A DNA stretch of 64,000 nucleotides from Flavihumibacter soli. GTDB lineage: Bacteria > Bacteroidota > Bacteroidia > Sphingobacteriales > Sphingobacteriaceae. The notes under the pieces are model-generated. The model searched no databases, had not been told where the DNA came from, and saw only the letters and a program-made list of their open reading frames with translations. The translations under genes were made by a program, and so were the position numbers. Below are positions 1 through 64,000 of this stretch, one piece after another (position 1 is the stretch's first letter; every line of letters starts with the position of its first letter). Where the stretch lies: assembly GCF_010692725.1 (NCBI RefSeq), contig NZ_JAAFZB010000092.1:1-64000 (forward strand), given 5' to 3'.

Positions 1-36
1 AAAAATAAAAAACCTCTCCGTATCCGGGAGAGGTTT
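1..36 (-). terminator. Intrinsic terminator of the DUF1573 gene
   Basis: A 9-bp perfect stem (11-19 with 27-35) around a 7-nt loop is followed, on the minus strand, by a T run (the A-rich stretch at 1-12). It lies 25 bp past the stop codon of the minus-strand gene and fits a Rho-independent terminator. Confidence 0.8.
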
Positions 37-60
37 TCAGGATTATATTTTTTCCGAAGC

Positions 61-450
61 TTAGAGCGCCGCTACAACCTGGCCTTTAATGTATAAAAGC
101 TTGTTCGGCGTGCGTGCGTTAGACTTAATGGTAACTGCCTTTGAAAAAGATGGCTGAACGGCTGCTGCGTTAAATGTAACAGTGATCGTTCCCTTCTCGC
201 CCTTAAGGATGGGGGTAGTGGTGTACTTAGGTACGGTACATCCGCATGAAGACTCGATGTTCGAGATGATCAGCGGTTCTTCACCTGTGTTTGTAAAGGT
301 GAAATCATAGCTTACAGGCTTACCCTGCGGGATCTTTCCGAAATCGTGTGTCTCTTTCTCAAACTTAAACTCAGGCTTGTTATCGGTTTGCATCGCAGTA
401 AACGAGATAAATCCGATAACTACTGCACATAAGATCATTATTTTTTTCAT
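61..450 (-). CDS. DUF1573 domain-containing exported protein
   Basis: 129 aa. A hydrophobic signal segment (residues 1-20) is followed by a single Ig-like DUF1573 domain with the family hallmarks FxF-x-HDFGKI, a SCGCTVP motif near residue 70, and a GxI-x-VTF strand near residue 90. The family is abundant in Bacteroidota and predicted periplasmic or surface-located; its molecular function is not established. The gene stands alone, divergent from the E1 dehydrogenase, with a recognisable promoter and terminator of its own. Confidence 0.85.
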   Translation of the reverse strand: MKKIMILCAVVIGFISFTAMQTDNKPEFKFEKETHDFGKIPQGKPVSYDFTFTNTGEEPLIISNIESSCGCTVPKYTTTPILKGEKGTITVTFNAAAVQPSFSKAVTIKSNARTPNKLLYIKGQVVAAL

Positions 451-469
451 CGTGATGGTTTGTTTAATA

Positions 470-497
470 CAAATATAAATTAATTATTTATTTCAAA
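470..497 (-). promoter_or_regulatory. Bacteroidota-type promoter of the DUF1573 gene
   Basis: On the minus strand there is a TTTG box (494-497), 16 bp, then TATATTTG (470-477), matching the TTTG / TAnnTTTG primary sigma consensus of Bacteroidota with a slightly short spacer. The -7 box ends 19 bp before the start codon. Confidence 0.55.
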
Positions 498-608
498 AAG
501 CATTCCAATATTCACCTTTATACGAAAGCTGCGAATATTAAGTTACGGCGAAAATATCTTAACAGATGAATATTATAGGCTGACAGCACAATTGATACCG
601 TCTTTTGT

Positions 609-616
609 TATTTTTG
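609..616 (+). promoter_or_regulatory. Putative -7 box of the E1 dehydrogenase gene
   Basis: TATTTTTG matches TAnnTTTG and ends 16 bp before the start codon at 633. No convincing -33 TTTG lies at the usual distance; a TTG at 592-594 is too close. Assignment rests on the -7 box alone. Confidence 0.35.
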
Positions 617-632
617 AAGAATTCCACACAAT

Positions 633-3050
633 ATGGCAGCAACAGAAATAGGAGAAAACACCACATTAAATTCGGCAGAATTGAGTTTTGACGATTTTAA
701 AAGCATCATAATCAGCGATTATCAGTTAGCCTACGAGAGTCGCCAGGCGAGCTTGCTGGGCCGGAAAGAGGTACTTACCGGTAAAGCGAAGTTCGGGATC
801 TTTGGTGATGGAAAGGAAGTGGCGCAGCTGGCCATGGCCAAAGTTTTTAAGAACGGCGACTGGCGTTCGGGTTACTATCGTGACCAGACCTTCATGTTCG
901 CGACGGGCATGTCGACCATCAGCCAGTTCTTCGCCCAACTGTATGCACACCCGGAATTGGAGGCTGAACCGGCTTCTTCAGGAAGAATGATGAACGGTCA
1001 CTACGCCTCACGCACCCTTAATCCCGACGGTAGCTGGAAAAACCTGACGGAAATACCGAACTGTTCGGCCGATATCTCGCCTACTGGAGGCCAGATGGCC
1101 CGCCTTGTCGGACTGGCCTATGCTTCCAAGCTATATCGCAATAATAAGGAACTTGATTACCTGACGGATTTTTCCGTTAACGGCAACGAGGTGGCTTTCG
1201 GGACTATCGGCAATGCATCGACCTCCGAAGGCGTATTCTTCGAAGCGATCAACGCGGCGGGTGTGATGCAGATACCGATGGCTGTTTCGATCTGGGACGA
1301 TGCTTATGGCATTTCCGTTCCCGCCGAATATCAAACCACAAAGCAGGATATCTCTGAGATCCTGAAAGGATTCCAGCGGGATGAAAAGGGCGAAGGATAC
1401 GAGATCTTCAAGGTGCGCGGATGGGATTATCCCGGCCTGTGCGAAACATACGAAAAGGCGATCAAGATCTGCCGGGAACAGCAGATACCGGTGATGATCC
1501 ATGTGATCGAAGTAACGCAGCCGCAGGGCCATTCTACTTCCGGTTCGCATGAGCGCTATAAGGATAAGGATCGTTTGGAGTGGGAGTTGGAATACGACTG
1601 TCTCGTGCAGATGCGTCTGTGGATGCTGGAGTCGGCGATAGCCACCGAGGAAGAGCTGGAGGAGCTGGAGAAAACAGCGAAGAATTATGTACGCGAATGC
1701 CAGAAAAAAGCCTGGACAGATTTCAACGCGTCTATCAAGGAAGAGGCCCAGGCAGCTTATCGCCTGCTTAACGCATTTCCGGATGATGAGGTAAAACTCA
1801 TTGCGGCAGCATTGCGTTCAACAATTGATCCGACCCGCAAGGAGATCATCAGCTCGGTCCGCAAGGCACTGCGCATCTCACGCCACTCAAACTCAGATGC
1901 GAAGGCGCAGCTGCTGGAATGGTATGCAAAGGAAGCGGAGAGCAATGCAGAGCGCTTTAACTCAAAGTTATTTAACGATACAAAAGATTCGCCGCTGCAT
2001 GTTGCGGAGATACCGGTAGAATATGACGATCATGCACGCTCTATCGACGGGCGTGAAGTGCTGAATGCCTGTTTCGATGCAGCCTTCGCACGTGATCCGC
2101 GGATCATTGCCTTTGGTGAGGACGTCGGCCATATCGGCGACGTGAACCAGGCCTTTGCAGGTCTGCAGGAAAAATACGGCACCAACCGCATCTCCGATAC
2201 GGGCATTCGCGAGATGACCATCGTCGGACAGGGCATCGGGCTGGCTATGCGCGGGCTGCGGCCTATAGCCGAGATCCAGTACCTGGATTATTTACTTTTT
2301 GCCCTTAACATCGTCGGTGATGACCTGGCTACGCTAAGCTATCGTACAAGGGGAGGTCAGAAGGCGCCCGTGATCATTCGTACCCGTGGCCATCGCTTAG
2401 AAGGAATATGGCACTCCGGCTCGCCTATGGGTATGATCATCAATTCGCTGCGGGGTGTCCACATATGCGTGCCCCGGAATATGACCCAGGCGGCAGGAAT
2501 GTATAATACACTGCTCCAGGGCGATGAGCCATCACTGGTTATCGAATGCCTTAACGGCTATCGATTAAAAGAAAAATTACCTTCCAACATCGGCGAATTT
2601 ACGGTGTCTTTAGGAAAAGCAGAGGTGCTGAAGGAAGGCACGGATATGACCATCATTTCGTACGGCTCTACCCTGAGGATCGTGCAGGAAGCTGCAGAAG
2701 AACTTGAAACGCTGGGAATCTCGGTCGAGATAGTCGACCCGCAGACTCTGCTGCCTTTCGATCTGAATGGCGTATGTGTGGCTTCGCTTGAAAAGACCAA
2801 CAGGATCCTCGTAGTGGACGAAGATGTTCCGGGGGGCGGTTCTGCTTTCATCCTTCAGCAGGTGCTGGAAGTTCAGAAGGGATACTTCCACCTCGACGGT
2901 GAGCCAAGAACACTGACAGCTAAGGCCCACCGGCCTCCCTACGGCTCTGACGGTGACTACTTCAGCAAACCTTCCGTTGATGATGTGATCGAGATGGTTT
3001 ATGATATGATGAAGGATACCAACCCGGAAAAGTTCCCGGACCTGTTTTAA
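633..3050 (+). CDS. 2-oxoacid dehydrogenase E1, fused alpha and beta subunits
   Basis: 805 aa. The alpha-type TPP-binding half (about 30-430) carries the TPP/Mg segment at 189-227 (FGTIGNASTSEG, EAINAAG, WDDAYGIS); the usual final Asn of the GDG-N motif is Asp here. The beta-type transketolase half (about 470-805) begins with GEDVGHIGDVNQAF and contains the E-Q-Y-L-D and RTRGG segments, then the C-terminal transketolase domain. Such one-chain E1 enzymes are typical of Bacteroidota and decarboxylate branched-chain 2-oxoacids or pyruvate, passing the acyl group to an E2. No E2 or E3 gene is nearby, so the substrate cannot be fixed. Single-gene unit with its own terminator; cytoplasmic. Confidence 0.9.
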   Translation: MAATEIGENTTLNSAELSFDDFKSIIISDYQLAYESRQASLLGRKEVLTGKAKFGIFGDGKEVAQLAMAKVFKNGDWRSGYYRDQTFMFATGMSTISQFFAQLYAHPELEAEPASSGRMMNGHYASRTLNPDGSWKNLTEIPNCSADISPTGGQMARLVGLAYASKLYRNNKELDYLTDFSVNGNEVAFGTIGNASTSEGVFFEAINAAGVMQIPMAVSIWDDAYGISVPAEYQTTKQDISEILKGFQRDEKGEGYEIFKVRGWDYPGLCETYEKAIKICREQQIPVMIHVIEVTQPQGHSTSGSHERYKDKDRLEWELEYDCLVQMRLWMLESAIATEEELEELEKTAKNYVRECQKKAWTDFNASIKEEAQAAYRLLNAFPDDEVKLIAAALRSTIDPTRKEIISSVRKALRISRHSNSDAKAQLLEWYAKEAESNAERFNSKLFNDTKDSPLHVAEIPVEYDDHARSIDGREVLNACFDAAFARDPRIIAFGEDVGHIGDVNQAFAGLQEKYGTNRISDTGIREMTIVGQGIGLAMRGLRPIAEIQYLDYLLFALNIVGDDLATLSYRTRGGQKAPVIIRTRGHRLEGIWHSGSPMGMIINSLRGVHICVPRNMTQAAGMYNTLLQGDEPSLVIECLNGYRLKEKLPSNIGEFTVSLGKAEVLKEGTDMTIISYGSTLRIVQEAAEELETLGISVEIVDPQTLLPFDLNGVCVASLEKTNRILVVDEDVPGGGSAFILQQVLEVQKGYFHLDGEPRTLTAKAHRPPYGSDGDYFSKPSVDDVIEMVYDMMKDTNPEKFPDLF

Positions 3051-3068
3051 CCCGAATAAAATCAAACA

Positions 3069-3104
3069 AAAAATGCCGGTACGATAAGTACCGGCATTTT
3101 TTGT
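3069..3104 (+). terminator. Intrinsic terminator after the E1 gene
   Basis: A 12-bp perfect stem (3071-3082 with 3088-3099), loop GATAA, followed by a T run, 20 bp after the stop codon. The A run on the left arm could also support weak termination on the minus strand. Confidence 0.9.
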
Positions 3105-3178
3105 TTATGAATCCAATGGTATCCGGTATAATAGTCATGGCCACAGATTATTATCATGGTTATTATGATTGCTCAATC

Positions 3179-3348
3179 TGCCCCGTAGGGGCTACATGTT
3201 GGTAGAAACCATCGAAATTTAATTCATGATGCCCCGTAGGCGGCATAACCCTTTCTGCATTTCAATTTAAAATGTTTTGCCACCTACGGGGCAATGAATC
3301 ACAGCCGAATTGCGTTGCTACCAAACTTTAGCCCCTACGGGGCATGCT
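3179..3348. repeat. Mirror-nested REP quadruplet, family A (CCCCGTAGGGG)
   Basis: Four related palindromic units: R1 3179-3210 (core CCCCGTAGGGG then GGTAG), R2 3228-3250 (GCCCCGTAGGCGGC), R2' 3275-3300 (reverse complement type, GCCACCTACGGGGC) and R1' 3316-3348 (CTACC then CCCCTACGGGGC). The order R1-R2-R2'-R1' makes the whole 170 bp a nested inverted repeat. It fills most of the 3.1-3.55 kb intergenic gap; nothing in it looks coding. Confidence 0.8.
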
Positions 3349-3507
3349 TCTTTCAGCTTCCAAGAAAAAAGGATTCGTTTAGGTCTTGTTTAGGTCTGCT
3401 AGTAGTTAGTCCACTAATTTGGTGGAATAACCTTTACATGTCCTGAACCAGACCTATACAAAACTGCTACCCTTTGGCTTCCCACATCAGAACCGGAGGG
3501 ATCAACA

Positions 3508-3561
3508 AGCTGATACCTGATAGCTGACACCTGACAGCTATTCGCTGTTACCTGACAACTA
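3508..3561 (-). repeat. Heptanucleotide array starting at the CHRD stop codon
   Basis: On the minus strand eight consecutive heptamers follow the consensus AG(G/C)TRTC (AGTTGTC, AGGTAAC, AGCGAAT, AGCTGTC, AGGTGTC, AGCTATC, AGGTATC, AGCTTGT). The last two bases of the CHRD stop codon TAG are the first two bases of the first heptamer. Confidence 0.75.
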
Positions 3562-4431
3562 TTTCTTGAACTCAATTTGACCCCTGATTTCTCCTCCAGG
3601 GTTCAGCGGAGTGTGCATATTAAAATAGTAAAGACCATCGAGCAGGGCCGGTTCTTTAAGAGCCACTTCGTCCACTACAACCCAGTTGGTAAAACTTCCT
3701 GTGATAACTTTCGGAATAAGCGCGAAAAAATCATGCTTGATCGGCGCATTAACTCCTCTTGCGGCCTCTCCATGTATATGGGCGCCGGTAGGAATTCCTG
3801 ACAGACCAGTCCAATTGATGGTGTAAGTCAGGACCTTGTTGGTTTTGTTATAGGAAACATCGAAAGTGCCGCAGGCTCCGGTGTTCTTGGCCGGTACTTC
3901 CTGTGCGCCTTCCAGCAGCGCGCCCTTTCTACTGACGATCTCAGGCTTGGTAAATTCAATCTGACCCCTGATCTCACCGCCGGGGTTGAGCGGGGTGTGC
4001 ATATTGAAGTAATAAAGTCCTGCAAGGAGCTCTTTTTCAAAGATCGCTGCCTCGTCAACCAGTACGGTGCCGGTGAAGGTGCCGGATGTGGTCTTCGGGA
4101 TCAGGTCGAAAAAGTCATATTTGATACCGGCATTTATTCCCCGTGGAGCGATGCCATGAATATGGGCGCCGGTGGGGATCCCTGACAGGTCGGTCCAGTT
4201 GAGGGTGAAAGTCAGGATCTTGGTGGTTTTGTTATAGGAAATGTCGAATGTTCCGCAGGCTTTCGTGTCCTTTGGCGGTACTTCCTGGCTCGCTTCCAGC
4301 AGCAGGCCTGTTCTGCTGATCACTTCGTCTTCAGAGATTTCAAATGCCGGTTGTTCATTTTCCTTCGAACAAGCAGACAGCACCGCAATAGCGACGATTA
4401 TTGCTGAGAAGAATTTGTTGAAATTTTTCAT
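3559..4431 (-). CDS. Lipoprotein with two tandem CHRD domains
   Basis: 290 aa. Signal peptide with lipobox LSAC (Cys21) predicts a lipid-anchored envelope protein. Two near-identical CHRD domains follow (about 38-160 and 165-290), each with QEVPxK, CGTFDISYN/CGTFDVSYN, GIPTGAHIHG, YYFNMHTPLNPGGEIRGQIEF. CHRD is the chordin-derived beta-rich domain; bacterial copies have no proven function. The two halves are clearly an internal gene duplication, visible also at DNA level. The gene stands alone, ends in a heptamer array, and has no obvious partner nearby. Confidence 0.85.
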   Translation of the reverse strand: MKNFNKFFSAIIVAIAVLSACSKENEQPAFEISEDEVISRTGLLLEASQEVPPKDTKACGTFDISYNKTTKILTFTLNWTDLSGIPTGAHIHGIAPRGINAGIKYDFFDLIPKTTSGTFTGTVLVDEAAIFEKELLAGLYYFNMHTPLNPGGEIRGQIEFTKPEIVSRKGALLEGAQEVPAKNTGACGTFDVSYNKTNKVLTYTINWTGLSGIPTGAHIHGEAARGVNAPIKHDFFALIPKVITGSFTNWVVVDEVALKEPALLDGLYYFNMHTPLNPGGEIRGQIEFKK

Positions 4432-4600
4432 GTTTTCTGATTAAGGGGTAAAACAGAATATGAAAGATTATCTGACCGGAAATGGGGGGCGATAGACGGG
4501 ATTCTTAGAAGAATTAAGATCAGCGGTCAGGCTATTAAATTTAAGGAATTCTTCCGGTTAATTAGTTACTAATTTTAAATTGTTCGGAATGGTTATTTTT

Positions 4601-4651
4601 TAGCTATCAGGTTTCAGGTTTCAGGTAAGAGGTATCAGGTAAGAGGTATCG
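4601..4651 (+). repeat. Heptanucleotide array
   Basis: Short degenerate array of AGGTTTC/AGGTAAG/AGGTATC heptamers directly abutting the family E quadruplet. Both neighbouring genes are on the minus strand, so this array is not in their coding orientation and is not stop-anchored. Confidence 0.6.
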
Positions 4652-4652
4652 G

Positions 4653-4866
4653 AACCACCTCCGTCTCCCGATAAAGGATCGGGAGCCACCTCCGCCAGCG
4701 GAGGATAGTGCCTCGGATCGGTTTTAAGGATATTAAGGTTTTTTCCAGGCCATCATGAAGGTTTTCTTTCATTACATTATGTATGACACTGACTTTTCCG
4801 GTAGCACGGACATCTGTCCTCCGCTGGCGGAGGTGGACTGCCCCTATCGGCAGGACGGAGGTGGTT
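4653..4866. repeat. Mirror-nested REP quadruplet, family E copy 1
   Basis: R1 4653-4684 (CCACCTCCGTC, then an inner ATCGGGAG-type half), R2 4685-4715 (CCACCTCCGCCAGCGGAGG), about 95 bp of spacer, R2' 4812-4835 (CCTCCGCTGGCGGAGG) and R1' 4836-4866 (GGACGGAGGTGG). The outer and inner pairs are inverted, giving R1-R2-R2'-R1'. A second copy with homologous spacer lies at 6078-6269. Apart from this and the preceding array, the 4.43-4.93 kb gap shows no gene. Confidence 0.8.
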
Positions 4867-4904
4867 AATTCATCGAAAGTCAGGAAAGAATGCCATCATG
4901 AACA

Positions 4905-4936
4905 CAATTTCCCGCTTTTCTCCTTTCACCTTCCTA
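4905..4936 (-). repeat. Purine heptamers after the hydrolase stop codon
   Basis: On the coding (minus) strand the stop TAG runs directly into AGGAAGG-TGAAAGG-AGAAAAG-type heptamers. Short and degenerate, but the same arrangement recurs at many stop codons in this window. Confidence 0.45.
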
Positions 4937-5929
4937 CTCCCGCAAAAACTTCATCAACGGCTCAATAAACCTTGAATAAGCTTCTATATGTGGCAGATGG
5001 CCCACATTGTCTAATTCCACCAGTTTTGAGTTTTTGATCCTGGAGGCAGTAAGCTTTCCAAGCGCGGGATAGTCCCCAAGTTTCCCCTGCACCTCCTTCG
5101 GTGCCTTATTTTTACCGAGCGCCGTACGATCGCGCTGACCGATGATCAGGAGGGTGGGAGCTTTGATCTGCCCGAATTCATACAGCACCGGCTGGGTGAA
5201 GACCATGTCGAAGGTCAGCGCGGCATTCCAGGCGATCAGCGGGTAGTCCTTATCGTTCGTCCACCCGGCCAGCATATTGAGCCAGGGTTCATATTCCGGT
5301 TTCCATTTATTGTCATAATAGAAGGTCAGCTGGTAGTTTTTGATCTTGTCGTAGGTTTGCCCGAGCTCGTTCTGGTACCAGTCATCCACCGTCTGGTAAG
5401 GGATATGCAGTTTCCAGTCTTCCAGGCCGATCGGGTTTTCCAGGATAAGCTTATCGACCAGTTCCGGGTACATCAGCGTAAACCGGGTGGCCAGCATTCC
5501 GCCCATCGAATGGCCCAGCACACTGACCTGTTTTATCTGCAGCGAATCGAGGATAGCCCGGGTATTTCGTGCAAGCAGCTGGAAGGTATACTGGATGCGC
5601 TGCGGCTTGGAAGATTTTCCGAATCCTATCTGGTCGGGAATAATTACGCGGTAGCCTTTTTCTGAAAGGTCCTTTGCCGTCTGACCAAAATAGGCCCCGT
5701 TGAAGTTTTTCCCATGAAGCAGCATGATGGCCTTACCATTCGCTTTCGCAGGCTTTACATCCATAAACGCCATTTTCAAAGCCTCGCCCTGAATATTGAG
5801 GCTGAGATAATTCACCGGATAAGGATACTTTACCGTTTCAAGGTTAATGCCCGGCGAACTGCCATTATTCGTCTGGGCGTTTACAGGCTGCAAAATTAGC
5901 GTGCACAAGAATAAGATCAGGTATTTCAT
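4934..5929 (-). CDS. Exported alpha/beta hydrolase
   Basis: 331 aa. Sec signal peptide (1-18, cleavage near VNA-Q). Alpha/beta hydrolase fold: oxyanion segment LLHGKNFNG near 71, nucleophile elbow GHSMGG with Ser141, acid residue in GQRDRT near 265-275, and catalytic His in NVGHLPHIE near the C-terminus. All three triad positions are present, so it is probably an active periplasmic ester- or C-C-hydrolase; the substrate is unknown. The lid region (about 170-240) is typical of this group. It stands alone; purine-rich heptamers begin immediately after its stop codon. Confidence 0.85.
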   Translation of the reverse strand: MKYLILFLCTLILQPVNAQTNNGSSPGINLETVKYPYPVNYLSLNIQGEALKMAFMDVKPAKANGKAIMLLHGKNFNGAYFGQTAKDLSEKGYRVIIPDQIGFGKSSKPQRIQYTFQLLARNTRAILDSLQIKQVSVLGHSMGGMLATRFTLMYPELVDKLILENPIGLEDWKLHIPYQTVDDWYQNELGQTYDKIKNYQLTFYYDNKWKPEYEPWLNMLAGWTNDKDYPLIAWNAALTFDMVFTQPVLYEFGQIKAPTLLIIGQRDRTALGKNKAPKEVQGKLGDYPALGKLTASRIKNSKLVELDNVGHLPHIEAYSRFIEPLMKFLRE

Positions 5930-5941
5930 AGGGTTGAGGTT

Positions 5942-6056
5942 TCTAGCTATCGGCTCCCGGCTTCAGTCTTTCAAGGTAACAGGTGAATAGGTTTCGGGTT
6001 TTGGCTTTCATCTCCTGGCGTTTGGTTTTCGATTGGCAATTGTCACTGAGAGCGAG
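5942..6056 (+). repeat. Degenerate heptamers plus a GTCACTCTGAGCGG fragment
   Basis: Loose AGGTAAC/AGGTGAAT/AGGTTTC heptamers (5970-6000) are followed at 6036-6056 by a damaged copy of the repeat seen intact three times at 8.2-8.46 kb (CAATTGTCACTGAGAGCG). The surrounding 5.93-6.37 kb gap has no gene. Confidence 0.5.
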
Positions 6057-6077
6057 CTCATTTGCTAGTTTATAAGA

Positions 6078-6269
6078 TCCACCTCCGTCTCCGATAAAGG
6101 GAGCCACCTCCGCCAGCGGAGGATAGTGCTTCGGAGCGATTTAGATATTATTAAAGTTTCCAGGCATTCGCTGACTTTTATTTTTATTTCATTTTGCTAC
6201 AACGATGAATTCCAATGTTGAACGGACCTTTATCCTCCGCTGGCGGAGGTGCCCGAAGGGGGAGGTGGT
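6078..6269. repeat. Mirror-nested REP quadruplet, family E copy 2
   Basis: R1 6079-6101 (CCACCTCCGTCTCCGATAAA), R2 6103-6133 (CCACCTCCGCCAGCGGAGG), R2' 6231-6251 (CCTCCGCTGGCGGAGG), R1' 6252-6269 (GGGGGAGGTGG). The interior (ATAGTGCTTCGGAGCG, TTTCCAGGCAT, GCTGACTTTT) aligns with that of copy 1, so the full unit, not just the palindromes, has been copied. Confidence 0.8.
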
Positions 6270-6310
6270 CTCATCTCTCAGCTTTTGGTTTTCTGTTTTC
6301 AAACTCCCAT

Positions 6311-6337
6311 AAAAAAGCCGGCAAATCTGCCGGCCTT
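6311..6337 (-). terminator. Intrinsic terminator of the S8 protease gene
   Basis: Stem GCCGGCA (6317-6323) with TGCCGGC (6328-6334) and loop AATC; on the minus strand it is followed by the T run complementary to the As at 6311-6316. It lies 35 bp past the protease stop codon. Confidence 0.8.
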
Positions 6338-6371
6338 TATGGTTTGCTACTTTTGGATCAACCCAAACTAT

Positions 6372-7790
6372 CTAATTGGTAGCATTTAATGCAGCATTTG
6401 CCGTGATAAACCCGCTTCCTGTTGCATTAGCCCCCCAGGTTATGGTTTCACCTTCTACAACGCGGCTACCGGCACCCAGGGGAATTGCGGCTGATACTAA
6501 GGTCGATTCAGCCTCGGATGCTGTAAGGCCTGGCTTCTTTTGAGCCATCAATGCGACAATTCCGGCAACGTGCGGACTGGCCTGAGATGTACCTGAAACA
6601 AAGAAATAAGACAAATGTCCGCTATTAACCTGGTATGGCCCCACGACCCATGCGCCCGGAGCAGCAACATCCAGGTCTTGTCCGGCTAACTGTCTGCCTG
6701 AAAAAGGAGCGATATAAAAGTCATCCACGTTTGTTGGATCTGGAACATTGCCGGCAAACCACCAGGTGGGGGTTGCAAATTCTGCCACCCAGCCGGCTGC
6801 GGCTACACTTATTACAGGCGCATAGGCGCCGGGGTATGACATTCCCGCGTCGCCGGAATTACCTGCGGCAGCCACTATGATTACCCCTTGTCTCACTGCA
6901 AAATCAATTGCTGCCCTCTCCATTGCATCTAAGACCGACCCGCCTAAACTCATATTGATAACAACAGGTGAATTTTTCAGAACGGTACTTTTTAAATTAG
7001 CAATGTATAGTATTCCCTGAGCAACCACTGATGACCATCCGCTTCCATTCTGATTTAAAACCTTTACCGGGATGATATTAGATTTTGGAGCTACACCATT
7101 AAAAGAGGCTGCACCAAGTTGAAATCCGAGGATTATACTTGTTACATGTCCGCCGTGGGAATTTTGGTCATGTTCCCACTTGTTGGGTTGCTCGGATACG
7201 TTGCCATTTTCGCCACCACCGCCACCGAAAGACTTTGCATATTGTGTTACAATCCGCTCTTGTGGAAAGTATTGTCTCCAGGAATCGGGTAGCCCTGAAT
7301 CCAGCACACCAATGTATACCCCGGTTCCATCTTGTGTTATGGTTCGTCCCGTAGCAGGTTCAGTAACATTTATTGCATCCAGGTTCCAGGTGCTCAGGCC
7401 ATTTGTGAAGCTGGTAGCTGCGATAGGATCTATAGGAGCTCCCTTCCGTTCGGCATCCGGGTTAGCATAACTTACATATTTCAGGTTTTTGATCGTGGAA
7501 AGTTTCTCGCGTTCTATCCTCATCGTTAGGGCCTTGATCTCGGGAAGGACTTTGAGAATAGTGCCATACTGTTTCAGATCATTTAATACAGCGTTGTCAA
7601 CCGCTGTATTGAGCAGGACATTAATTCCGATATTTCCGTTCGTTTTCGTCACTCCTGAAGCCATGAGTTCAGAAGAACTGTTCGTTTTCATTTTTGCATC
7701 CTGATCAGATGCTGGTTCTTTCTGGCAACTTGCTACAAGGAGAATCGGAAGCAGGAATAATGCGAGCCGTGTAAATGGATTTTTTTTCAT
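6372..7790 (-). CDS. S8 family serine peptidase, lipoprotein
   Basis: 472 aa. Signal peptide with lipobox VASC (Cys22), so probably lipid-anchored at the envelope. An inhibitor-I9-like propeptide region (about 50-115) precedes the subtilisin domain (about 150-465). Catalytic residues are all visible: Asp164 in GVLDSG, His212 in SHGGHV, oxyanion Asn311 in AAAGNSGD, Ser402 in SGTSQASPHVAG. It should be an active endopeptidase acting outside the cytoplasm. Stands alone with its own terminator. Confidence 0.9.
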   Translation of the reverse strand: MKKNPFTRLALFLLPILLVASCQKEPASDQDAKMKTNSSSELMASGVTKTNGNIGINVLLNTAVDNAVLNDLKQYGTILKVLPEIKALTMRIEREKLSTIKNLKYVSYANPDAERKGAPIDPIAATSFTNGLSTWNLDAINVTEPATGRTITQDGTGVYIGVLDSGLPDSWRQYFPQERIVTQYAKSFGGGGGENGNVSEQPNKWEHDQNSHGGHVTSIILGFQLGAASFNGVAPKSNIIPVKVLNQNGSGWSSVVAQGILYIANLKSTVLKNSPVVINMSLGGSVLDAMERAAIDFAVRQGVIIVAAAGNSGDAGMSYPGAYAPVISVAAAGWVAEFATPTWWFAGNVPDPTNVDDFYIAPFSGRQLAGQDLDVAAPGAWVVGPYQVNSGHLSYFFVSGTSQASPHVAGIVALMAQKKPGLTASEAESTLVSAAIPLGAGSRVVEGETITWGANATGSGFITANAALNATN

Positions 7791-8066
7791 GGTGGTGGTT
7801 TTAAAGTGAAATGTTATTGAAGTATTATTTTTTATTTATAAACGAATTGCTGAGAAATCAAATACCGGGATAATCGGAAGAACGGCGCTTCAAATACTTA
7901 TTTCAGAACGGAAATACGCTACAAATAATATTCTGCCTCGACACAGATTAAGCTTAAAGAAGAAGGGATACGGGATCTTTTTGAGTATTCTTAAATCTAA
8001 ATACATACTTCAGTCAAATCAACTTTCTGCACGATATTGTGTACTGAAAGCGGGAAACTGTGTAAT
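7791..8066. other. Intergenic DNA upstream of the S8 protease
   Basis: AT-rich leader region of the minus-strand protease gene. I see no ORF with coding character, no clean CAAAnnTA (-7 box on the minus strand) and no strong hairpin. The heptamer arrays begin at its right edge. Confidence 0.5.
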
Positions 8067-8186
8067 AGGTATCAGGTAGGAGGTATCAGGTAAGAGGTAT
8101 CAGGTATCAGGTAAGAGGTATCAGGTGTCAGGTAAGAGGTATCAGGTGGGAAGCTGTCAGCTATCAGCTATCAGCCATCAGCTTTT
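8067..8186 (+). repeat. Heptanucleotide array (AGGTATC/AGGTAAG)
   Basis: Array of AGGTATC, AGGTAGG, AGGTAAG, AGGTGTC and AGGTGGG heptamers passing into AGCTATC/AGCCATC heptamers. The period of 7 is kept although individual units differ by 1-3 bases. Confidence 0.75.
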
Positions 8187-8201
8187 GGTTGGGTAACAGG
8201 T

Positions 8202-8458
8202 ATCAATTGTCACTCTGAGCGGAGTCGAAGAGCGACCACCGGGAAACTTTTTTAATAATTGCACGGCGCCTTCTGTAATTTTTATAAGATACCGGACTGC
8301 CAATTGTCACTCTGAGCGGAGTCGAAGAGCGACCGCTGTGTAATACCTATAGATTTCGGAGCTGCCAGGAGGTAACAGGTTCCAGGGAAGAGGTATCAGG
8401 AAACAGGTATCAGGTTTCAGGTATCAATTGTCACTCTGAGCGGAGTCGAAGAGCGACT
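8202..8458 (+). repeat. Three direct copies of a GTCACTCTGAGCGGAGTCG repeat
   Basis: Near-identical copies of about 34 bp at 8202-8237, 8301-8334 and 8424-8458 (CAATTGTCACTCTGAGCGG then AGTCGAAGAGCGAC). After the second and third copies the identity continues into GCTGTGTAATAC. Similar motifs are, to my knowledge, common in Bacteroidota intergenic DNA. Heptamers (AGGTAAC/AGGTATC) lie between copies 2 and 3. Confidence 0.8.
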
Positions 8459-8496
8459 GCTGTGTAATACAGGTAACGGGTGGGAGGTATCAGGGC

Positions 8497-8604
8497 AGCT
8501 TTCTGCTTTCACCTTTCGGCTTTTACCTTTCTACTTTCACCTTCCATCCTTCCACCTTCCATCCTCCCTCCTTAATTCTTAATTCTTAATTCATAATTCT
8601 TAAT
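8497..8604 (-). repeat. Heptamer array anchored at the HEAT-like gene's stop codon
   Basis: Read on the minus strand from the gene end: GGAATTA, AGAATTA, TGAATTA, AGAATTA, AGAATTA, AGGAGGG, AGGATGG, AAGGTGG and so on through AAGGTGA-type units. The stop TAA lies inside the first heptamers. Confidence 0.7.
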
Positions 8605-9226
8605 TCCTAACTCTCCCAATCACCTTCTCCACTCTTTTCCGCTTGCTTTCCTTCTCAAATTCGCCCATCCTTGACATCAGTAATTCCAGGAAGCCGGCTT
8701 TGAATTTAGCTGAGATAACCGGCAGAGCATTCTCTGCGTACATGGGCAGCTGGTTAGGCGGACAGGAGCTCAGCTGACCCAGCAATAATATAAATGCTTC
8801 ATCATGATAGTCCTTGCTGCCCGCGAGCTTGATGAGGATGCTTACCGCGTGATCTTTGCTGATGACTGAGCCTTTATCGGCGGCGTCCAGGATCTTCGGG
8901 AGATTTTGCCAGATAATGTCCGGGTGGATATTGCTGATGCTGTCCAGTGCTGTCATTGCGCCCCATACCAGGCGGTTGTTTTTACTGTCCAGCAGCGATA
9001 TAAAAGTTTCGTGGTAAGGAGAGATCAGTTCCGGCTTTCGTTCCCCGATCTCATAAAGCACCTTCATGCAATCGCTTTGGATTGCTTTATCCTTGTGCAC
9101 CAGGTTTTCGATAAGTTCCCGGACAGCCTCCCGGTCTTCGGTACCGGCGATTAGGAGAGCCAGTTCCTGGTTAGGAACTTCATCCCTGCGGCCCAGTGAA
9201 CTTGAAAGTTTTTCAATTATGGTCAT
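8600..9226 (-). CDS. HEAT-repeat-like protein
   Basis: 208 aa, no signal peptide or membrane segment. The chain is a series of paired amphipathic helices with HEAT/ARM spacing (EDREAVRELIENL, DCMKVLYEIGE, NRLVWGAMTALDSIS, AVSILIKLAGS, ENALPVISAKF). It ends in a Lys/Arg-rich tail (SKRKRVEKVIGRVRN). HEAT-like repeats usually make protein or nucleic acid scaffolds. No enzyme motif is present. The gene lies between two heptamer arrays with no obvious operon partner; function unknown. Confidence 0.65.
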   Translation of the reverse strand: MTIIEKLSSSLGRRDEVPNQELALLIAGTEDREAVRELIENLVHKDKAIQSDCMKVLYEIGERKPELISPYHETFISLLDSKNNRLVWGAMTALDSISNIHPDIIWQNLPKILDAADKGSVISKDHAVSILIKLAGSKDYHDEAFILLLGQLSSCPPNQLPMYAENALPVISAKFKAGFLELLMSRMGEFEKESKRKRVEKVIGRVRN

Positions 9227-9229
9227 TTC

Positions 9230-9481
9230 AGCTATCAGGTATCAGGTAATAGGTATCAGGTAATAGGTATCAGGTAATAGGTACCAGGTATCGGGTATCA
9301 GGTATCGGGTATCAGGTAGTAGGTATCAGGTATCAGGTAATAGGTATCAGGTAATGGCAAACGGTTTGAGGTATCAGTTTAGAGGTTGTGCTTTTCGCTT
9401 TTTTCTGCTTTTCGCTTTCTGCTTTCACCTTTCTGCTTCAATCCTTATTCCTTGATCCTTATTCCTTGATCCTTTTCATCC
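9230..9481. repeat. Two-sided heptamer array between the HEAT gene and alkB
   Basis: 9230-9356 is a + strand array (AGGTATC, AGGTAAT, AGGTACC, GGGTATC). About 9390-9481 switches polarity: on the minus strand, starting at the alkB stop, the units are TAAGGAT, AAGGATC, AAGGAAT, AAGGATC, AAGGAAT, then AAAGCAG/AAAGGTG. The two halves are thus inverted relative to each other. Confidence 0.75.
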
Positions 9482-10087
9482 TTACAGCACGATGGTCCGG
9501 AATGTCAGGTTGATCCTAGGCCTGGTTATTTTCTTCGTTGGCGGCAGCCGGTGCAGCCAGTTCGTCTGCGTGGTATCTTTCATCACCAACAGGCTGCCGT
9601 GTTCCAGAACCAGTGATATAACCTGTTTACTTACCTTATGTTTGAAAGCGAATTTGCGCTCAGCACCCAGGCTTATGGAGGCGATGGTCGTATTTAATCC
9701 CAACGCTCTTTCGCTATCGCTGTGCCAGGCCATACCCTCATCACCGGTATGATACAGGTTGAGGAGACAGGAGTTAAACCGGGCGTTACTTTTCTGCTCG
9801 GCCAGCTCCTTCAGTTCCAGGAGTTCCTTTGTCCATGGCAGCGCCTCCTTCGTGGTGTTCGAGTAGGTATAAGCATACTGCTCATCGCCGTACCAGGCAA
9901 CCTTGCGTTTGGTAATGAGGTGCTTGCCCATGATCACCGCTTCATCGTTCTTCCAGGCTATCGTTTTTAACAGAGTATCAAAGTAGGCATTTGCTTTATC
10001 GTATTTAATAACCTGGCCATAATAGTTGACAGTTCCATCGGCGGGAAGGATGTTGGTGTTTTCATCCCGGAAGTTAAAGAGGTCCAT
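9482..10087 (-). CDS. alkB: AlkB-type 2OG-Fe(II) DNA dealkylase
   Basis: 201 aa. Jelly-roll 2-oxoglutarate/Fe(II) dioxygenase of the AlkB family: metal ligands His122 and Asp124 (WHSDSE) and His179 (WLHRLP), 2OG-binding Arg residues at 191/197 in RINLTFR, and the YHTGDEGMAWHSD segment before the HxD. AlkB enzymes remove methyl groups from 1-methyladenine and 3-methylcytosine oxidatively. Last gene of the alkylation-repair operon; its first 14 bases overlap the end of the Ada zinc-domain gene. The residue pattern is closer to ALKBH2/3-like bacterial proteins than to E. coli AlkB, judged by eye. Confidence 0.9.
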   Translation of the reverse strand: MDLFNFRDENTNILPADGTVNYYGQVIKYDKANAYFDTLLKTIAWKNDEAVIMGKHLITKRKVAWYGDEQYAYTYSNTTKEALPWTKELLELKELAEQKSNARFNSCLLNLYHTGDEGMAWHSDSERALGLNTTIASISLGAERKFAFKHKVSKQVISLVLEHGSLLVMKDTTQTNWLHRLPPTKKITRPRINLTFRTIVL

Positions 10088-10319
10088 TCTTGTATTTTTT
10101 ATATTCCTTAATCATGCAGTGTGCGCAGGGCCGGTAGCCATGCTCATGAGCTTCCTGCTCAGAGGCAAAGAATACCCTGTTTTCTTTCTTCATCCGTTTG
10201 CCGGATTTGCATTTCATCGTTCCATAAATTCTAAGCCTACTGTTTCCGCCAAGGCAGATCACTTTGTGCCTTACCAATCTGCCAAATTCCGCATTGCTCA
10301 GTTTGTCATGCCTGATCAT
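10074..10319 (-). CDS. Stand-alone Ada metal-binding domain protein
   Basis: 81 aa. Matches the N-terminal zinc/methyl-acceptor domain of Ada: RxIYG-x-K-C-x-SGKRMKKENRVFF, then EAHEHGYRPCAHC. Cys37, Cys65 and Cys68 align with three of the four Ada zinc cysteines; the first CRPSC cysteine position is Gly33, while an extra Cys22 might substitute. In E. coli Ada this domain is fused to the AraC-MGMT part encoded here by another gene three positions upstream. Starts 4 bp after the preceding oxygenase gene and overlaps alkB. Whether it accepts methyl groups from phosphotriesters is not provable from sequence. Confidence 0.8.
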   Translation of the reverse strand: MIRHDKLSNAEFGRLVRHKVICLGGNSRLRIYGTMKCKSGKRMKKENRVFFASEQEAHEHGYRPCAHCMIKEYKKYKNGPL

Positions 10320-10323
10320 TCTG

Positions 10324-11037
10324 TTAGCTTAAAGCGTCATGAAAAATAATCCCTAAGGTGTGACGTTCGCCTGTATGCAGCTCGCTGACACCATGTTTCA
10401 TGTTAGCCCTGTAATAGCCTTTGCTTCCTTTGACCGGACGAAAATTCGTAGTAAAAACCAACATGTCGCCTTTGCCCGGTTTCAATACGATCGCCTTCGA
10501 CTGGGCGCGCGGTGTCTGCTGTGTCAGGACGAACTCGCCGCCTGTATAATCCTTGTCGGGCTCATTCAAAAACAAGACCAGTTGCATCGGGAAATAGATG
10601 TCGCCGTAAAGATCCTGGTGAAGCGTATTATACCCGCCTTTGCCGTATTTCAAGATCAGGACCGTCGGCCTGGTCTGCTTGTTATTATGGCAAAGCGTTT
10701 GCAATTCGATGAATGTCTCCGGAAAGCGGGTATCAATATTCAGGACCTTCATCCAGAGGTTGGCAATGGGAGCGATATGCGGGTAAACAGATTCCCTAAT
10801 GGTTTGTATCAGATCCGGTAAAGGGTAATTGAAATATTTGTATTCACCCAACCCAAACCGGTAACGCTCCATGACCACGGTTTTTCGGTAGGCTGCCGGG
10901 TTATCGTAATCCTGAAGGATCTGCCGGCATTCCTGATCGCATAATAGCTCAGATACCAGGGAATATCCCTTTTCGTGCATGGATTCGGAAAGTGCCTGCC
11001 AGTCTATGGCCTCTATTTTTTCTTTAATATCATTCAT
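10324..11037 (-). CDS. 2OG-Fe(II) oxygenase of the alkylation-repair operon
   Basis: 237 aa. Prolyl-hydroxylase-like 2OG-Fe(II) fold: His140 and Asp142 (LHQDLYGD), distal His215 (MKHGVSEL) and Arg225 (ERHTLGIIF). Distinct from AlkB in sequence. It lies 19 bp after the AraC-MGMT gene and 4 bp before the Ada zinc-domain gene, all on one strand, so it belongs to the same transcript. That context suggests a nucleic-acid or repair-related oxidative dealkylation, but the substrate is inference. Confidence 0.8.
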   Translation of the reverse strand: MNDIKEKIEAIDWQALSESMHEKGYSLVSELLCDQECRQILQDYDNPAAYRKTVVMERYRFGLGEYKYFNYPLPDLIQTIRESVYPHIAPIANLWMKVLNIDTRFPETFIELQTLCHNNKQTRPTVLILKYGKGGYNTLHQDLYGDIYFPMQLVLFLNEPDKDYTGGEFVLTQQTPRAQSKAIVLKPGKGDMLVFTTNFRPVKGSKGYYRANMKHGVSELHTGERHTLGIIFHDALS

Positions 11038-11056
11038 GTCTCGCAGGTTTCTGAGG

Positions 11057-11932
11057 TTAGGAAACTGAACTCTCCATATGGGCCGCTTCCCAGCCGATGA
11101 TGGCGGTTTTGCGAAGGCTGCCCCAATGGTATCCGCCTACGATTCCCGTAGACTGTATCACCCGGTGACAGGGGATCAGGAAGGCTACCGGGTTAGCACC
11201 GATCGCCGAGCCCACCGCCCGGGAGGCTCCGGGATTTTGCAAGTGCCTCGATATATCTCCGTAAGTAGCCAGTCTTCCCATGGGTATTTTCAACAGGGCT
11301 TCCCACACTTTGAGCTGAAAGTCGGTGCCTTTCAGGTGTAATTTTATCTGGTGGAGTTTGCTCCAGTCATGACTGAAAATAAATAGCGCATTCTGCTGGA
11401 TAATATCCAGTACCTGTTTGTAAACAGCGTTTGGAAACTTAGCCCGCAGTATTTGCAAGGACCCGGTTTCGTCTTCCGCGAAAGCGATGTGGCAGATACC
11501 TTTAGCTGTGGAGGCTACCAAAACATTGCCGAAAGGGGTTTCGGCAAAGCTGAAGTTAATGTTCAGGTTTTCCCCACCGTTCTTGTATTCGCCCGGTGTC
11601 ATACCCTCGATATTCACAAACAGGTCATGCAGCCGGCCTGTGCCCGAAAGGCCGGTTTCCAAAGCTGTTTCAAATAAGGAAGCCTGGTTCTCTTTGAGGA
11701 GTTTCTTGGCGTGTTCGACACTGATATATTGAAGGAACTTTTTCGGACTGGTTCCGGCCCATTGGGTAAAAAGGCGCTGAAAGTGAAAAGGACTCAGGTT
11801 TACCTTATCAGCAACTTCCTCCAATCCGGGCTGAAACATGAAATTGGTTTGGATATATTGAATGGCTTCTGCGATCCGTTGGTAGTCAATTTTTTCCTGC
11901 TCTTTCATTTTGTTATCATTTACTTGAGACAA
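11057..11932 (-). CDS. AraC-type regulator fused to O6-methylguanine-DNA methyltransferase
   Basis: 291 aa. AraC HTH domain (about 17-117) followed by a methyltransferase domain (about 125-285) with acceptor motif IPCHRVIQ (Cys255), Arg finger segment ASRAVGSAIGANPVAFL and the LATYGDIS helix. This equals E. coli Ada without its N-terminal zinc domain, which sits in the same operon as a separate 81-aa gene. Acts as suicide DNA repair protein and probably as operon activator. First gene of the operon, divergent from the radical-SAM repair gene. Confidence 0.9.
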   Translation of the reverse strand: MSQVNDNKMKEQEKIDYQRIAEAIQYIQTNFMFQPGLEEVADKVNLSPFHFQRLFTQWAGTSPKKFLQYISVEHAKKLLKENQASLFETALETGLSGTGRLHDLFVNIEGMTPGEYKNGGENLNINFSFAETPFGNVLVASTAKGICHIAFAEDETGSLQILRAKFPNAVYKQVLDIIQQNALFIFSHDWSKLHQIKLHLKGTDFQLKVWEALLKIPMGRLATYGDISRHLQNPGASRAVGSAIGANPVAFLIPCHRVIQSTGIVGGYHWGSLRKTAIIGWEAAHMESSVS

Positions 11933-11994
11933 ATGTAGAGACGAATAATACAGCGAACTACCCGAAAGTTGCTATGTTTTGTAAGGTTCTTTAT

Positions 11995-12135
11995 ATACCG
12001 GAACACATGTGATATTGTTAATGTGATAATTTGCTGATGGGATAATGTGCTAATGAGATAATTTGCTAATGTGTTAATTCGGCTAAACCCTCTTCAGCAG
12101 ATTATCATACTATCATATTATCACACTATCATATT
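11995..12135. repeat. Inverted 7-8 bp repeats between the two repair operons
   Basis: Left part: GATAATTTGCTGATGG, GATAATGTGCTAATGA, GATAATTTGCTAATGTG. Right part: TATCATAC, TATCATAT, TATCACAC, TATCATAT. The parts are roughly reverse complementary (GATAAT versus ATTATC) and could pair imperfectly. They occupy the shared promoter region, so regulation is possible but unproven. Confidence 0.6.
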
Positions 12136-12169
12136 TTCTGTTTGCTAATATATTTAGTATTTTAGCGAT

Positions 12170-13423
12170 ATGTCTGAAAGAATTCGTGAAAAGTTACAGA
12201 TCCTCACTGATGCTGCTAAATACGATGTTTCCTGCTCATCAAGCGGCAGTTCGCGCAAGAACAAAAATAAAGGTTTAGGAGATACCGGTAACGGAATATG
12301 TCATACCTATACCGAAGATGGTCGCTGCGTCTCTTTGCTGAAGATCCTGTTTACCAATGTATGCATTTTTGATTGCGCCTATTGCGTTACGCGGAAAAGC
12401 AATGATATTAAGCGGGTGGCCTTTACCGTCCAGGAGGTAGTGGACCTGACGCTGAATTTCTATCGCCGCAACTACATCGAGGGACTTTTCCTCAGCTCCG
12501 GGATCTTTAAGGATGCCGATCATACGATGGAACGGCTGGTACGTGTTGCTAAAAAATTAAGAAAGGAGCATAATTTCAATGGCTATATACACCTGAAATC
12601 AATCCCGGGCGCCAGTGACGAACTGATGCACGAGGCGGGATTATATGCAGACCGCCTGAGCATTAATATTGAAATACCGACGGAAAGCGGGCTGAAACTC
12701 CTGGCTCCTGATAAGGATCATAAGGAGATGTTCCGGCCGATGAACTACCTGAAGAATGAGATCATCCTGAAAAAGGAAGAGAAAAAGCTGTTTAGGAAAG
12801 CTCCCCTGTTTACCCCGGCGGGCCAGAGCAGCCAGATGATCATCGGGGCGGCAAAAGAATCCGATAAGGATATCATGTACACGGCCGCGAAATTATATAC
12901 CGGCTTCAACCTGAAGCGGGTTTATTATTCCGGCTACGTTCCGGTAAGCAACGACAGGCGGCTTCCCGGCCTGGGAAGTGCTGTTCCCATGGTTCGCGAG
13001 AACCGCCTGTATCAGACCGACTGGCTGATGCGCTTTTATGGCTTCGGAGTGAAGGAACTTCTTAATGATGCAAACCCGCATCTTGACCTGGATATTGATC
13101 CCAAGCTTAGCTGGGCTTTACGGAACCTGAGCTGCTTCCCGATGGATATCAACAAGGTCAGCCTCCACGAGATCCTGCGCGTTCCCGGCATCGGGATGCA
13201 ATCGGCCCATAAGATCGTTGCAGCTCGCAAGTTCCAGAAGCTTAACTGGGATCACCTGAAGAAGATCGGGGTGGCCATCAACAGGGCGAAGTATTTTATT
13301 ACCTGCGGCAGCCGGCAGTTTGAGAGCCGTGACCTCAGCGCGATGAAGATCAAGCAGTTTATTCTTGGCGGCTCTGCCAGTAAATATTTGAAAATCGCTC
13401 AGCAGCAATTAAGTCTTTTTTAA
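12170..13423 (+). CDS. Putative DNA repair radical SAM protein (TIGR03916 type)
   Basis: 417 aa. Radical SAM cluster motif CxxxCxxC at Cys65, Cys69, Cys72 (VCIFDCAYC), preceded by an N-terminal extension with CSSSGSS. A helix-hairpin-helix (VPGIGMQSAHKI, about 340) near the C-terminus indicates DNA contact. The family is described as putative DNA modification/repair and is paired with TIGR03915 proteins. Here the next gene is exactly that partner, and the stop and start share one base (TAATG). The divergent neighbour is an alkylation-repair operon, which supports a repair role. Confidence 0.85.
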   Translation: MSERIREKLQILTDAAKYDVSCSSSGSSRKNKNKGLGDTGNGICHTYTEDGRCVSLLKILFTNVCIFDCAYCVTRKSNDIKRVAFTVQEVVDLTLNFYRRNYIEGLFLSSGIFKDADHTMERLVRVAKKLRKEHNFNGYIHLKSIPGASDELMHEAGLYADRLSINIEIPTESGLKLLAPDKDHKEMFRPMNYLKNEIILKKEEKKLFRKAPLFTPAGQSSQMIIGAAKESDKDIMYTAAKLYTGFNLKRVYYSGYVPVSNDRRLPGLGSAVPMVRENRLYQTDWLMRFYGFGVKELLNDANPHLDLDIDPKLSWALRNLSCFPMDINKVSLHEILRVPGIGMQSAHKIVAARKFQKLNWDHLKKIGVAINRAKYFITCGSRQFESRDLSAMKIKQFILGGSASKYLKIAQQQLSLF

Positions 13424-14199
13424 TGGGAGTCTTCATTTACGATAGTACCTGGACAGGGTTTCTGAGTACCATATTTGAAATTTTTGAAAGGCGTGTCAGG
13501 CCGGTGAACATTACCACGGTCGGTCGGTATATGCCGGATGTATTTGCCCAGCCCTTGCATGTTACTACGGACGAGGTTAAAGCGGAAAGGGTATTAGCAG
13601 GGATTGCGAAAAAGATCTCAGCGCCGGCTGTCAGGAAATTGTATGCCTGCTTTCTTTCCGAACTGCCCGGTATTGAAAATACGCTCTATGCTTATATCCG
13701 TCTTGTTTTTGCGATGAAAGAATCTCCTGAACGGGCTTACGCCGATCCGGATGTATTAAGGGTCAGCCAGGTTGACAAGATGGTGCATCGTGAAAAGCAC
13801 CGCATGGAAGCCTTTGTGCGTTTTCAGTTAACGTCTGATGATCTTTACTATGCTGCGGTGGAACCGGACTATAATGTATTGCCCCTGATCCTGAATCACT
13901 TTAAACGCCGCTACGCCGACCAGCGCTGGCTTATTTATGACCTGAGACGTGATTATGGGATCTATTACGATCTGAAGACTGTCGAAGAAGTAACGCTTAG
14001 TTTCAATGATAAGTCAACCGGCAGCGAACCGTCAATTCCTTTATTTCATGAGGAGGAGGCCTTATACCAGGCGCTGTGGAAGGATTATTTCAAACATGTC
14101 AATATCAAGGAAAGGAAGAATGATAAGCTGCATTTGCAGCATGTTCCCAAGCGCTACTGGAAGAACCTGACCGAGAAATTCAATTTGCTAATGTGGTAA
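13423..14199 (+). CDS. TIGR03915-family (DUF4130) putative DNA metabolism protein
   Basis: 258 aa, no signal peptide. Recognisable features: early YDSTWTGFLS, the conserved KMVHREKHRMEAFVRFQ segment (about 122-140), the HFKRRYADQRWLIYDLRRDYGIYYD segment region (about 158-185), and the late WKDYFKHVNIKERKN-x-HVPKRYW motif. The family is co-transcribed with, or fused to, partners such as uracil-DNA glycosylase-like domains. Start overlaps the upstream stop by one base, implying translational coupling. The last codons and stop lie inside a TTGCTAATG repeat, so the extreme C-terminus may have been remodelled. Confidence 0.85.
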   Translation: MGVFIYDSTWTGFLSTIFEIFERRVRPVNITTVGRYMPDVFAQPLHVTTDEVKAERVLAGIAKKISAPAVRKLYACFLSELPGIENTLYAYIRLVFAMKESPERAYADPDVLRVSQVDKMVHREKHRMEAFVRFQLTSDDLYYAAVEPDYNVLPLILNHFKRRYADQRWLIYDLRRDYGIYYDLKTVEEVTLSFNDKSTGSEPSIPLFHEEEALYQALWKDYFKHVNIKERKNDKLHLQHVPKRYWKNLTEKFNLLMW

Positions 14200-14222
14200 T
14201 TTGTCAATTTGCTAATGGGGCG
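14183..14222 (+). repeat. TTTGCTAATG repeats at the end of the TIGR03915 gene
   Basis: AATTTGCTAATGTGGTAATTTG is followed by CAATTTGCTAATGGGG. The first copy encodes the last residues (NLLMW) and the stop codon. The same motif occurs in the repair promoter region at 12.0-12.1 kb. Confidence 0.6.
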
Positions 14223-14256
14223 TTAGCCATCTGATAATTTGTGTTAATCCGTGTGA

Positions 14257-14327
14257 TTCCATCTAACAAATTATACTAGCTAAGTTGTGAGTGACAGACC
14301 TGTTTTTTATTCTTTTTTGATGAACTG
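14257..14327. repeat. 71-bp dispersed element, copy 1
   Basis: About 80% identical, over the same 71-bp length, to 38096-38166: TTCCATCT, AAATTATACTAGCTAAGT, then GTGAC and TTTTGATGAAC at the end. Both copies are intergenic. No ORF and no strong palindrome. Confidence 0.7.
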
Positions 14328-14361
14328 TTAATTAGTGCAATTTGTGGCGATTCAATCTCAT

Positions 14362-14538
14362 GATACCCGCTACCTGCTACCCGATACCTGATACCTTATA
14401 CCCGCTACCCGATACCTGCTACCTGCTACCTGCTACCCGATACCTGCTACCTGCTACCCGATACCTGCTACCCGATACCTGCTACCTGCTACCCGATACC
14501 TGCTACCAGTTACCTGCTACCCCACACCTGCTACCTGA
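14362..14538 (-). repeat. Heptanucleotide array anchored at the T9SS cargo stop codon
   Basis: On the minus strand the final Arg codon and stop (AGG TAG) are the first heptamer AGGTAGC, followed by AGGTGTG, GGGTAGC, AGGTAAC, TGGTAGC, AGGTATC, GGGTAGC and about 18 further units. It is the longest uninterrupted array in the window. Confidence 0.85.
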
Positions 14539-16003
14539 TGATCGTTACCGAGCCTTTGACCGGTTGGCTATCCGTTTTCAGGTCAATTACATAGTAATAA
14601 ACGCCGGTTGGCAGGGGCTCACCCTTAAAACTGCCGTCCCACTGCTGGGTATAGCCAACACTTTGAAAAACGATCTGGCCGTAACGATTGAACACGCGGA
14701 TCCGGGCATCGGGGTAGGTTTCCAGTGCGGCGATTGACCAAAAGTCGTTTACCATATCAGCGTTAGGCGTAAAGGCATTGGGAACAACCAATTTTTTCAG
14801 AACCCGTATGCTGACCTCATCGACCGCTGTACTGCTGCAGCCATCATCCGACATCACATTCAGTGTATAGGTGACATCTTCCGTCGGACTGGATACCGGG
14901 TTCAGGATGTCAGGATTATCCAAATAATAACCCGGCGACCAGAAGTAGGTCAGGTTATCTCCCGTAACCTTACCATTCAGTGTAATTGACTGGCCTTCCA
15001 TAACCACGCGGTCCTCCCCGGCATCCGCTGTCGGCTTAGCCTTTACCTCGGTAAACAGGCTGTCGGATACCACCCGGCAGTTAGGGGAATTAATATTGAT
15101 CCCCTCTGCCACAGCCAGTCGAAAGCGGTAGCCTTCACGGTTGACGATCGGGATCTCCAGAGTGTATGATGCCTGTGTGGCACCTACGATGTCCTTCCAG
15201 CCTGTGCCGTCCAGGCTGTTCATCTGCCACTGGAAGGATGGGGAGATATAGCCTGCAGAAATGTCTGCATCCAGCTGAACGGTTCCGATTTCTCCTTCGC
15301 ACAAGAGGTTATTGTTACCCGAAAACGGTTGACTTTCGGCTGTTATGGTGGGACCGCATGCGCGGAAGGTTATGTCGTCGAGCGCGAGATCATTGCCGAT
15401 CCCGCCCGGAGCATTGTTTGTCAGGCGGATAACTACCTCCTCGACGCCGGGCAGCGTTGTAAAGAAGAAGCCGTGCTGTTTCCAGGTAGCGCTCGGCGTT
15501 TCTGGAATGTCACCCGTATTGTATGTACCGAGAATAGTTCCGCTGGTACTTTCAATGTTGAAGGTGAGGTTGGGTTTTATGGTGTTGCCGTTGCCTCTGA
15601 GCACATTCACGACCCAGGCAGCAAACTCATAGGTCGTGCCTCCGCATAGGCCGCCTACCCGCTGGATATAAAAATCGCTGGGATCATAAGAGGCATTGAT
15701 CAGCATCATATTGCCGGATATATCATTAGGCGTATGATCTTCGGGAACATTATGCCAGGTGTTGTTAAAGCATGGGGACATCTGGGATGTCATTGTGTAA
15801 AGCCCATCGTCCGGGCAGGAAATTGAAGTATATCGGTAGGAGGTAACACCAGGAGGGAGGGGTAGGGCCGCCGCCGCGCCGGCACCAAAGGTGATATTAA
15901 CCACCGGGTCTCCCAGGCTCCCGTTACAGGTCTGAGCCTTGCCCTCCGGGGAAGAAAACAGGATAGGGAGGAGTGCAAGAAAAAACAGTGTTAAAAATCT
16001 CAA
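14531..16003 (-). CDS. T9SS type B cargo (gliding motility-associated C-terminal domain)
   Basis: 490 aa. Sec signal peptide (about 1-23). A jelly-roll domain follows (about 95-215, ending LALDDITFRACG), then Ig-like segments with a PKD-like domain (about 330-400; DAGEDRVVMEGQSITLNG). The C-terminal module (about 405-490; VPNAFTPNADMVNDFW, FNRYGQIVFQS, WDGSFKGEPLPTGVYYYVI) is the CHU_C/type B sorting signal. That module directs secretion across the outer membrane by the type IX system and surface attachment. Probably a surface adhesin; no catalytic motif. Confidence 0.9.
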   Translation of the reverse strand: MRFLTLFFLALLPILFSSPEGKAQTCNGSLGDPVVNITFGAGAAAALPLPPGVTSYRYTSISCPDDGLYTMTSQMSPCFNNTWHNVPEDHTPNDISGNMMLINASYDPSDFYIQRVGGLCGGTTYEFAAWVVNVLRGNGNTIKPNLTFNIESTSGTILGTYNTGDIPETPSATWKQHGFFFTTLPGVEEVVIRLTNNAPGGIGNDLALDDITFRACGPTITAESQPFSGNNNLLCEGEIGTVQLDADISAGYISPSFQWQMNSLDGTGWKDIVGATQASYTLEIPIVNREGYRFRLAVAEGININSPNCRVVSDSLFTEVKAKPTADAGEDRVVMEGQSITLNGKVTGDNLTYFWSPGYYLDNPDILNPVSSPTEDVTYTLNVMSDDGCSSTAVDEVSIRVLKKLVVPNAFTPNADMVNDFWSIAALETYPDARIRVFNRYGQIVFQSVGYTQQWDGSFKGEPLPTGVYYYVIDLKTDSQPVKGSVTIIR

Positions 16004-16117
16004 AATGAATGCTGTGTCAAAATCCCTTTCTCAATTCGCCTATAGGTCCCAACACCCTTGGGGTGTAGTGGATAATTGACCCCGGGCGAATAAACGAACC
16101 ACAGGGCCGGTTTGTTA

Positions 16118-16576
16118 CTAGAACGTCTTTTTCTCGATGAGCTCGTGATTTTTCAGGTATAGTGGAAGTGCCGCTGAGCCATACCATTCAAAAAGTTCGG
16201 CATCCAGTAGTTTTGCTTTTATTGCCGGATCTGTCATGATCAGTTTATTAGCTTCCTCGAGCGTTTTTACATTTAAGATGAAGATACCACGGTATGTACG
16301 ATCGTTCTTCTTTAACGGCCCTGCCACAATGAGCTTTCCGTCTTCCACCAGTCGGCCGATATTAGCCATATGGCCGCCGAACAGGCTGTCGATCTGTGCT
16401 TTGTCTGTCGTTTTGTTGGTACCCGTTTTCAGGATTACCAGAACGTATTGTTTCATGCCATAGTCATCGCCGCCCAATGAATCAGCCAGGGCCTTGTTAT
16501 ATTTCGGATTCGTTGACTGTGCATAAGCTCCGGCACTGAATATGGAGAACAGCACCATTAGGATTAAGGTCTTCAT
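16118..16576 (-). CDS. Exported YciI-like protein
   Basis: 152 aa. Signal peptide (1-19, AYA-Q). The mature part carries a YCII-related dimeric alpha/beta-barrel domain (about 40-135): YVLVILKTG, HMANIGRLVEDGKLIVAGPL, GIFILNVKTLEEANKLIMTDPAI. Cytoplasmic YciI proteins resemble muconolactone isomerases; exported versions are common in Bacteroidota with unknown substrates. Stands alone. Confidence 0.8.
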   Translation of the reverse strand: MKTLILMVLFSIFSAGAYAQSTNPKYNKALADSLGGDDYGMKQYVLVILKTGTNKTTDKAQIDSLFGGHMANIGRLVEDGKLIVAGPLKKNDRTYRGIFILNVKTLEEANKLIMTDPAIKAKLLDAELFEWYGSAALPLYLKNHELIEKKTF

Positions 16577-16680
16577 TGTGTTTCGTTTATTGATCTTTGA
16601 ATTTGCTTTGCCAGTGCTGGCAGTTCAGCTGATGAATATAGCCAGAATTTACGAGTTGAGAAATCCTCGATGTAAATGCC

Positions 16681-16856
16681 GACGCCGAATGTATCGAAGG
16701 TCTGTAGAAAATATGTTTTATCCGTTCATTCGACCGGTCGCACATTCGAAAACATTTACGGTCCGCTAAATACGATGATTGTTTAAGTTCGCCCCCTTCA
16801 GGGTCGTAATTACCATTTCTGGATAATTTCTATAAACGGGTGATCGCTTCGGAATC
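16681..16856. repeat. Mirror-nested REP quadruplet, family C copy (decayed)
   Basis: Four units in the R1-R2-R2'-R1' order: 16681-16711 (CGAATGTATCGAAGGTCTGT), 16727-16744 (decayed GACCGGTC core), 16787-16810 (CCCCTTCAGGGTCG) and 16821-16856 (TTTCTATAAACGGGTGATCG). It matches the better preserved copies at 48.6 and 50.6 kb. The rest of the 16.58-16.96 kb gap shows no gene. Confidence 0.7.
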
Positions 16857-16932
16857 TTATTATGTAACAGGCTTAGTGTATTTAATACTACAGCTCAATT
16901 GTTATTTAAAAGGAAATTTAAAGATTTATTAG

Positions 16933-16940
16933 TAAATTTG
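16933..16940 (+). promoter_or_regulatory. Putative -7 box of the 66-aa gene
   Basis: TAAATTTG matches TAnnTTTG, 25 bp before the start codon. No -33 TTTG is present at the expected spacing. Confidence 0.3.
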
Positions 16941-16965
16941 TAGACATCCAACCAAGCATTCAGCC

Positions 16966-17166
16966 ATGAAGAACCGAGATATTATTGCAACCGATCTGTC
17001 TGAAGCCATCAATGTATTTGCAGAAAAGCTGCCTGATCCTGTCAGATCCTACAATTCCACGATAAAAGACGAAGTCTTATTAAATGACACTAAGGTCACT
17101 CTTTTAGCCCAGAAGCGAAAAGGCGAAAACGGGATGTGCTGGGAGATCAACTACAAGCCACTTTAA
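16966..17166 (+). CDS. Small conserved-looking hypothetical protein
   Basis: 66 aa, no signal peptide or membrane segment. The chain alternates charged and hydrophobic residues (DLSEAINVFAEKLPDP, KDEVLLNDTKVTLLAQKRKG) and has balanced codon use. A -7-like box precedes it. Not recognised; coding status rests on the codon pattern and position. Confidence 0.5.
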   Translation: MKNRDIIATDLSEAINVFAEKLPDPVRSYNSTIKDEVLLNDTKVTLLAQKRKGENGMCWEINYKPL

Positions 17167-17214
17167 AAAGTACACCTTCCGGAGTTCCTCAATAACCGTC
17201 GTGGTAGCACAGGC

Positions 17215-18048
17215 TTATTTATAATGTGCTGTAAATAAGGGTAATTGTGTTTTCCTTATCAGGGCATCGGCCAGGCTCGGTCTAAGCCAGCGTGACACCA
17301 TGCTGCGCCGGTAGGCACCTAATACAACGAGGGTATTCTGCCTGTCTGCCAGGTATTCAACGACCTCCTTTTCCGCAATTCCTGAAACCAGCCTGAAGGT
17401 CGCATCCGGGAAGTGACATAACATAAACTCCCTGATGAGTTCGTCGTGCGGAAAGGAGTTCTGCGCCTGTTCCGAATGGACTGAAAGAATTTCTACAGGT
17501 AATGACTTTAACTCTGGAAGCATGTAACTCATCATTTTTGCGGCGTAGACGGATGAAGGATCACTGTCATACAGGATCACCACATTTTCAATCTTCGAGT
17601 AGGTCGAGGGTACAAGCATGACCGGGCACTGCACATCAGCAAGCAGGTCTTTGATGAACGTTGACGGGAGTTCTTCATGCGTATGGGTTAATGACTCGTG
17701 TGAACCGATGATCAGCAGGTCGCTGTAAATGGTTTCCTTGACGAGCTCCTGCAGGGCGATGCTCTTATCATGATGAACTATGTATTTTATCCCGGCCTGC
17801 TGGCAGCCATTCTCGAAGGCCGCAACAGATTCCTTCCTGGTCAGGACATCTTTGTCTACCAGTTGTTTGATCTTTTCTGCCGACACGCCTTCATCGCCCA
17901 CCATGTCGGTCAGCTTGAAGCTGTGATGTGTGAAATCATCCAGGAAGACACCGACCAATAAGCTGTCATGAGGGGCGATATCCAGCGCATGCTGCTGCGT
18001 ACTTGCAGAAAACTTCAGCCCGTCGAATGCGGCGATTATTTTTTTCAT
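17215..18048 (-). CDS. Universal stress protein, two tandem Usp domains
   Basis: 277 aa. Two Usp folds (about 1-145 and 150-277). Domain 1 starts MKKIIAAFDGLKFSAST and contains SDLLIIGSHE; domain 2 starts NVVILYDSDPSS and ends TLVVLGAYRRSM plus LIRKTQLPLF. The G-2x-G-9x-G(S/T) ATP-binding signature is not clear in either domain, so nucleotide binding is uncertain. Cytoplasmic stress-related protein, single gene. Confidence 0.85.
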   Translation of the reverse strand: MKKIIAAFDGLKFSASTQQHALDIAPHDSLLVGVFLDDFTHHSFKLTDMVGDEGVSAEKIKQLVDKDVLTRKESVAAFENGCQQAGIKYIVHHDKSIALQELVKETIYSDLLIIGSHESLTHTHEELPSTFIKDLLADVQCPVMLVPSTYSKIENVVILYDSDPSSVYAAKMMSYMLPELKSLPVEILSVHSEQAQNSFPHDELIREFMLCHFPDATFRLVSGIAEKEVVEYLADRQNTLVVLGAYRRSMVSRWLRPSLADALIRKTQLPLFTAHYK

Positions 18049-18182
18049 ATGGATATTTTGCGGGTTTAAGTACTGAACCAGGAGGCTTTTTAGAAGCGTT
18101 CCCTTATTGAATTTGAGATCGGTTTATCAATAGTCCTGCCATGATGAGCCTGTTCGAAAACCTTGGCCAGGACGTCTCATCC

Positions 18183-18575
18183 CTACCGTTCTGCATTATT
18201 TTGTATCATCTTTTGCTTTGTATTGTCCTCTTTACGGACCAGCAATACTTCATCATGCTCGAGTGGAAGATACCCTGATTCATAACAGAAGTAATATTTT
18301 TTGCCCGATTGTGTCTGGTAGATATTGGTGAAGTATTCGAAATTAAATCCTTTGATCAGCAGCTTCTTCCGGCTGATCTTTATTTTTCCGTCCGGATTCA
18401 GTTCTTCCATGATACGCCGGTTTCGTTTCAAAATAGAATTTACCTGGCGCATATACGATGTGCTTTCGCTTAGCTGGCGATTGTTATAATTACTGCGGCA
18501 CTGGTCGTCGCAGAATTTCTTGTCAGAACGGCCGCGCAGTTCACCTTTGCAGTCCAGGCATAATCTTACTTCCAT
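18183..18575 (-). CDS. Zinc-ribbon hypothetical protein, divergent from ssb
   Basis: 130 aa. N-terminal treble-clef/zinc-ribbon pattern: CLDCKGELRGRSDKKFC-DDQC (Cys6, Cys9, Cys22, Cys26). A basic helical segment (SILKRNRRIMEEL) follows, then a C-terminal beta-rich part (KKLLIKGFNFEYFTNIYQT, KKYYFCYESGYLPL). I recognise it as a common Bacteroidota hypothetical but know no function. It is transcribed away from ssb across a region containing CGTTTATA direct repeats. Confidence 0.7.
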   Translation of the reverse strand: MEVRLCLDCKGELRGRSDKKFCDDQCRSNYNNRQLSESTSYMRQVNSILKRNRRIMEELNPDGKIKISRKKLLIKGFNFEYFTNIYQTQSGKKYYFCYESGYLPLEHDEVLLVRKEDNTKQKMIQNNAER

Positions 18576-18621
18576 AGGCTGGGATTTTAAGCGTACAGGT
18601 TAATTAGCTGATTAAATATAC

Positions 18622-18664
18622 AAAACCGTTTGTATCCGTTTATAATCGTTTATACCTGTTTAAT
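18622..18664. promoter_or_regulatory. CGTTTATA-type direct repeats between the zinc-ribbon gene and ssb
   Basis: Four to five copies of a decameric motif (CGTTTGTATC, CGTTTATAAT, CGTTTATACC, TGTTTAATAT) lie in tandem in the divergent promoter region. The roughly 10-bp spacing puts them on one face of the helix. Possible operator; no cognate regulator is identified. Confidence 0.4.
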
Positions 18665-18757
18665 ATCCGGCTATCCCACGCTGCTCCTCCCAACTTTGAT
18701 CTGTCAATAGCAGGGTGCTGTTGTTCATTAATCAATTAACACTTAAACAGTAAAGTC

Positions 18758-19123
18758 ATGAGTAATTTAAGAAACAGTGTTCGCCTGGTTGGATTTCTGG
18801 GCAGAGATCCTGAAGTAAAGTTGTCTGCAAACAACAAGAAAGTTGCGCGGGTATCCATAGCTACCAACGATTCTTACAAAAATGATAAAGGCGAAAGGGT
18901 AGAAGAGACCCAGTGGCATAATTTAGTTATGTGGGATAAGACCGCTGCGTTTGCCGAGAGTTACCTGCATAAGGGTACGGAAGTGAGCATCGAAGGCCGT
19001 CTGACTAATCGTGTTTACACAGATAAATCGGGGGTTAAAAAATACTACACGGAAGTGGTAGTAAACGAGATCATGTTCGCCGGGCCAAAAAGAGAAAATG
19101 GCGGGTCGGAGACGGAGATATGA
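18758..19123 (+). CDS. ssb: Single-stranded DNA-binding protein, short form
   Basis: 121 aa. OB fold typical of bacterial SSB: NSVRLVGFLGRDPEVK, KKVARVSIATNDSYKNDKG, TQWHNLVMWDKTAAFAESYLHKGTEVSIEGRLTNR and the YYTEVVVNEI strand. It ends GGSETEI with no Gly/Pro-rich linker and no DDDIPF-type acidic tip, so it probably cannot recruit SSB-interacting repair proteins. Bacteroidota often carry several ssb paralogues; this looks like an accessory one. The stop TGA is the first triplet of a heptamer array, so the C-terminus may have been truncated by it. Confidence 0.9.
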   Translation: MSNLRNSVRLVGFLGRDPEVKLSANNKKVARVSIATNDSYKNDKGERVEETQWHNLVMWDKTAAFAESYLHKGTEVSIEGRLTNRVYTDKSGVKKYYTEVVVNEIMFAGPKRENGGSETEI

Positions 19124-19232
19124 GGTATCAGGTAACAGGTATCAGGTATCAGGTATCAGGTGTGTCAGGTGTCAGGTATCAGGTAACAGGTAACAGGTGT
19201 CAGGTACTTGATACTTGATACTTAATACTCTA
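19121..19232. repeat. Heptamer array shared by the convergent ssb and lipoprotein stops
   Basis: From the ssb stop: TGAGGTATC, AGGTAAC, AGGTATC (three times), AGGTGTC, AGGTATC, AGGTAAC (twice), AGGTGTC. Then come TGATACT/TAATACT units, which on the minus strand read from the lipoprotein stop TAG as AGTATTA, AGTATCA, AGTATCA. Polarity switches between the two gene ends. Confidence 0.8.
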
Positions 19233-19718
19233 ATTAAAACTCTCAAAACTTCTCCGTGTCAGAATTCCCGGCGTGGCATGATCTCCGGCTTTAAACCGGA
19301 AATCAACCGCTTCAATTTCGCCGACCTCGGTCAGGGAATAGGTTGCTTCCGCCAGGTAAACGCGCGCGCCTGCGGAGCCGATTTCCTGAGTTAAATAGCT
19401 AGCGTCTTCGATCCTGACGATGGCCTTGTTTCCTTCGATAGCCAGGGAATCGATCCTTATTTGCGGGTACTTTAGATTTAAAGCATCGATAATATCCTGC
19501 TCATTCAGGTTGCCGGGTCTGGCTACCGGGTTTTTTCTCATCTCCAGTAACTGCGTGCTGTCGTTGAAAGCAGCAATCCAGGGCACATCAAGTGTTTTTT
19601 CTGACTCGGGAACAGCCTCCTTCATTTCCGCTCCCTCAGACACCTGCTTTGGCGATCTCTCATTCTGACAGGAGGCAAGGAGCAGCAGGGCAAGGATGCT
19701 GAGAAGGAGATTTTTCAT
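19230..19718 (-). CDS. Hypothetical lipoprotein
   Basis: 162 aa. Signal peptide with lipobox LLASC (Cys17) and an acidic linker (about 20-45). The mature part has a repeated-strand pattern (IRIDSLAIEGNKAIVRIEDASYLTQEI, YLAEATYSLTEVGEIEAVDFRF) and ends near GILTRRSF. Possibly a small GerMN-like or beta-barrel fold, but no family is certain. It is 17 bp downstream of the SDR gene on the same strand and may be co-transcribed with it. Confidence 0.65.
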   Translation of the reverse strand: MKNLLLSILALLLLASCQNERSPKQVSEGAEMKEAVPESEKTLDVPWIAAFNDSTQLLEMRKNPVARPGNLNEQDIIDALNLKYPQIRIDSLAIEGNKAIVRIEDASYLTQEIGSAGARVYLAEATYSLTEVGEIEAVDFRFKAGDHATPGILTRRSFESFN

Positions 19719-19735
19719 GACAGGCGGTTTAGGTT

Positions 19736-20440
19736 TTAAGGATTTGTTACAGCTACCGGCAGGATCTTGCCGTTAAAGAACTTATGGCCTGTAAGGGCAA
19801 AATCGGCTATATATTTACCCATTTCATATGCCATCACAGGTGATTCATAATCAGGAAACGCCTTCTCAAGCATTTCTGTTTGTGCTGATCCCAGCGCCAG
19901 GCAGTTAACTTTAATTTGGCGGCTTTCCAGTTCAAATGCCAGGCACTCAGTTAAAGTATGCAAGGCCGCTTTACTGGCCGAATAGGCCGCCAGTCCCGGG
20001 AATTTGATGCTTCCCTGGAAGCCGCCCATACTGCCGATATTCAGGATGTGGGAGCCGGCAGACATAAAGGGGAGCATATGCTGGATCATCTTTACATGTC
20101 CCAGTAAATTGATTTGCAGCATTTCCGCAAAGTCGATCTGCGTTAGTTCCTCGAATGGTTTGTTTATCAGCGATCCTGCGTTGTTGATAAGGACATCGAC
20201 CGTGCCGATATGTGATTCAACGAAGGGAAGCAGCTCGGTAATATAATCGTCATGTACAATGTCGAATTTTATCGGGTAGATCGTACAGTCAGGGTTCAGG
20301 CTGGTACCTATATCAAACAATCGCTGCAGCTTATCTTCCGAGCGCGCCAGGGCAACCACCCGGTTGTCGTTTTTCAGAATAAACTCTAATGCGGCCTCAA
20401 AGCCTACGCCACTGCTGGCGCCGGTAATTACAATATTCAT
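19736..20440 (-). CDS. Short-chain dehydrogenase/reductase
   Basis: 234 aa. Classical SDR: Rossmann glycine motif TGASSGVG near residue 7, NNAGS near 87, catalytic Ser in ILNIGSMGG, Tyr and Lys in YSASKAALH near 154-158. NAD(P)-dependent oxidoreductase, cytoplasmic. The start overlaps the end of the aromatic amino acid hydroxylase by 4 bp (ATGA), so the two are translationally coupled. A role in recycling or using a pterin, for example as dihydropteridine reductase, is attractive but is inference. Confidence 0.85.
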   Translation of the reverse strand: MNIVITGASSGVGFEAALEFILKNDNRVVALARSEDKLQRLFDIGTSLNPDCTIYPIKFDIVHDDYITELLPFVESHIGTVDVLINNAGSLINKPFEELTQIDFAEMLQINLLGHVKMIQHMLPFMSAGSHILNIGSMGGFQGSIKFPGLAAYSASKAALHTLTECLAFELESRQIKVNCLALGSAQTEMLEKAFPDYESPVMAYEMGKYIADFALTGHKFFNGKILPVAVTNP

Positions 20441-22218
20441 ACACTTAGCTTTTGCTGACTCACCGGATTCCTGATCAGGTAAAATCCATCCCGGATCAGT
20501 TTCGAATATTCCGGTTCGGCCGCGGCCTTCATTTCTAAAAATATCCTGATCTCACGGTCCAGTTCCGGCATAATATCCTCATGTTCCAGGATCTCGAGGA
20601 TTTCCATCGAACATAACCAGTCATCGCGGAAATTTTCTTTTAACTGGTTCCACACCTCGTTTAGCTGCCCATAACCCGAATGGCTTTCGCGAACGTCGCG
20701 AACGACCTGGTATAAGCGATGGTATTGTAACGTCTTTTTGTCGTATTCTGTACGTATCGTTGATGTTTTTGAAATTAGCGCGATCTCTTCAAAAGCATCT
20801 TTGTCTGCGGCACCGCAAAAGACCGAAGTGATCTTTTCACCCACGGCCATATCATAGATTCCCCAGGAAGGCTCAAACAAACTTGTACCGGCTTCGTCCT
20901 TCAGGCTGCAATTGGAGAAACTGATCAATACCGTTTTTTCGTTCCTTCGCCCGATATTCTCCACTTTTCCATTCAGGTTCATCCCGCTTTCAAAAACAAG
21001 TTCTGCACGCTCACCCGGCACGATGCCCAGTTCTGCCAGTTGCTCCAGGTTTAGATCTTCCAGTGGCTTGTCATGCCCTTTTAGCTTGCCGACAGGTGAA
21101 GAAAAGCCGTCGGTATGCGTATTCTTGCCATGGCCCGGAAGTTCTGTATTTCCCAATGCCAGGGCGGTGGGGCCAGTAGTTTTCAGGAACGTTACCTGGT
21201 TATCTCTGCCCATGCCTACATCAGTAAATACGCCGCTGACCTGCAATCCTGAGCTGTATTCAGCCGTACAGATGTTCTTGCATTCCACAGCTTTCAGCAA
21301 GCCTTCCACGCCGCCTACACGGAAAGCCATGGTATCCGCGAATTGTTCGAGAACATTGATCAGGTTCTGAAAATCGTGTGTCACAAATAGCTGAGGCTGC
21401 TGTTTTGTAATATCAAACGGGAAGTTGATCGCATCAATGGTATATGGAAGCTTCTTAACTTCGGGACTCATACAGCCGGCGCTTTCACCGATGGATGAAA
21501 GCAGGCCCGCGCCATAGATCTTGGGATTATCCAGGGTGCCTATAAGTCCGTATTCCACTGTCCACCAGTGAAGCCTGCTAAGCAAAGCCATTTCTGATGG
21601 CTCACCAAGGTTCTTCTGGCAAAAATCTACCTTCTTTTCCGCCTTACGCAATTCCGCGGGATCTGCATCAGGCATTTCCTTTAAAATAGACAGGTGACGT
21701 ATGGCTTCATACAGTTCAAAATCGCGGGAAGAAAAAATAGCTTTAGCACCGATAGAACCAAAATAACTGAGATAATCGTGGTAATCTTTATCGGCGATAA
21801 TAGGGGCGTGGCCGGCCGACTCGTGAATAATATCGGGAGCCGGCGTGTATTCAATATGATGTATCTGGCGTATGTCGGCCGCAATAACCAGGACCCGATA
21901 GGCCTGATATTCCATAAAGGCTGCCGGCGGTATAAAACCGTCGACGGTTACCGCACCCCAGCCGATCTTTCCCAGGGCATTGTTCATGTCCTGCAGGTTG
22001 GGGATCTTTTCTATGGTCAGACCGGCTGCTTCAAGTCCGGGGATATAAGGATAATAAGCAACGTCTTTTAAATAGCTGTAGTTCTGCCGCATCACGTAAC
22101 GCCACACTGCATGGTCAACAGGAGTATACTGTTCATACTGCTGTTCCACAATAAACTGTTTCAGGTGGTTGGGCAACCTTGCAACTTGCGGATTATTAAA
22201 ATCGTTGAAGCTGTTCAT
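20437..22218 (-). CDS. Aromatic amino acid hydroxylase with long C-terminal extension
   Basis: 593 aa. The biopterin-dependent hydroxylase domain (about 20-330) has iron ligands His132 and His137 (IHESAGHAPI) and Glu222 (HWWTVEYGLIG), plus the GLEAAGLTIEKIPNLQ-type pocket region. It hydroxylates phenylalanine, tyrosine or tryptophan; phenylalanine is the usual bacterial substrate. Residues about 330-593 form an extension containing a beta-rich part (GERAELVFESGMNLNGKVENI) and a helical end. This long form is known in Bacteroidota; the extension's role is unknown. Coupled to the downstream SDR gene. Confidence 0.9.
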   Translation of the reverse strand: MNSFNDFNNPQVARLPNHLKQFIVEQQYEQYTPVDHAVWRYVMRQNYSYLKDVAYYPYIPGLEAAGLTIEKIPNLQDMNNALGKIGWGAVTVDGFIPPAAFMEYQAYRVLVIAADIRQIHHIEYTPAPDIIHESAGHAPIIADKDYHDYLSYFGSIGAKAIFSSRDFELYEAIRHLSILKEMPDADPAELRKAEKKVDFCQKNLGEPSEMALLSRLHWWTVEYGLIGTLDNPKIYGAGLLSSIGESAGCMSPEVKKLPYTIDAINFPFDITKQQPQLFVTHDFQNLINVLEQFADTMAFRVGGVEGLLKAVECKNICTAEYSSGLQVSGVFTDVGMGRDNQVTFLKTTGPTALALGNTELPGHGKNTHTDGFSSPVGKLKGHDKPLEDLNLEQLAELGIVPGERAELVFESGMNLNGKVENIGRRNEKTVLISFSNCSLKDEAGTSLFEPSWGIYDMAVGEKITSVFCGAADKDAFEEIALISKTSTIRTEYDKKTLQYHRLYQVVRDVRESHSGYGQLNEVWNQLKENFRDDWLCSMEILEILEHEDIMPELDREIRIFLEMKAAAEPEYSKLIRDGFYLIRNPVSQQKLSV

Positions 22219-22306
22219 TCTGTATTAGGAGTTTATAAAATAAGAACGGTATAAATTTAATAATTTTTTACCCCGCATCACTGCCCGGCTCATTTGAACA
22301 GCCTGG

Positions 22307-23227
22307 TCAGGGATTTAATTCTGTCAGGTCGGGTATCTCTTTAAGGTTACCTCTGTCACCACCGGTATCTTCCAGAGTTTTAGGATGAAGCACAAAATAC
22401 ATACCTGAAAGCGAAACTAAGGCGGAAATACAATAAAAAAGAAGGCTGATGATTACCCCGTAATGCTCATCAATACCGAAGATGTCGGCGCCATAAAGGA
22501 ACACGATCTCCCTGGCACCCAGGCCGCCCATGGTAAACGGAATGACCGCTACAAGCGATGATACCAGGAAAATGAACAGGTAGGGAGAAAATTTGCCGTC
22601 GAAATGAAGGGCATATAGCAGGAAAATAATACAGATCACCTGCATGGACTGCACCAGTATAGCTTTCAGGTGCGTTGAGATGAAGAAATGACTGTAATCG
22701 GTGAAATACCGCTTCATGACAACATAGTAAATGATTGAGCCGAATATCACTGCCGTGATCGGCAGCCAGTTTGGGATGCCGAACTTAGGAATGAAGATCA
22801 CCAGGGCGGAAATGATCAGGCCAAGCGCCCAGAAGCCGCTTAAGCGGTCGAAGAATATAGCCTGAAACAGCTTACGCCCCTTCACCTCCATACGTTTCCG
22901 CAGGTAAAAAATCTTGTAACCGTCGCCGCCGATACCGCCCGGCAGAAACAGGTTGTAAAACATCCCCAGCAGGTAGATCTTAAAGTTAAATACATTGGAG
23001 ACATGAATGCCGATACCCTTGAAAAACGAGTTCAGCCGCGAAGAGGTGATGATCGTTGAAACTACGAAACACAGGAAAGCGGCCAGCAGGTACCAGGGAT
23101 TAGCCGCCGACACTGCCTTCTGAAGATCGCCCAGATTAACCTTCGTAAATACCAGATATAAGGATAGTCCGCTGATTCCGATCTTTAAAAGGAGCTTAGT
23201 TATGCTCCAGAGCCTTTGTTTCTCCAT
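22307..23227 (-). CDS. Lysylphosphatidylglycerol synthase/UPF0104 flippase-like membrane protein
   Basis: 306 aa from the preferred start (Met at 23225-23227); a longer ORF reaches 23287 but its first 20 codons lie antiphase inside the conserved C-terminus of the upstream glycosyltransferase. About eight hydrophobic helices. Family features include the FYNLFLPGGIGGDGYKIFYL segment (about 90-110) and GGLGAREIVFLYG near 240. Members move or modify lipid-linked substrates across the inner membrane. Third gene of the GT39-GT2 operon, which suggests glycolipid transport. Confidence 0.8.
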   Translation of the reverse strand: MEKQRLWSITKLLLKIGISGLSLYLVFTKVNLGDLQKAVSAANPWYLLAAFLCFVVSTIITSSRLNSFFKGIGIHVSNVFNFKIYLLGMFYNLFLPGGIGGDGYKIFYLRKRMEVKGRKLFQAIFFDRLSGFWALGLIISALVIFIPKFGIPNWLPITAVIFGSIIYYVVMKRYFTDYSHFFISTHLKAILVQSMQVICIIFLLYALHFDGKFSPYLFIFLVSSLVAVIPFTMGGLGAREIVFLYGADIFGIDEHYGVIISLLFYCISALVSLSGMYFVLHPKTLEDTGGDRGNLKEIPDLTELNP

Positions 23228-24152
23228 CAAATATGCGTCTAACCTGGTAAGTCTTCCTGTTCGTGCCTTCAAAATAAGTGCGGACATTCACTTCAGCCAG
23301 GATACCGAAAGTGATCAGCTGAATCCCACCCAGTAGAAATATCATGCCTAAAATAAGCAATGGCTTACCCCAAATGTCCTGACCCATGATTTTCAGGATC
23401 AGCAGGTAGGTATTAATGATGATTCCCAGACCCAGCGAAACAAAGCCCATTGTTCCGAATAGGTGCATGGGTTTCTGAATGTATTTCCTGAAAAAAACCA
23501 TCAGGATCAGGTCGGACATAACCTTAAACGTGCGGTTCAGCCCGTATTTAGAGCTTCCGAAACGGCGTGCGTGGTGTTTCACGTCCACCTGGGTAATGCT
23601 GGCTCCCTGAAGTTTTGCAAGCACGGGAATAAAGCGGTGAAGTTCGCCGTAAATGCCGAGGTCTTCCGCGATCTCCCGTTTGAAGATCTTCAGCGTACAG
23701 CCATAATCCCGGATATATACGCCGGTCATCCGGCGGATCAAGGCGTTGGCTATCTTTGATGGGATCTTCCGCAGGAACATCCCGTCCTGACGGTTCTTAC
23801 GGTTACCAGCCACCACATCCCAGTCCTCATCCTTCAGTTTCTGAAGCATAAAGGGGATGTCGGTCGGGTCGTTCTGCAAATCGCCGTCCAGCAGGGCGAT
23901 GTAGGTGCCTGTCGAATGGTCAATTCCAGCCGTCATGGCTGTGCTCTGACCGTAATTCTTCCGCAGTTCAATAAGCCGGATGCGATCGTCACTATGCTGA
24001 CGGATCTCCCGCTGTGTTCCGTCATCCGATCCGTCGTCGACAAACACAACTTCGTAATCTATACCTGACAGGGCATCCCGGATCGCAAGAATAAGGGGTT
24101 GAATATTTTCGCGCTCGTTCAGAACGGTTATGACTACTGAGAGTTCTCTCAT
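23196..24152 (-). CDS. GT2 family glycosyltransferase (polyprenyl-phosphate type)
   Basis: 318 aa. DPM1-like GT-A domain (1-220) with VVFVDDGSDDGTQ near 33, LDGDLQNDPTDIP near 90, and RDYGCTLKIFKR near 150, followed by two transmembrane helices (about 230-255, 262-290) and a short tail. Such enzymes transfer a sugar from a nucleotide donor to undecaprenyl phosphate on the cytoplasmic face. The 4-bp ATGA overlap with the GT39 gene and its flippase-like neighbour fit a pathway that makes a lipid-linked sugar for periplasmic transfer. Confidence 0.9.
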   Translation of the reverse strand: MRELSVVITVLNERENIQPLILAIRDALSGIDYEVVFVDDGSDDGTQREIRQHSDDRIRLIELRKNYGQSTAMTAGIDHSTGTYIALLDGDLQNDPTDIPFMLQKLKDEDWDVVAGNRKNRQDGMFLRKIPSKIANALIRRMTGVYIRDYGCTLKIFKREIAEDLGIYGELHRFIPVLAKLQGASITQVDVKHHARRFGSSKYGLNRTFKVMSDLILMVFFRKYIQKPMHLFGTMGFVSLGLGIIINTYLLILKIMGQDIWGKPLLILGMIFLLGGIQLITFGILAEVNVRTYFEGTNRKTYQVRRIFDGETKALEHN

Positions 24153-25747
24153 TTTACTTTAAACAATTTAAGGTTGGCCTCATAGGACTTTATCAATTCA
24201 GCCGAAGGGTTTTTGATATCCCTGTCAAAGGTAAAATAATAACCCGGCATAGCATCTGTGGCCACAAATTTTACCTTTTCCATACGCGTGCGTTCCATGT
24301 AGAAGATCAGCCTGTCATGAAAAGGGATGCTCAGCACATCCGGCTGATACTGGTAGAAATACAGGGGCTGTCCCCTGCTGATATGGCCCATTTCTATGGC
24401 TGCCTGGCGGAAATATGCGGCATCGCCGTTATGCAGGCGGTGAGGCAGCACGAACCAGCTGAAGGCAAGTCGCACAATCAGTAAAAAGCCGACAAAGGGC
24501 AGGATGTATTCCCTCCTGAACCGGTAGATCTGCCAGGTGAAGAATGCGGCGCCTGCGATCACTACTGCTGCTTTTAGCGGAAGATAGCCGACGTAAGCTT
24601 CCAGTCCGAAAAAGAACAGGACCGGTAATCCCATGGTCACAATGCCGGCCATACCGAACATCACCCATTTCAGCACCCGGTCAAGTTTAGGGAAGGAAGG
24701 CCGGTAGGTATAATAGGCATGCGCCCAGATAACGAATAGCAGTGGGTAAAGCATCAGCAGGTAACGTGGTCTTGTTTCCGACGAGATCCAGTAGACCCAG
24801 ATATTCGCCAGGAAGGTGATGCTAATGAATTTTAAGAAGTCATTTTCCATCAGGCCGCGCCAGAACCGTTTATGGAGGCAGAATAAGACCAGTATGCTCA
24901 CAGGGAACAAGTGAAACAGGTGCTCAAAGGGAAACTGGATAATGTGAAGCAGGGTTTTAGTCATGCCGGTCTTAGCAGGAGTTCTCCGGCTGCTTTGATC
25001 CCAGATTGTGCTGAAATAGCCCTCCAGGTTGGGGTTATGCTGGTAGTAATTGAAGAAATACGCGCCGATAACCAAAAGGCAGGCAAGACCGCTGACGATA
25101 TGCTGCCAGCTGAAAAGCTTTTTGAGGTTTTTCGTATAGGCCAGCAAAGCCAGGATGGTAAAGCCTTGGAAAACAAGAGAGGGTAATCCTTTTGCCAGGA
25201 AGGATGCCGCTGTCAGCAGGTAACTGAACATAAAAAGGTTCAGCCATTGTTTGCGCCGGTAAAAAAAGAAGATACCCATAAAGGATATGTAGGTAAGCCA
25301 CGAGTAGAAGATGTCGATATGACCCAGCATGGAATCATAGATCAGCATTCGTCCGTTCACCAGGAAAAATAAGCCGCTGAGAGCAGCTATTTGCTTGTTT
25401 TTCAGGAAATAATTAACCGAGTAATAGATCGTAACGGCAAAAAGGAACATCGGGATCGCTGCGGGAAGGCGGGTGACAAATTCCGAAAAACTGCCCGTAA
25501 CCAGGTAAAAGCCGGCAAGCATCCAGTTATAAAGGGGCGGCTTATTATAGTAATATTCTCCGCCTATGGTAGGCACCGCGAAGTTTTTACTCAGGATCAT
25601 TTCAAGGGCCACGTTTGCGCGTGTAGGTTCATCCGCAAACAAGGGCAAAAGCCCCAGGTTGATGAGAAAGGGAGGTACCGCGATAAATAAGAGGATAAAA
25701 AATGCCCTGCCGGGATACTGCTGAAGGAATTTTTCCAGTTGCTGCAT
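24149..25747 (-). CDS. GT39-like (ArnT/PMT fold) membrane glycosyltransferase
   Basis: 532 aa with about 11-13 transmembrane helices. After the first helix comes the acidic loop motif FADEPTRANVA, matching the conserved DE of the PMT/ArnT superfamily, then YYNKPPLYNW in the first periplasmic loop. The C-terminal soluble portion (about 440-532) is short. These enzymes transfer a sugar from a polyprenyl phosphate to lipid A or another envelope acceptor. First gene of the three-gene operon; acceptor unknown. Confidence 0.85.
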   Translation of the reverse strand: MQQLEKFLQQYPGRAFFILLFIAVPPFLINLGLLPLFADEPTRANVALEMILSKNFAVPTIGGEYYYNKPPLYNWMLAGFYLVTGSFSEFVTRLPAAIPMFLFAVTIYYSVNYFLKNKQIAALSGLFFLVNGRMLIYDSMLGHIDIFYSWLTYISFMGIFFFYRRKQWLNLFMFSYLLTAASFLAKGLPSLVFQGFTILALLAYTKNLKKLFSWQHIVSGLACLLVIGAYFFNYYQHNPNLEGYFSTIWDQSSRRTPAKTGMTKTLLHIIQFPFEHLFHLFPVSILVLFCLHKRFWRGLMENDFLKFISITFLANIWVYWISSETRPRYLLMLYPLLFVIWAHAYYTYRPSFPKLDRVLKWVMFGMAGIVTMGLPVLFFFGLEAYVGYLPLKAAVVIAGAAFFTWQIYRFRREYILPFVGFLLIVRLAFSWFVLPHRLHNGDAAYFRQAAIEMGHISRGQPLYFYQYQPDVLSIPFHDRLIFYMERTRMEKVKFVATDAMPGYYFTFDRDIKNPSAELIKSYEANLKLFKVK

Positions 25748-25987
25748 ATAGCCGGCAAATATATAAATTTCAAAGCAGCCAACCGGGCTGCGGTATTCAT
25801 GTTAGCTCACAGATTGTACCTAAGGCACGAAATAATGTGTTGACATATTTTCTTTCTCCAGGACGTACGGACGGAAATGAAATTTGCTCATCGGTCTCTC
25901 GCCCTACCTTCATAAAAATAAAACCTGCGCCGCCACCATGCGTTAAAAAAATACTATTCAACATATTACTATTCAATATATACGCTT

Positions 25988-26680
25988 ATGAAAACGCTAT
26001 TGATTTTCCTGGTGATTGCAGCTGCCTGGGGATACGCTGCAGCACAAGACACACCGTCGACGACGCAAAGTATGCAGTCAAAGGTTCAGGGCGACACCTC
26101 TGTAACCGGCTTCATCATGAAGGCAATGAAAAGCAGCGAAAAGGAGATCAAGGCAGGACAGTTGGCACTGGAAAAGGCTCAGGGGACCGCCGTAAAAGAC
26201 TATGCCGCACGCATGGTTAAAGATCATTCAGAAGCGATCGCATTGCTTAAAACAATCGCTGCGAAAAAGAACCTTACGCTGGCACCAATGACAGAAACTG
26301 GAGGAGCTGCGCAGACAGGCACCAGCCAGGCGACAGCTACGGGTGCCCAGCAAACCGCCGCCAGGATCGGCACCTCCGCCGAAAAAAATACCACCACCAG
26401 TACAAACACTACAGGCTCGCCGACGACCAAAGCATGGGCTGAAGCAAAAGAAAAGAGTGATCACCCAAGTATGCTCGGAACACTCAGTCAAAAGTCAGGA
26501 GCGGAATTCGACCGGGAATATATGCGGATGATGGTTCAGGGTCACATAGAAGCGGTGAGTCTGTTCGAACAGGCAGCAAGTTCCCGGGATGCGGACATTA
26601 AAAACTTCGCCACAAACACACTGCCGGTATTAAGAGATCATCTTCAATCAGCGCAAACGATCCTTGGTTCCTTGAAGTAA
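25988..26680 (+). CDS. DUF4142 exported protein
   Basis: 230 aa. Signal peptide (1-20, AAA-Q). A DUF4142 helical domain (ferritin-like four-helix type) is split by a low-complexity Thr/Ala/Gly insert at about 105-150: first half SVTGFIMKAMKSSEKEIKAGQLAL, KDYAARMVKDH; second half FDREYMRMMVQGHIEAVSLFEQAA, NFATNTLPVLRDHLQSAQ. Function unknown; often stress-related in context. The last 33 bp overlap the 3' end of the convergent transposase gene. Confidence 0.85.
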   Translation: MKTLLIFLVIAAAWGYAAAQDTPSTTQSMQSKVQGDTSVTGFIMKAMKSSEKEIKAGQLALEKAQGTAVKDYAARMVKDHSEAIALLKTIAAKKNLTLAPMTETGGAAQTGTSQATATGAQQTAARIGTSAEKNTTTSTNTTGSPTTKAWAEAKEKSDHPSMLGTLSQKSGAEFDREYMRMMVQGHIEAVSLFEQAASSRDADIKNFATNTLPVLRDHLQSAQTILGSLK

Positions 26681-27166
26681 AGTATTTAAAAATACCTTTG
26701 CTGACTCTTCCGGTTTCGAAAAAATATACTGCTCTTGAAAATCAACTTCAAATAAGGTAAGCATTCGCCTGTATTCTTCAAGAAAAGTCGCTTTCTTATG
26801 GTGGAGTTCCTGATTCTTAATATAGCGTATAACGGATGGTACCTGACTTTTTGAATAAGAAAATGCTCCATAACCTTCCTGCCAGTTGAAGGGTCGTCGA
26901 CAAAATTTTTTGGCGTTGATCCACTTGGTGGATTCAGATTTTATGTTTTGTACAATTGCAGATATTGACTGATGAGGACTAAGTCCAACCAAAATATGAA
27001 TGTGATCGGGCATACTGTTGATCTGAAGCAGTTTGTGGTTATTTCGCTCAAAGATTCCCGTAATATATCTATGCAATTCCTCCTGCCAATCTTTTTGAAT
27101 AATTGCCTCGCGATATTTTACTGCAAAAACCAGGTGTATGTGTAATTGAGTGTAGGTATTTGGCAT
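26648..27166 (-). mobile_element. IS200/IS605-type HUH (REP-associated) transposase
   Basis: 172 aa Y1-transposase: strand-opening QLHIHLVFAVKYRE, the HUH motif in MPDHIHILVG, and the candidate catalytic Tyr in VIRYIKNQELHHKK. No tnpB, and no classical IS ends. Immediately upstream (27298-27471) lies a four-unit palindromic repeat cluster, the arrangement expected of a REP-associated tyrosine transposase. Its 3' end overlaps the convergent DUF4142 gene by 33 bp, so its last 10 residues or so may not be ancestral. Confidence 0.85.
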
Positions 27167-27297
27167 TTCTTCAATTGTATATCAGTTAATTGTCTCTTGG
27201 ACTACTACAAGATAAAGGAATTTTCAGGCACTCTAAAGAGGCTCTAAAGGAGATATTCTTGTCGCGATGGTACAATACTATTACGGTACGAAACACC

Positions 27298-27471
27298 GAC
27301 AAGACGTTCCTGACGGAACGAAATTAGTTCACTATTTTTTCCTACTTACAAGACGTTCCTAACGGAACGAAATGAAGATACTGTATGTCTCTGTTATGTT
27401 CCATAGGAACATTTTGTGGGTAGAGAATTGGAAAAAGATGATTCTTCAGCGTTCCATAGGAACGCCTTGTG
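27298..27471. repeat. Mirror-nested REP quadruplet, family B, beside the HUH transposase
   Basis: R1 27298-27325 (ACAAGACGTTCCTGACGGAA), R2 27348-27374 (ACAAGACGTTCCTAACGGAA), R2' 27396-27418 (GTTCCATAGGAACATTTTGT) and R1' 27449-27471 (GTTCCATAGGAACGCCTTGT). Each unit has its own hairpin core (CGTTCC..GGAACG), and the last two are inverted relative to the first two. It begins 131 bp upstream of the transposase start codon. The rest of the gap to 27618 has the ferritin terminator only. Confidence 0.85.
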
Positions 27472-27566
27472 CTGTGCCTGTTTGATCCCTCTCAACTTTT
27501 CGGAAAAGCTTTGATCCGTCATTCCCGGAGGAAGGAGTTAAAAGTCTTGCGTCAAAACCCTCCGAC

Positions 27567-27600
27567 AAAAAAAAACAATGCCCCCTTCGAGGGGCATTGC
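27567..27600 (-). terminator. Intrinsic terminator of the ferritin-like operon
   Basis: Stem CAATGCCCC (27576-27584) with GGGGCATTG (27591-27599), loop CTTCGA, followed on the minus strand by a T run. It lies about 20 bp after the stop of the second ferritin-like gene. Confidence 0.9.
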
Positions 27601-27618
27601 TGTTTGGAGAGCTATAAC

Positions 27619-28440
27619 TTAGACTGCAAAAAATGGAGTAACAATCGCCACTACCTGCTCCTTAGTTAAAGGCTCGTCAAAGCTTTCTGTGGCTGCTTCG
27701 TAAGGAACGTCCTGACCGTTAATGTTGGTGATCATTATCCCGGCCTGGGTGTCGATTTCCTCACCATTATAACTGGGCTGAGCCGGGGCGCCTATCCCGC
27801 TTTCCTTCCCGGTGATCCATGGTTTTACATCAGCATAATTAAGCTTCTTACGCATCCCGCGGATATGCGCGGCATGGCGGGCCTCAACTGAATGGATCTG
27901 TAATGCGGCCGTAAGTACTTCATTCGATTCGATGAGGTTTCCTGCCTGGCCTTTATATGCCCGCACGCCGGTATCTTCAAATGCCTGGGCAACCGCCAGG
28001 AAGGTTACGTAATTGCTGAAAACATCGGGGAAAGTGCCTTTTGCCGTAAAGTCATATTTACCCTGTTTAACCGGTGTTCCGCCCAGGCTGGTGATAACTC
28101 CTTCCAAAAAAGCCACATGATGCAGTTCATCCATACGGATAGTGTTAATTGAATCCTTATCACATCCTGCGGGGATGTTTACTTTCGCGCAGCCCTGCTC
28201 ATAGAATTTATATTCCAGGTGCTCCAGCGTAAGGGCGAAGTTCAGAACTTCCAGGATCTTCGATGGACTCTGGCCGTAGGCTTTCTTAAACATCGATCCC
28301 ATAGCCAGGGGAACGGAAGCAAGTGCAATTTTAGAACCCATGTTAAAGAAGCTTTTCATTGCTCTTCTCCGCGGACTTAAACGTTCATAAACGTCGGAAT
28401 CCACTTTTTCAATTTCATCAAGGATATTTAATAAGTTCAT
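27619..28440 (-). CDS. Ferritin-like domain protein (second of pair)
   Basis: 273 aa. A ferritin_2-type four-helix domain (about 60-205) contains the helix motifs LEHLEYKFYEQG, RMDELHHVAFLEG, AQAFEDTGVRAYKGQ and SVEARHAAHIRGMR, supplying Glu and His ligands for a di-iron site. The N-terminus RRRAMKSFFNMGSKIALASV resembles a Tat signal after a 25-residue leader. The C-terminal 60 residues are poorly ordered with acidic patches. Family members are similar to the desiccation-related Pcc13-62 protein. Located 11 bp after its paralogue; operon with shared terminator. Confidence 0.85.
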   Translation of the reverse strand: MNLLNILDEIEKVDSDVYERLSPRRRAMKSFFNMGSKIALASVPLAMGSMFKKAYGQSPSKILEVLNFALTLEHLEYKFYEQGCAKVNIPAGCDKDSINTIRMDELHHVAFLEGVITSLGGTPVKQGKYDFTAKGTFPDVFSNYVTFLAVAQAFEDTGVRAYKGQAGNLIESNEVLTAALQIHSVEARHAAHIRGMRKKLNYADVKPWITGKESGIGAPAQPSYNGEEIDTQAGIMITNINGQDVPYEAATESFDEPLTKEQVVAIVTPFFAV

Positions 28441-28451
28441 GATATTCAGGT

Positions 28452-29162
28452 TTAGGTGGTAGGTAAATTACTTGCATTGATCTTCGTTTTGATATACGTG
28501 CCGGCAATAGCCAGTACCTCGGCAGGCGTACGCGCGGCATCCAGTCCGTTAGCATCCACTACTTCCATATTGGCGAAAGTACCGCACTGGATCAGGTCGC
28601 GGATGTAGGAAGCATGGCGGGCTTCCACCGACACGATCTTACCGGCGAGGAGCAAGTAATCCGCCGACTCAAGCAAAGCCCCGGCGCCGTTATAAGCAGA
28701 TACGCCAAGGTCTTCAAAAGCTTTTGCAGTAGCCAGCACACTATCCCGGCTTGTAAAATTAATGGAAGAAAAGTCTACTTCTAAAGCAGGAATGGCAGCA
28801 CCTGCCAGCGCCGTCTTGAAAAATTCACGATGCGCTACCTCATGACGCGAAACGTCAAGAAAGTATGCCTTCTCCGCATCAGAGATGCCCGAATAAGGAG
28901 TAGCGACGATCTGCAGGTAGAATGCTGCTTCCAGCTGCTCCAGCGCATAGGCGTAATTCAGAATTCCTATATCACCGCTGCCCAGGTCAACGCCTTCGTC
29001 GTCCATAATCGTGTTTGAATCTTTGTCACAGCCCGCCATGACCAGCGTGGCCACGGCCACACCCGCACCTGTGTACTGCAGGAAGGAGCGGCGTGCCAGT
29101 TTTTTTGTTGTAAAGCCGTCACCGCCGGTAAGCGACTTTTCAGGGTAGGTTTCTTTTTCCAT
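28452..29162 (-). CDS. Ferritin-like domain Tat lipoprotein (first of pair)
   Basis: 236 aa. The twin-arginine motif ARRSFLQYTG (about 24-33) and hydrophobic stretch end in the lipobox MAGC (about 45), predicting a Tat-exported, folded lipoprotein. The ferritin_2 domain (about 65-215) has LEQLEAAFYLQ, SRHEVAHREFFKTAL, AKAFEDLGVSAYNG and SVEARHASYIRDL. All metal-ligand helices match its neighbour, so the pair are paralogues that may form a hetero-oligomer. Role (iron or oxidative stress) is inference. Confidence 0.85.
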   Translation of the reverse strand: MEKETYPEKSLTGGDGFTTKKLARRSFLQYTGAGVAVATLVMAGCDKDSNTIMDDEGVDLGSGDIGILNYAYALEQLEAAFYLQIVATPYSGISDAEKAYFLDVSRHEVAHREFFKTALAGAAIPALEVDFSSINFTSRDSVLATAKAFEDLGVSAYNGAGALLESADYLLLAGKIVSVEARHASYIRDLIQCGTFANMEVVDANGLDAARTPAEVLAIAGTYIKTKINASNLPTT

Positions 29163-29621
29163 GTGAAAATTTTAATTAGGTGGGTTGGTGAATTGTTTAG
29201 AAACTGATTAATAGAACCAACGAGATTTTTTGAACGGCGGATTTTTTTTAGGAAAATAACTTTGAACTGTGTAGGAATCTTCCGGAAATTTTCTCGGTTT
29301 TTTAAGTTGATTATGCGCTGAAGGTTCCTAAGTGAACACACTTATGAATTATGTGAAATAAACTGTGCAGGAGCCTGCTGGCGGGTACTGCCGATGCAAT
29401 GCGTGACGCGGAATTTTTTTTAAAAATTAATCTTTTCTGAAATCTAAGATCATTTTTACGACGTAAGTAGGATAGGCCAAAACTAAGATCGAGGCAATGT
29501 GGCAACAAGTTGATTAAGAAAGGGAAGGGGTTTACTCCCGGCCTCGATTTTAAGACAGGAAGATAAATACAACACATGAGGCTTAACACAATAAAACTTA
29601 ATTTTAACAAAAATTAATACC
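29163..29621. other. Intergenic DNA between the ferritin-like operon and ompA-like gene
   Basis: Divergent promoter region. TAACTTTG at 29257-29264 (+) matches a -7 box, with a TTTG at 29229-29232 and a long 24-bp spacer, 357 bp before the OmpA-like gene. ORFs here have no coding character. No repeat recognised. Confidence 0.45.
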
Positions 29622-30104
29622 ATGAATCCGAATCTAATTGCACGCATGCTGGTGATTGCTGCTGTCCTGGTTTCTGGCAGCTCATTAGCCCAGAATCCGT
29701 CGACCATAGCTGTCCGCAAGTCTGACAATACCCCCGTTGCCGTGCTGGCTACAGAGGAGGAAAAAATGGAAGTTGCCGAAGCGATCAAAAACGTGGAGTT
29801 TGACTTTGACCAGGCAGAGGTCAGGCCGGAAGCGTATAAGAACCTCGATGGTCTCACAGCCTGGCTGAAGGGAAAAGATGTGACGCTTAAGGTCTCCGGC
29901 TTTGCAGACGCGACAGGACCGAAGGACTACAATCGCGGTCTATCCGCCAGGCGTGCCCGGGCGGTAAAAGATTACCTGGTAATGAACGGTGCAGACCCTG
30001 CCCGGATTGACCCCGTGGGCTTCGGTGAAACGAATCCTGTTGCGCCCAATGATTCTGAATCAGGACGTCAGAAGAACAGGAGAGTGGAGTTTGGATTGTA
30101 TTAG
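29622..30104 (+). CDS. OmpA-family peptidoglycan-associated protein
   Basis: 160 aa. Signal peptide (1-24, SLA-Q). OmpA C-terminal domain (about 58-160): VEFDFDQAEVRPEAYKNL, VSGFADATGPKDYNRGLSARRA, VKDYLVMNGADPARI, VGFGETNPVAPNDSESGRQKNRRVEF, including the Asp and Arg that contact diaminopimelate. No beta-barrel domain, so probably a periplasmic peptidoglycan-binding protein. The stop TAG lies in the first unit of a heptamer array. Confidence 0.9.
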   Translation: MNPNLIARMLVIAAVLVSGSSLAQNPSTIAVRKSDNTPVAVLATEEEKMEVAEAIKNVEFDFDQAEVRPEAYKNLDGLTAWLKGKDVTLKVSGFADATGPKDYNRGLSARRARAVKDYLVMNGADPARIDPVGFGETNPVAPNDSESGRQKNRRVEFGLY

Positions 30105-30265
30105 GTATTAGGTATTAGGTATTAGGTATTAGGTATAGGTATCAGGTATTAGGTATCAGGTATTAGGTATTAGCAATCAGCTATAGGCTTAGCTTGCAGT
30201 TTCTCGTTTTAAATTATAATGCTATCAGCTATCAGCTTTCAGTTTATGGCTTTCAGCTTTCCGGT
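30098..30265 (+). repeat. Heptamer array anchored at the OmpA-like stop codon
   Basis: TTAGGTA/TAGGTAT heptamers run from the stop (TAT TAG), at least eight units, then AGCTATC/AGCTTTC heptamers from about 30217. After 30265 to 30660 I see no gene or clear repeat apart from scattered AGCTGA copies. Confidence 0.8.
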
Positions 30266-30660
30266 AACAGGCAATAGAATCAGTTCATAGCTATGCCGGG
30301 TATCATACTTCAACTTTTAGCTTCCGACCTACTTCCCAATTTAACCTCATTACCTCTAGGCTATCATCTGAAGCTGAAGCTGAACATGAGCCTAACAAAA
30401 ACTATAGTCGGTAATCATAAAGCTCTTTTTCCATCGTTAATTGCGTTGTAGCGGCCCCTGCACCAATATTTACAGCCTCCCAGTCATGCCAATGGAATGA
30501 AAAAGGGCAAGGAGGGTGTTCTGTAATATTTTTATAGGCGTGGGCTATTGCAAAATATTTTATTTAATTTAAGATAACATGTTTGAAATCATTTAATTAA
30601 CAGTGATTGATATATGGCTTAAAATTTTGAATAATGTGTTGTTGATCTAAATCCTATGTT

Positions 30661-30906
30661 ATGACTATCTATGAATTTACCCTCCTCAGTGAACATGATA
30701 AAGCGAACCTGGTCCTGGACGGCGTCTTCCTGTCCGACAGAATAGAAGGCGATATGCTTTTCCAACTATATTACCTTGACGACTTCTTCGTAGAGATGTG
30801 GCACGACGTCGTTCTGAACAGGATCTATAATATGAGGCCTTTCTCCGCCCGGCGAATGCCGGAGGAATACCTGGAAGATATCTCGCTTGAGGACCTGGTG
30901 GGCTAG
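30661..30906 (+). CDS. Small hypothetical protein of a Bacteroidota family
   Basis: 81 aa, soluble and acidic. MTIYEFTLLSEHDKANLVLDG with the following GVFLSDRIEGDMLFQLYYLDDFFVEMW region resembles a recurrent family of about 80-aa Bacteroidota proteins with the pattern YxFxLL..E...V...G.F...R. Function unknown. It stands alone between repeat DNA and a convergent lipoprotein gene. Confidence 0.65.
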   Translation: MTIYEFTLLSEHDKANLVLDGVFLSDRIEGDMLFQLYYLDDFFVEMWHDVVLNRIYNMRPFSARRMPEEYLEDISLEDLVG

Positions 30907-31009
30907 CTCGTCCAAGTGCGGGCTTTATTCTTATTTGCCACCAAAAATAAATTTGTTAGAATGAACCGTCGGCTCGTTTGAAGCATTGATATGGCAGATT
31001 TTAAGTCAT

Positions 31010-31549
31010 TTAATATACCACCCCGCTAATCCTTATACTTTGCCATGGCCCCTCAAATCCTTTTCCCTTGATATAGGTTACGGTATGAGGATGTCCCTTA
31101 AGATTTGGGTGATACACCATGTCCCATTCAAATACCCTTTTGGTCTCCGATTTCTCAATTAATTTCACCTTATAATTGTTCCAGTCCTGGACATCATTCA
31201 TGGTAAAGAAAGTATCACCAACCCTGGCGTCGAACTTTGCATGCAGGTATTCTTTTCCGGTACCGCCAGGGGTGGATTCCCAAAGCTGGTTGTGTTCATC
31301 CAGCCTGAAGTATTGAACGGAGATCGCATCTCCACCAATCAAAGAGTAGAACTTATAAAATAGTTTATTGTTAATCCTGACCGTATCCTGGATCTCCGTA
31401 TAATTATCATCCCCGTTTCTCCAGTAATTCCCTATTTCCATGGGCAGGAAAGATTCTGAGGAACTTATCTCTTTCAATACCGTAGCTTGTTTTTCGCAGG
31501 ATGTGACAAGCATCGAAATGACTATTAAGGGTAAAATTAAAAGTTTCAT
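31010..31549 (-). CDS. Hypothetical lipoprotein
   Basis: 179 aa from the preferred Met at 31547-31549, which places the signal peptide MKLLILPLIVISMLVTSC at the N-terminus with lipobox VTSC; the longer ORF to 31588 adds 13 charged residues that would spoil the signal. The mature protein is beta-rich (GNYWRNGDDNYTEIQDTV, ISVQYFRLDEHNQLWES, TVTYIKGKGFEGPWQSI). No family recognised; outer-membrane or periplasmic lipid anchor predicted. Confidence 0.65.
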   Translation of the reverse strand: MKLLILPLIVISMLVTSCEKQATVLKEISSSESFLPMEIGNYWRNGDDNYTEIQDTVRINNKLFYKFYSLIGGDAISVQYFRLDEHNQLWESTPGGTGKEYLHAKFDARVGDTFFTMNDVQDWNNYKVKLIEKSETKRVFEWDMVYHPNLKGHPHTVTYIKGKGFEGPWQSIRISGVVY

Positions 31550-31711
31550 AGGATTGGCTTTTTTAAATGATACGACCTGATCTATCATAACGCTACAGAC
31601 TAAAGATAATATAATGGATCTTGATACCTGGCAATGTTACTTAAAATTCAAGTCCTGTAATTATTAGGGGCCTCAGCCTTAAATCATAAAATACGTAAGG
31701 TGTAACATTTT

Positions 31712-31762
31712 ATTTACGTAAATTTTTTTAACAAAATTTAACATGGTGGCGTCTTAGTTTTG
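31712..31762 (+). promoter_or_regulatory. Promoter region of the receptor gene
   Basis: A 12-bp perfect palindrome ATTTACGTAAAT (31712-31723) lies upstream of a -7 box TAGTTTTG (31755-31762), which ends 30 bp before the start codon. The palindrome shares a TACGTAA-like half-site with the much larger palindrome inside the coding start. Confidence 0.45.
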
Positions 31763-31792
31763 AAATGAATTAACAAGCCAATATAAAACGCT

Positions 31793-34237
31793 ATGAAACC
31801 GATTGTAAAGAATTTATTTGTCGCAATTATTTATGTAAGTACTTACATAAATAATGCAGGCGCCCAAGTCGTTGCTTCCTTCCAGGTGAAAGGGCAGCTG
31901 AACAGTAAGGAGCAAGGCAAGCTGGACGAGGTAACTCTGCAGCTGTTAAAGGCAGCTGACAAGAGCCTGGTGAAGATTGAATTCGCCGATGCGTCCGGGA
32001 AGTTCCTCTTCGACAAGGTTCCGGCTGGCAAATACTTCCTGCATACGCAAAATCCCAATTACCTGAAATATGAAAGCGATACCATCCTGCTTTCCGCTAA
32101 CCTCGATCTGGGGAAGATCAGCCTTGTTCGGTCCGAGAATGCTTTAAAGGAGGTGAGCATTACAGCTTCGAAGCCATTGGTGCAGCAGCTGTATGATAAG
32201 ACGGTGATCAATGTGGCCAATTCCATTACAGCCGTGGGCAGCACCGCCCTGGAGGTTCTTGGGAAGGCGCCCGGTATCACCGTTGATCAGAACGATAATA
32301 TCGCCATGCGCGGCCGCCAGGGTGTGCAGGTAATGATCAACGGCAAGCTGGTGCCTATGTCCGGGCAGGAGCTGGCGAATATGCTTCGAAGCATGTCCGC
32401 GGAGGAAATCGAAAAGATAGACCTGATCACCAACCCATCGGCAAAATATGATGCTTCCGGCAATTCGGGGATCATCGATATCAAATTAAAGAAGGGCAAT
32501 AAAGCCGGTACCAACGGAAGCTTATCTCTGAGTTATGGCAGGGGAGAGTACTCCAAATTTAATCCTGCGGTGACCATTAACAGCAAGACGAAGAATCTGA
32601 ATGTTTTCGGATCCTATAATTATGGCTATCGTGTTGATTATAATAAGCTGGATATCTTACGTGATTTCTATAGCAGCAGCGGGCAGATGACCGGCGGAAA
32701 CGATTACAACAATTATTTCAAGTTCGGTTTTAAAAACCATAACATGAGGGTAGGGGCGGATTACAACCTGGGTAAGAAAGTGATCCTTGGTTTTAGTGCC
32801 AATGGCATTTTTAGCAAGGGGGATATTACTTCCGACAGCCGGGCACTGTCTTTTAATTCATCAGACCAGAATACGGGCTCCTTTATTACCGCCGGAAATA
32901 ATTCACCTGAACGCGGGAACGGCAGTTTCAACCTGAATTATAAGCATACATTGGATACCACGGGCAAAGAGCTGAGCGCCGACCTGGATTATGCCAGCTT
33001 CCGCAATGACGAGATACAGAATTACGTGACGAATTATTACGACCTGGAGCAAAGTCCGACCAGGACACCCTATAATTTACATGGAGATCTTTCCGGGAAG
33101 CTCGACATCAAGTCCGTTAAAGTGGATTACGCTCAGCCTGTAAAAGCATGGGGTGCCAAGCTGGAAGCGGGACTGAAAAGCAGCTGGGTCACTTCGGATA
33201 ATGACGTGCTTTTTTCAGACAAGAGTAATGGCGGGAATGTGGTGGACGAAGGAAAGAGCAATCACTTCATCTACAAGGAGAACATTAATGCCGCCTATCT
33301 GAACGGCTCGAAGAAATGGAGTAAATTGAGTCTTCAGTTAGGTTTAAGGTTGGAGAATACTATTGCAGAGGGTGTTCAGCTGAAGGGTAATGAGTCTTTT
33401 GATAAGAACTATACACAGTTTTTTCCAAGCGGCTACCTCGGCTATAAGTTCAGCGACAAAAATGACCTCGGCATTTCTCTCAGCAGGAGGATCAACAGGC
33501 CATCATACCGGCAGTTGAATCCCTTCAAGGTATTCCTCGATCCGGCAACTTCATCTTCCGGCAATCCATTCCTCAGCCCGGAGATCACGAGCTCCTTTGA
33601 GCTAACTCATACCTTCAAACAGAAATATACCAGCAAGCTGGGCTACAGTCGCACAAAGGATAATATCATCGGTGTACTTTCTCCGGACACCGAGCCGAAC
33701 ACCGTACTGCAGACTGGTCGCAACCTCGCGAAATTCAATTACTACAATGCCAGCTTCGGTTTCCCTGTTTCGGTCAGCAAGTGGCTAACCAGTACTAATA
33801 ACGCCCTGATGTATTACGGACGCTATACCGGAAACCTGGTAAATACCAACCTGGACGCTGGCAGGCTGACCTTCAATTTCAATACCAATAATACAATCAT
33901 TATTAATGGGACGACTACCGGGGAGATAACCGGTAATTACCAGAGTAAAACGACCTACGGCTTCCTGGAGATCGATCCGATCTGGTCGATGGGCCTGGGC
34001 ATGCAAAAGCAGTTTCTGGATAAGAAAGCTTCCCTGAAGCTGAATGTCAGTGACGTGTTTTTCACCAATAAAGTTAACGCGGTGACACTGCTGACCGGTT
34101 ATGGCGAAGCCTTTGCGCAGAATCGCGACAGCCGTGTGGCTACGCTTAGCTTCAGCTACCGTTTTGGTAAATCGCAGGCTGGGGCTTCCCGCCGGCGCAA
34201 CGGCGGCGCCGAGGAGGAGAAACAGCGCGCGAACTAA
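31793..34237 (+). CDS. Outer-membrane beta-barrel receptor (TonB-dependent type)
   Basis: 814 aa. Signal peptide (1-24). A carboxypeptidase-regulatory-like beta-sandwich follows (about 30-115), then a plug-type domain (about 120-225; SITAVGSTALEVLGKAPGIT, AMRGRQGVQVMINGK, IDLITNPSAKYDASGNSGII). The rest is a C-terminal barrel with alternating strands ending ATLSFSYRFGKS. It matches the OMP_b-brl_3 type of Bacteroidota receptors. Substrate unknown; no SusD partner is adjacent. A MarR gene starts 37 bp downstream. A 30-bp palindrome overlaps codons 12-21 in the signal peptide. The Arg/Glu-rich tail after the last strand is unusual for a barrel terminus. Confidence 0.85.
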   Translation: MKPIVKNLFVAIIYVSTYINNAGAQVVASFQVKGQLNSKEQGKLDEVTLQLLKAADKSLVKIEFADASGKFLFDKVPAGKYFLHTQNPNYLKYESDTILLSANLDLGKISLVRSENALKEVSITASKPLVQQLYDKTVINVANSITAVGSTALEVLGKAPGITVDQNDNIAMRGRQGVQVMINGKLVPMSGQELANMLRSMSAEEIEKIDLITNPSAKYDASGNSGIIDIKLKKGNKAGTNGSLSLSYGRGEYSKFNPAVTINSKTKNLNVFGSYNYGYRVDYNKLDILRDFYSSSGQMTGGNDYNNYFKFGFKNHNMRVGADYNLGKKVILGFSANGIFSKGDITSDSRALSFNSSDQNTGSFITAGNNSPERGNGSFNLNYKHTLDTTGKELSADLDYASFRNDEIQNYVTNYYDLEQSPTRTPYNLHGDLSGKLDIKSVKVDYAQPVKAWGAKLEAGLKSSWVTSDNDVLFSDKSNGGNVVDEGKSNHFIYKENINAAYLNGSKKWSKLSLQLGLRLENTIAEGVQLKGNESFDKNYTQFFPSGYLGYKFSDKNDLGISLSRRINRPSYRQLNPFKVFLDPATSSSGNPFLSPEITSSFELTHTFKQKYTSKLGYSRTKDNIIGVLSPDTEPNTVLQTGRNLAKFNYYNASFGFPVSVSKWLTSTNNALMYYGRYTGNLVNTNLDAGRLTFNFNTNNTIIINGTTTGEITGNYQSKTTYGFLEIDPIWSMGLGMQKQFLDKKASLKLNVSDVFFTNKVNAVTLLTGYGEAFAQNRDSRVATLSFSYRFGKSQAGASRRRNGGAEEEKQRAN
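31826..31855. promoter_or_regulatory. 30-bp perfect palindrome in the receptor's signal-peptide codons
   Basis: Centre between 31840 and 31841; arms read ATTATTTATGTAAGT and its exact reverse complement. It encodes part of the hydrophobic signal (IYVSTYIN). The adjacent MarR gene makes an operator function plausible; a hairpin in the mRNA start region is the alternative. Confidence 0.6.
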
Positions 34238-34274
34238 GAAATGCAATTGCGCAGAATTATTTTAATTTGCAGGC

Positions 34275-34751
34275 ATGGACCTGGTCAACGAATTAGGAGA
34301 GCTGGCGCTCGCTACCCGCTTAAAGCGACTGAGCGAGCGCCTTTCTCAGGATGTCAGTAAAATATATGGTGAATCGGATGCGGACTTCGAGGCGAAATAC
34401 TATCTCATCCTCGAACTGCTGCACCGGGAGAAGCTGCTCGGCATCACCGAGATCTCTGATTCCCTGCAGCTTAGTCATCCGGCGGTGGTGCAGTTTGTCG
34501 ACCAGCTGCTGAAGCGTAGCCTGATCAGAGTTTCCACCGATAAGAAGGATGCGCGCCGCCGCCTGGTCTCTCTCAGTGCGGGGGGGAAGAAACTGCTTCA
34601 GCAGATCGCCCCGGTCCTGGAGGTTATCAGGGAAGAGAACCGTAAATGGATCAACGAGGCCAGCCATGATATTTTAGAGATCCTGGGGGAACTGGAAAAA
34701 GCTCTGGATGAGAGGAGTATGTATCAAAGGGTGAAGATTAGGTTGTTGTAG
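34275..34751 (+). CDS. MarR-family transcriptional regulator
   Basis: 158 aa. Winged HTH: GITEISDSLQLSHPAVVQFVDQL recognition region (about 55-78) and wing DKKDARRRLVSLSAGG (about 90-105), flanked by dimerisation helices. Follows the receptor gene by 37 bp on the same strand. Likely controls the receptor in response to a small ligand. The stop codon TAG is part of the TGTAGAGACGCGG palindrome. Confidence 0.85.
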   Translation: MDLVNELGELALATRLKRLSERLSQDVSKIYGESDADFEAKYYLILELLHREKLLGITEISDSLQLSHPAVVQFVDQLLKRSLIRVSTDKKDARRRLVSLSAGGKKLLQQIAPVLEVIREENRKWINEASHDILEILGELEKALDERSMYQRVKIRLL

Positions 34752-34774
34752 AGACGCGGCATGCCGCGTCTCCA
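34747..34774. repeat. REP palindrome, family D (GAGACGCGGCATGCCGCGTC)
   Basis: Perfect 10-bp arms GAGACGCGGC (34751-34760) and GCCGCGTCTC (34763-34772) around AT. It starts at the MarR stop codon and is 150 bp upstream of a REP-associated transposase gene. Could also act as a terminator-like hairpin. Confidence 0.75.
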
Positions 34775-34926
34775 CAGATGTATGCAACGTTTCACATCCG
34801 TTCACAAATTCCATTACAATATTTCGTTCACCATCAAGGTGTCCATTCAAATCAGAATAATATCATTAAATTAATGTTGGATCGATCAGGGTAATCGAAT
34901 CCTTATGTTTTAATGATCAAACGTTA

Positions 34927-35490
34927 ATGGCTGAGAAATTTCAAAACAAATACCGCGTTCCGTCGGCGCGATTGTTGGGTTGGGATTATCGTGATGACGC
35001 TATGTATTTTATCACCATCTGCTGTAAAAACCGTCGGCATCATTTCGGAAAAATAGAGAATAATCAAATGATCCTAACGGAAACCGGGAAACTGGCCGAG
35101 AAATATCTGTTAGAAATTCCCGAACATTTTCCGTTTGTAAGGTTGGATGCGGCAATTGTGATGCCTAATCATTTGCATGCGATTGTGGTAATCGATAGGG
35201 GAAATGGTAATGACGTTGCATGCAACGTCTTTACCGATGCATGCACCGGATCTACTAAACCTAACCAACACATGGCAACGATTTCACCTAAACCAGGTTC
35301 CCTTTCAACCATTGTCCGATCATTCAAATCGGCAGTTAAAAAGGATGCCCGGTCCATAAATGCGGATTTCAATTGGCAATCCCGGTTTCATGATCATATC
35401 ATCCGCAGTCCCGGATCACATCACAGGATCAAAAAATATATTGAAAGCAATCCTCAAAATTGGGATCAGGATAAATTCAGGGATTTATAG
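34927..35490 (+). mobile_element. REP-associated tyrosine transposase (RAYT)
   Basis: 187 aa HUH Y1-transposase: opening YRVPSARLLGWDYRDDAMYF, HUH motif in MPNHLHAIVVI (about 78-88), Tyr in HRIKKYIESNPQNW (about 175). The gene is flanked by family D palindromes on both sides, and a third copy is inside the reading frame (35212-35229) between the HUH motif and the Tyr helix. RAYTs are single-copy domesticated transposases thought to mobilise REP elements. Confidence 0.9.
35212..35229. repeat. REP palindrome, family D, inside the RAYT gene
   Basis: Perfect 18-bp palindrome GACGTTGCATGCAACGTC. It is read in frame as DVACNV. A second GATGCATGCA partial palindrome follows at 35236-35245. The position is in a loop between conserved motifs. 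Confidence 0.75.
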
Positions 35491-35526
35491 GATGGGGCAT
35501 TATCCTGATAATTTGGTGCATTTTGC

Positions 35527-35556
35527 TGTGGAGACGTTGCGTGCAACATCTCTACA
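35527..35556. repeat. REP palindrome, family D, downstream of the RAYT gene
   Basis: GAGACGTTGC and GCAACATCTC arms with one mismatch, flanked by TGTG and TACA, 36 bp after the RAYT stop codon. Confidence 0.75.
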
Positions 35557-35626
35557 ACAAAAAATTTATCTATAACTACGTGTCGCGTTTCCCTGTTAAC
35601 CCACGTATTCATAAAAAACCCTGATT

Positions 35627-36040
35627 ATGAAGATCTATACAAAACTATTAGTGATCGCAACGACCCTGATTTTTGCCGCCTGCAGTAAGGAAAACGGTGA
35701 AATCATCGATGTGTTTGGAGATCCGGGCGTATTGGTCGGGAAGTGGAAGCTTTCTGAAACCCTGAATGATCCGGGTGACGGGAGCGGGGAGTGGAGGAAG
35801 GTAAAGGGTACGGATTACTATATTGCCTTTAAGGCCAATGGTGAAGTGTCAGGAAATGCCCTTCCAGGTTATGCTGTTTATTCGGTACGGGATTCGACCG
35901 TGATTACTTTCACGAAAGCAGACGGCATCACATACCAAAATTATTCATACCAGCTAAAAGACGGGAAATTGAATATGAGCCCTGCCGGTCCGATCATGTG
36001 TATTGAGGCCTGCGGAAGCAGGTATGTTAAGGTAGAGTGA
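35627..36040 (+). CDS. Small lipocalin-like lipoprotein
   Basis: 137 aa. Signal peptide with lipobox FAAC (Cys19). The mature part fits lipocalin-like Bacteroidota lipoproteins: LVGKWKLSETLNDPGDGSGEW near 37, YYIAFKANGEVSG, ITYQNYSYQLKDGKLNMSP and a C-terminal CIEACGSRYVKV. Two cysteines near the end may pair. Function unknown; stands alone. Confidence 0.7.
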   Translation: MKIYTKLLVIATTLIFAACSKENGEIIDVFGDPGVLVGKWKLSETLNDPGDGSGEWRKVKGTDYYIAFKANGEVSGNALPGYAVYSVRDSTVITFTKADGITYQNYSYQLKDGKLNMSPAGPIMCIEACGSRYVKVE

Positions 36041-36448
36041 GAACGGTCCCGGCGTAGATACCACGAAGCTAATAGCCTGGCACTGGGATTCCGCAGTCTT
36101 CAGAGGAGAGGGACAGCTCAAGAGAGAAGTCCTTTTGTCGACGATTCCATCAGCCCTGCATCGATCCTGAAGGGACACAGGTTTACAGAAGACCTCCTAA
36201 GCAGCGAACACTCATCTTAAGGTGATTCCATCGAGACCCTTTCTAAACCACTTTGATACGGTCAGGGTCGGTTAACAATTGCCTATTTTTCATAAACCTT
36301 TCATACTTTCGGCACCGTTTTCAGGCAGCAACTTATGGTATGAATAAAAACGCCGGGCAGCTATGAAGACCAACTTACCATTAGGAACTATTTCCTTTCG
36401 CCTGCGTATAACGCATTTTAAAAATAAAAAACCCTTAAATAGAATCAT
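36041..36448. other. Intergenic DNA with a REP family C remnant
   Basis: At 36160-36192 GATCCTGAAGGGACACAGGT plus TTTACAGAAG is a damaged R1 unit of family C. A 29-codon ORF (36363-36452) overlaps the next start by ATGA but has no other support. Nothing else is recognised. Confidence 0.5.
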
Positions 36449-37234
36449 ATGATGAGAACATTTACTCCTGTTAAAACTTTAGTCAGTTGTTTATTGCTCG
36501 TGACCCTGCTGAGTACAAGCTTTGGCTGTAAGAAGGCTAAGGAAGTGATCGAAGAAGCGTGGGCCGGTTACTGGAAAGGCGTATTTGACCTGGGCGATGG
36601 CTGGCAGGTTGAACTGGATGGCGACCGTGCAACTTTCGTTACGGCGGGTACCAGTAAGCTGGGGATCAAGGCGGGAGATCCGTTCACGGTCGGTATGGCA
36701 AAGACCGGTGATAATACCTGGCGGGGATATGTCCGAAGCCAGAATGGATTTGGTTTCCTGGGCTGGGGTAACGCGAAGATACAGGATAATAAACTGACCA
36801 TTACCCCTGATGAAGGCAGTCCTTATACAGTGAATGCCGGAACGAAAAGTACAGGTGGAAGCACCGGAGGCACAGGCGGCATTGGTGCCGGTGCACAAGT
36901 ATTGGCTGACGAAAAAGTATCAGGAAAGCGCGGTGAGAAAAAGATCTTTCGAATTACGGTTCCTTCGGGAGTAAAGCAAATGGAGATAAAGACAAGTGAA
37001 CGTACAGACTCCTACTACTATAACTTAGCGGATCTGTTTGTCAGAAAGGGAAGTGAGCCGGTTATCTCTCTAACTCCTCAATATTCCTGGACGGCTGACT
37101 GTGCCGGTGTTGAATCCAACAGGTCTGATGAGGTTTGTTCATTCACTAATCCTGCAGCTGGCGAATGGGTGATCGTATTGTATGGATATAACAGCGAATT
37201 CACGACCCAGCTTACTGTAAAAATCACGAAATAG
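36449..37234 (+). CDS. Lipoprotein with a C-terminal PPC-like domain
   Basis: 261 aa. Signal peptide with lipobox SFGC (Cys27). The first domain (about 40-130) is beta-rich (WKGVFDLGDGWQVELDGD, NTWRGYVRSQNGFGFLGWG). A Gly/Thr/Ser linker (130-150) precedes a bacterial pre-peptidase C-terminal (PPC) domain (about 155-260; KRGEKKIFRITVPSG, ADLFVRKGSEPV, NPAAGEWVIVLYGY). PPC domains usually accompany secreted proteases but no protease is here. Two adjacent ATGs exist; the first is used. Confidence 0.75.
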   Translation: MMRTFTPVKTLVSCLLLVTLLSTSFGCKKAKEVIEEAWAGYWKGVFDLGDGWQVELDGDRATFVTAGTSKLGIKAGDPFTVGMAKTGDNTWRGYVRSQNGFGFLGWGNAKIQDNKLTITPDEGSPYTVNAGTKSTGGSTGGTGGIGAGAQVLADEKVSGKRGEKKIFRITVPSGVKQMEIKTSERTDSYYYNLADLFVRKGSEPVISLTPQYSWTADCAGVESNRSDEVCSFTNPAAGEWVIVLYGYNSEFTTQLTVKITK

Positions 37235-37378
37235 ATCTTTAGGTTATTCCGCGGGCGAAAAGCCAGCCCGGGAAGGACCATCACATTGAACGGGGGACGT
37301 CCGTGCAGGGGCTCTCCCGGTTCATTGACCTGGCTTCGAAGGCAGCTATCTCCTAATTGATTTACCCAGATTAAATAC

Positions 37379-38041
37379 ATGTTTACTCCAGTAGCACGTC
37401 CCGAAATTTTCCATTCATCTGTTTTTGCCGATAACTTAGTAGCCATATTCCAGGAGAGTTACGCATCGGGCATCGACCCTTCTGTCAGATCGGAAGCGGC
37501 TATGCTGAAGAAGTATTATGACCACTTAAAGCCCTTCCGGCAGATCGATCCGCCGATAGACGGTCACTGTGTACTGGCTTATGATGCCGGCAGCAAAGAC
37601 GACTATATCGCAACATTCCCGCTGGTAATGCAGAAGTTTTTAAATACACTGAACATCCGGAAGCTGTACCTTTTAAATTTTAACAAAACGAACCTGTACA
37701 GCTTTCCTTTCGAGAATTTCCGAAAGCTTAACCAGTTTAAGCTTCTGGGCGGGAGCAAAAAGGAAAACCTGGGATACCGCTTTAAAGTATCCGAATTGCA
37801 CCGGGGCTTTCCCCTGTTCTTTTTTTCGGGAGTCTACGATGTGCCTGTGGTATTTTTGATCACCGCCACCGGTGAAGTGCCGCTATCTTTACGTCTTTGC
37901 GATGATGGGAACCTGCACCTCAATTTCCAGGAAATCTACCGGCACCGGATAGAGGAGGCTGCTGCCCATGCAGGTTTTCTAATGGGAGATCTGGAAATCT
38001 GCAGCCGGTATGGGGTGAATCATTATCATCAGACGCGGTAG
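37379..38041 (+). CDS. Hypothetical protein
   Basis: 220 aa, soluble. Not recognised. Visible features are an even mix of helices and strands, HCVLAYDAGSKDDYIATFPL, a basic middle part, the hydrophobic FPLFFFSGVYDVPVVFLITATGEVP region without a membrane segment, and a C-terminal HLNFQEIYRHRIEEAAAHAG helix. Codon use matches clear genes nearby, so it is probably expressed. No operon partner. Confidence 0.55.
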   Translation: MFTPVARPEIFHSSVFADNLVAIFQESYASGIDPSVRSEAAMLKKYYDHLKPFRQIDPPIDGHCVLAYDAGSKDDYIATFPLVMQKFLNTLNIRKLYLLNFNKTNLYSFPFENFRKLNQFKLLGGSKKENLGYRFKVSELHRGFPLFFFSGVYDVPVVFLITATGEVPLSLRLCDDGNLHLNFQEIYRHRIEEAAAHAGFLMGDLEICSRYGVNHYHQTR

Positions 38042-38095
38042 GGTAATGAAAATCACTGCCAAGAGATTCTTAAGGCAAGGTCTTTCACACATCTA

Positions 38096-38166
38096 TTCCA
38101 TCTGAGAAATTATACTAGCTAAGTCGTGGGTGACCAGATCTATTTTCATTCTATTTTGATGAACAG
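38096..38166. repeat. 71-bp dispersed element, copy 2
   Basis: Same length and about 80% identity to 14257-14327 (core AAATTATACTAGCTAAGT). It directly abuts the family G quadruplet. Confidence 0.7.
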
Positions 38167-38178
38167 ATCACTTATTCT

Positions 38179-38292
38179 CCCGCGGATTTACGCAGAAAAC
38201 TCTCGCAGATTTACGCAGAAATTAGAGTATAAAGACGTTCAAAATAGGATATTTGGAGATCTGCGATCCTGATCTGCGCGTATCAGCGGGAA
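38179..38292. repeat. Mirror-nested REP quadruplet, family G (GATTTACGCAGA)
   Basis: R1 38179-38198 (CCCGCGGATTTACGCAGAAA), R2 38201-38222 (CTCGCAGATTTACGCAGAA), R2' about 38256-38270 (AGATCTGCGATCC) and R1' 38272-38292 (ATCTGCGCGTATCAGCGGGA). The same order as the other families, in a shorter form. Confidence 0.7.
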
Positions 38293-38377
38293 AAAATAGT
38301 TAGCATCCTTGTTTTATCATTTTCACAATAATCTTATAATCTGCGGCAGTTCAAGCAAACCTCCTGTTCAGCTTTGA

Positions 38378-38402
38378 TAAACGCTCCATTCTGTGAGGCC
38401 GC
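38378..38402. repeat. Right-end fragment of the 249-bp element
   Basis: ATAAACGCTCCATTCTGTGAGGCC matches the last 24 bp of the elements at 46.5 and 50.3 kb with two or three differences. Confidence 0.6.
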
Positions 38403-38531
38403 TAACCTCCCGACAATCATTGTAGGGCATCAGCCCGCACTTGTATGAGTAAGAGTTGTGGCTGTGACCACATCAAATCTCATATAATTTATTTTAACTT
38501 AGGGTTGCGCCTTCGCCCTAAATCCCTGGAT

Positions 38532-38891
38532 ATGAAAGCAAAGTACCTGATAGCTGGATTTCTTGGTTTTGCGATTTTGATACTTTGCCTGCGGCCCGTA
38601 CCGATCCCTCAGGAGCAGGATTGCTTAAGTTTGAAAGGGACTGTCACAGCCATCTATGAAGATGGAGTTAAGGACGTCGTTTTTAAGATTCACGGAAGAA
38701 AGCAGGCATTTTATATAAACAGGGGATTGGAAAGAGGCCTGGTAATCACAGCATTAAAGCGGGAACTGATCGGCCGTGAAGTTGTAATCAAGTATCCGAA
38801 CCATTGGACACCCCTGGATCCTTATAATTCCATTGTTCATATTTCTAAAATTGAACATGCGGGTCGGACTCTTTTTACGGAGTTGGATTAA
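38532..38891 (+). CDS. Small membrane-anchored hypothetical protein
   Basis: 119 aa from the preferred Met at 38532; the upstream 29 codons of the longer ORF look non-coding and would precede the hydrophobic segment. An N-terminal helix (about 5-20, YLIAGFLGFAILILCL) anchors a small beta-rich domain (LKGTVTAIYEDGVKDVVFKI, AFYINRGLERG, REVVIKYPNHWTPLDPYNSIVHISKI), which resembles OB-like hypothetical proteins. Function unknown. Confidence 0.6.
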   Translation: MKAKYLIAGFLGFAILILCLRPVPIPQEQDCLSLKGTVTAIYEDGVKDVVFKIHGRKQAFYINRGLERGLVITALKRELIGREVVIKYPNHWTPLDPYNSIVHISKIEHAGRTLFTELD

Positions 38892-38982
38892 ATGCATGAT
38901 AACCGAAAGCGGCCCATGGCGAACGCTGACGGCAGATAGCAAGTAAATTCTTAAGTACATTTAAATGAATGGATATAGCCAA

Positions 38983-39417
38983 ATGAAAACAATTGTTTTT
39001 CTATCGATAAGCGCTCTTTTGATCACTTCCTGTCAGCATTCCGATAAAGATGAGATCAAAAAGGAAATCTTTCAAGCTGAGAAAGCATTTGAAAAGATGG
39101 CAGCAGAGAAAGGCATCGCCGAAGCTTTCTATTATTTTGCAGACGAAAAGGCTGTAATTAAGCGGGAAAATGATACCCTGATCATAGGAAAAGAGGATAT
39201 TAAAAGCTATTACAATAGAAATAATAGTAAAGATGCGACTGTAAACTGGACACCAGATTTTATAGACGTTTCTGAAGAGGGGACACTTGCGTATACCTAT
39301 GGTAAATATGTCTGGAAGATAAAAAACAAGGAAGGTTCTATAACTGAGTATAAAGGAATATTTCATACAGTATGGAAGAAGCAGGAGGATGGGGATTGGA
39401 AATATGTTTGGGATTAA
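38983..39417 (+). CDS. DUF4440/NTF2-like lipoprotein
   Basis: 144 aa from Met at 38983, which yields a standard signal peptide with lipobox ITSC. The mature part is a SnoaL/NTF2-like cone fold: EIFQAEKAFEKMAAEKGIAEAFYYFADEKAV, KEDIKSYYNR, VNWTPDFIDVSEEGTLAYTYGKYVW, and the final GIFHTVWKKQEDGDWKYVWD. The DUF4440 family is common in Bacteroidota; no catalytic function can be assigned. Confidence 0.8.
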   Translation: MKTIVFLSISALLITSCQHSDKDEIKKEIFQAEKAFEKMAAEKGIAEAFYYFADEKAVIKRENDTLIIGKEDIKSYYNRNNSKDATVNWTPDFIDVSEEGTLAYTYGKYVWKIKNKEGSITEYKGIFHTVWKKQEDGDWKYVWD

Positions 39418-39460
39418 TGTAGCGGTATCCCGGTTTTACTAAATATTTCAACTTAATGCC

Positions 39461-39835
39461 GTGACAAAGATAAAACCAGCAACGGTGGATGAATATATGG
39501 CCGCCGCTCCAAAGCAGGCGCAGGAGAAATTGGAGGAGTTACGCCATATCCTGAAGGAGGTGGCGCCCGATGCGACGGAGGTTTTGAAATGGGGCTCGCC
39601 GGTGTTTGAGGAAAAGCGAATTCTTTTCGCTTACAGCGCCTTTAAATCACACCTTAATTTTATGCCCACCCGGACCACTATTGATTCATTCAGGGAGGAA
39701 CTGGCAGATTATACCAGCGGCAAAGACACGATTCAGTTCCCGTACGACCAGCCACTGCCCAGGGAACTTATCCGTAAAATCGCTCACTACCGTGCCCGGG
39801 ATGTGCGGGAAAATAACGCACGCTGGATGCATTGA
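39461..39835 (+). CDS. DUF1801 (YdhG-like) protein
   Basis: 124 aa with a GTG start. DUF1801 features: TVDEYMAAAPKQAQEKLEELRHIL, EVLKWGSPVFEEKRILFAYSAFKSHLNF, GKDTIQFPYDQPLPRELIRKI. Structurally similar to frataxin-like iron-binding folds; real function unclear. Soluble. Confidence 0.8.
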   Translation: MTKIKPATVDEYMAAAPKQAQEKLEELRHILKEVAPDATEVLKWGSPVFEEKRILFAYSAFKSHLNFMPTRTTIDSFREELADYTSGKDTIQFPYDQPLPRELIRKIAHYRARDVRENNARWMH

Positions 39836-39874
39836 TCCGGAGTAAAAAAGGGCAGGGTTGTTACCTGAGAAACG

Positions 39875-40315
39875 ATGAATACGAAGCTGTCTCCAAGGCT
39901 GTCTGAAATTGTTAAGGCTCTGCCCTTCTATGAAGGGATCCGAGTTTTAGAAATCGGCTGCGGACCCGGTGCTCTTGCCCGCGAACTGGCAACCCGCATT
40001 GGCGGAGGTCATATCCTGGCCATAGACCGCTCATCCAAAGCAATCCAGCTGGCAATAAAAAATTCGCAGGAAGAGATCATCTCAGGCCGTTTAAGCTTTC
40101 GACATGTCCGGGTTGAAGATTTTGAACTGGAAGCAGATGAGCCGCTCTATGATATAGCCTTTGCCGTCCGCGTAGGAGCGCTGGACGGGCGACACCCCCA
40201 ACTTGCACAGCTGTCACTCCCCCGGATCGCAAAAGCACTGACCAGGCAGGGAAGGCTGTTTATTGACGGGGGAAATCCTTTGAAGGAAGTATTTCTTGAC
40301 AGGTATCGTTCCTGA
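39875..40315 (+). CDS. Short class I SAM-dependent methyltransferase
   Basis: 146 aa. SAM-binding motif I VLEIGCGPGALARELA near 25, acidic residue in ILAIDRSSKAIQLA near 50, and motif for adenine binding in VRVEDFEL. The protein stops after LFIDGGNPLKEVFLDRYRS, about 50 residues short of usual small methyltransferases, so it is either a minimal form or a C-terminal truncation. Substrate unknown. Confidence 0.75.
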   Translation: MNTKLSPRLSEIVKALPFYEGIRVLEIGCGPGALARELATRIGGGHILAIDRSSKAIQLAIKNSQEEIISGRLSFRHVRVEDFELEADEPLYDIAFAVRVGALDGRHPQLAQLSLPRIAKALTRQGRLFIDGGNPLKEVFLDRYRS

Positions 40316-40373
40316 TTGGGTCTCCGATTGCAAGCTTTAGCAGGTAATTTTCTGTACACGTATGGCAGATACC

Positions 40374-40424
40374 ACTATTAGTTGTTAAACAACAACCATA
40401 AATCGAGTATTTACAACTAATAGT
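40374..40424. promoter_or_regulatory. Nested inverted-repeat operator before the XRE-pentapeptide gene
   Basis: Perfect 12-bp arms ACTATTAGTTGT (40374-40385) and ACAACTAATAGT (40413-40424), and inside the spacer a second palindrome GTTGTTAAACAAC (40381-40393). GTTGT half-sites occur three times. Located 78 bp before the gene; suits autoregulation by an XRE-type protein. Confidence 0.6.
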
Positions 40425-40501
40425 AAAGTGTTTTTTTGCCTGGGGGAATGTATCCCGAATACCTTTGTCGGGTCGTTTAATTAAAAAATCAACAATCACG
40501 T

Positions 40502-41404
40502 ATGCTGAACTCTAAGATGATTGGTAATAAAATTACCGAAGCCCGGAAGAAACTAAGTATTTCGCAGGCCCAGCTTGCTGAAAACCTGTTCATCAGTCCC
40601 CAGGCTGTCGGAAAGTGGGAGCGGGGAGAATCCATACCCGACATCATTACTTTTAACCGTCTCGCAGAAATTCTGGGCGTTGACCTGAATTATTTTTCAG
40701 AAAGCTTCCAACCTGCGGCCTCGGGACCGGTATCCCCCGAATCTTTGACAGAACCAGCAACTGAATCGCCATCCGGAGAGCAGAAGAAAAAGTTTAGCTG
40801 GGATATGTCACGTGAGAACCTGGTGGACACTGACTTTTCGGGCCTGAAAAACCTGCATGAGGAACTTGGATATACCAATATGCAGCGATGCCTGTTTGTC
40901 GGTTCAGACATGTCGGGACTTCTTCTGAAAAGCAATAATGTGGATAGCTGTGACTTCTCGGGCTCCGATATCAGCAGCAGCAACTTTCAGAGTTCACACT
41001 TAGCTAACAATCTATTCAAGGATTGTTCATTGAAAGAAACGGTATTTTCAAGGAGCTATATCGAAGGTTGTGATTTCGCCGGCACTGATCTTACCGGGGT
41101 GGAGTTTAAATCCGGCGGCTTCGGGAACAATACAATTGCAAACGCTGTATGGAATCACACCTCATTTATTGATACACAGATTGCCGATATCGTTTTCGAA
41201 GGTATATTGCAGGACTGTTACTTCGAAAACTGTGCATTCACCAGGGTGACATTTAAGAATTCAACGCTTATCAACACGTTCTTTAAAAACAACAAGAGAT
41301 TAAAACGGATCCAGTTTATTGACTGCAAAGTGGATAAGATGACTTATGCCTTTTTGAAAAACGGTAAAGCAGACTTGTCCGGTCTCGCATTGTTAGCAGA
41401 ATAA
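40502..41404 (+). CDS. XRE-family HTH protein with pentapeptide-like repeats
   Basis: 300 aa. HTH_3 domain (about 8-62; KLSISQAQLAENLFISPQAV, GKWERGESIPDI), a Pro/Ser/Glu-rich linker (70-100), and a C-terminal right-handed beta-helix-like region (about 105-290) of pentapeptide-like coils (DFSGLKN, DFSGSDISSSNFQSS, DFAGTDLTGVEF, FENCAFTRVTFKNSTL). The mix suggests a regulator whose C-terminal part may mimic DNA or sense a ligand. No close operon partner; upstream operator-like repeats suggest self-control. Confidence 0.8.
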   Translation: MLNSKMIGNKITEARKKLSISQAQLAENLFISPQAVGKWERGESIPDIITFNRLAEILGVDLNYFSESFQPAASGPVSPESLTEPATESPSGEQKKKFSWDMSRENLVDTDFSGLKNLHEELGYTNMQRCLFVGSDMSGLLLKSNNVDSCDFSGSDISSSNFQSSHLANNLFKDCSLKETVFSRSYIEGCDFAGTDLTGVEFKSGGFGNNTIANAVWNHTSFIDTQIADIVFEGILQDCYFENCAFTRVTFKNSTLINTFFKNNKRLKRIQFIDCKVDKMTYAFLKNGKADLSGLALLAE

Positions 41405-41456
41405 GGTGGTTTCTCCGTGAAACTAATTTTGACCCATTGACAAATACAATCCCGCA

Positions 41457-42629
41457 ATGATGCTTAATTACAATAGAGTTTACATATTTATAGTGCTTTC
41501 CGTGTTTATTACTTCCTGCCAAGGACAAAGCAAAACGGAGCAGCAAGCTGTAAATCAAATGAAAGTAAGTTCCGCAGGGCCGGGCAAACAGCAGGAAGTT
41601 ACACGGAGCGAAATAAAAATAGATTCGGCAAGACAGAGCAAACTTGATTTTTCCTTAGCTGACGGAAATTTCGATAAGGTCTACGGCAATGTTCACAATG
41701 GATTCCAGGATAAAGCAAGAAACCTCTGGTTTGGCACCACGGGTGCCGGAACGATACGTTATGACGGTAAGGTCTTTACTCACTTTAGCGCGAAAGATAA
41801 GCTGAACAACAACTCTCTTACTCCTCTATTGGAAGATAAACTAGGAAACATTTGGTTCGGTACCGCAGATGGGCTCTATCGCTATGACACAAAAACTTTT
41901 ACCCGTATTCCGATTGCCGACACAGAAAGAAACAACGTTCAATCCTTCATAGGCAATACATCTCGAAAGCGAAACGGTGGTTCTGTATCCTTTATCTCAG
42001 CTATGCAAGACAAGAGAGGGAACATTTGGTTCGGGACAGAGTTAAACGGGGTTTATTGTTACGATGGGAAAACCTTAACGAATATTTTATCCAAAAAAGG
42101 AATAATAAATACCAGTGGACTTCGTCTGAATGCTATTATAAGTATCGTGGAAGACAGGAATGGTATCATCTGGTTTGCCTCCTGGAATAACGAGGGTTTG
42201 GTCCGGTATGAAGGGAACTCCCTGATCAGTTATACCCAAAAAGTTGGGCTTGGCGATAATATGATTTATAGCCTTCTAGAGGATGAAGCGGGCAATATTT
42301 GGATTGGAACCAGGGATCATGGTGTTTGGCGGTATGACGGAAAATCATTCACCAATATTTCAGAGCAGACAGACTTAAAAGATGAGGCTATTTATTCCAT
42401 TGAAAAAGATAAAAATGGTAACATCTGGTTTTCCACCCAAAGTAAAGGGGTGTGGCGTTTTGATGGAAAATCATTTGCAAACTTTACCACGAAAGATGGA
42501 CTTGTGAATAATTCTGTTTTTTGCATTGTAAAGGAAAATAATGGAAACCTCTGGTTTGGAACAAGAGGCATGGGATTATGTCGTTACGATGGAAAAACAT
42601 TTACGGACTTTACGAAGAACAATCATTAA
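41457..42629 (+). CDS. Lipoprotein seven-bladed Reg_prop propeller
   Basis: 390 aa. Signal peptide with lipobox ITSC (Cys21). Seven repeats of the two-component regulator propeller motif (GNIWFGT-x-GL-RYDGK-x-F) fill residues about 75-390, enough for one complete beta-propeller. In Bacteroidota hybrid two-component systems this domain is the periplasmic sensor; here no histidine kinase or transmembrane part follows, so the sensor stands alone as a lipid-anchored protein. Confidence 0.85.
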   Translation: MMLNYNRVYIFIVLSVFITSCQGQSKTEQQAVNQMKVSSAGPGKQQEVTRSEIKIDSARQSKLDFSLADGNFDKVYGNVHNGFQDKARNLWFGTTGAGTIRYDGKVFTHFSAKDKLNNNSLTPLLEDKLGNIWFGTADGLYRYDTKTFTRIPIADTERNNVQSFIGNTSRKRNGGSVSFISAMQDKRGNIWFGTELNGVYCYDGKTLTNILSKKGIINTSGLRLNAIISIVEDRNGIIWFASWNNEGLVRYEGNSLISYTQKVGLGDNMIYSLLEDEAGNIWIGTRDHGVWRYDGKSFTNISEQTDLKDEAIYSIEKDKNGNIWFSTQSKGVWRFDGKSFANFTTKDGLVNNSVFCIVKENNGNLWFGTRGMGLCRYDGKTFTDFTKNNH

Positions 42630-42836
42630 GAAATGGCTGTACTGATGAGCCGGCTCAACTACCAGGTATAAATTATGCCACTGAAGTGTTATACCAAGTA
42701 AAGTCCTTTTTAGTTATTTTAGTATAGATTGATTGTGTGCTTTAATGCCCGCACTGTATACCCTTCATTGCCGAATACCCCTTTTTTAAGCCATCAGCAA
42801 AAACAGAATTGTTTATTAAACATTAAAACCAGTTTT

Positions 42837-43241
42837 ATGCGTAATGTACAAGAAACCTTACTTTACAAATGGTTTGATAAAGTTTGGAACAAAGATGATG
42901 AAAATGCAATTGATGAGTTAATGACTGATGACGCGGGCGCTAAAGGAATTTTAGCAGATGACCAGCCCAAAGGTGCTTCCGGTTTTAAGATCTTCTTTAA
43001 TGATTTCAGAAATCAATTTCATGACATTAAAATAGATGTGGAGGAAGTCATTTCAGAGGATGACTTTGAGTCTGCCAGGACGACGGTATCAGCTATTCAT
43101 ACCGAAAGTGGCAAGCAGGTATCATTTGCAGGCATGTGTATGGTCAGGATCGTTAATGGAAAAATTGGGGAAGCATGGAACAATTATGACTTCCTGGGAT
43201 TGTACCAGCAACTCGGCCAGAAACTGAGTCCCGTAGAATAA
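42837..43241 (+). CDS. SnoaL-like ester cyclase family protein
   Basis: 134 aa from Met at 42837; the 36 upstream residues of the longer ORF lack coding character. SnoaL/NTF2 fold: LLYKWFDKVWNKDDENAIDELMTDD, GFKIFFNDFRNQFHDIKIDVEEVISEDD, VSFAGMCMVRIVNGKIGEAWNNYDFLGLYQQLG. Soluble; substrate unknown. Confidence 0.8.
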   Translation: MRNVQETLLYKWFDKVWNKDDENAIDELMTDDAGAKGILADDQPKGASGFKIFFNDFRNQFHDIKIDVEEVISEDDFESARTTVSAIHTESGKQVSFAGMCMVRIVNGKIGEAWNNYDFLGLYQQLGQKLSPVE

Positions 43242-43368
43242 GTACTGCATAGGCTGTTCTTCAGTTTGGTATTGATATCGTATGGTGTAATAGGAGTACT
43301 CGGCTGGATGTCCGGAGTGGTTAAGCTTTTTGACCGGCGTAGCTTCATTAATTTTAAAAGTAAAGATT

Positions 43369-43755
43369 ATGAATCCAAAAAAGATATGGTCTAATCTAGC
43401 CGTCAGCGATTTAGATCGGACGACTAAATTTTATACTGAACTAGGATTTAGGTCCAATGGGAGGTCTAATGAACTGACCAGCTTTTTCTTCGGTGATGAT
43501 GATTTTGTCATGCACTTCTTTTTAAAGGACATACTCGAACCTGCAATGAAAGGTGAAATGGCCGACCCGCAAAGGGCAAACGAAGTTATATACACTCTTT
43601 CCGCTGAAAGCAAAGATCAGGCGGACAATTGGGCGAAGGAGATTGAGAGCGCTGGCGGAAAACTTATTTCCAGGCCTGAGGAATTTGGAAAAGGCTACTA
43701 TGGTTTTGTTTTTGCCGACCCGGATGGTCATAGGTTTAATGTCTTTTATATGTGA
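43369..43755 (+). CDS. VOC family (glyoxalase/bleomycin-resistance-like) protein
   Basis: 128 aa from Met at 43369. Vicinal-oxygen-chelate fold: IWSNLAVSDLDRTTKFYTELGF at the start, EVIYTLSAESKDQADNWAKEIESAGGKLI in the second half, and the terminal GFVFADPDGHRFNVFYM. Some metal-ligand residues of glyoxalase I are absent, so an enzyme role is uncertain. Confidence 0.85.
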   Translation: MNPKKIWSNLAVSDLDRTTKFYTELGFRSNGRSNELTSFFFGDDDFVMHFFLKDILEPAMKGEMADPQRANEVIYTLSAESKDQADNWAKEIESAGGKLISRPEEFGKGYYGFVFADPDGHRFNVFYM

Positions 43756-43789
43756 GATTTTTGGCAGGATGGAGGGGCCTGAACGCACA

Positions 43790-43985
43790 ATTAATCTCTT
43801 GCATCAGGGTTGACAATTCCCCGCGTTCTTTACCCCCGAACGGTAAACTCCAGATTCTGTTTTGGCTTGCCATAGGTGCGGTGCATACAACTTTGAAATC
43901 AGATCCAAATTAATATCTTGCATGACGGCTGACAGTTAAGTGCGTTTTCAAGCGCCGAACGGTAAGCCTCGGACGTTAGCGTCAT
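43790..43985. repeat. Two tandem copies of a 55-65 bp intergenic element
   Basis: Copy A 43796-43857 and copy B 43909-43972 share ATTAAT.TCTTGCAT, TTGACA/CTGACA, GCGTT and CGAACGGTAA. A third, weaker copy is at 48869-48922 (CTTGCTGTCAGGATGACG). Located between a VOC gene and the AT-rich YccA-like gene. Confidence 0.55.
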
Positions 43986-44036
43986 GCTATTACAGTCCGA
44001 CGTGGCGACAAAAACAACTTAAAAATCATATTTAAT

Positions 44037-44789
44037 ATGGCATTATTCAAATCAGGCAATCCAGCGTTAGACAAAGAGACCTTCAAGGACATTGAAAGAA
44101 TAGTTCAAGACGAGGAAGTAATGACTTTGCAGGGGACAGTTAATAAGACTGGCTTACTTTTACTTGCTGTTATTATACCAGCAATTTACACCTGGAACTT
44201 ATTTGCCTCAACAATGGACTTTAATGCAATTGCTCCTTTTTTCTGGACAGGTACTTTCGGTGGACTTGCAATTGCTTTCATTATAGTTTTCAACAAAGAA
44301 TGGTCTCCGGTCCTGGCACCTGTGTATTCCATATTACAAGGACTTTGTCTCGGTGGACTTTCTGCGGCTATGAACCTCAAGTTTCCTGGAATTGTATTAC
44401 AAGCACTTCTTTTGACTTTTGGCATTTGTGCCGTTCTACTTATTATTTACAAATTAAGAATAATAAGACCGACAGAAAACTTTAAGTTAATTGTAACTTC
44501 TGCTACAGCAGGTTTGGCTCTATATTACCTTGCAAGTCTGGGACTTTCTTTTACCGGAATTGAACTGCCATATATTCACGAAAACTCAACAGGAGGAATA
44601 ATTTTTAGTTTGTTTGCAGTAATACTCGCGTCAATGAATTTGGTTGTTGACTTTGATTTTATTGAGCAGGGTGCCGACAGTAAAGTTCCCAAATACATGG
44701 AATGGTATGGTGCATTTGGACTAATGGTTACGATTATTTGGTTGTATGTAGAGATTTTACGACTACTTGCTAAATCAAGAAAGAAATGA
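44037..44789 (+). CDS. Bax inhibitor-1/YccA-like membrane protein
   Basis: 250 aa with seven hydrophobic helices between about 40 and 245. Start resembles bacterial YccA-like proteins (GNPALDKETFKDIE, then VMTLQGTVNKTGLLLLAVI). The BI-1 family includes pH-gated calcium leak channels such as BsYetJ; the two closing Asp residues are in the VVDFDFIEQGAD region (about 205-215). The gene is more AT-rich than its neighbours, which suggests acquisition. Confidence 0.85.
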   Translation: MALFKSGNPALDKETFKDIERIVQDEEVMTLQGTVNKTGLLLLAVIIPAIYTWNLFASTMDFNAIAPFFWTGTFGGLAIAFIIVFNKEWSPVLAPVYSILQGLCLGGLSAAMNLKFPGIVLQALLLTFGICAVLLIIYKLRIIRPTENFKLIVTSATAGLALYYLASLGLSFTGIELPYIHENSTGGIIFSLFAVILASMNLVVDFDFIEQGADSKVPKYMEWYGAFGLMVTIIWLYVEILRLLAKSRKK

Positions 44790-44829
44790 GGCTGTCGCAC
44801 TGACACATTTAGGGGCAAAATAAGCACGT

Positions 44830-45546
44830 ATGAAGTCAAACTTTTTGGCCGCTGAATGGAGGAAACTGACAATTGCTAATTATTCGGTCGATCCGGATAT
44901 TCTCAGGTCTTATTTACCATACAAAACGGAACTGGACTTATGGAATAATAAGTGTTACGTAAGTCTGGTGGGTTTTAAATTTACTAATACCCGGCTTAAA
45001 GGTTTTAAAATCCCGTTTCATTCTGATTTTGAAGAAGTAAACCTTCGTTTTTATGTTCGCTACAAAGACTCCACCGGCTGGAAACGCGGAGTGACGTTCA
45101 TTAAAGAGTTTGTACCCAAACCAGCCCTTACTTTCGTGGCCAACTCGATCTACAGGGAAAAGTATGTAACGCTTCCAATGAAACACGCCTGGGACCTTAA
45201 TGAGGAGCGACTGTCCGTTTCCTATCACTGGCAGCAGGACGGTGCCTGGAATGATTTTAAGATAAATGCCCATCCTTTGCAAAATGAAATGATTTCGGGC
45301 AGTGAAGAAGAGTTTATTACGGAACATTACTGGGGATACACCCGGATAAATCCTTATTATACCTCAGAATACGGAGTGGAGCATCCCCGCTGGACAACAT
45401 ATACTGTGCAGCAGCATCAAATACTGGTCGACTTTGAAAGACTTTACGGTGCAGCGTTTGCTCATTTGGCCCATCAAACTCCGGATTCGGTTATGCTGGC
45501 AGAGGGCTCAGAGATTATTGTCCGGTCGGCAAACAAAATAACTTAG
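44830..45546 (+). CDS. DUF2071 (YqjF-like) protein
   Basis: 238 aa. DUF2071 features: FLAAEWRKLTIANYSVDPDIL, YLPYKTELDLWNNKCYVSLVGF, VNLRFYVRYKDSTGWKRGVTF, FITEHYWGYTR. The family resembles acetoacetate decarboxylase folds; function not established. It lies 40 bp after the YccA-like gene and could share its transcript. Confidence 0.85.
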   Translation: MKSNFLAAEWRKLTIANYSVDPDILRSYLPYKTELDLWNNKCYVSLVGFKFTNTRLKGFKIPFHSDFEEVNLRFYVRYKDSTGWKRGVTFIKEFVPKPALTFVANSIYREKYVTLPMKHAWDLNEERLSVSYHWQQDGAWNDFKINAHPLQNEMISGSEEEFITEHYWGYTRINPYYTSEYGVEHPRWTTYTVQQHQILVDFERLYGAAFAHLAHQTPDSVMLAEGSEIIVRSANKIT

Positions 45547-45733
45547 CTTCCTGTATTCGCTTGCTGAAGGCGCGAACGATGCCCCGTTGTACCTTGATGA
45601 GTGGGGAATTAATGCAGCTGAATATTAATGGTATATTTAATGATACGGATGGCCACTGGTTGAGGAATATTTGTTTGGATAACCAATTATTTATGAAAAT
45701 TGGATTGGCACATTAATTTAAAATATAAGTGAC

Positions 45734-46399
45734 ATGGACGAACAACAAAAAAACGGTCAGCAGCAAGCAACCCGATTCCTTATTTTTTCAGCTTCCTTAA
45801 GAACGGATTCGCTCAACACAAGGCTGGCAAAATTAGCTGCAAACCTGGTAGAAAAAAATGGAGGAGTGGTCGATTATGCAAACATGAGTGAGTTTGATTG
45901 CCCTTCTTTAAACCAGGACCTGGAAGTAAATGACTTCCATCCTCCAGGCGCGGAGGAGCTCCGCAAGCGGATCCTGGCAAACGATGCTTTTATCATCTCT
46001 TCTCCAGAATATAATGGTTCAATGCCGGGCCTTCTGAAAAACTCCATTGACTGGGTTTCAAGATTTCGTCCGCAGCCATTCAATGAACACCATGCTTTAC
46101 TCATGTCTGCTTCCCCTTCCATGGGTGGTGGTAACAAAGCCCTGTGGTCGTTGAGAATGCCTTTGGAACACCTGGGAGCAAGGGTCTTTCCGGATATGTT
46201 CTCATTAGCGACAGCACATAAAGCGTTTACACCCGAGGGTAAGATTGCCGATGAAACTTTGTTAATGCGTTTTGAGCAAAATCTTGTTGCCTTCATGCAG
46301 CTTGTTGAAGCCGCAAAACATTATCCATGTATTAAAAAGGCATGGGTGGAATTCTTGGGCGAAAAACCTGATCCTGCTACCGAACGAGTGGAGTACTAA
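45734..46399 (+). CDS. NADPH-dependent FMN reductase family protein
   Basis: 221 aa. Flavodoxin-like fold: FLIFSASLRTDSLNTRLAKLA (FMN phosphate loop), SPEYNGSMPGLLKNSIDWVSR (about 95-115) and a glycine-rich SASPSMGGGNKALWSLR segment near 130. Reduces flavins, quinones or similar with NADPH. Single gene. Confidence 0.85.
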   Translation: MDEQQKNGQQQATRFLIFSASLRTDSLNTRLAKLAANLVEKNGGVVDYANMSEFDCPSLNQDLEVNDFHPPGAEELRKRILANDAFIISSPEYNGSMPGLLKNSIDWVSRFRPQPFNEHHALLMSASPSMGGGNKALWSLRMPLEHLGARVFPDMFSLATAHKAFTPEGKIADETLLMRFEQNLVAFMQLVEAAKHYPCIKKAWVEFLGEKPDPATERVEY

Positions 46400-46520
46400 T
46401 TTATTTCTTGAAGTAAAAGCTAGGAACCAGAAAGTTCTTGTAACAGCGAATCTTCTACAAATCTTAAAGTTCCTGCTTCAAAATTAGGCCATTGAGGATA
46501 AGGGCTTTGTACATTAATCT

Positions 46521-46769
46521 AAGTTTGTCGCCTCATAGCCGGCGCGGCCTACTTCTTTTTTCTTGAAAAAAAAGAAGCAAAAATTCAAGGCTGCACAGCC
46601 TGGAGCTAAAAGTCCTAAAAACGGCTATGTGCAATTCGAAGCCGTGGTAACGTCAGTGAGGGATTGATTGGTTCTGCAACACTTCCCGAATTGCTTTCTG
46701 CAATGAGGTATTGAAAGTATCTACAGGCCGTTTTTAGAACTTTCTTAACGCTCCATCCTGTGAGGCCGG
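46521..46769. repeat. 249-bp structured element, copy 1
   Basis: Same length as copy 2 at 50314-50562 with high identity throughout (GTCGCCTCAT at the left, CAAGGCTGCACAGCCTGGAG in the middle, AACGCTCCATCCTGTGAGGC at the right). Predicted stems: 46552-46561 with 46568-46577 (10 bp, perfect), 46609-46625 with 46727-46743 (16 of 17 pairs), and smaller inner hairpins. No ORF. Confidence 0.85.
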
Positions 46770-46809
46770 GGAGACAGGTTACATCGAGCATTCTTGTGAA
46801 GCTTGTCCC

Positions 46810-47019
46810 TTAGACTACATTGATGCTGAAGGTATCGTTCGTTTCGATTTCCGGACGATCTTTCACCAAATTCAGCTTCCATCCCTGTGATATCCTGCGC
46901 TCCTTAAAATTCATCAGGGCAGAATCTTCCTCGTATCGACGAAAATCCTGATTGATAAAAAGTAGAAGTTCTGTTGTATTCTGCTTGCACTTTTTTAGTA
47001 GAATCTTACTAAGAAACCA
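46810..47019 (-). pseudogene. C-terminal gene fragment, unidentified
   Basis: An open stretch of 69 codons with no usable start reads KKCKQNTTELLLFINQD, FRRYEEDSALMNFKERR, ISQGWKLNLVKDRPEIETND, TFSINVV and stops. Composition is protein-like (charged and hydrophobic alternation), and it opens upstream into an 11-bp repeat with stops. Probably the tail of a lost gene; family unknown. Confidence 0.4.
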
Positions 47020-47062
47020 CTAGAAACTTACTAGAAAACTACTAGGAAACTACAAGAAAACC
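47010..47062. repeat. Eleven-base tandem repeats (ACTAGAAACTT)
   Basis: About five imperfect units: CTTACTAAGAAAC, CACTAGAAACTT, ACTAGAAAACT, ACTAGGAAACT, ACAAGAAAAC. Period is about 11, unlike the heptamer arrays. It sits at the upstream edge of the gene fragment. Confidence 0.6.
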
Positions 47063-47204
47063 CATCTTAGGGCTCAATGAAAAATTCAAGGTTTCGTTCT
47101 GAAATAGCTGTACGCGTTTGTTAATAATCCTGGATGTTTCTTCTAGGACATTCAGGCATACGGCAGGACACGAAAAAGCATCCCTTAGAGAAATTTTAGA
47201 CAAA

Positions 47205-47251
47205 TTTGCGTAGTTAAATAGCTACACTTATATTTGTAGTCAAATAGCTAC
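47205..47251 (+). promoter_or_regulatory. Promoter and paired operators of the ArsR operon
   Basis: TTTG (47205-47208), 20 bp, TATATTTG (47229-47236) form a full Bacteroidota promoter. Two near-identical 16-bp sites GTAGTTAAATAGCTAC (47210-47225) and GTAGTCAAATAGCTAC (47236-47251) lie one in the spacer and one over the predicted start site, 26 bp apart. Each is an imperfect palindrome with GTAG/CTAC ends. Strongly suggests autorepression. Confidence 0.75.
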
Positions 47252-47254
47252 GCA

Positions 47255-47578
47255 ATGAATTTAAGACGAGATGTATTCCAGGCTATAGCTGAACCGACAA
47301 GGAGGGCTATACTTCTTTTGCTTGCCTCGCAATCTATGACAGCCGGTGCGATAGCCGCAAACTTTGACACCGCAAGACCGACCGTTTCCAGGCACCTGCA
47401 AATACTCACAGAGTGTGAATTGCTTAAACAGGAACAAAACGGCAGGGAAATCTACTATCACATAAATGCGCAAAAAATGAAAGAAGTAGCCGACTTCATT
47501 GAGCCCTTCCGCCAAATGTGGGACGAGCGGTTTAACAAATTGGAGGACGTCATGAAAGCTTACAAATCAAAAAAATAA
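47255..47578 (+). CDS. ArsR-family winged-helix regulator
   Basis: 107 aa. Typical of the metal-independent ArsR type linked to SRPBCC proteins: [44 protein letters not shown] (recognition helix about 40-52), and the wing [18 protein letters not shown]. No Cys/His metal site. First gene of a three-gene operon (gap 6 bp to the next). Confidence 0.9.
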
Positions 47579-47584
47579 AATACC

Positions 47585-48049
47585 ATGGAGCATAAAACGA
47601 AAATAGATGCCGAAGACGGGAAACAGGACTTAGTGATAACAAGAGAATTTGATCTGCCGCTAGACTTACTGTTCAAGGCTTATGTAGAACCAGAACTTGT
47701 TGAGCAATGGATGGGCACAAAAGTGGTAAAACTTGAAAGTAAAAAACACGGCAGCTACCAATTCATAACGACCGACCCCAAAGGTAACGAGCATGGCTTC
47801 AATGGGACCATCCACGAGTTTGTCCCTGATGAAAAAATCACCCGGACATTTGAAATGGAGAATACGGGTTTTCCAATCCAACTGGAGTTTTTAGAATTTC
47901 AAAAGCTAACCGACGACACAAGCAGACTTGTTATACACATCGTTTATAAATCAGTTACAGACCGGGACAATATGTTGAAACTGCCATTCTCCTATGGTAT
48001 CAACATGGCACATAATCGCTTACAGGAGATCCTAAACAAATTAAAATAA
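47585..48049 (+). CDS. SRPBCC/AHSA1-like protein
   Basis: 154 aa. Activator-of-Hsp90-like/SRPBCC fold: VITREFDLPLDLLFKAYVEPELVEQWMG at the start, GNEHGFNGTIHEFVPDEKITRTFE in the middle, FSYGINMAHNRLQEILNKL as terminal helix. Binds hydrophobic ligands in other members. Co-transcribed with ArsR and DoxX, an association common in Bacteroidota and other phyla. Confidence 0.85.
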   Translation: MEHKTKIDAEDGKQDLVITREFDLPLDLLFKAYVEPELVEQWMGTKVVKLESKKHGSYQFITTDPKGNEHGFNGTIHEFVPDEKITRTFEMENTGFPIQLEFLEFQKLTDDTSRLVIHIVYKSVTDRDNMLKLPFSYGINMAHNRLQEILNKLK

Positions 48050-48055
48050 TTCATT

Positions 48056-48439
48056 ATGGAAAAGAGAAACAGAATAATTTACTGGGCAAGTACCGGGTTT
48101 TTAGCTTTTGGTATGCTTGCACAAGGTATTACGCAAGTAACCCGGTCACAAGGCTTTGTTGACATACTTACTCAACTGGGCTATCCTCTCTATTTGTTAA
48201 CCATTATAGGAACCTGGAAAATTTTAGGTGTTATCGCAGTGCTGATCCCCAAATTTCCAATACTTAAAGAATGGGCTTATGCAGGCTTTTTCTTTGTCAT
48301 GTCCGGAGCCCTGTTTTCGCATCTTGCAATGGGTAGTTCTATCACTGAAACATTACCCTCATTGTTTCTTCTGATAGTGATTGGAGTTTCCTGGTACTTC
48401 AGACCCGCAGACAGGAAGCTGATCTCCGTTAATATATAA
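48056..48439 (+). CDS. DoxX-family membrane protein
   Basis: 127 aa with four transmembrane helices (about 7-27, 47-65, 72-92, 98-118). DoxX-like features: IYWASTGFLAFGMLAQGITQ, GTWKILGVIAVLIPKFPILKEWAYAGFF, SHLAMG. Last gene of the ArsR-SRPBCC-DoxX operon; 6-bp gap. Function unclear; possibly membrane redox or tolerance to toxic compounds. Confidence 0.85.
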   Translation: MEKRNRIIYWASTGFLAFGMLAQGITQVTRSQGFVDILTQLGYPLYLLTIIGTWKILGVIAVLIPKFPILKEWAYAGFFFVMSGALFSHLAMGSSITETLPSLFLLIVIGVSWYFRPADRKLISVNI

Positions 48440-48521
48440 ATGGATTGGTGTTTTTCTGCGAAATCTTAGGTTAGAGGAATATTCTGTACGTCAAATCTTA
48501 TTCTATTAATCATTAGTTCAG

Positions 48522-48545
48522 GTTCGTCGCCTCATTGCCGGCGGC
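48522..48545. repeat. Left-end fragment of the 249-bp element
   Basis: GTTCGTCGCCTCATTGCCGG matches the first 20 bp of the elements at 46521 and 50314, then identity stops. Confidence 0.55.
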
Positions 48546-48602
48546 CGGGGGAGTGCCAGCGAGACCAATTGTTCATTGAACATGAGGACTATTTGACTAC
48601 AT

Positions 48603-48774
48603 GATCCCGACGGGATCACAGGTTTATAGAAAATCAACCTGGCATTACCCTACGACCCTGAAGGGGTCGAACATTTCAAATTCCTTTTTGTATCATCTGG
48701 CGAACATTCTGCGACCCCTTCAGGGTCGATTGGATTGGCCATTTGTTCTAGAGACCTTCGATACCTTCGGCATC
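48603..48774. repeat. Mirror-nested REP quadruplet, family C, complete copy
   Basis: R1 48603-48632 (GATCCCGACGGGATCACAGG), R2 48651-48680 (ACGACCCTGAAGGGGTCGAA), R2' 48711-48731 (GCGACCCCTTCAGGGTCGAT), R1' 48746-48774 (TTCTAGAGACCTTCGATACC). R2/R2' are inverted with nearly perfect arms, R1/R1' are inverted at lower identity. The remaining 48.44-49.03 kb gap holds only a short end fragment and a weak copy of the 43.8 kb element. Confidence 0.85.
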
Positions 48775-49033
48775 GCAAAATTCTGTGAAGCCGGCATATA
48801 ATTTCATCAATCCTTGGCGGGCCGCGATTGCAGGAAAAAAATGCCAATGAACTGCGAAGAAGTATCTTGCTGTCAGGATGACGACTAAGTGCATTTTCCG
48901 CGCGTCGACCGGCGAGCCTGATTCAGAACTGATTATACGATCGTATCAAATTTACTTACTTTAGTACTGGGTGATAGGAATGCAAGCCTGATGGAACCTT
49001 TGGAATTGTTAAAGACTATTAAATAATCAAATT

Positions 49034-49531
49034 ATGCGATCATTATTTTACGTTTTGACAATAATTGTGCTATGTCTTTCATGTAAAAAAGACAATCAAA
49101 AAGCAGGGAAACCCGTTGAAATTTATCTGCTCAAAAACTATCAGCTGATGGCGGGAAAGTGCCAGGTAGACCCTTCAGCAAGTGTATTACAGGACATTCC
49201 CGCAATAAGAAACCAGGACATTTTAGAATATTCCGAAACGAAATACCAGTTTAAATTAACGAACGCTGCAATTCAAAAGGTAAAAGACTTAAGAGACTTT
49301 ACGCCATTTGCCGTGACTGTTGACAAGCAAGTCATTTATTATGGTTTTTTCAAACCAGGTATTTCAAGCTCTTCATGTGACCATTCAATTACCATGGATG
49401 TAGTCTGGGGATCTGATAAAATTTCAATGAAACTGGGCTATCCGGGACAAATGCAAGGTGTAATTATCGATGACCAGCGTAATAACCCTAATTTAATAAC
49501 AGCATTAAAAAACCAGGGGAAATTAGATTAA
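49034..49531 (+). CDS. Hypothetical lipoprotein
   Basis: 165 aa. Signal peptide with lipobox CLSC (Cys17). Mature part is of unknown family: EIYLLKNYQLMAGKCQVDPSA, LEYSETKYQFKLTNAAIQKVK, FTPFAVTVDKQVIYYGFFKPG, SSSCDHSITMDVVW. Two cysteines (about 47 and 117) may pair. Not recognised; AT-rich like the accessory genes nearby. Confidence 0.6.
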   Translation: MRSLFYVLTIIVLCLSCKKDNQKAGKPVEIYLLKNYQLMAGKCQVDPSASVLQDIPAIRNQDILEYSETKYQFKLTNAAIQKVKDLRDFTPFAVTVDKQVIYYGFFKPGISSSSCDHSITMDVVWGSDKISMKLGYPGQMQGVIIDDQRNNPNLITALKNQGKLD

Positions 49532-49616
49532 ACGGCCAGCAATAAATTGCTTTCCATTCCTAAATAAGACCCCAATTTACCTGTGATAACGACATCCTTC
49601 ATTGACAGATAATAAA

Positions 49617-50120
49617 ATGGAATTAAGATCAAAGGACAGTTACGAGACCTCCTTGCGTGAGTTTTTGAAGTTTGATATCTTAGTCATCTGCCCTAATTGT
49701 TCTAATCGAGCGATCGTAAAATCCGACAATTTCTCGTTTGGGAAACCTAACGAAGGTGCTATAAAAGTAATCTGTGTAAACTGTGGTTATAATAAACGTC
49801 TTTTAGAAAAACCTACTTCAGTTTTGTACGCTACAAATTCGAAAACAGTAACAGGAAGATATTATGTTATTGGCGGAGCATTTGATCCTTTCTTCTATTT
49901 ACCGTTGTGGTTAAAGACCGACTTTGAAGACAATACGCTGTGGGCCTATAACATGGAGCACCTCAACTTTCTCCGTGGGCACATTGAAGCAAAATTAAGG
50001 GAAAGGAACGGCCAGGAGCTTTCAAATAAAAGTTTAGGAAGCCGTCTGCCCAAATGGATGACAAGTAAGAGGAACAGGGAGCTTATATTAAAGAAGTTGA
50101 GTGAATTGCAAAATAAATAG
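49617..50120 (+). CDS. Zinc-ribbon hypothetical protein
   Basis: 167 aa from ATG at 49617 (the longer ORF begins at a TTG). One zinc-ribbon: CPNC near 29 and CVNCG near 57. The rest is soluble: TVTGRYYVIGGAFDPFFYLPLWLKTD, then a helical, basic C-terminus (LRGHIEAKLRERNGQELSNK, RLPKWMTSKRNRELILKKL). I know similar Bacteroidota hypotheticals but no function. Confidence 0.65.
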   Translation: MELRSKDSYETSLREFLKFDILVICPNCSNRAIVKSDNFSFGKPNEGAIKVICVNCGYNKRLLEKPTSVLYATNSKTVTGRYYVIGGAFDPFFYLPLWLKTDFEDNTLWAYNMEHLNFLRGHIEAKLRERNGQELSNKSLGSRLPKWMTSKRNRELILKKLSELQNK

Positions 50121-50147
50121 TGCGATAAATCCGTCGACTTCCGTATT

Positions 50148-50220
50148 GATCCCGAAGGGATCACAGGTCTATAGAAATAATCCAGGCAAATAACCACGAC
50201 CCTGAAGGGGTCGAACTTCA
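50148..50220. repeat. REP family C half copy (R1-R2 only)
   Basis: R1 50148-50178 (GATCCCGAAGGGATCACAGG) and R2 50196-50220 (ACGACCCTGAAGGGGTCGAA). The inverted half is missing, so it is either a truncated quadruplet or a half-unit. Confidence 0.75.
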
Positions 50221-50313
50221 CAACACTTTGTTGAATCGTAGGTCAACCGTTTCTGACCTCTAAAGGAGGGTAGGACCAAGGCAGTGCTAATAACTTCGAT
50301 TATACATAAATTT

Positions 50314-50562
50314 AAGTTCGTCGCCTCATGGCCGGCGAGGCCTATTTCTTTTCCCTTGATGGAAAAGAAACAAAAGATCAAGGCTGCACAGCCTGGAGCT
50401 AAAAGTTCTAACACCGGCTATCTGCAATTCGAAGCCGTGGGAATGGTTGTGGGATATTGATCGATATTGCAACACTTCCCCAATTGCTTTTTGTTGTGGG
50501 TTATTGAGAGTGTCTACATGCCGTTTTTAGAACTTTCTTAACGCTCCATCCTGTGAGGCCGG
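50314..50562. repeat. 249-bp structured element, copy 2
   Basis: Stems: 50345-50354 with 50361-50370 (10 bp, perfect) and 50402-50418 with 50520-50536 (15 of 17 pairs). Relative to copy 1 the first hairpin shows three compensated pairs (C-G to T-A; two T-A to C-G) and the same 6-nt loop length. Flanked on both sides by REP family C units. Confidence 0.85.
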
Positions 50563-50614
50563 AGAGAAACAACTGAAGCGAGTTTTTCTGTTGAAAATTC
50601 CGTTAGACTTTACT

Positions 50615-50788
50615 GATCTCGAAGGGATCACAGGTTTATAGAAATAACCAGCCACGATAACCACGACCCTGAAGGGGTCGAACATCACAAATACTTTTTT
50701 CGATCGTTTGGCGACCATTCTGCGAACCCTTCAGGTCGATTACAATTCGCGGGCAGGTATTCTACAAACCTTCGATACCTTCGGCATC
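50615..50788. repeat. Mirror-nested REP quadruplet, family C, second complete copy
   Basis: R1 50615-50645 (GATCTCGAAGGGATCACAGG), R2 50661-50684 (CACGACCCTGAAGGGGTCGA), R2' 50721-50740 (GCGAACCCTTCAGGTCGATT), R1' 50760-50788 (CAAACCTTCGATACCTTCGG). Same order and spacing as at 48.6 kb. Confidence 0.85.
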
Positions 50789-50851
50789 ATTCTGTCTTTA
50801 CCTTGACCATCCACTCACTATTATCTGACGATATACTAACAGCATCATAAT

Positions 50852-50995
50852 TAACACCAGGCAATTTCCGAAAGCAGCGGCATCATGCTGAACAAAATGA
50901 AAACCGGCGATGCGACAGCTCTCAATTACCCGGACAATGTGTTTGACATCATTTTGCTGCTGCGGACGCTCGATCATTTAACGCCCCAAAATTAA
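50852..50995 (+). pseudogene. Fragment of a SAM-dependent methyltransferase
   Basis: A 47-codon open stretch reads ISESSGIMLNKMK then GDATALNYPDNVFDIILLLR and TLDHLTPQN, stop. GDAxxLxYPDNxFDxI is the classic motif II-III region of class I methyltransferases; the SAM glycine loop and the rest are missing. Located in repeat DNA with no promoter. Decayed gene. Confidence 0.55.
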
Positions 50996-51222
50996 AATCG
51001 CAGAAAATTTGAGACTTATGTGAAAATAGTTGTGGGGTATCGGCTTTCGACAGCCCTATTTACAAACAGCTTCCTGTATTTTAAGGGGCGGTTCGCTTTT
51101 GTTTTACCGTTCCCTCAAAAATATCTACCGTTTACACATTAATTTGATGTTGTATGGAAAGAAATAGGTAATTTATAGTTCAAGCGATTTATTATAAATT
51201 AACTTCCACTAAACCAACTAAA

Positions 51223-51804
51223 ATGACAACATTTCCTGAAAAAATTGATTTGCTTATTAAAGATGACGAGAAAAATGCTGAGAGAAAAAGCATCTCCCAA
51301 AGTATTAAAGAATGGCTAATCCCTGTTTCTACAGTAATTACATTACTTTCAGTATCCTTTGGTATTTATCAATCTTTATTGGAATACAACTCGAAACTGA
51401 GAGCTGAGTCCATACTGAACGAGAGCCAAAGAGTAGAGATAAATATTAAATTGGTAAGAGAGTTTAGTGAACTTATGAGAGTGGCTCAGTCACGAAGAGG
51501 TACTCATGTTTCTGAAACTGCAATCGGAAAAATGTTTGACTCAAAAGCATTTACTCAGGAAGAACTTAAGAATGGTGAGGCAATTGGCAACAGAATTGAA
51601 GAGGCGTCTACAATAAACCTATACGTTGGAGAGGCTGAACAGGCAGCTTCCATTGCTGCAATTACAGAATTAGGACTTGAACACTCAATACTGCTTCAAC
51701 CTGCTATTGAGGGGTTGAAGGAAATTAAAGAGGACGGCATTTTAGAAAATCTCACGTCTCAGTGCCTAGCTAAATTAGAGAAGAGAAAGCAAAGCGATGG
51801 TTGA
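51223..51804 (+). CDS. Hypothetical single-pass membrane protein
   Basis: 193 aa. One transmembrane helix (about 31-48, WLIPVSTVITLLSVSFGIYQ) after a charged N-terminal part, then a long helical, probably coiled domain (ESILNESQRVEINIKLVREF, EELKNGEAIGNRIEEASTIN, AIEGLKEIKEDGILENL). No family recognised. AT-rich, alone between repeat DNA and the efflux operon. Confidence 0.6.
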   Translation: MTTFPEKIDLLIKDDEKNAERKSISQSIKEWLIPVSTVITLLSVSFGIYQSLLEYNSKLRAESILNESQRVEINIKLVREFSELMRVAQSRRGTHVSETAIGKMFDSKAFTQEELKNGEAIGNRIEEASTINLYVGEAEQAASIAAITELGLEHSILLQPAIEGLKEIKEDGILENLTSQCLAKLEKRKQSDG

Positions 51805-51892
51805 AGTTCATTTCTTTTTGACCTTCTTATTTACCGGTAATCATTTATGATTGCGCCATCAACAATTAAAACGACGGTAAATGTCAATTTAG

Positions 51893-52048
51893 TTTTTACT
51901 TTTCATTACTTGTTCCGTTGACAGGAATACACTTGTTAAAATAGAAAAATACGGAAAAATAGTTGGTTACTTTTCGCTCGGGTTATTTGTCCTATTTTCT
52001 CTGACTATAATTCACTTATTATCAGACAAAAAAAGATTCTACACATAA
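51893..52048 (+). pseudogene. Remnant of a small membrane protein gene
   Basis: Open stretch without start codon: FLLFITCSVDRNTLVKIEKY, GKIVGYFSLGLFVLFSLTII, HLLSDKKRFYT, stop. One clear transmembrane helix flanked by charged residues makes it protein-like. No ATG, GTG or TTG start in frame, and a stop precedes it. Probably a 3' remnant. Confidence 0.35.
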
Positions 52049-52174
52049 TTGTTTTCAAGTCGGCTTGAGCACCATTCGTAATTTCTAGTTCGATTTTCTT
52101 TCATCAGAAAGTCACGTTAAAAATATATTTCCCGTAAAGTCTTTTGTGTTTTGCTCACTCCCGAACCCTCTTGT

Positions 52175-52184
52175 CCGATATCGG
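52175..52184. promoter_or_regulatory. CCGATATCGG palindrome upstream of the sigma-54 promoter
   Basis: A 10-bp perfect palindrome about 55-65 bp before the GG of the sigma-54 promoter. A possible binding site for the NtrC-like regulator encoded at the operon's end; position is somewhat closer than common enhancer sites. Confidence 0.3.
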
Positions 52185-52238
52185 TCACTTTTCCTAAATG
52201 AAATATTAGTAATTAACTGATAGTGAATAATTTACGTT

Positions 52239-52254
52239 TGGTACATCCCTTGCA
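52239..52254 (+). promoter_or_regulatory. Sigma-54 promoter of the efflux operon
   Basis: TGGTACATCCCTTGCA matches TGGCAC-N5-TTGCA with exact GG-N10-GC spacing (GG 52240-52241, GC 52252-52253). Predicted start about 52265, 14 bp before the HlyD start codon. The operon encodes its own sigma-54 activator. Confidence 0.75.
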
Positions 52255-52278
52255 AAACCCTTTGCAAAATACCGAACA

Positions 52279-53526
52279 ATGGATACCCCGATTTCACAAG
52301 AGATAATATCACAGAATAAAAGAAAGACCGTACTTATCAGCCTGCTTTGCCTGGGCGTGCTCATAGCTGGCGTGTTACTGGTAAGGAGCTATTTTAAGTC
52401 AAGCATTGAGCGGGCAGATTTTACCACCGCCGTTGTCGGCACCGGTAATATTGAAAATACGATCACTGCTTCGGGGGAGGTGTTGCCTGAGTTCGAAGAG
52501 GTGTTAACCAGCCCGATCAACGCTTCCATTAAAAGCGCGCTGCTGGATGCCGGTACGCAGGTGAAAGCCGGGCAGGCTATCCTGATGCTGGATAAGTCGG
52601 CTTCCGAGAATGAATACCACAAACTGAAGTTCCAGCTGGAGAGCAAACGCAACGAGATCAAGAAGCTGAAGCTGAACCTGGATAAGAGCTTCTTTGATAT
52701 CCAGTCGAACAACGCCATCAAGCAGCTTCGCATTAGCAGCCTGCAGGACGCGGTGGAAAACGCCAAGCGCTTACTGAAAGCCGGCGGCGGTACCCGTGAA
52801 GATATCGAGCAGGCCGAACTGGCCCTGAAGGTTGCCCGCCTCGAGAAGGCCCAGCTGGAGAACGAGATCAAGAGCAAGCAGCAGACCATGCAGGTGGAAG
52901 CCCGCGAGGCGGTCATTGCCGCGCAGATCCAGGAGAACGACCTGCTGGAACTGGAAAGGAAACTGAAGCTTGCCAACGTCGTGACTACACGCAGCGGCGT
53001 CATCACCTACGTCAACAAGAACATCGGCGCGGCAGTCCGGGAAGGGGAGACCCTCGCCCGTATCGCCGACCTGGGCAGCTTTAAAGTTTCGGCCAGCGTT
53101 TCCGATGATTACCTCGAGCAGCTGCGCATGGGTATGCCGGTGATCGTCAAATACAATGAATCCCAGAAAAGGGGGCATGTGTCTAATATTTATCCCTCCA
53201 TCCAGAACGGCATCGTCACCTTCGACGTGCAGCTCGAAGAGCGCAACAACAAGCAGCTTCGTCCGAACATGAAGGTGGAGGTCTTCCTCGTGACCGCCGC
53301 ACATAATAACGTGATCCGCGTGGCTAATGGGCCGGCATTCAAAGGACTGGGTAAGCAGGATGTATTCGTGATCAATGGAGCTAAAGCCGAAAGAAGAACC
53401 GTCAGCCTTGGCCTCAGCAATTTTGATTTTGTAGAGGTTTTAAATGGGCTGAAGCCCGGGGAGGTGGTGATCAGCTCGGATATGAGTGAGTATGAGAACT
53501 CTAAAGAATTAAGAATTAAGAATTAA
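52279..53526 (+). CDS. HlyD/MacA-like periplasmic adaptor
   Basis: 415 aa. N-terminal membrane anchor (about 18-36). Biotinyl-lipoyl-like half motifs (TITASGEVLPEFEEVLTSP, then VTTRSGVITYVNKNIGAAV) flank a long coiled-coil hairpin (about 110-235, repeated LELKARL-type heptads). A beta-barrel (KVSASVSDDYLEQLRMGMPV) and membrane-proximal domain follow. Links the inner-membrane ABC permeases to TolC. Its last seven residues or so are encoded by AAGAATT heptamers that continue past the stop. Confidence 0.9.
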   Translation: MDTPISQEIISQNKRKTVLISLLCLGVLIAGVLLVRSYFKSSIERADFTTAVVGTGNIENTITASGEVLPEFEEVLTSPINASIKSALLDAGTQVKAGQAILMLDKSASENEYHKLKFQLESKRNEIKKLKLNLDKSFFDIQSNNAIKQLRISSLQDAVENAKRLLKAGGGTREDIEQAELALKVARLEKAQLENEIKSKQQTMQVEAREAVIAAQIQENDLLELERKLKLANVVTTRSGVITYVNKNIGAAVREGETLARIADLGSFKVSASVSDDYLEQLRMGMPVIVKYNESQKRGHVSNIYPSIQNGIVTFDVQLEERNNKQLRPNMKVEVFLVTAAHNNVIRVANGPAFKGLGKQDVFVINGAKAERRTVSLGLSNFDFVEVLNGLKPGEVVISSDMSEYENSKELRIKN

Positions 53527-53562
53527 GAATTAAGAATTACGATTTACGAATTACGAATTAGG
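53508..53562 (+). repeat. AAGAATT heptamer array at the HlyD stop codon
   Basis: AAGAATT repeated about four times, then ACGATTT and ACGAATT units. It covers the last HlyD codons, the stop and most of the gap to the TolC gene. A period of 7 (not 6 or 9) means the frame was not selected. Confidence 0.8.
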
Positions 53563-53571
53563 ATTGGGTCA

Positions 53572-55065
53572 ATGAAACTTACTTTATTATATAGATTACT
53601 GGGTAGCTCGCGGATGTTTCTGACACTGGTCATTTGCCTCGCAGGACTAAGAGGCTCCGCACAAGTAAACAGGGATACGATTCGTCTTAGCTTGACGGAG
53701 GTGGTAGAGCTGGCAAGGCAGAACTCCATAGCGGCCAAGCAGGCCGTTTCTGTCAAGGAGACCAAGTACTGGGAATGGCGGACCTTCAAATCCAATTATC
53801 AGCCCCAGCTTTCATTAAGCGGGAACCTGCCCGGTTACAGCAAGACCTATACACAGGTATTGCAGCCTAACGGAACGGTTTTGTTTCAGCCGGTGCGTCA
53901 TGATAATTCAAGCCTCGCGCTTGACTTCAGTCAGACCATTACCGCAACCGGCGGAACCGTTTTCGGCACCACGGAACTGCAGCGCTTCAACGACTTCGAC
54001 CGGAAGAATATTCTTTATAACGCCGTGCCTTACGCGATTGGCTACAGTCAGCCCCTGTTCCAGTATAACAGCCTGAAATGGGACAAAAAGATAGAGCCCC
54101 TGAAATACGATGAGAGCCGGCAGGCCTTCGTGGAATCGCAGGAGCAGATCTCGGTGACCGTGGAAGGTTATTTCTTCGACTTGCTGCTGGCACAGGTGAA
54201 CCTGCGGGTGGCGGAAAGTAATCTCAACAGTACCCGAAGTATCATGAAAGTGGCGAATGTCAAGTTCGAGCTGGGGAAGATCTCCAAGAACGAGATGCTT
54301 CAGTTGCAGCTGGAACTGCTGAACGCGCAAAAGGCGGTCGGCGTGGCTAAACGTAATATCCAGATAGCCACACTGACACTGCGAAGCTATATGGGCTATG
54401 AAGGGGATGCCGAGATCGCATTGAAAGTGCCTGAGACAATCAGTTCGATGGAGGTAAATGCCGAGAAGGTACTGGAAGAAGCATTCGCGAACCGTTCGGA
54501 TGCTATCGCATTCGGTCGGCGGCTTGCCGAGGCGAAACGCGATGTAGCCAAAGCGAAAGGGCAGAGCGGCCTGGTCGCTTCGCTGAACGCCAATCTCGGG
54601 TTCTCGAAAAGCGCCCCGCACCTTCCGGAAGTTTATCGTGCCCCGCAGAACCAGCAATTGCTGCAAGTGCAGTTTTCCATTCCGGTGATGGATTGGGGCC
54701 GCTCACGCTCCAGGGTGAAAACGGCGCTGACCAACCAGCAGTTCACCGAGTATGCGGTGGAACAGGACAAGCTGACCTTCCGCCAGGAGATCATCACGCA
54801 GGTGACGCTGTTCAACATGCTGAAGGAACAGATCGCTTCGAACGCACAGGCCGACAGCATTGCCGGCGAGAAATATCATATCGCCAAGGAACGGTACGTG
54901 TTGGGTGACCTGAGCATCACCGACCTCAGTATCGCCTTCCAGGAGAATGACCAGGCAAAGCGGGATTATATCAATGCCCTGCGTGACTATTGGGGAGCCT
55001 ATTACCAGCTTCGCTACCTCTCGCTATACGATTTTGAAAAGAGACAAAAGATCAATATTAAATAA
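53572..55065 (+). CDS. TolC-family outer-membrane channel
   Basis: 497 aa. Signal peptide (about 1-31). Two OEP domains with long helices: RLSLTEVVELARQNSIAAKQA, TRSIMKVANVKFELGKISKNEMLQL, ANRSDAIAFGRRLAEAKRDVAKAK, and the last helix KRDYINALRDYWGAYYQLRYL. Forms the trimeric outer-membrane exit duct of the efflux complex. Between adaptor and ABC genes, on one strand. Confidence 0.9.
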   Translation: MKLTLLYRLLGSSRMFLTLVICLAGLRGSAQVNRDTIRLSLTEVVELARQNSIAAKQAVSVKETKYWEWRTFKSNYQPQLSLSGNLPGYSKTYTQVLQPNGTVLFQPVRHDNSSLALDFSQTITATGGTVFGTTELQRFNDFDRKNILYNAVPYAIGYSQPLFQYNSLKWDKKIEPLKYDESRQAFVESQEQISVTVEGYFFDLLLAQVNLRVAESNLNSTRSIMKVANVKFELGKISKNEMLQLQLELLNAQKAVGVAKRNIQIATLTLRSYMGYEGDAEIALKVPETISSMEVNAEKVLEEAFANRSDAIAFGRRLAEAKRDVAKAKGQSGLVASLNANLGFSKSAPHLPEVYRAPQNQQLLQVQFSIPVMDWGRSRSRVKTALTNQQFTEYAVEQDKLTFRQEIITQVTLFNMLKEQIASNAQADSIAGEKYHIAKERYVLGDLSITDLSIAFQENDQAKRDYINALRDYWGAYYQLRYLSLYDFEKRQKINIK

Positions 55066-55085
55066 CCTTATCCAAACATAAAGAC

Positions 55086-55751
55086 ATGATACGTTTACAA
55101 AACATCGAAAAGGTCTATCGCACCAGCACTATTGAAACCCTTGCTTTAAACAGCATCAACCTGGAAGTAGCGAAAGGCGAGTTCCTTTCCATTATGGGCC
55201 CTTCAGGCTGCGGAAAGAGTACCCTGCTGAACATTATAGGACTGCTGGACGCACCTACCCGGGGCGACATCAGCATCGGCGAGCAGAAGACCGGCCACCT
55301 GGGCGACAGGGAGCTGGCGGCCTTCCGGAATAAGAAACTGGGCTTTATTTTCCAAAGTTATCACCTGATCAATGACCTGCAGGTTGTAGATAACGTGGAG
55401 TTGCCACTACTATACCGTTCCATGTCGGCTAAAGAGCGGAAACAACTGGCGACAGAGGCCCTTGAAAAAGTCGGCCTGAGCAACCGGATTAATCACTTCC
55501 CGACCCAGTTGTCAGGGGGGCAGCGGCAGCGGGTAGCCATTGCCCGGGCTATTGTCGGTCGTCCGGAGATCATCCTGGCCGATGAGCCGACAGGTAACCT
55601 GGACAGCGCGATGGGGAATGAGATCATGGAGATCCTGATGGACCTGAACCGGAACGAAGGAACCACTATCGTGATGGTAACGCATGATGAGAATATGGCC
55701 CATAAAACCCACAGGCTGGTACGCTTATTCGACGGCAGCCAGGTATCCTAA
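55086..55751 (+). CDS. ABC transporter ATP-binding protein (MacB/LolD type)
   Basis: 221 aa. Walker A GPSGCGKST (about 38-46), Q loop FQSYHLINDLQV, signature LSGGQRQRVAIARAI, Walker B IILADEPTGNLD, and the H loop VTHDENMA. Powers the type VII ABC permeases that follow. No membrane segment. Confidence 0.95.
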   Translation: MIRLQNIEKVYRTSTIETLALNSINLEVAKGEFLSIMGPSGCGKSTLLNIIGLLDAPTRGDISIGEQKTGHLGDRELAAFRNKKLGFIFQSYHLINDLQVVDNVELPLLYRSMSAKERKQLATEALEKVGLSNRINHFPTQLSGGQRQRVAIARAIVGRPEIILADEPTGNLDSAMGNEIMEILMDLNRNEGTTIVMVTHDENMAHKTHRLVRLFDGSQVS

Positions 55752-55776
55752 TTTTCGCACCAGAAACAAGAAAGCC

Positions 55777-57006
55777 ATGTTAAGAAATTATTTTAAAATA
55801 GCCATAGCGGTATTGAAACGGCGGAAGTTTTTCACCTTCATCAGCCTCTTCGGGATCAGCTTTACCCTGACCATCCTGATGGTCGCCACCGCATATATCG
55901 ACAAGCTGGTCAATGATCCTTACCCGGATGCTAAACGGGACCGCTCCCTGTACGTCAACAAGCTGGAACAAAAGATGAAGGATGGCCGGCAATCAGGCCC
56001 CTTATCCTTCTACTTCCTGGATCATTATGCAGGAAGCCTGAAGATTCCCGCGAAAGTCGCGATATCGTCAATGTCGCGTGCGACGAACACCTATGTGAAC
56101 AATAAAAAGATCGTGATCAACTACAAGTACGTCAATTCCGATTACTGGGATGTACTGGAGTATGATTTTGTAGAAGGCAAACCCTTCAGCAAGCAGCAGA
56201 TCGCCAACGGGGAACACGTGACCGTGATATCGGAGGATACTAAAAAAGAATATTTCGGCGAGACCGGCAGTGTGGTAGGTAAATATATCGAGGCTGATAA
56301 CGTGAAGTACCGGATCAACGGGGTGGTGAAGAATGTTCCCGTCACCGCTTACCAGTTCTTTGCAGACATCTACCTGCCCTATACCGTGTCGAAGACCGAT
56401 TATAAGGACAAGGCCTATCACGGCGAATACATTGCCATTCTGCTGGCGAAGAATGAGGCCGATGTGCCGGCAATGCGGAAAGAATATGAACAGATGATCA
56501 GCAAGGTTCCTCTCCCAAACAAGGATATCACGAAAATGTACAGCCACGCAAATTCCTATCTCGTGAGCTATGTCAATGTGGGGAGTGAAGATACTTCGGG
56601 CATTGCCTACGTGATCACTGCGATTGGTCTGTTCGCATTGCTGGTCATGCTGCTGCCAACGCTCAACCTGGTCAATATCAATATTACCCGCATCATGGAG
56701 CGTTCATCCGAGATAGGAGTGAGAAAGGCCTTCGGCGCATCGTCCCGCACACTGGTTTACCAGTTCATCGTCGAGAACCTGATCCTGACACTGATCGGCG
56801 GGCTGATCGGTGTGCTTCTGACATTTATTGTGATCCGCGTGCTCAACAACGCGCAACTGATCGATAACCTGTACCTGACCATCAACTTCACGGTGCTTCT
56901 GTATGCCCTGGCTATTTGTGTATTCTTCGGCCTGTTTTCGGGAGTTTATCCGGCATGGCGAATGTCTAAGCTGAATGTGGTGACTGCGCTGAGACAGAAT
57001 AATTAA
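55777..57006 (+). CDS. MacB-like ABC permease, first
   Basis: 409 aa from Met at 55777; the longer ORF begins inside the ATPase gene and its leader is implausible. N-terminal transmembrane helix, a large periplasmic MacB-core domain (about 45-285), then three helices of the FtsX domain with SSEIGVRKAFGASSRTLVYQFI. Works as half of a dimer with the next gene. Confidence 0.9.
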   Translation: MLRNYFKIAIAVLKRRKFFTFISLFGISFTLTILMVATAYIDKLVNDPYPDAKRDRSLYVNKLEQKMKDGRQSGPLSFYFLDHYAGSLKIPAKVAISSMSRATNTYVNNKKIVINYKYVNSDYWDVLEYDFVEGKPFSKQQIANGEHVTVISEDTKKEYFGETGSVVGKYIEADNVKYRINGVVKNVPVTAYQFFADIYLPYTVSKTDYKDKAYHGEYIAILLAKNEADVPAMRKEYEQMISKVPLPNKDITKMYSHANSYLVSYVNVGSEDTSGIAYVITAIGLFALLVMLLPTLNLVNINITRIMERSSEIGVRKAFGASSRTLVYQFIVENLILTLIGGLIGVLLTFIVIRVLNNAQLIDNLYLTINFTVLLYALAICVFFGLFSGVYPAWRMSKLNVVTALRQNN

Positions 57007-57026
57007 TCATCAATAAATAGAATATT

Positions 57027-58214
57027 ATGTTCAAGCATTTATTAAAACTGATCTGGAATAAGAAGAAACAGAATTTCTTACTGATCTCCGAGATACTTTT
57101 TTCCTTCATGGTCATCTTCGCCGTGTTCACCTTTGGCATCTATTGCTGGGATAACTATAAGCAGCCGATGGGGATGGAATATGAAAACGTACTGGCCGTC
57201 AATTTCACGAATCCCGTGAAAACCACCAATGCGGATTCGCTTAGGCTGTTTTATGAGACCGTTAAACGGAATCTTAAGTCGTTGCCCGAGGTAGATGAAG
57301 TAAGCTATGCCAGCGTGAACATTCCTTTCAGCGAGTCAACGATCAATAACAGTATGGATATCAACGGCAAGAATATCCGACAGATCAATGAGTTCAGCGG
57401 CGAAGACAGCTATCCCGGCGTTGTTAATTTGAAGATGGCGGAAGGCCGCTGGTACAATAAGCAGGATGGCCTGCCCGGAACGAGAAACATGGTGATCAAC
57501 AGGGCTCTAAAGGAAAAGGCATTCGGCGATGTTCCGGTTGTCGGTAAATTCCTGGGCGACCCCGCGAAGCCCAGTGAGCGCTTTAAGATCATCGGCGTGA
57601 TTGAGAATATTAAGTTCAATGGCGACTACCAGAGTCCGGCACTGGCCATCTACAAAAGGATGGATACCGCCGGCTACAAATGGGTAAGCAATATGCTGAT
57701 CAAGGTCCGGCCCTCAGCCGATGCCGCCTTCGAAAGCCGCCTTTATAAGACCCTGGCGAATTCTTTGAACAACGCCAATGTGGAAATAGAGCACCTGGCT
57801 AACAAACGTATCAGCATCAACAAGATGACCCTGGTGCCGATGATCATCCTTTCGATCGTGGCCGGCTTCCTGATCATTAATGTGGCGTTGGGGCTGTTCG
57901 GCGTGCTCTGGTATAATATCAATAAGCGACGCGGCGAGATCGGCCTGCGCCGTGCACTCGGGGCTACAGGCAACGGGGTATCCTCGCAGATCGTCTGGGA
58001 GGCGATGATCCTGGCGACCTTCTCCATGATCATTGGGTCCTTCTTTGCCGTGCAGTTTCCACTGCTGAACGTCTTCGACCTCCCGGCAATGGTTTACATC
58101 ATTGCGCTGCTGGCATCGGTACTGTTCATATACGCCCTGGTGCTGGTCTGCTCGCTTTATCCGGGCAGGCAGGCTGCGGCAATTTACCCGGCTGTTGCAT
58201 TACATGAAGAATAA
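57027..58214 (+). CDS. MacB-like ABC permease, second
   Basis: 395 aa. Same architecture as the previous permease: TM helix, periplasmic domain (about 45-270), then FtsX helices with RRGEIGLRRALGATGNGVSS. Sequence identity with its neighbour is low enough to suggest a fixed heterodimer. 20-bp gap upstream; 8-bp gap to the regulator gene. Confidence 0.9.
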   Translation: MFKHLLKLIWNKKKQNFLLISEILFSFMVIFAVFTFGIYCWDNYKQPMGMEYENVLAVNFTNPVKTTNADSLRLFYETVKRNLKSLPEVDEVSYASVNIPFSESTINNSMDINGKNIRQINEFSGEDSYPGVVNLKMAEGRWYNKQDGLPGTRNMVINRALKEKAFGDVPVVGKFLGDPAKPSERFKIIGVIENIKFNGDYQSPALAIYKRMDTAGYKWVSNMLIKVRPSADAAFESRLYKTLANSLNNANVEIEHLANKRISINKMTLVPMIILSIVAGFLIINVALGLFGVLWYNINKRRGEIGLRRALGATGNGVSSQIVWEAMILATFSMIIGSFFAVQFPLLNVFDLPAMVYIIALLASVLFIYALVLVCSLYPGRQAAAIYPAVALHEE

Positions 58215-58222
58215 TTACGACC

Positions 58223-59608
58223 TTGAACCCGCGTATGATACTGATAATTGATGATGATATTGCCGTAAGAACTTCGCTAGTTTTGCTCTTAAAGAACGAG
58301 GGTTATGAGGTAATGAGCGCTGCGGGACCGGGTGAAGCATTGACTATCACGAAGAAGTATAAGCCGGAACTGATCATTCTCGATCTGAACTTTTCTATTG
58401 ATACATCGGGCGAAGAGGGAATAAGTTTGCTTGGAGAGATCCGGGAAATCAATCCCCTTGTCCCGGTGATCCTGATCACCGGCTGGGGCAGCATTGAACT
58501 AGCGGTGAAGGGGATGAAAATGGGTGCCAGTGATTTCATCAATAAACCCTGGAATAACGAACACCTGCTGCAATCCGTTAAGACCTCGCTTGATCTGAAA
58601 ACTCCGAAGGGTAAGGGTCTGAGCCGTAAGGAGCTGGACAAGCAGTATGATTTCCAGCAAATCATCGGGGAGGATCCGCGTATGCTAGAGATCCTGGAAA
58701 CAATAGGCCGGGTAGCGCCGACGGACGCATCCATCCTGGTGATGGGCGAGAGCGGCACCGGCAAGGAGCTGATCGCGGAGGCCGTTCATCAGAACAGTCT
58801 GCGGCGCAACAAACCCTTTATTAAGGTCAACCTGGGCGGGATATCTACCTCCCTTTTCGAGAGTGAAATGTTCGGTCATATCCGCGGTGCCTTTACGGAT
58901 GCGCGCTTCGACCGGATGGGCCGTTTTGAGATGGCCAATAAGGGTACGATCTTCCTGGATGAAACGGGCGACCTGGATCCGGGCAGCCAGGTAAAGCTGC
59001 TCCGCGTTTTGCAGGACCGTACCTATGAAGTTCTCGGAAGCAGCCGTACGAAAACGGTGGATGTGCGGGTAGTATGTGCTACAAATAAAAATCTGAATGA
59101 CCTGGTGCAGAAGGGTAGTTTTCGGGAGGACCTGCTTTATCGCATCAACCTGATCACCGTCTACCTGCCGGCATTGCGTGAGCGGCCGGGAGACATTCCC
59201 TTACTGTCAAACTACTTTATCAGCAACCTGAAGGAGATCTATAACCGGCCAAACCTTTCGATCACCCCGCGGGCGATGAGATGGCTGCAGCAGCTGCCTC
59301 TTCCTGGAAATATTCGCCAGCTCAAGAACCTCGTGGAGCGTTCGGTGCTGGTCAGCCGGAACGATAAGCTGGATATCGCAGATATACAGGCGCAGGTGGA
59401 GCTCTCGCCCGCAATCAAAGGAAACATACAAATGCCAGGAGTTGGTGCGGTAACGCTGGAAGAGATGGAAGTGCAGATGATCAAACAAGCGTTAAGCTAT
59501 CATCATAACAAGATCAGCAGAGCAGCGAAGTCCCTGGGCCTGACGCGCAGCTCGCTGTACCGCCGCCTTGATAAATATGCTATCCCTTACGATGAAGCTG
59601 AGGACTAA
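58223..59608 (+). CDS. Sigma-54-dependent response regulator (NtrC type)
   Basis: 461 aa. Receiver domain (1-120) with Asp10-12 and phospho-acceptor Asp54 (LDLNFS). AAA+ domain (about 145-380) with Walker A GESGTGKE (175-182), sigma-54 contact loop GAFTDA (222-227), GTIFLDETGD (Walker B) and arginine finger region. C-terminal Fis-type HTH (about 415-455; HHNKISRAAKSLGLTRSSLY). Activates sigma-54 promoters such as the one in front of its own operon. Last bases overlap the kinase gene by 17 bp. Confidence 0.95.
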   Translation: MNPRMILIIDDDIAVRTSLVLLLKNEGYEVMSAAGPGEALTITKKYKPELIILDLNFSIDTSGEEGISLLGEIREINPLVPVILITGWGSIELAVKGMKMGASDFINKPWNNEHLLQSVKTSLDLKTPKGKGLSRKELDKQYDFQQIIGEDPRMLEILETIGRVAPTDASILVMGESGTGKELIAEAVHQNSLRRNKPFIKVNLGGISTSLFESEMFGHIRGAFTDARFDRMGRFEMANKGTIFLDETGDLDPGSQVKLLRVLQDRTYEVLGSSRTKTVDVRVVCATNKNLNDLVQKGSFREDLLYRINLITVYLPALRERPGDIPLLSNYFISNLKEIYNRPNLSITPRAMRWLQQLPLPGNIRQLKNLVERSVLVSRNDKLDIADIQAQVELSPAIKGNIQMPGVGAVTLEEMEVQMIKQALSYHHNKISRAAKSLGLTRSSLYRRLDKYAIPYDEAED

Positions 59609-60887
59609 GTATATCCTGTTTGTCGTTATCCTGCACCTGGTCACCCTGGTGCTTACCTACTTTATTTTCAAGGAGGATAAGCCGCTTTTTATCGTCGCCG
59701 AAGCCTTTATCATTCTTTCCATGGTGATAGCCTGGAACCTTTACCGGCAGCTGATCCAGCCGCTGAAAACGCTGATGGATGGTATGAGTGCCATCAGGGA
59801 CCAGGACTTTAATGTTAAGTTCCTGCCAACGGGCAAACATGAGGTGGATCAGCTGATCGGGGTATATAACCAGATGATCGACCAGCTGCGGCTGGAACGT
59901 ACCAAACAGGAACAGCAGCACTTCTTCCTGGAGAAGCTGATCTATACATCACCTACCGGGATCATCATCCTGGATTTTGATGAGCAGATCCAGCAGGTGA
60001 ATCCCCGTGCCTTACAGATCCTGAACCTGGAAGAGAAAGAACTGCTTAATCAGCAGATCGCCGACCTGGATAATACCTTTTTCAGGTATATCGCAACTCT
60101 CCGGACGGGCGAGACCAAAACGGTCAAGCTGAATGGAGCGGAGACCTACAAGATCCAGCGTTCCCATTTTATTGACCGGGGATTTGCCCGGAGCTTTATT
60201 ATGCTGGAAGAACTCACCACCGAGATTTTGATTGCCGAGAAGAATGCTTACGGTAAGGTGATCCGCATGATGGCCCATGAGGTGAACAATACGATCGGGC
60301 CGGTAAATTCGATCATTCAATCTGCCCTGCGGTCGAAAGGGCTTTGGAAAGAAGAAGACGGCCTTCTGCGGGAGGCGCTCCAGGTTGCCGCCGACCGAAA
60401 TCAGAACCTGAACCTGTTCATGCGCAATTTTGCTGACCTGGTAAAGCTGCCGGAACCGAATAAAAAGCGTCTTGACCTGCATCACTTCATCCGGTCCATA
60501 GTAGCATTGATGGCCCTCAGGCTTGGTGAAAAAGAAGTGGAATTGCTGGTCGATATCCCTGATGAACCTTTTTATATCCTTGCTGATGAGCAGCAGATGG
60601 AGCAGGCCCTGATCAACGTGTTAAAGAATGCCGCGGAAGCGATTGAAGGAAAGGGTACCATCATCCTGCGTTCCATACCTGCCGCAAAACAACTGGTTAT
60701 AACCGATACCGGGAAGGGCATCAGCCCTGAAACTGAAGAAAAACTTTTTACTCCTTTTTTCAGCACGAAAAAGGACGGTCAGGGAATCGGTCTTACTTTG
60801 GTCAGGGAGATACTGATGAACCATAATTTTACGTTTTCCTTAAAGACCGTCGGCGAAAAGCGCACCGAGTTTTGTATTACCTTTTAA
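59592..60887 (+). CDS. Membrane histidine kinase, partner of the sigma-54 regulator
   Basis: 431 aa from Met at 59592. Two transmembrane helices (about 6-24 and 32-50), HAMP linker, a PAS-like domain (about 115-215), the H-box MAHEVNN with His229, and HATPase_c motifs LKNAAEAI (N box), DTGKGIS (G1) and GQGIGLTLV (G2). Hardly any periplasmic loop, so the signal is likely sensed in or near the membrane. Ends the seven-gene efflux operon. Confidence 0.9.
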   Translation: MKLRTKYILFVVILHLVTLVLTYFIFKEDKPLFIVAEAFIILSMVIAWNLYRQLIQPLKTLMDGMSAIRDQDFNVKFLPTGKHEVDQLIGVYNQMIDQLRLERTKQEQQHFFLEKLIYTSPTGIIILDFDEQIQQVNPRALQILNLEEKELLNQQIADLDNTFFRYIATLRTGETKTVKLNGAETYKIQRSHFIDRGFARSFIMLEELTTEILIAEKNAYGKVIRMMAHEVNNTIGPVNSIIQSALRSKGLWKEEDGLLREALQVAADRNQNLNLFMRNFADLVKLPEPNKKRLDLHHFIRSIVALMALRLGEKEVELLVDIPDEPFYILADEQQMEQALINVLKNAAEAIEGKGTIILRSIPAAKQLVITDTGKGISPETEEKLFTPFFSTKKDGQGIGLTLVREILMNHNFTFSLKTVGEKRTEFCITF

Positions 60888-61066
60888 GAAAGTGATTTTT
60901 TTTTAACCTCTCAGCAGAAAATTCCTGAATAGCGCGATAGTATATTATCCCGTAGACAGGTATTTTTACAATGATTTTGATAATATACGTGATTTTGACA
61001 TATTTAAACACGAATTAATTCTTTTTCGGTTATTTAACTAATGTATTAACCAATATCGACCGCGAA

Positions 61067-61474
61067 ATGGAACACAACGGACAAATTAACGGGGTAAATG
61101 GGAACAAAACCAGGTACTCCGATGCGGAGCTTAAAGAATTCAGAGATCTGATCAATGACAAGCTTCGTATTGCAAGAGAAGAACTACGAACATTGGTAGA
61201 TTCATTAAACCAAACTGCTTTAAACGGAACGGATGACACGGCAAGTGCTTATAAAACGCTCGAAGACGGTTCTGCCAGCCTGGAGAAGGAATCTATCAAT
61301 CAGCTGGCGGCGCGACAACGGAAGTTTATAGAGAATCTTGAAAATGCATTATTCAGGATCGAGAACAAGAGTTACGGTATATGCCGGGTTACCGGTCAGC
61401 TGATACCAAAGGAAAGGCTTCGTGCAGTTCCGCACGCTACGCTGAGTATGGAGGCGAAAATGCGGCAAGAATAA
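61067..61474 (+). CDS. TraR/DksA-family protein
   Basis: 135 aa. Long N-terminal coiled coil (about 18-95) and a C-terminal zinc-finger-like region that keeps the TraR/DksA outline YGICRVTGQLIPKERLRAVP but only one of four cysteines. This C4-poor form is usual in Bacteroidota. DksA-like proteins bind the RNA polymerase secondary channel. Single gene with its own terminator; upstream there are two TGATTTTGA copies. Confidence 0.85.
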   Translation: MEHNGQINGVNGNKTRYSDAELKEFRDLINDKLRIAREELRTLVDSLNQTALNGTDDTASAYKTLEDGSASLEKESINQLAARQRKFIENLENALFRIENKSYGICRVTGQLIPKERLRAVPHATLSMEAKMRQE

Positions 61475-61500
61475 GATTCACAATTAAACCTTAATGGAAG

Positions 61501-61536
61501 GCGGCAGGTACCGAACGGTGCGTGCCGCTTTTTTTG
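61501..61536 (+). terminator. Intrinsic terminator of the DksA-like gene
   Basis: GCGGCAGGTACC (61501-61512) pairs with GGTGCGTGCCGC (61517-61528) apart from one mismatch and one wobble, followed by seven Ts. 26 bp after the stop codon. Confidence 0.85.
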
Positions 61537-61552
61537 TGTTGGATGAAGGAAC

Positions 61553-61790
61553 AAAGAGGAAGGAAGGATGGAAGGTGGAAGGAGGGAAGGTGGAAGTATG
61601 AGTAATAAGTAATAAGTAGTATGTAATAAGAATGGATAACTGATACCTACCACCTGATACCTGATACCTGATACCTGATACCTCATACCCAAAAGCTGAT
61701 GGCTGACAGCTGATAGCTCTCACCTGATACCTACCACCTGATACCTGATACCTCAAACCTGATACCCAAAAGCTGACAGCTGATACCTCA
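61553..61790. repeat. Two-sided heptamer array between convergent genes
   Basis: 61553-61625 (+ polarity, DksA side): GGAAGGT/GGAAGGA and TAATAAG heptamers. 61638-61790 (minus polarity, from the stop TGA of the 52-aa gene): TGAGGTATC, AGCTGTC, a 14-mer AGCTTTTGGGTATC, AGGTTTG, AGGTATC, AGGTATC, AGGTGGT, AGGTATC and so on. Confidence 0.8.
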
Positions 61791-61946
61791 GATCTTTTCC
61801 CCTTTATGACGGTCAGGGTGAAGTTCGGACTTCTTAATCGTGTCTTCAAGGTCCTTCTGATCTTTAAAGTTTCTGCGGATAATAAAATAAAGCAGCAGGA
61901 TCGCCAGGATGCCAACAATTACCAGAATCTCAACGTTCAGTTCCAT
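61788..61946 (-). CDS. Small single-pass membrane protein (52 aa)
   Basis: 52 aa: MELNVEILVIVGILAILLLY, FIIRRNFKDQKDLEDTIKKS, then ELHPDRHKGEKI. One N-terminal transmembrane helix (about 5-23) followed by a charged cytoplasmic tail, typical of conserved small Bacteroidota membrane proteins. Balanced codons and a normal ATG start support coding. Its stop TGA starts a heptamer array. Function unknown. Confidence 0.65.
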   Translation of the reverse strand: MELNVEILVIVGILAILLLYFIIRRNFKDQKDLEDTIKKSELHPDRHKGEKI

Positions 61947-62024
61947 GGTTGAAAAGTTTAATTAAAGATAAGCAATCAGGTTCCGACAAAAAAGTCCTTT
62001 AGATGTAAGTTCGGCATTATGTCG

Positions 62025-64000
62025 CTACTTTATCTTATTGAATTTCAGGTTTTTAATTCGTCCGGTGGAGATCTTGTAGCCGCTGATCACACCCTTGCTA
62101 TCCCTGGTAAACTCTAAATTGCCCATGAATCCTGAAAAAGTATCCTTTTTGACGGGATTTAGTTCAATATCGCTTAAGCGGCTATGTTTTATTGTTAATT
62201 TTCTATTGACTTCGGTGAGCTGGTATTCGGTCGCTAATTCCTCGCTGAAGTACCGCCCGGTAAATTCTGCTAACTTCACAGCGGAGGGGTCGAAGGGCTT
62301 TATCCTTGTCGCATCAAATGTCTGATTCCCGAAGATTATTTGCAGCTGCTCTGCGGGCTTTCCGCCTGCGGTGATGAAAGTCATTGTGGCATCGGCAGTG
62401 GCCGCTTTAAATTTTGTTTGGGATACAGGGATAAGTGCATCGATAGATTGACCAGTCGCCTGGGCATACAAGCGACCTTCATTTTCGGAAATGGTCATGA
62501 TGATCCCCGGCTGAACTTCGTATTCACCGACATAGGCTTTAAAAAGGTTTGGGTCAATCTTAAGCTCCTGGGAACCAGCTTCACTTTTCTTTACCGGCTG
62601 GCTCGTTTCTGGTTTGAGCTTACCAGCCAGGTAAACATCCACGATCTTATGGGCCATACTGCCAGGATTAAAGTCTGCCGAATTGCTTAGAACAACGACA
62701 GCCAGGTTCTCGTTCGGAAAGCGGGTCAGGAAGCTACGGTAGCCCGCGTCAGCGCCGCCATGCTGTATCTCATCCAGGCCTTTGTAGGTGTCTTTAAATT
62801 GCCCTAAGGCTCCACCGAAGGTTTTACCGTTATTCAGGACTGCGAGGGTATTCATTTTATTGATCACCTCCTCATTACCAACTTTCATGGACGCAAAGTT
62901 CATTGCCCATAGGCTCAGATCTTCAGCCGTTGTGAAAAGACTGGTCGCACCGGCGTTCGCATAATTTAATACGCTTTTTTTATACCCGCTACTGTCTGTG
63001 TGATAAGAGTAGGCCCTGTTCTTTACAATTCTTTCATGGTCATCATAAAACAGGGTATGAGACATTTTTAACGGTTTAAAAATGTGCTCTTGCGTGAATT
63101 CAGGAAAGGTTTTTCCCGACACTCTTTTCACTACTTCGGCAAGGAGGGTAAATCCGGTATTGCAATACGAGAATTCCTCCCCGGGATTGAAATTCAATTC
63201 CTTTTGCCTGCTGACCATCTTCAGGATATGCTCCGTCGTAATAACATCATCCATCCGCCAGCCCGCCATGATCAGTAGCTCCCATTGATCTCTTAATCCG
63301 CTGGTATGCGTTGCCAAATGTCTTAAAGTGATCTTTTTCCCAAAATCAGGCACTTCCGGTATATATTTTCTTATGTCATCGTCAAGTGAGAGCTTGCCTT
63401 CCTGCTCAAGGAGCAGAATGGAGAAGGCTGTGAACTGCTTGGAAACAGACGCTATGTGAAACACCGTAGAACTGCTGATAGGAATGTCGTATTCCAGGTT
63501 GGCCATCCCATAACCTTTCTTGTAAACGATAGCCCCTTCCTTTACAATGGCAACAGCTGCTCCAGGTGATTCCTTATTGTCCCAGGCGGTGAATAACTGA
63601 TCTACTTTTTCTGAGGGGCTAACAGCAGCCCGGCTGATCTTTTCAATCTTTAATTCATATTTCCCACGGGGCTCATTTTTATCAAAGGGAGCAACCTCAA
63701 TCATATAGTCTGCCGCTTCATCCGACGTTAAGGTGAACAATTCAGGACCCTGCTTTCCATTAGGGCTATCGAAACTCTCAATCTTTTCGCCATTGGCCTT
63801 GTAAGTGGTGACCATCACGTCAACTCCCTGCTGCATCAGCCTGAAAAAGGCAAAGCGGTCTTTGTCCAGCCTGACTTTGTATTGATGTCTTTCGCCCGGA
63901 GCAAGCTCCGAAGTAATGGTCACATTCTCAGCCAATTTGCCTTTCTGTATTTGCGCCTGGATCTGGCCTAACTGAAGAGCCAGCAAAAGAACTGTTGCGA
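62025..64000 (-). CDS. Serine hydrolase (class C beta-lactamase-like), N-terminus cut
   Basis: At least 657 codons; the reading frame stays open through the window edge at 64000, with ATVLLLALQLGQIQAQ as part of a signal peptide, so the start lies outside. An N-terminal beta-sandwich (about 20-120) is followed by the beta-lactamase/transpeptidase domain with SVSK (Ser-Lys), YCN (YxN) and HGG motifs, then a DUF3471-like C-terminal region (about 490-650). Exported esterase or peptidase; related proteins are usually not true beta-lactamases. Confidence 0.85.
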   Translation of the reverse strand, partial: ATVLLLALQLGQIQAQIQKGKLAENVTITSELAPGERHQYKVRLDKDRFAFFRLMQQGVDVMVTTYKANGEKIESFDSPNGKQGPELFTLTSDEAADYMIEVAPFDKNEPRGKYELKIEKISRAAVSPSEKVDQLFTAWDNKESPGAAVAIVKEGAIVYKKGYGMANLEYDIPISSSTVFHIASVSKQFTAFSILLLEQEGKLSLDDDIRKYIPEVPDFGKKITLRHLATHTSGLRDQWELLIMAGWRMDDVITTEHILKMVSRQKELNFNPGEEFSYCNTGFTLLAEVVKRVSGKTFPEFTQEHIFKPLKMSHTLFYDDHERIVKNRAYSYHTDSSGYKKSVLNYANAGATSLFTTAEDLSLWAMNFASMKVGNEEVINKMNTLAVLNNGKTFGGALGQFKDTYKGLDEIQHGGADAGYRSFLTRFPNENLAVVVLSNSADFNPGSMAHKIVDVYLAGKLKPETSQPVKKSEAGSQELKIDPNLFKAYVGEYEVQPGIIMTISENEGRLYAQATGQSIDALIPVSQTKFKAATADATMTFITAGGKPAEQLQIIFGNQTFDATRIKPFDPSAVKLAEFTGRYFSEELATEYQLTEVNRKLTIKHSRLSDIELNPVKKDTFSGFMGNLEFTRDSKGVISGYKISTGRIKNLKFNKIK

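What the first reader, a model, noticed from the sequence alone, without database searches (positions are those of the whole stretch)
3508..61790. Heptanucleotide arrays begin at stop codons, with fixed polarity
Ten genes of unrelated function end inside or at the first unit of a 7-bp array: CHRD lipoprotein (3559), alpha/beta hydrolase (4934), HEAT-like (8600), alkB (9482), T9SS cargo (14531), ssb (19123), lipoprotein (19230), OmpA-like (30104), HlyD (53526) and the 52-aa protein (61788). Next to the stop, the purine-rich unit (AGGTATC, AAGAATT, GGAAGGT, TTAGGTA) is always on the coding strand. Several distal halves are inverted, so the transcript could fold back. The units supply the stop (TAG, TGA or TAA). 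Heptanucleotide repeats are known from cyanobacteria, but stop-anchored placement is, to my knowledge, not described.
Basis: seen in the sequence. Interest (0 to 1): 0.8.

Follow-up and report, generated by a model that had tools for sequence, protein, structure and literature searches.

The report
Seven-base repeats pointing out of genes
Short seven-base DNA repeats in this bacterium and its relatives butt against the ends, and often the starts, of genes with one strand nearly always pointing away from the gene; part of this pattern was reported before for other seven-base repeats, and it suggests that the repeats spread in one direction until a gene stops them.

Summary
In a 1.25 Mb sample of this genome (Sphingobacteriaceae, probably Daejeonella) there are 105 period-7 arrays, 103 intergenic, none in shuffles. 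Of 98 with two flanking genes, 51 begin within 15 bp of a stop, against 10±3 expected. Beside stops the coding strand carries AG every seven bases. But start codons show the mirror image: arrays touching a start carry AG on the antisense strand. Pooled over this genome, 13 genus relatives and 80 family loci, arrays within 5 bp of an edge read AG outward in 79 of 89 (stops) and 25 of 25 (starts); beyond 60 bp it is 29 outward, 21 inward, 5 ties. Regions holding both orientations have the AG strands facing each other in 62 of 63. 'Stop-anchored, coding strand' is thus half of a gene-edge rule. Rehm et al. 2015 already reported sense-strand placement after stops and antisense placement before starts for G-rich heptamers in Xanthomonas and Nostoc. 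Generality over unrelated units, contact-dependence and facing order appear new. Best reading: one-directional array growth over expendable DNA, halted by selection at coding edges; the machinery is unknown.

The parts
3510..3554 (-). AGGTATC/AGCTATC array, 4 bp after the stop of 3559..4431(-), AG strand reading outward from the stop
4593..4648 (+). short AGGTATC-type array away from both edges (161 bp from a start, 285 bp from a stop)
8062..8182 (+). AGGTATC/AGCTATC array away from both edges
8370..8433 (+). AGGTATC array away from both edges
8498..8613 (-). compound array AAGAATT, then GGAAGGT, then GAAAGGT/GAAAGC, overlapping the stop of 8600..9226(-) and reading outward
9228..9353 (+). AGGTATC array beginning 1 bp from the START codon of 8600..9226(-), AG on the antisense strand, i.e. 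outward
9390..9474 (-). AAGGATC/AAAGC array 7 bp after the stop of 9482..10087(-), outward
14364..14521 (-). AGGTAGC/AGGTATC array 9 bp after the stop of 14531..16003(-), outward
19115..19229 (.). array filling the whole intergenic region between the convergent ssb (stop 19123) and 19230..19718(-): AGGTATC on + from ssb, AAGTATC on - from the other stop
30079..30189 (+). TTAGGTA/AGGTATC array overlapping the TAG of the OmpA-family gene ending at 30104, outward
30221..30277 (.). CAGCTATC/CAGCTTTC array 116 bp after the same stop
53504..53563 (+). AAGAATT array from inside the end of the HlyD gene (TAA at 53524-53526) to 8 bp before the next start at 53572
61541..61795 (.). compound array between stops 61474(+) and 61788(-): GGAAGGT and AGTAATA on +, AGGTATC on - overlapping the 61788 stop

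Best explanation
The arrays are products of a directional, DNA-level repeat-spreading process, not signals placed at stop codons. New seven-base units are added at the 5' end of the AG strand (equivalently the 3' end of the CT strand), displacing or deleting the unique DNA ahead of it. Growth goes on until purifying selection on a coding sequence stops it. Arrays therefore end up in contact with gene edges only by their AG-5' side, so the AG strand reads outward from starts and stops alike; two arrays in one region end up with their AG strands facing each other; and stop edges are touched more often than start edges, because the DNA before a start (promoter, ribosome-binding region) is protected while the DNA after a stop is cheap. 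Where growth reaches a stop codon, it may be remade in register as TAG. Shown: contact-dependent outward polarity at both kinds of edge, facing order, TAG register, fewer terminator-like hairpins beside arrays, turnover of unit sequences between relatives. Inferred: growth direction, overwriting rather than insertion, and the role of selection. Unknown: the machinery; polymerase slippage with a seven-base step has been suggested in print for heptamers generally (cited in the discussion of PMC4692102).
For: Distance dependence, pooled: stops <=5 bp 79 outward, 4 inward, 6 ties of 89; 6-20 bp 11, 3, 0 of 14; 21-60 bp 6, 8, 0 of 14; >60 bp 12, 8, 4 of 24; starts <=5 bp 25 of 25; 6-20 bp 19, 0, 1 of 20; 21-60 bp 9, 1, 0 of 10; >60 bp 17, 13, 1 of 31. 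Edge-abutting versus interior 121:4 versus 45:30, ties left out, Fisher 2.7e-11 (counts; test). Facing order 62 of 63 regions: 41 tandem, 17 convergent, 4 divergent, plus the 1 exception. TAG in register 16 of 25 versus 1/7 expected; in 3 of 5 and 3 of 6 in the two relative sets. Stop edges of array-bearing regions lie within 5 bp of the array in 45 of 84, start edges in 12 of 70. Terminator-like hairpins at 3 of 97 array-touched stop edges versus 228 of 1430 in array-free regions (Fisher 2e-4; crude detector, regions >=60 bp); in ssb the hairpin-plus-T-run seen by eye in two relatives is replaced by array. At stop 283225 two orthologs without the array have TAA, this genome TAG plus array. 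One intergenic region (called aroA-aroC from recalled motifs): 35 of 63 family loci hold array windows of different units, 32 start outward from the left gene, 3 have only the right-hand array. AG columns are not better conserved than others between orthologous arrays (0.918 versus 0.911, 11 pairs; 0.865 versus 0.866, 19 pairs), as expected if AG comes from the process and not from selection.
Against: Growth direction is not seen directly. The gene-side half of arrays is not significantly more homogeneous than the distal half (36 higher, 22 lower, p 0.14; one of the three sets goes the other way). The array-free flank at starts already has an outward G excess (+1.42 per 35 nt; stops -0.04), so base composition may add to polarity at starts. 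Stop conversion rests on few orthologs: of three stop-locked genes with orthologs, two have TAA there, one (37496) has TAG without an array. Insertion and overwriting could not be told apart, because relatives are too diverged between genes. Two loci (L101, L116) have a +-+- block duplication. Some pooled loci are orthologs and not independent, and several relative pieces were chosen for repeat hits. Microcystis TAACTGA repeats in MacGregor 2015 face starts in both directions (6 forward, 8 reverse of the mapped sample).
Confidence: 0.4

Rival explanations
1. DNA-end extension and fusion: at an intergenic break both 3' ends are extended with AG heptamers and then joined, as in insertions of telomere repeats at breaks; the facing arrays are fusion scars, and repeated trimming brings them to gene edges.
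For: A 3'-end extension gives exactly the facing order (62 of 63); arms share sequence in 29 of 62 regions versus 10.6 expected; this genome has Ku.
Against: Many facing pairs still have tens to hundreds of bases of unique DNA between them (gap column), which a fusion should not leave. No RVT_1 reverse transcriptase is found in this genome (3 of 20 genus genomes have one). Ku does not track array density in small samples: G010 and G019 without Ku have about 80 per Mb, G005 and G015 with Ku 12 and 0. Interior arrays lack polarity.
Confidence: 0.2
2. RNA-level element: on the sense RNA the rule reads 'CU heptamers before the start, AG heptamers after the stop', so the arrays could act in mRNA 3' ends or leaders (termination, stability, protein binding, fold-back).
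For: The outward rule is formally the same as this sense-strand rule. Array-touched stops carry fewer terminator-like hairpins (3 of 97 versus 228 of 1430), so arrays might take over termination. Arms can pair in about half of the facing pairs. Rehm et al. found transcripts starting or stopping in G4-forming heptamers more often than in their controls (PMC4692102 section 15).
Against: Polarity is lost when an array lies more than 20 bp from its nearest stop (18:16), though it would still be in the 3' end. AG columns are not specially conserved. Units and presence turn over between close relatives. Two genus members had 0 arrays in 80 kb each.
Confidence: 0.15
3. Ordinary slippage repeats tolerated between genes, whose polarity merely reflects base composition next to genes.
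For: Period 7 is the most common intergenic tandem period in prokaryotes and slippage has been proposed (PMC6344855 discussion; PMC4692102 discussion). Array-free start flanks have a mild outward G excess (+1.42 per 35 nt).
Against: Array-free stop flanks have no skew (-0.04 in 406 edges; family loci +0.05 in 377), while array-bearing stop ends average +6.4. Insertional slippage alone does not bring an array into contact with a gene edge, nor give the facing order.
Confidence: 0.12
4. The arrays are parts of dispersed composite elements that move or duplicate as units.
For: A composite 'array + CAGCTTGTTTATCCCTCCGGTT' recurs, mostly in C95:742-780 kb and once in the window near 3491.
Against: Most arrays lack that tail, and the polarity table barely changes without C95:740-787 kb.
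Confidence: 0.05

Closest known systems
GGGAATC (Xanthomonas) and GGGGA(C/T)T (Nostoc PCC 7120) heptamer repeats, Rehm et al. 2015, PMC4692102 (abstract, passages, sections 13, 15, 16 read)
   Same: Seven-base unit, intergenic, mixed copy number and sequence, next to or overlapping stops on the sense strand, upstream of ORFs on the antisense strand, inverted pairs (in Xanthomonas), genes of all functions, no function found.
   Different: There one G-rich unit able to form G-quadruplexes per organism; here many units that share only AG every 7 nt, not GGG runs. Distances were binned at 50 bp there; contact-dependence, facing order and stop-codon register do not appear in the parts I read.
TAACTGA direct repeats of Beggiatoaceae, cyanobacteria and five Bacteroidetes, MacGregor 2015, PMC4679880 (abstract, sections 10 and 23 read)
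   Same: Heptamer repeats between genes. In Flexibacter litoralis 12 of 14 sets lie in forward orientation before starts and one in reverse after a stop; read outward from the gene that is TCAGTTA, with AG, so it fits the rule (my inference).
   Different: One fixed unit, mostly before start codons, read there as a translational regulator; the Microcystis sample has mixed orientations before starts.
Heptamer tandem repeats in a survey of 7006 prokaryote genomes (SPADE paper, PMC6344855; passages and discussion read)
   Same: Finds heptamers the most abundant intergenic tandem repeats over many species.
   Different: No polarity or placement rule in the parts read; states there is no clear clue to function.
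Interstitial telomeric repeats inserted at double-strand breaks (PMC7215372, PMC2246262; search listing only)
   Same: Short G-containing tandem units read toward a former DNA end; facing pairs resemble head-to-head fusions.
   Different: Telomerase with a fixed template; here no RVT_1 reverse transcriptase in this genome and units differ from array to array.
Cyanobacterial STRR heptamers (recalled; only listed)
   Same: Seven-base intergenic tandem repeats.
   Different: Not compared here.

Membership tests
Heptameric intergenic simple sequence repeats of bacteria | Tandem 7-bp unit, strongly over-represented between genes | tested here: met
   105 arrays, 103 intergenic, 0 in shuffles; period 7 far above other periods from 4 to 13
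Rehm-type heptamers (GGGAATC / GGGGATT) | Sense strand after stops, antisense strand before starts | tested here: met
   stops 79 of 89, starts 25 of 25 within 5 bp
Rehm-type heptamers (GGGAATC / GGGGATT) | Runs of three or more G per unit, able to form G-quadruplexes | tested here: not met
   Unit profile A 0.85, G 0.86, then G 0.44 here; G 0.07 at that position in family loci; units such as AGGTATC, AAGAATT, AGTATTT. No quadruplex assay or prediction was run
Rehm-type heptamers (GGGAATC / GGGGATT) | Preference for four units | not tested
   unit-number distribution not computed
MacGregor TAACTGA repeats | Unit TAACTGA, mostly just before start codons | tested here: not met
   The units listed are other heptamers, and within 5 bp stops are touched more often than starts (45 of 84 versus 12 of 70 edges)
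Telomerase-made interstitial repeats | Reverse transcriptase copying a fixed template | tested here: not met
   No RVT_1 (PF00078) match in this genome; many different units
Known RNA family | Match to an Rfam model | tested here: not met
   0 matches at gathering score in the window

The most novel reading that the evidence does not exclude
A general, undescribed bacterial process writes seven-base repeats in one direction along DNA, identified by an AG-bearing strand, replacing expendable sequence until it meets a gene. The heptamers of Bacteroidota, Xanthomonas, Nostoc and Flexibacter would be products of this one process, so the most common intergenic tandem repeat of prokaryotes would be a record of how far genes' edges are defended, including remade stop codons and lost terminators.
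Probability: 0.3. Interest if true: 0.8.

Novelty: new variant of a known kind. Interest (0 to 1): 0.55.

Why it matters
Heptamers are reported as the most abundant intergenic tandem repeats in prokaryotes, with no clear clue to what they do (PMC6344855 discussion). A contact-dependent, strand-specific rule at both ends of genes is such a clue: it points to a directional mutational process and away from a stop-codon signal, and it gives quantitative predictions (facing order, TAG register, loss of terminators) that can be tested in any genome with heptamers. It also cautions that gene ends and terminators next to such arrays may be recent and array-made.

Tried and rejected
Rejected: the stop codon as anchor (starts obey the same rule); RVT_1 reverse transcriptase as the maker; Ku end joining as a requirement (small samples); selection on the AG bases (no difference); gene-function bias was not tested beyond Pfam names. 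Led nowhere: gene-side versus distal homogeneity (p 0.14); C-terminal tails of proteins, where the 8 overlapping-array pairs all come from ssb; plasmid collection searches with two arrays (no match; the tool warns that simple repeats are filtered); Rfam (none). A recurring motif beside some arrays is regional. For the AAGAATT pattern the backwards control is uninformative, because the reversed unit is a rotation of the same repeat.

Limits: genes were called by my own hexamer script, not by a published caller; the AG orientation score takes the best of seven phases; some pooled loci are orthologs; the label in the output says 10 relatives, the table lists 13. The last part failed and was rerun.
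Full report
What was checked. The window is the first 64 kb of a 381 kb contig in a 4.44 Mb genome. A genus relative, G003, has a contig of the same length (899,307) as Daejeonella sp. JGW-45, so the genus is probably Daejeonella, Sphingobacteriaceae; this is inference.

Is it more than chance? 105 period-7 arrays score 14 or more, 103 intergenic, none in shuffled sequence; among the other periods from 4 to 13 only period 8 (22) is notable. 98 arrays have a called gene on both sides: 51 lie within 15 bp of a stop or overlap it, against 10.1+-2.8 at random between genes and 26.5+-3.0 at random within the same region; for starts 21 against 13.0+-3.5 and 18.5+-2.9. Of 53 gene ends with arrays, 46 have G>C on the coding strand, 5 the reverse; TAG is used in 25 of 53 against 222 of 987 overall.

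What the arrays share. Units differ (AGGTATC, AGCTATC, AAGAATT, AGTATTT, AGATATG, AAGGAAC, GGAAGGT and others), but on one strand all the common ones have AG every seven bases: five AGs at period 7 occur at 97 places, at other periods from 4 to 12 at 0 to 12. The mean unit profile is A 0.85, G 0.86 and then loosely G/T-A/T-A/T-T here, and A 0.82, G 0.83 in family loci.

Polarity belongs to gene edges. In this genome, arrays touching one edge (within 20 bp) read AG outward in 39 of 41 at stops and 13 of 13 at starts, where outward means antisense. In 13 genus relatives: stops 23 of 30 (2 inward, 5 ties), starts 11 of 11. In 80 Sphingobacteriaceae loci: stops 21 of 21, starts 14 of 15 (1 tie). 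In 17 loci from other Bacteroidota genomes, found with one exact AAGAATT pattern in 17 of 296 genomes, 12 of 13 edge contacts are outward by my reading of the table; the exception, L241, is a compound array. Pooled by distance, outward:inward is 79:4 (6 ties) within 5 bp of stops, 11:3 at 6-20, 6:8 at 21-60 and 12:8 (4 ties) beyond; for starts 25:0, 19:0 (1 tie), 9:1 and 17:13 (1 tie). The rule is one of contact. Array-free flanks show no such skew at stops (-0.04 per 35 nt) and a mild one at starts (+1.42).

Facing order. 63 intergenic regions hold both orientations; in 62 the AG strands face each other, in 1 (L182) they do not. 41 of the 62 are tandem regions, so gene direction does not matter. 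The arms share 8-mers in 29 of 62 regions (10.6 expected by permutation, at most 18 in 500), so some can fold, but folding does not explain the order.

Stop codons. At 16 of 25 TAG stops the AG of the stop is in register with the array (1 in 7 expected). At 283225 two orthologs have TAA without array, here TAG with array; at 37496 the ortholog has TAG without array. Proteins with arrays starting at or after the stop keep their C-termini (both tails <=2 residues in 79% of 19 ortholog pairs, against 65% of 148 pairs without arrays); ssb, overlapped by 9 bases, has an altered tail. Terminator-like hairpins follow 3 of 97 array-touched stops and 228 of 1430 in array-free regions (7 of 85 where the array is elsewhere in the region).

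Turnover. The ssb region is syntenic in eight genomes: all array here, short with a hairpin in G003 and G018, other or partial arrays in the rest. In an intergenic region I take for aroA-aroC (recalled motifs), 35 of 63 family loci hold array windows with different units; 32 begin outward from the left gene, 3 have only the right-hand array, and two (L101, L116) carry a duplicated +- block. Between orthologous arrays AG columns are no better conserved than others. In untargeted pieces, density ranges from 0 per Mb (G013, G015; 80 kb each) to 183 per Mb (G003; 60 kb).

How it most likely works. On the sense RNA the rule can be restated as CU before starts and AG after stops, so polarity alone does not exclude an RNA role. 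Contact-dependence does argue against it: a 3'-UTR element should keep its polarity 30 or 80 bases after the stop, and these do not. A directional process explains contact, polarity, facing order, TAG register, the start/stop imbalance (45 of 84 versus 12 of 70 edges within 5 bp) and lost terminators together: units are added at the AG-5' end over expendable DNA until a coding edge. I give it 0.4, because growth direction was not observed and the homogeneity test is not significant. DNA-end extension with fusion is the main rival. RVT_1 is absent here, and Ku does not track density.

What is known. Rehm et al. 2015 describe sense-strand placement within 50 bp of stops, with overlap, and antisense placement within 50 bp before starts for G-rich heptamers in Xanthomonas and Nostoc. 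MacGregor 2015 describes TAACTGA sets in Bacteroidetes whose orientation in Flexibacter fits the same rule, and a Microcystis sample that does not. The SPADE survey calls intergenic heptamers the most abundant and unexplained. Seven paper searches showed no statement of the facing order, contact-dependence or stop register; the library is open-access only and papers were read in part.

Noticed in passing
window 3480-3560 and G000:C95:742-780 kb: Composite repeat: an AGGTATC/AGCTATC array followed by CAGCTTGTTTATCCCTCCGGTT, many copies in one 40 kb stretch.
   Followed up: partly
window 8205-8460: Three copies of a segment containing 'caattgtcactctgagcggagtcgaagagcgac' between the arrays.
   Followed up: no
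window 12007-12135: Period-8/16 arrays (ATGTGATA-type and a facing TATCATAC-type), a second repeat period; period 8 is the only other notable period in the sample.
   Followed up: no
window 3181-3360 and 4660-4870: Repeated CCCCGTAGGGG-type and CCTCCGCTGGCGGAGG-type palindromic words between genes.
   Followed up: no
window 18758-19123: The ssb C-terminus (last ~10 residues) differs from seven relatives and ends inside the array.
   Followed up: partly
L101 9639-9976 and L116 7042-7422: A whole +- array block with its centre is duplicated side by side in the region taken for aroA-aroC.
   Followed up: no
genus relatives G013, G015, G005 versus G000, G003, G010, G014, G018, G019: Array density differs from 0 to 183 per Mb in small untargeted samples within one genus; the sparse genomes are smaller (2.3-3.4 Mb) than most of the dense ones.
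   Followed up: partly
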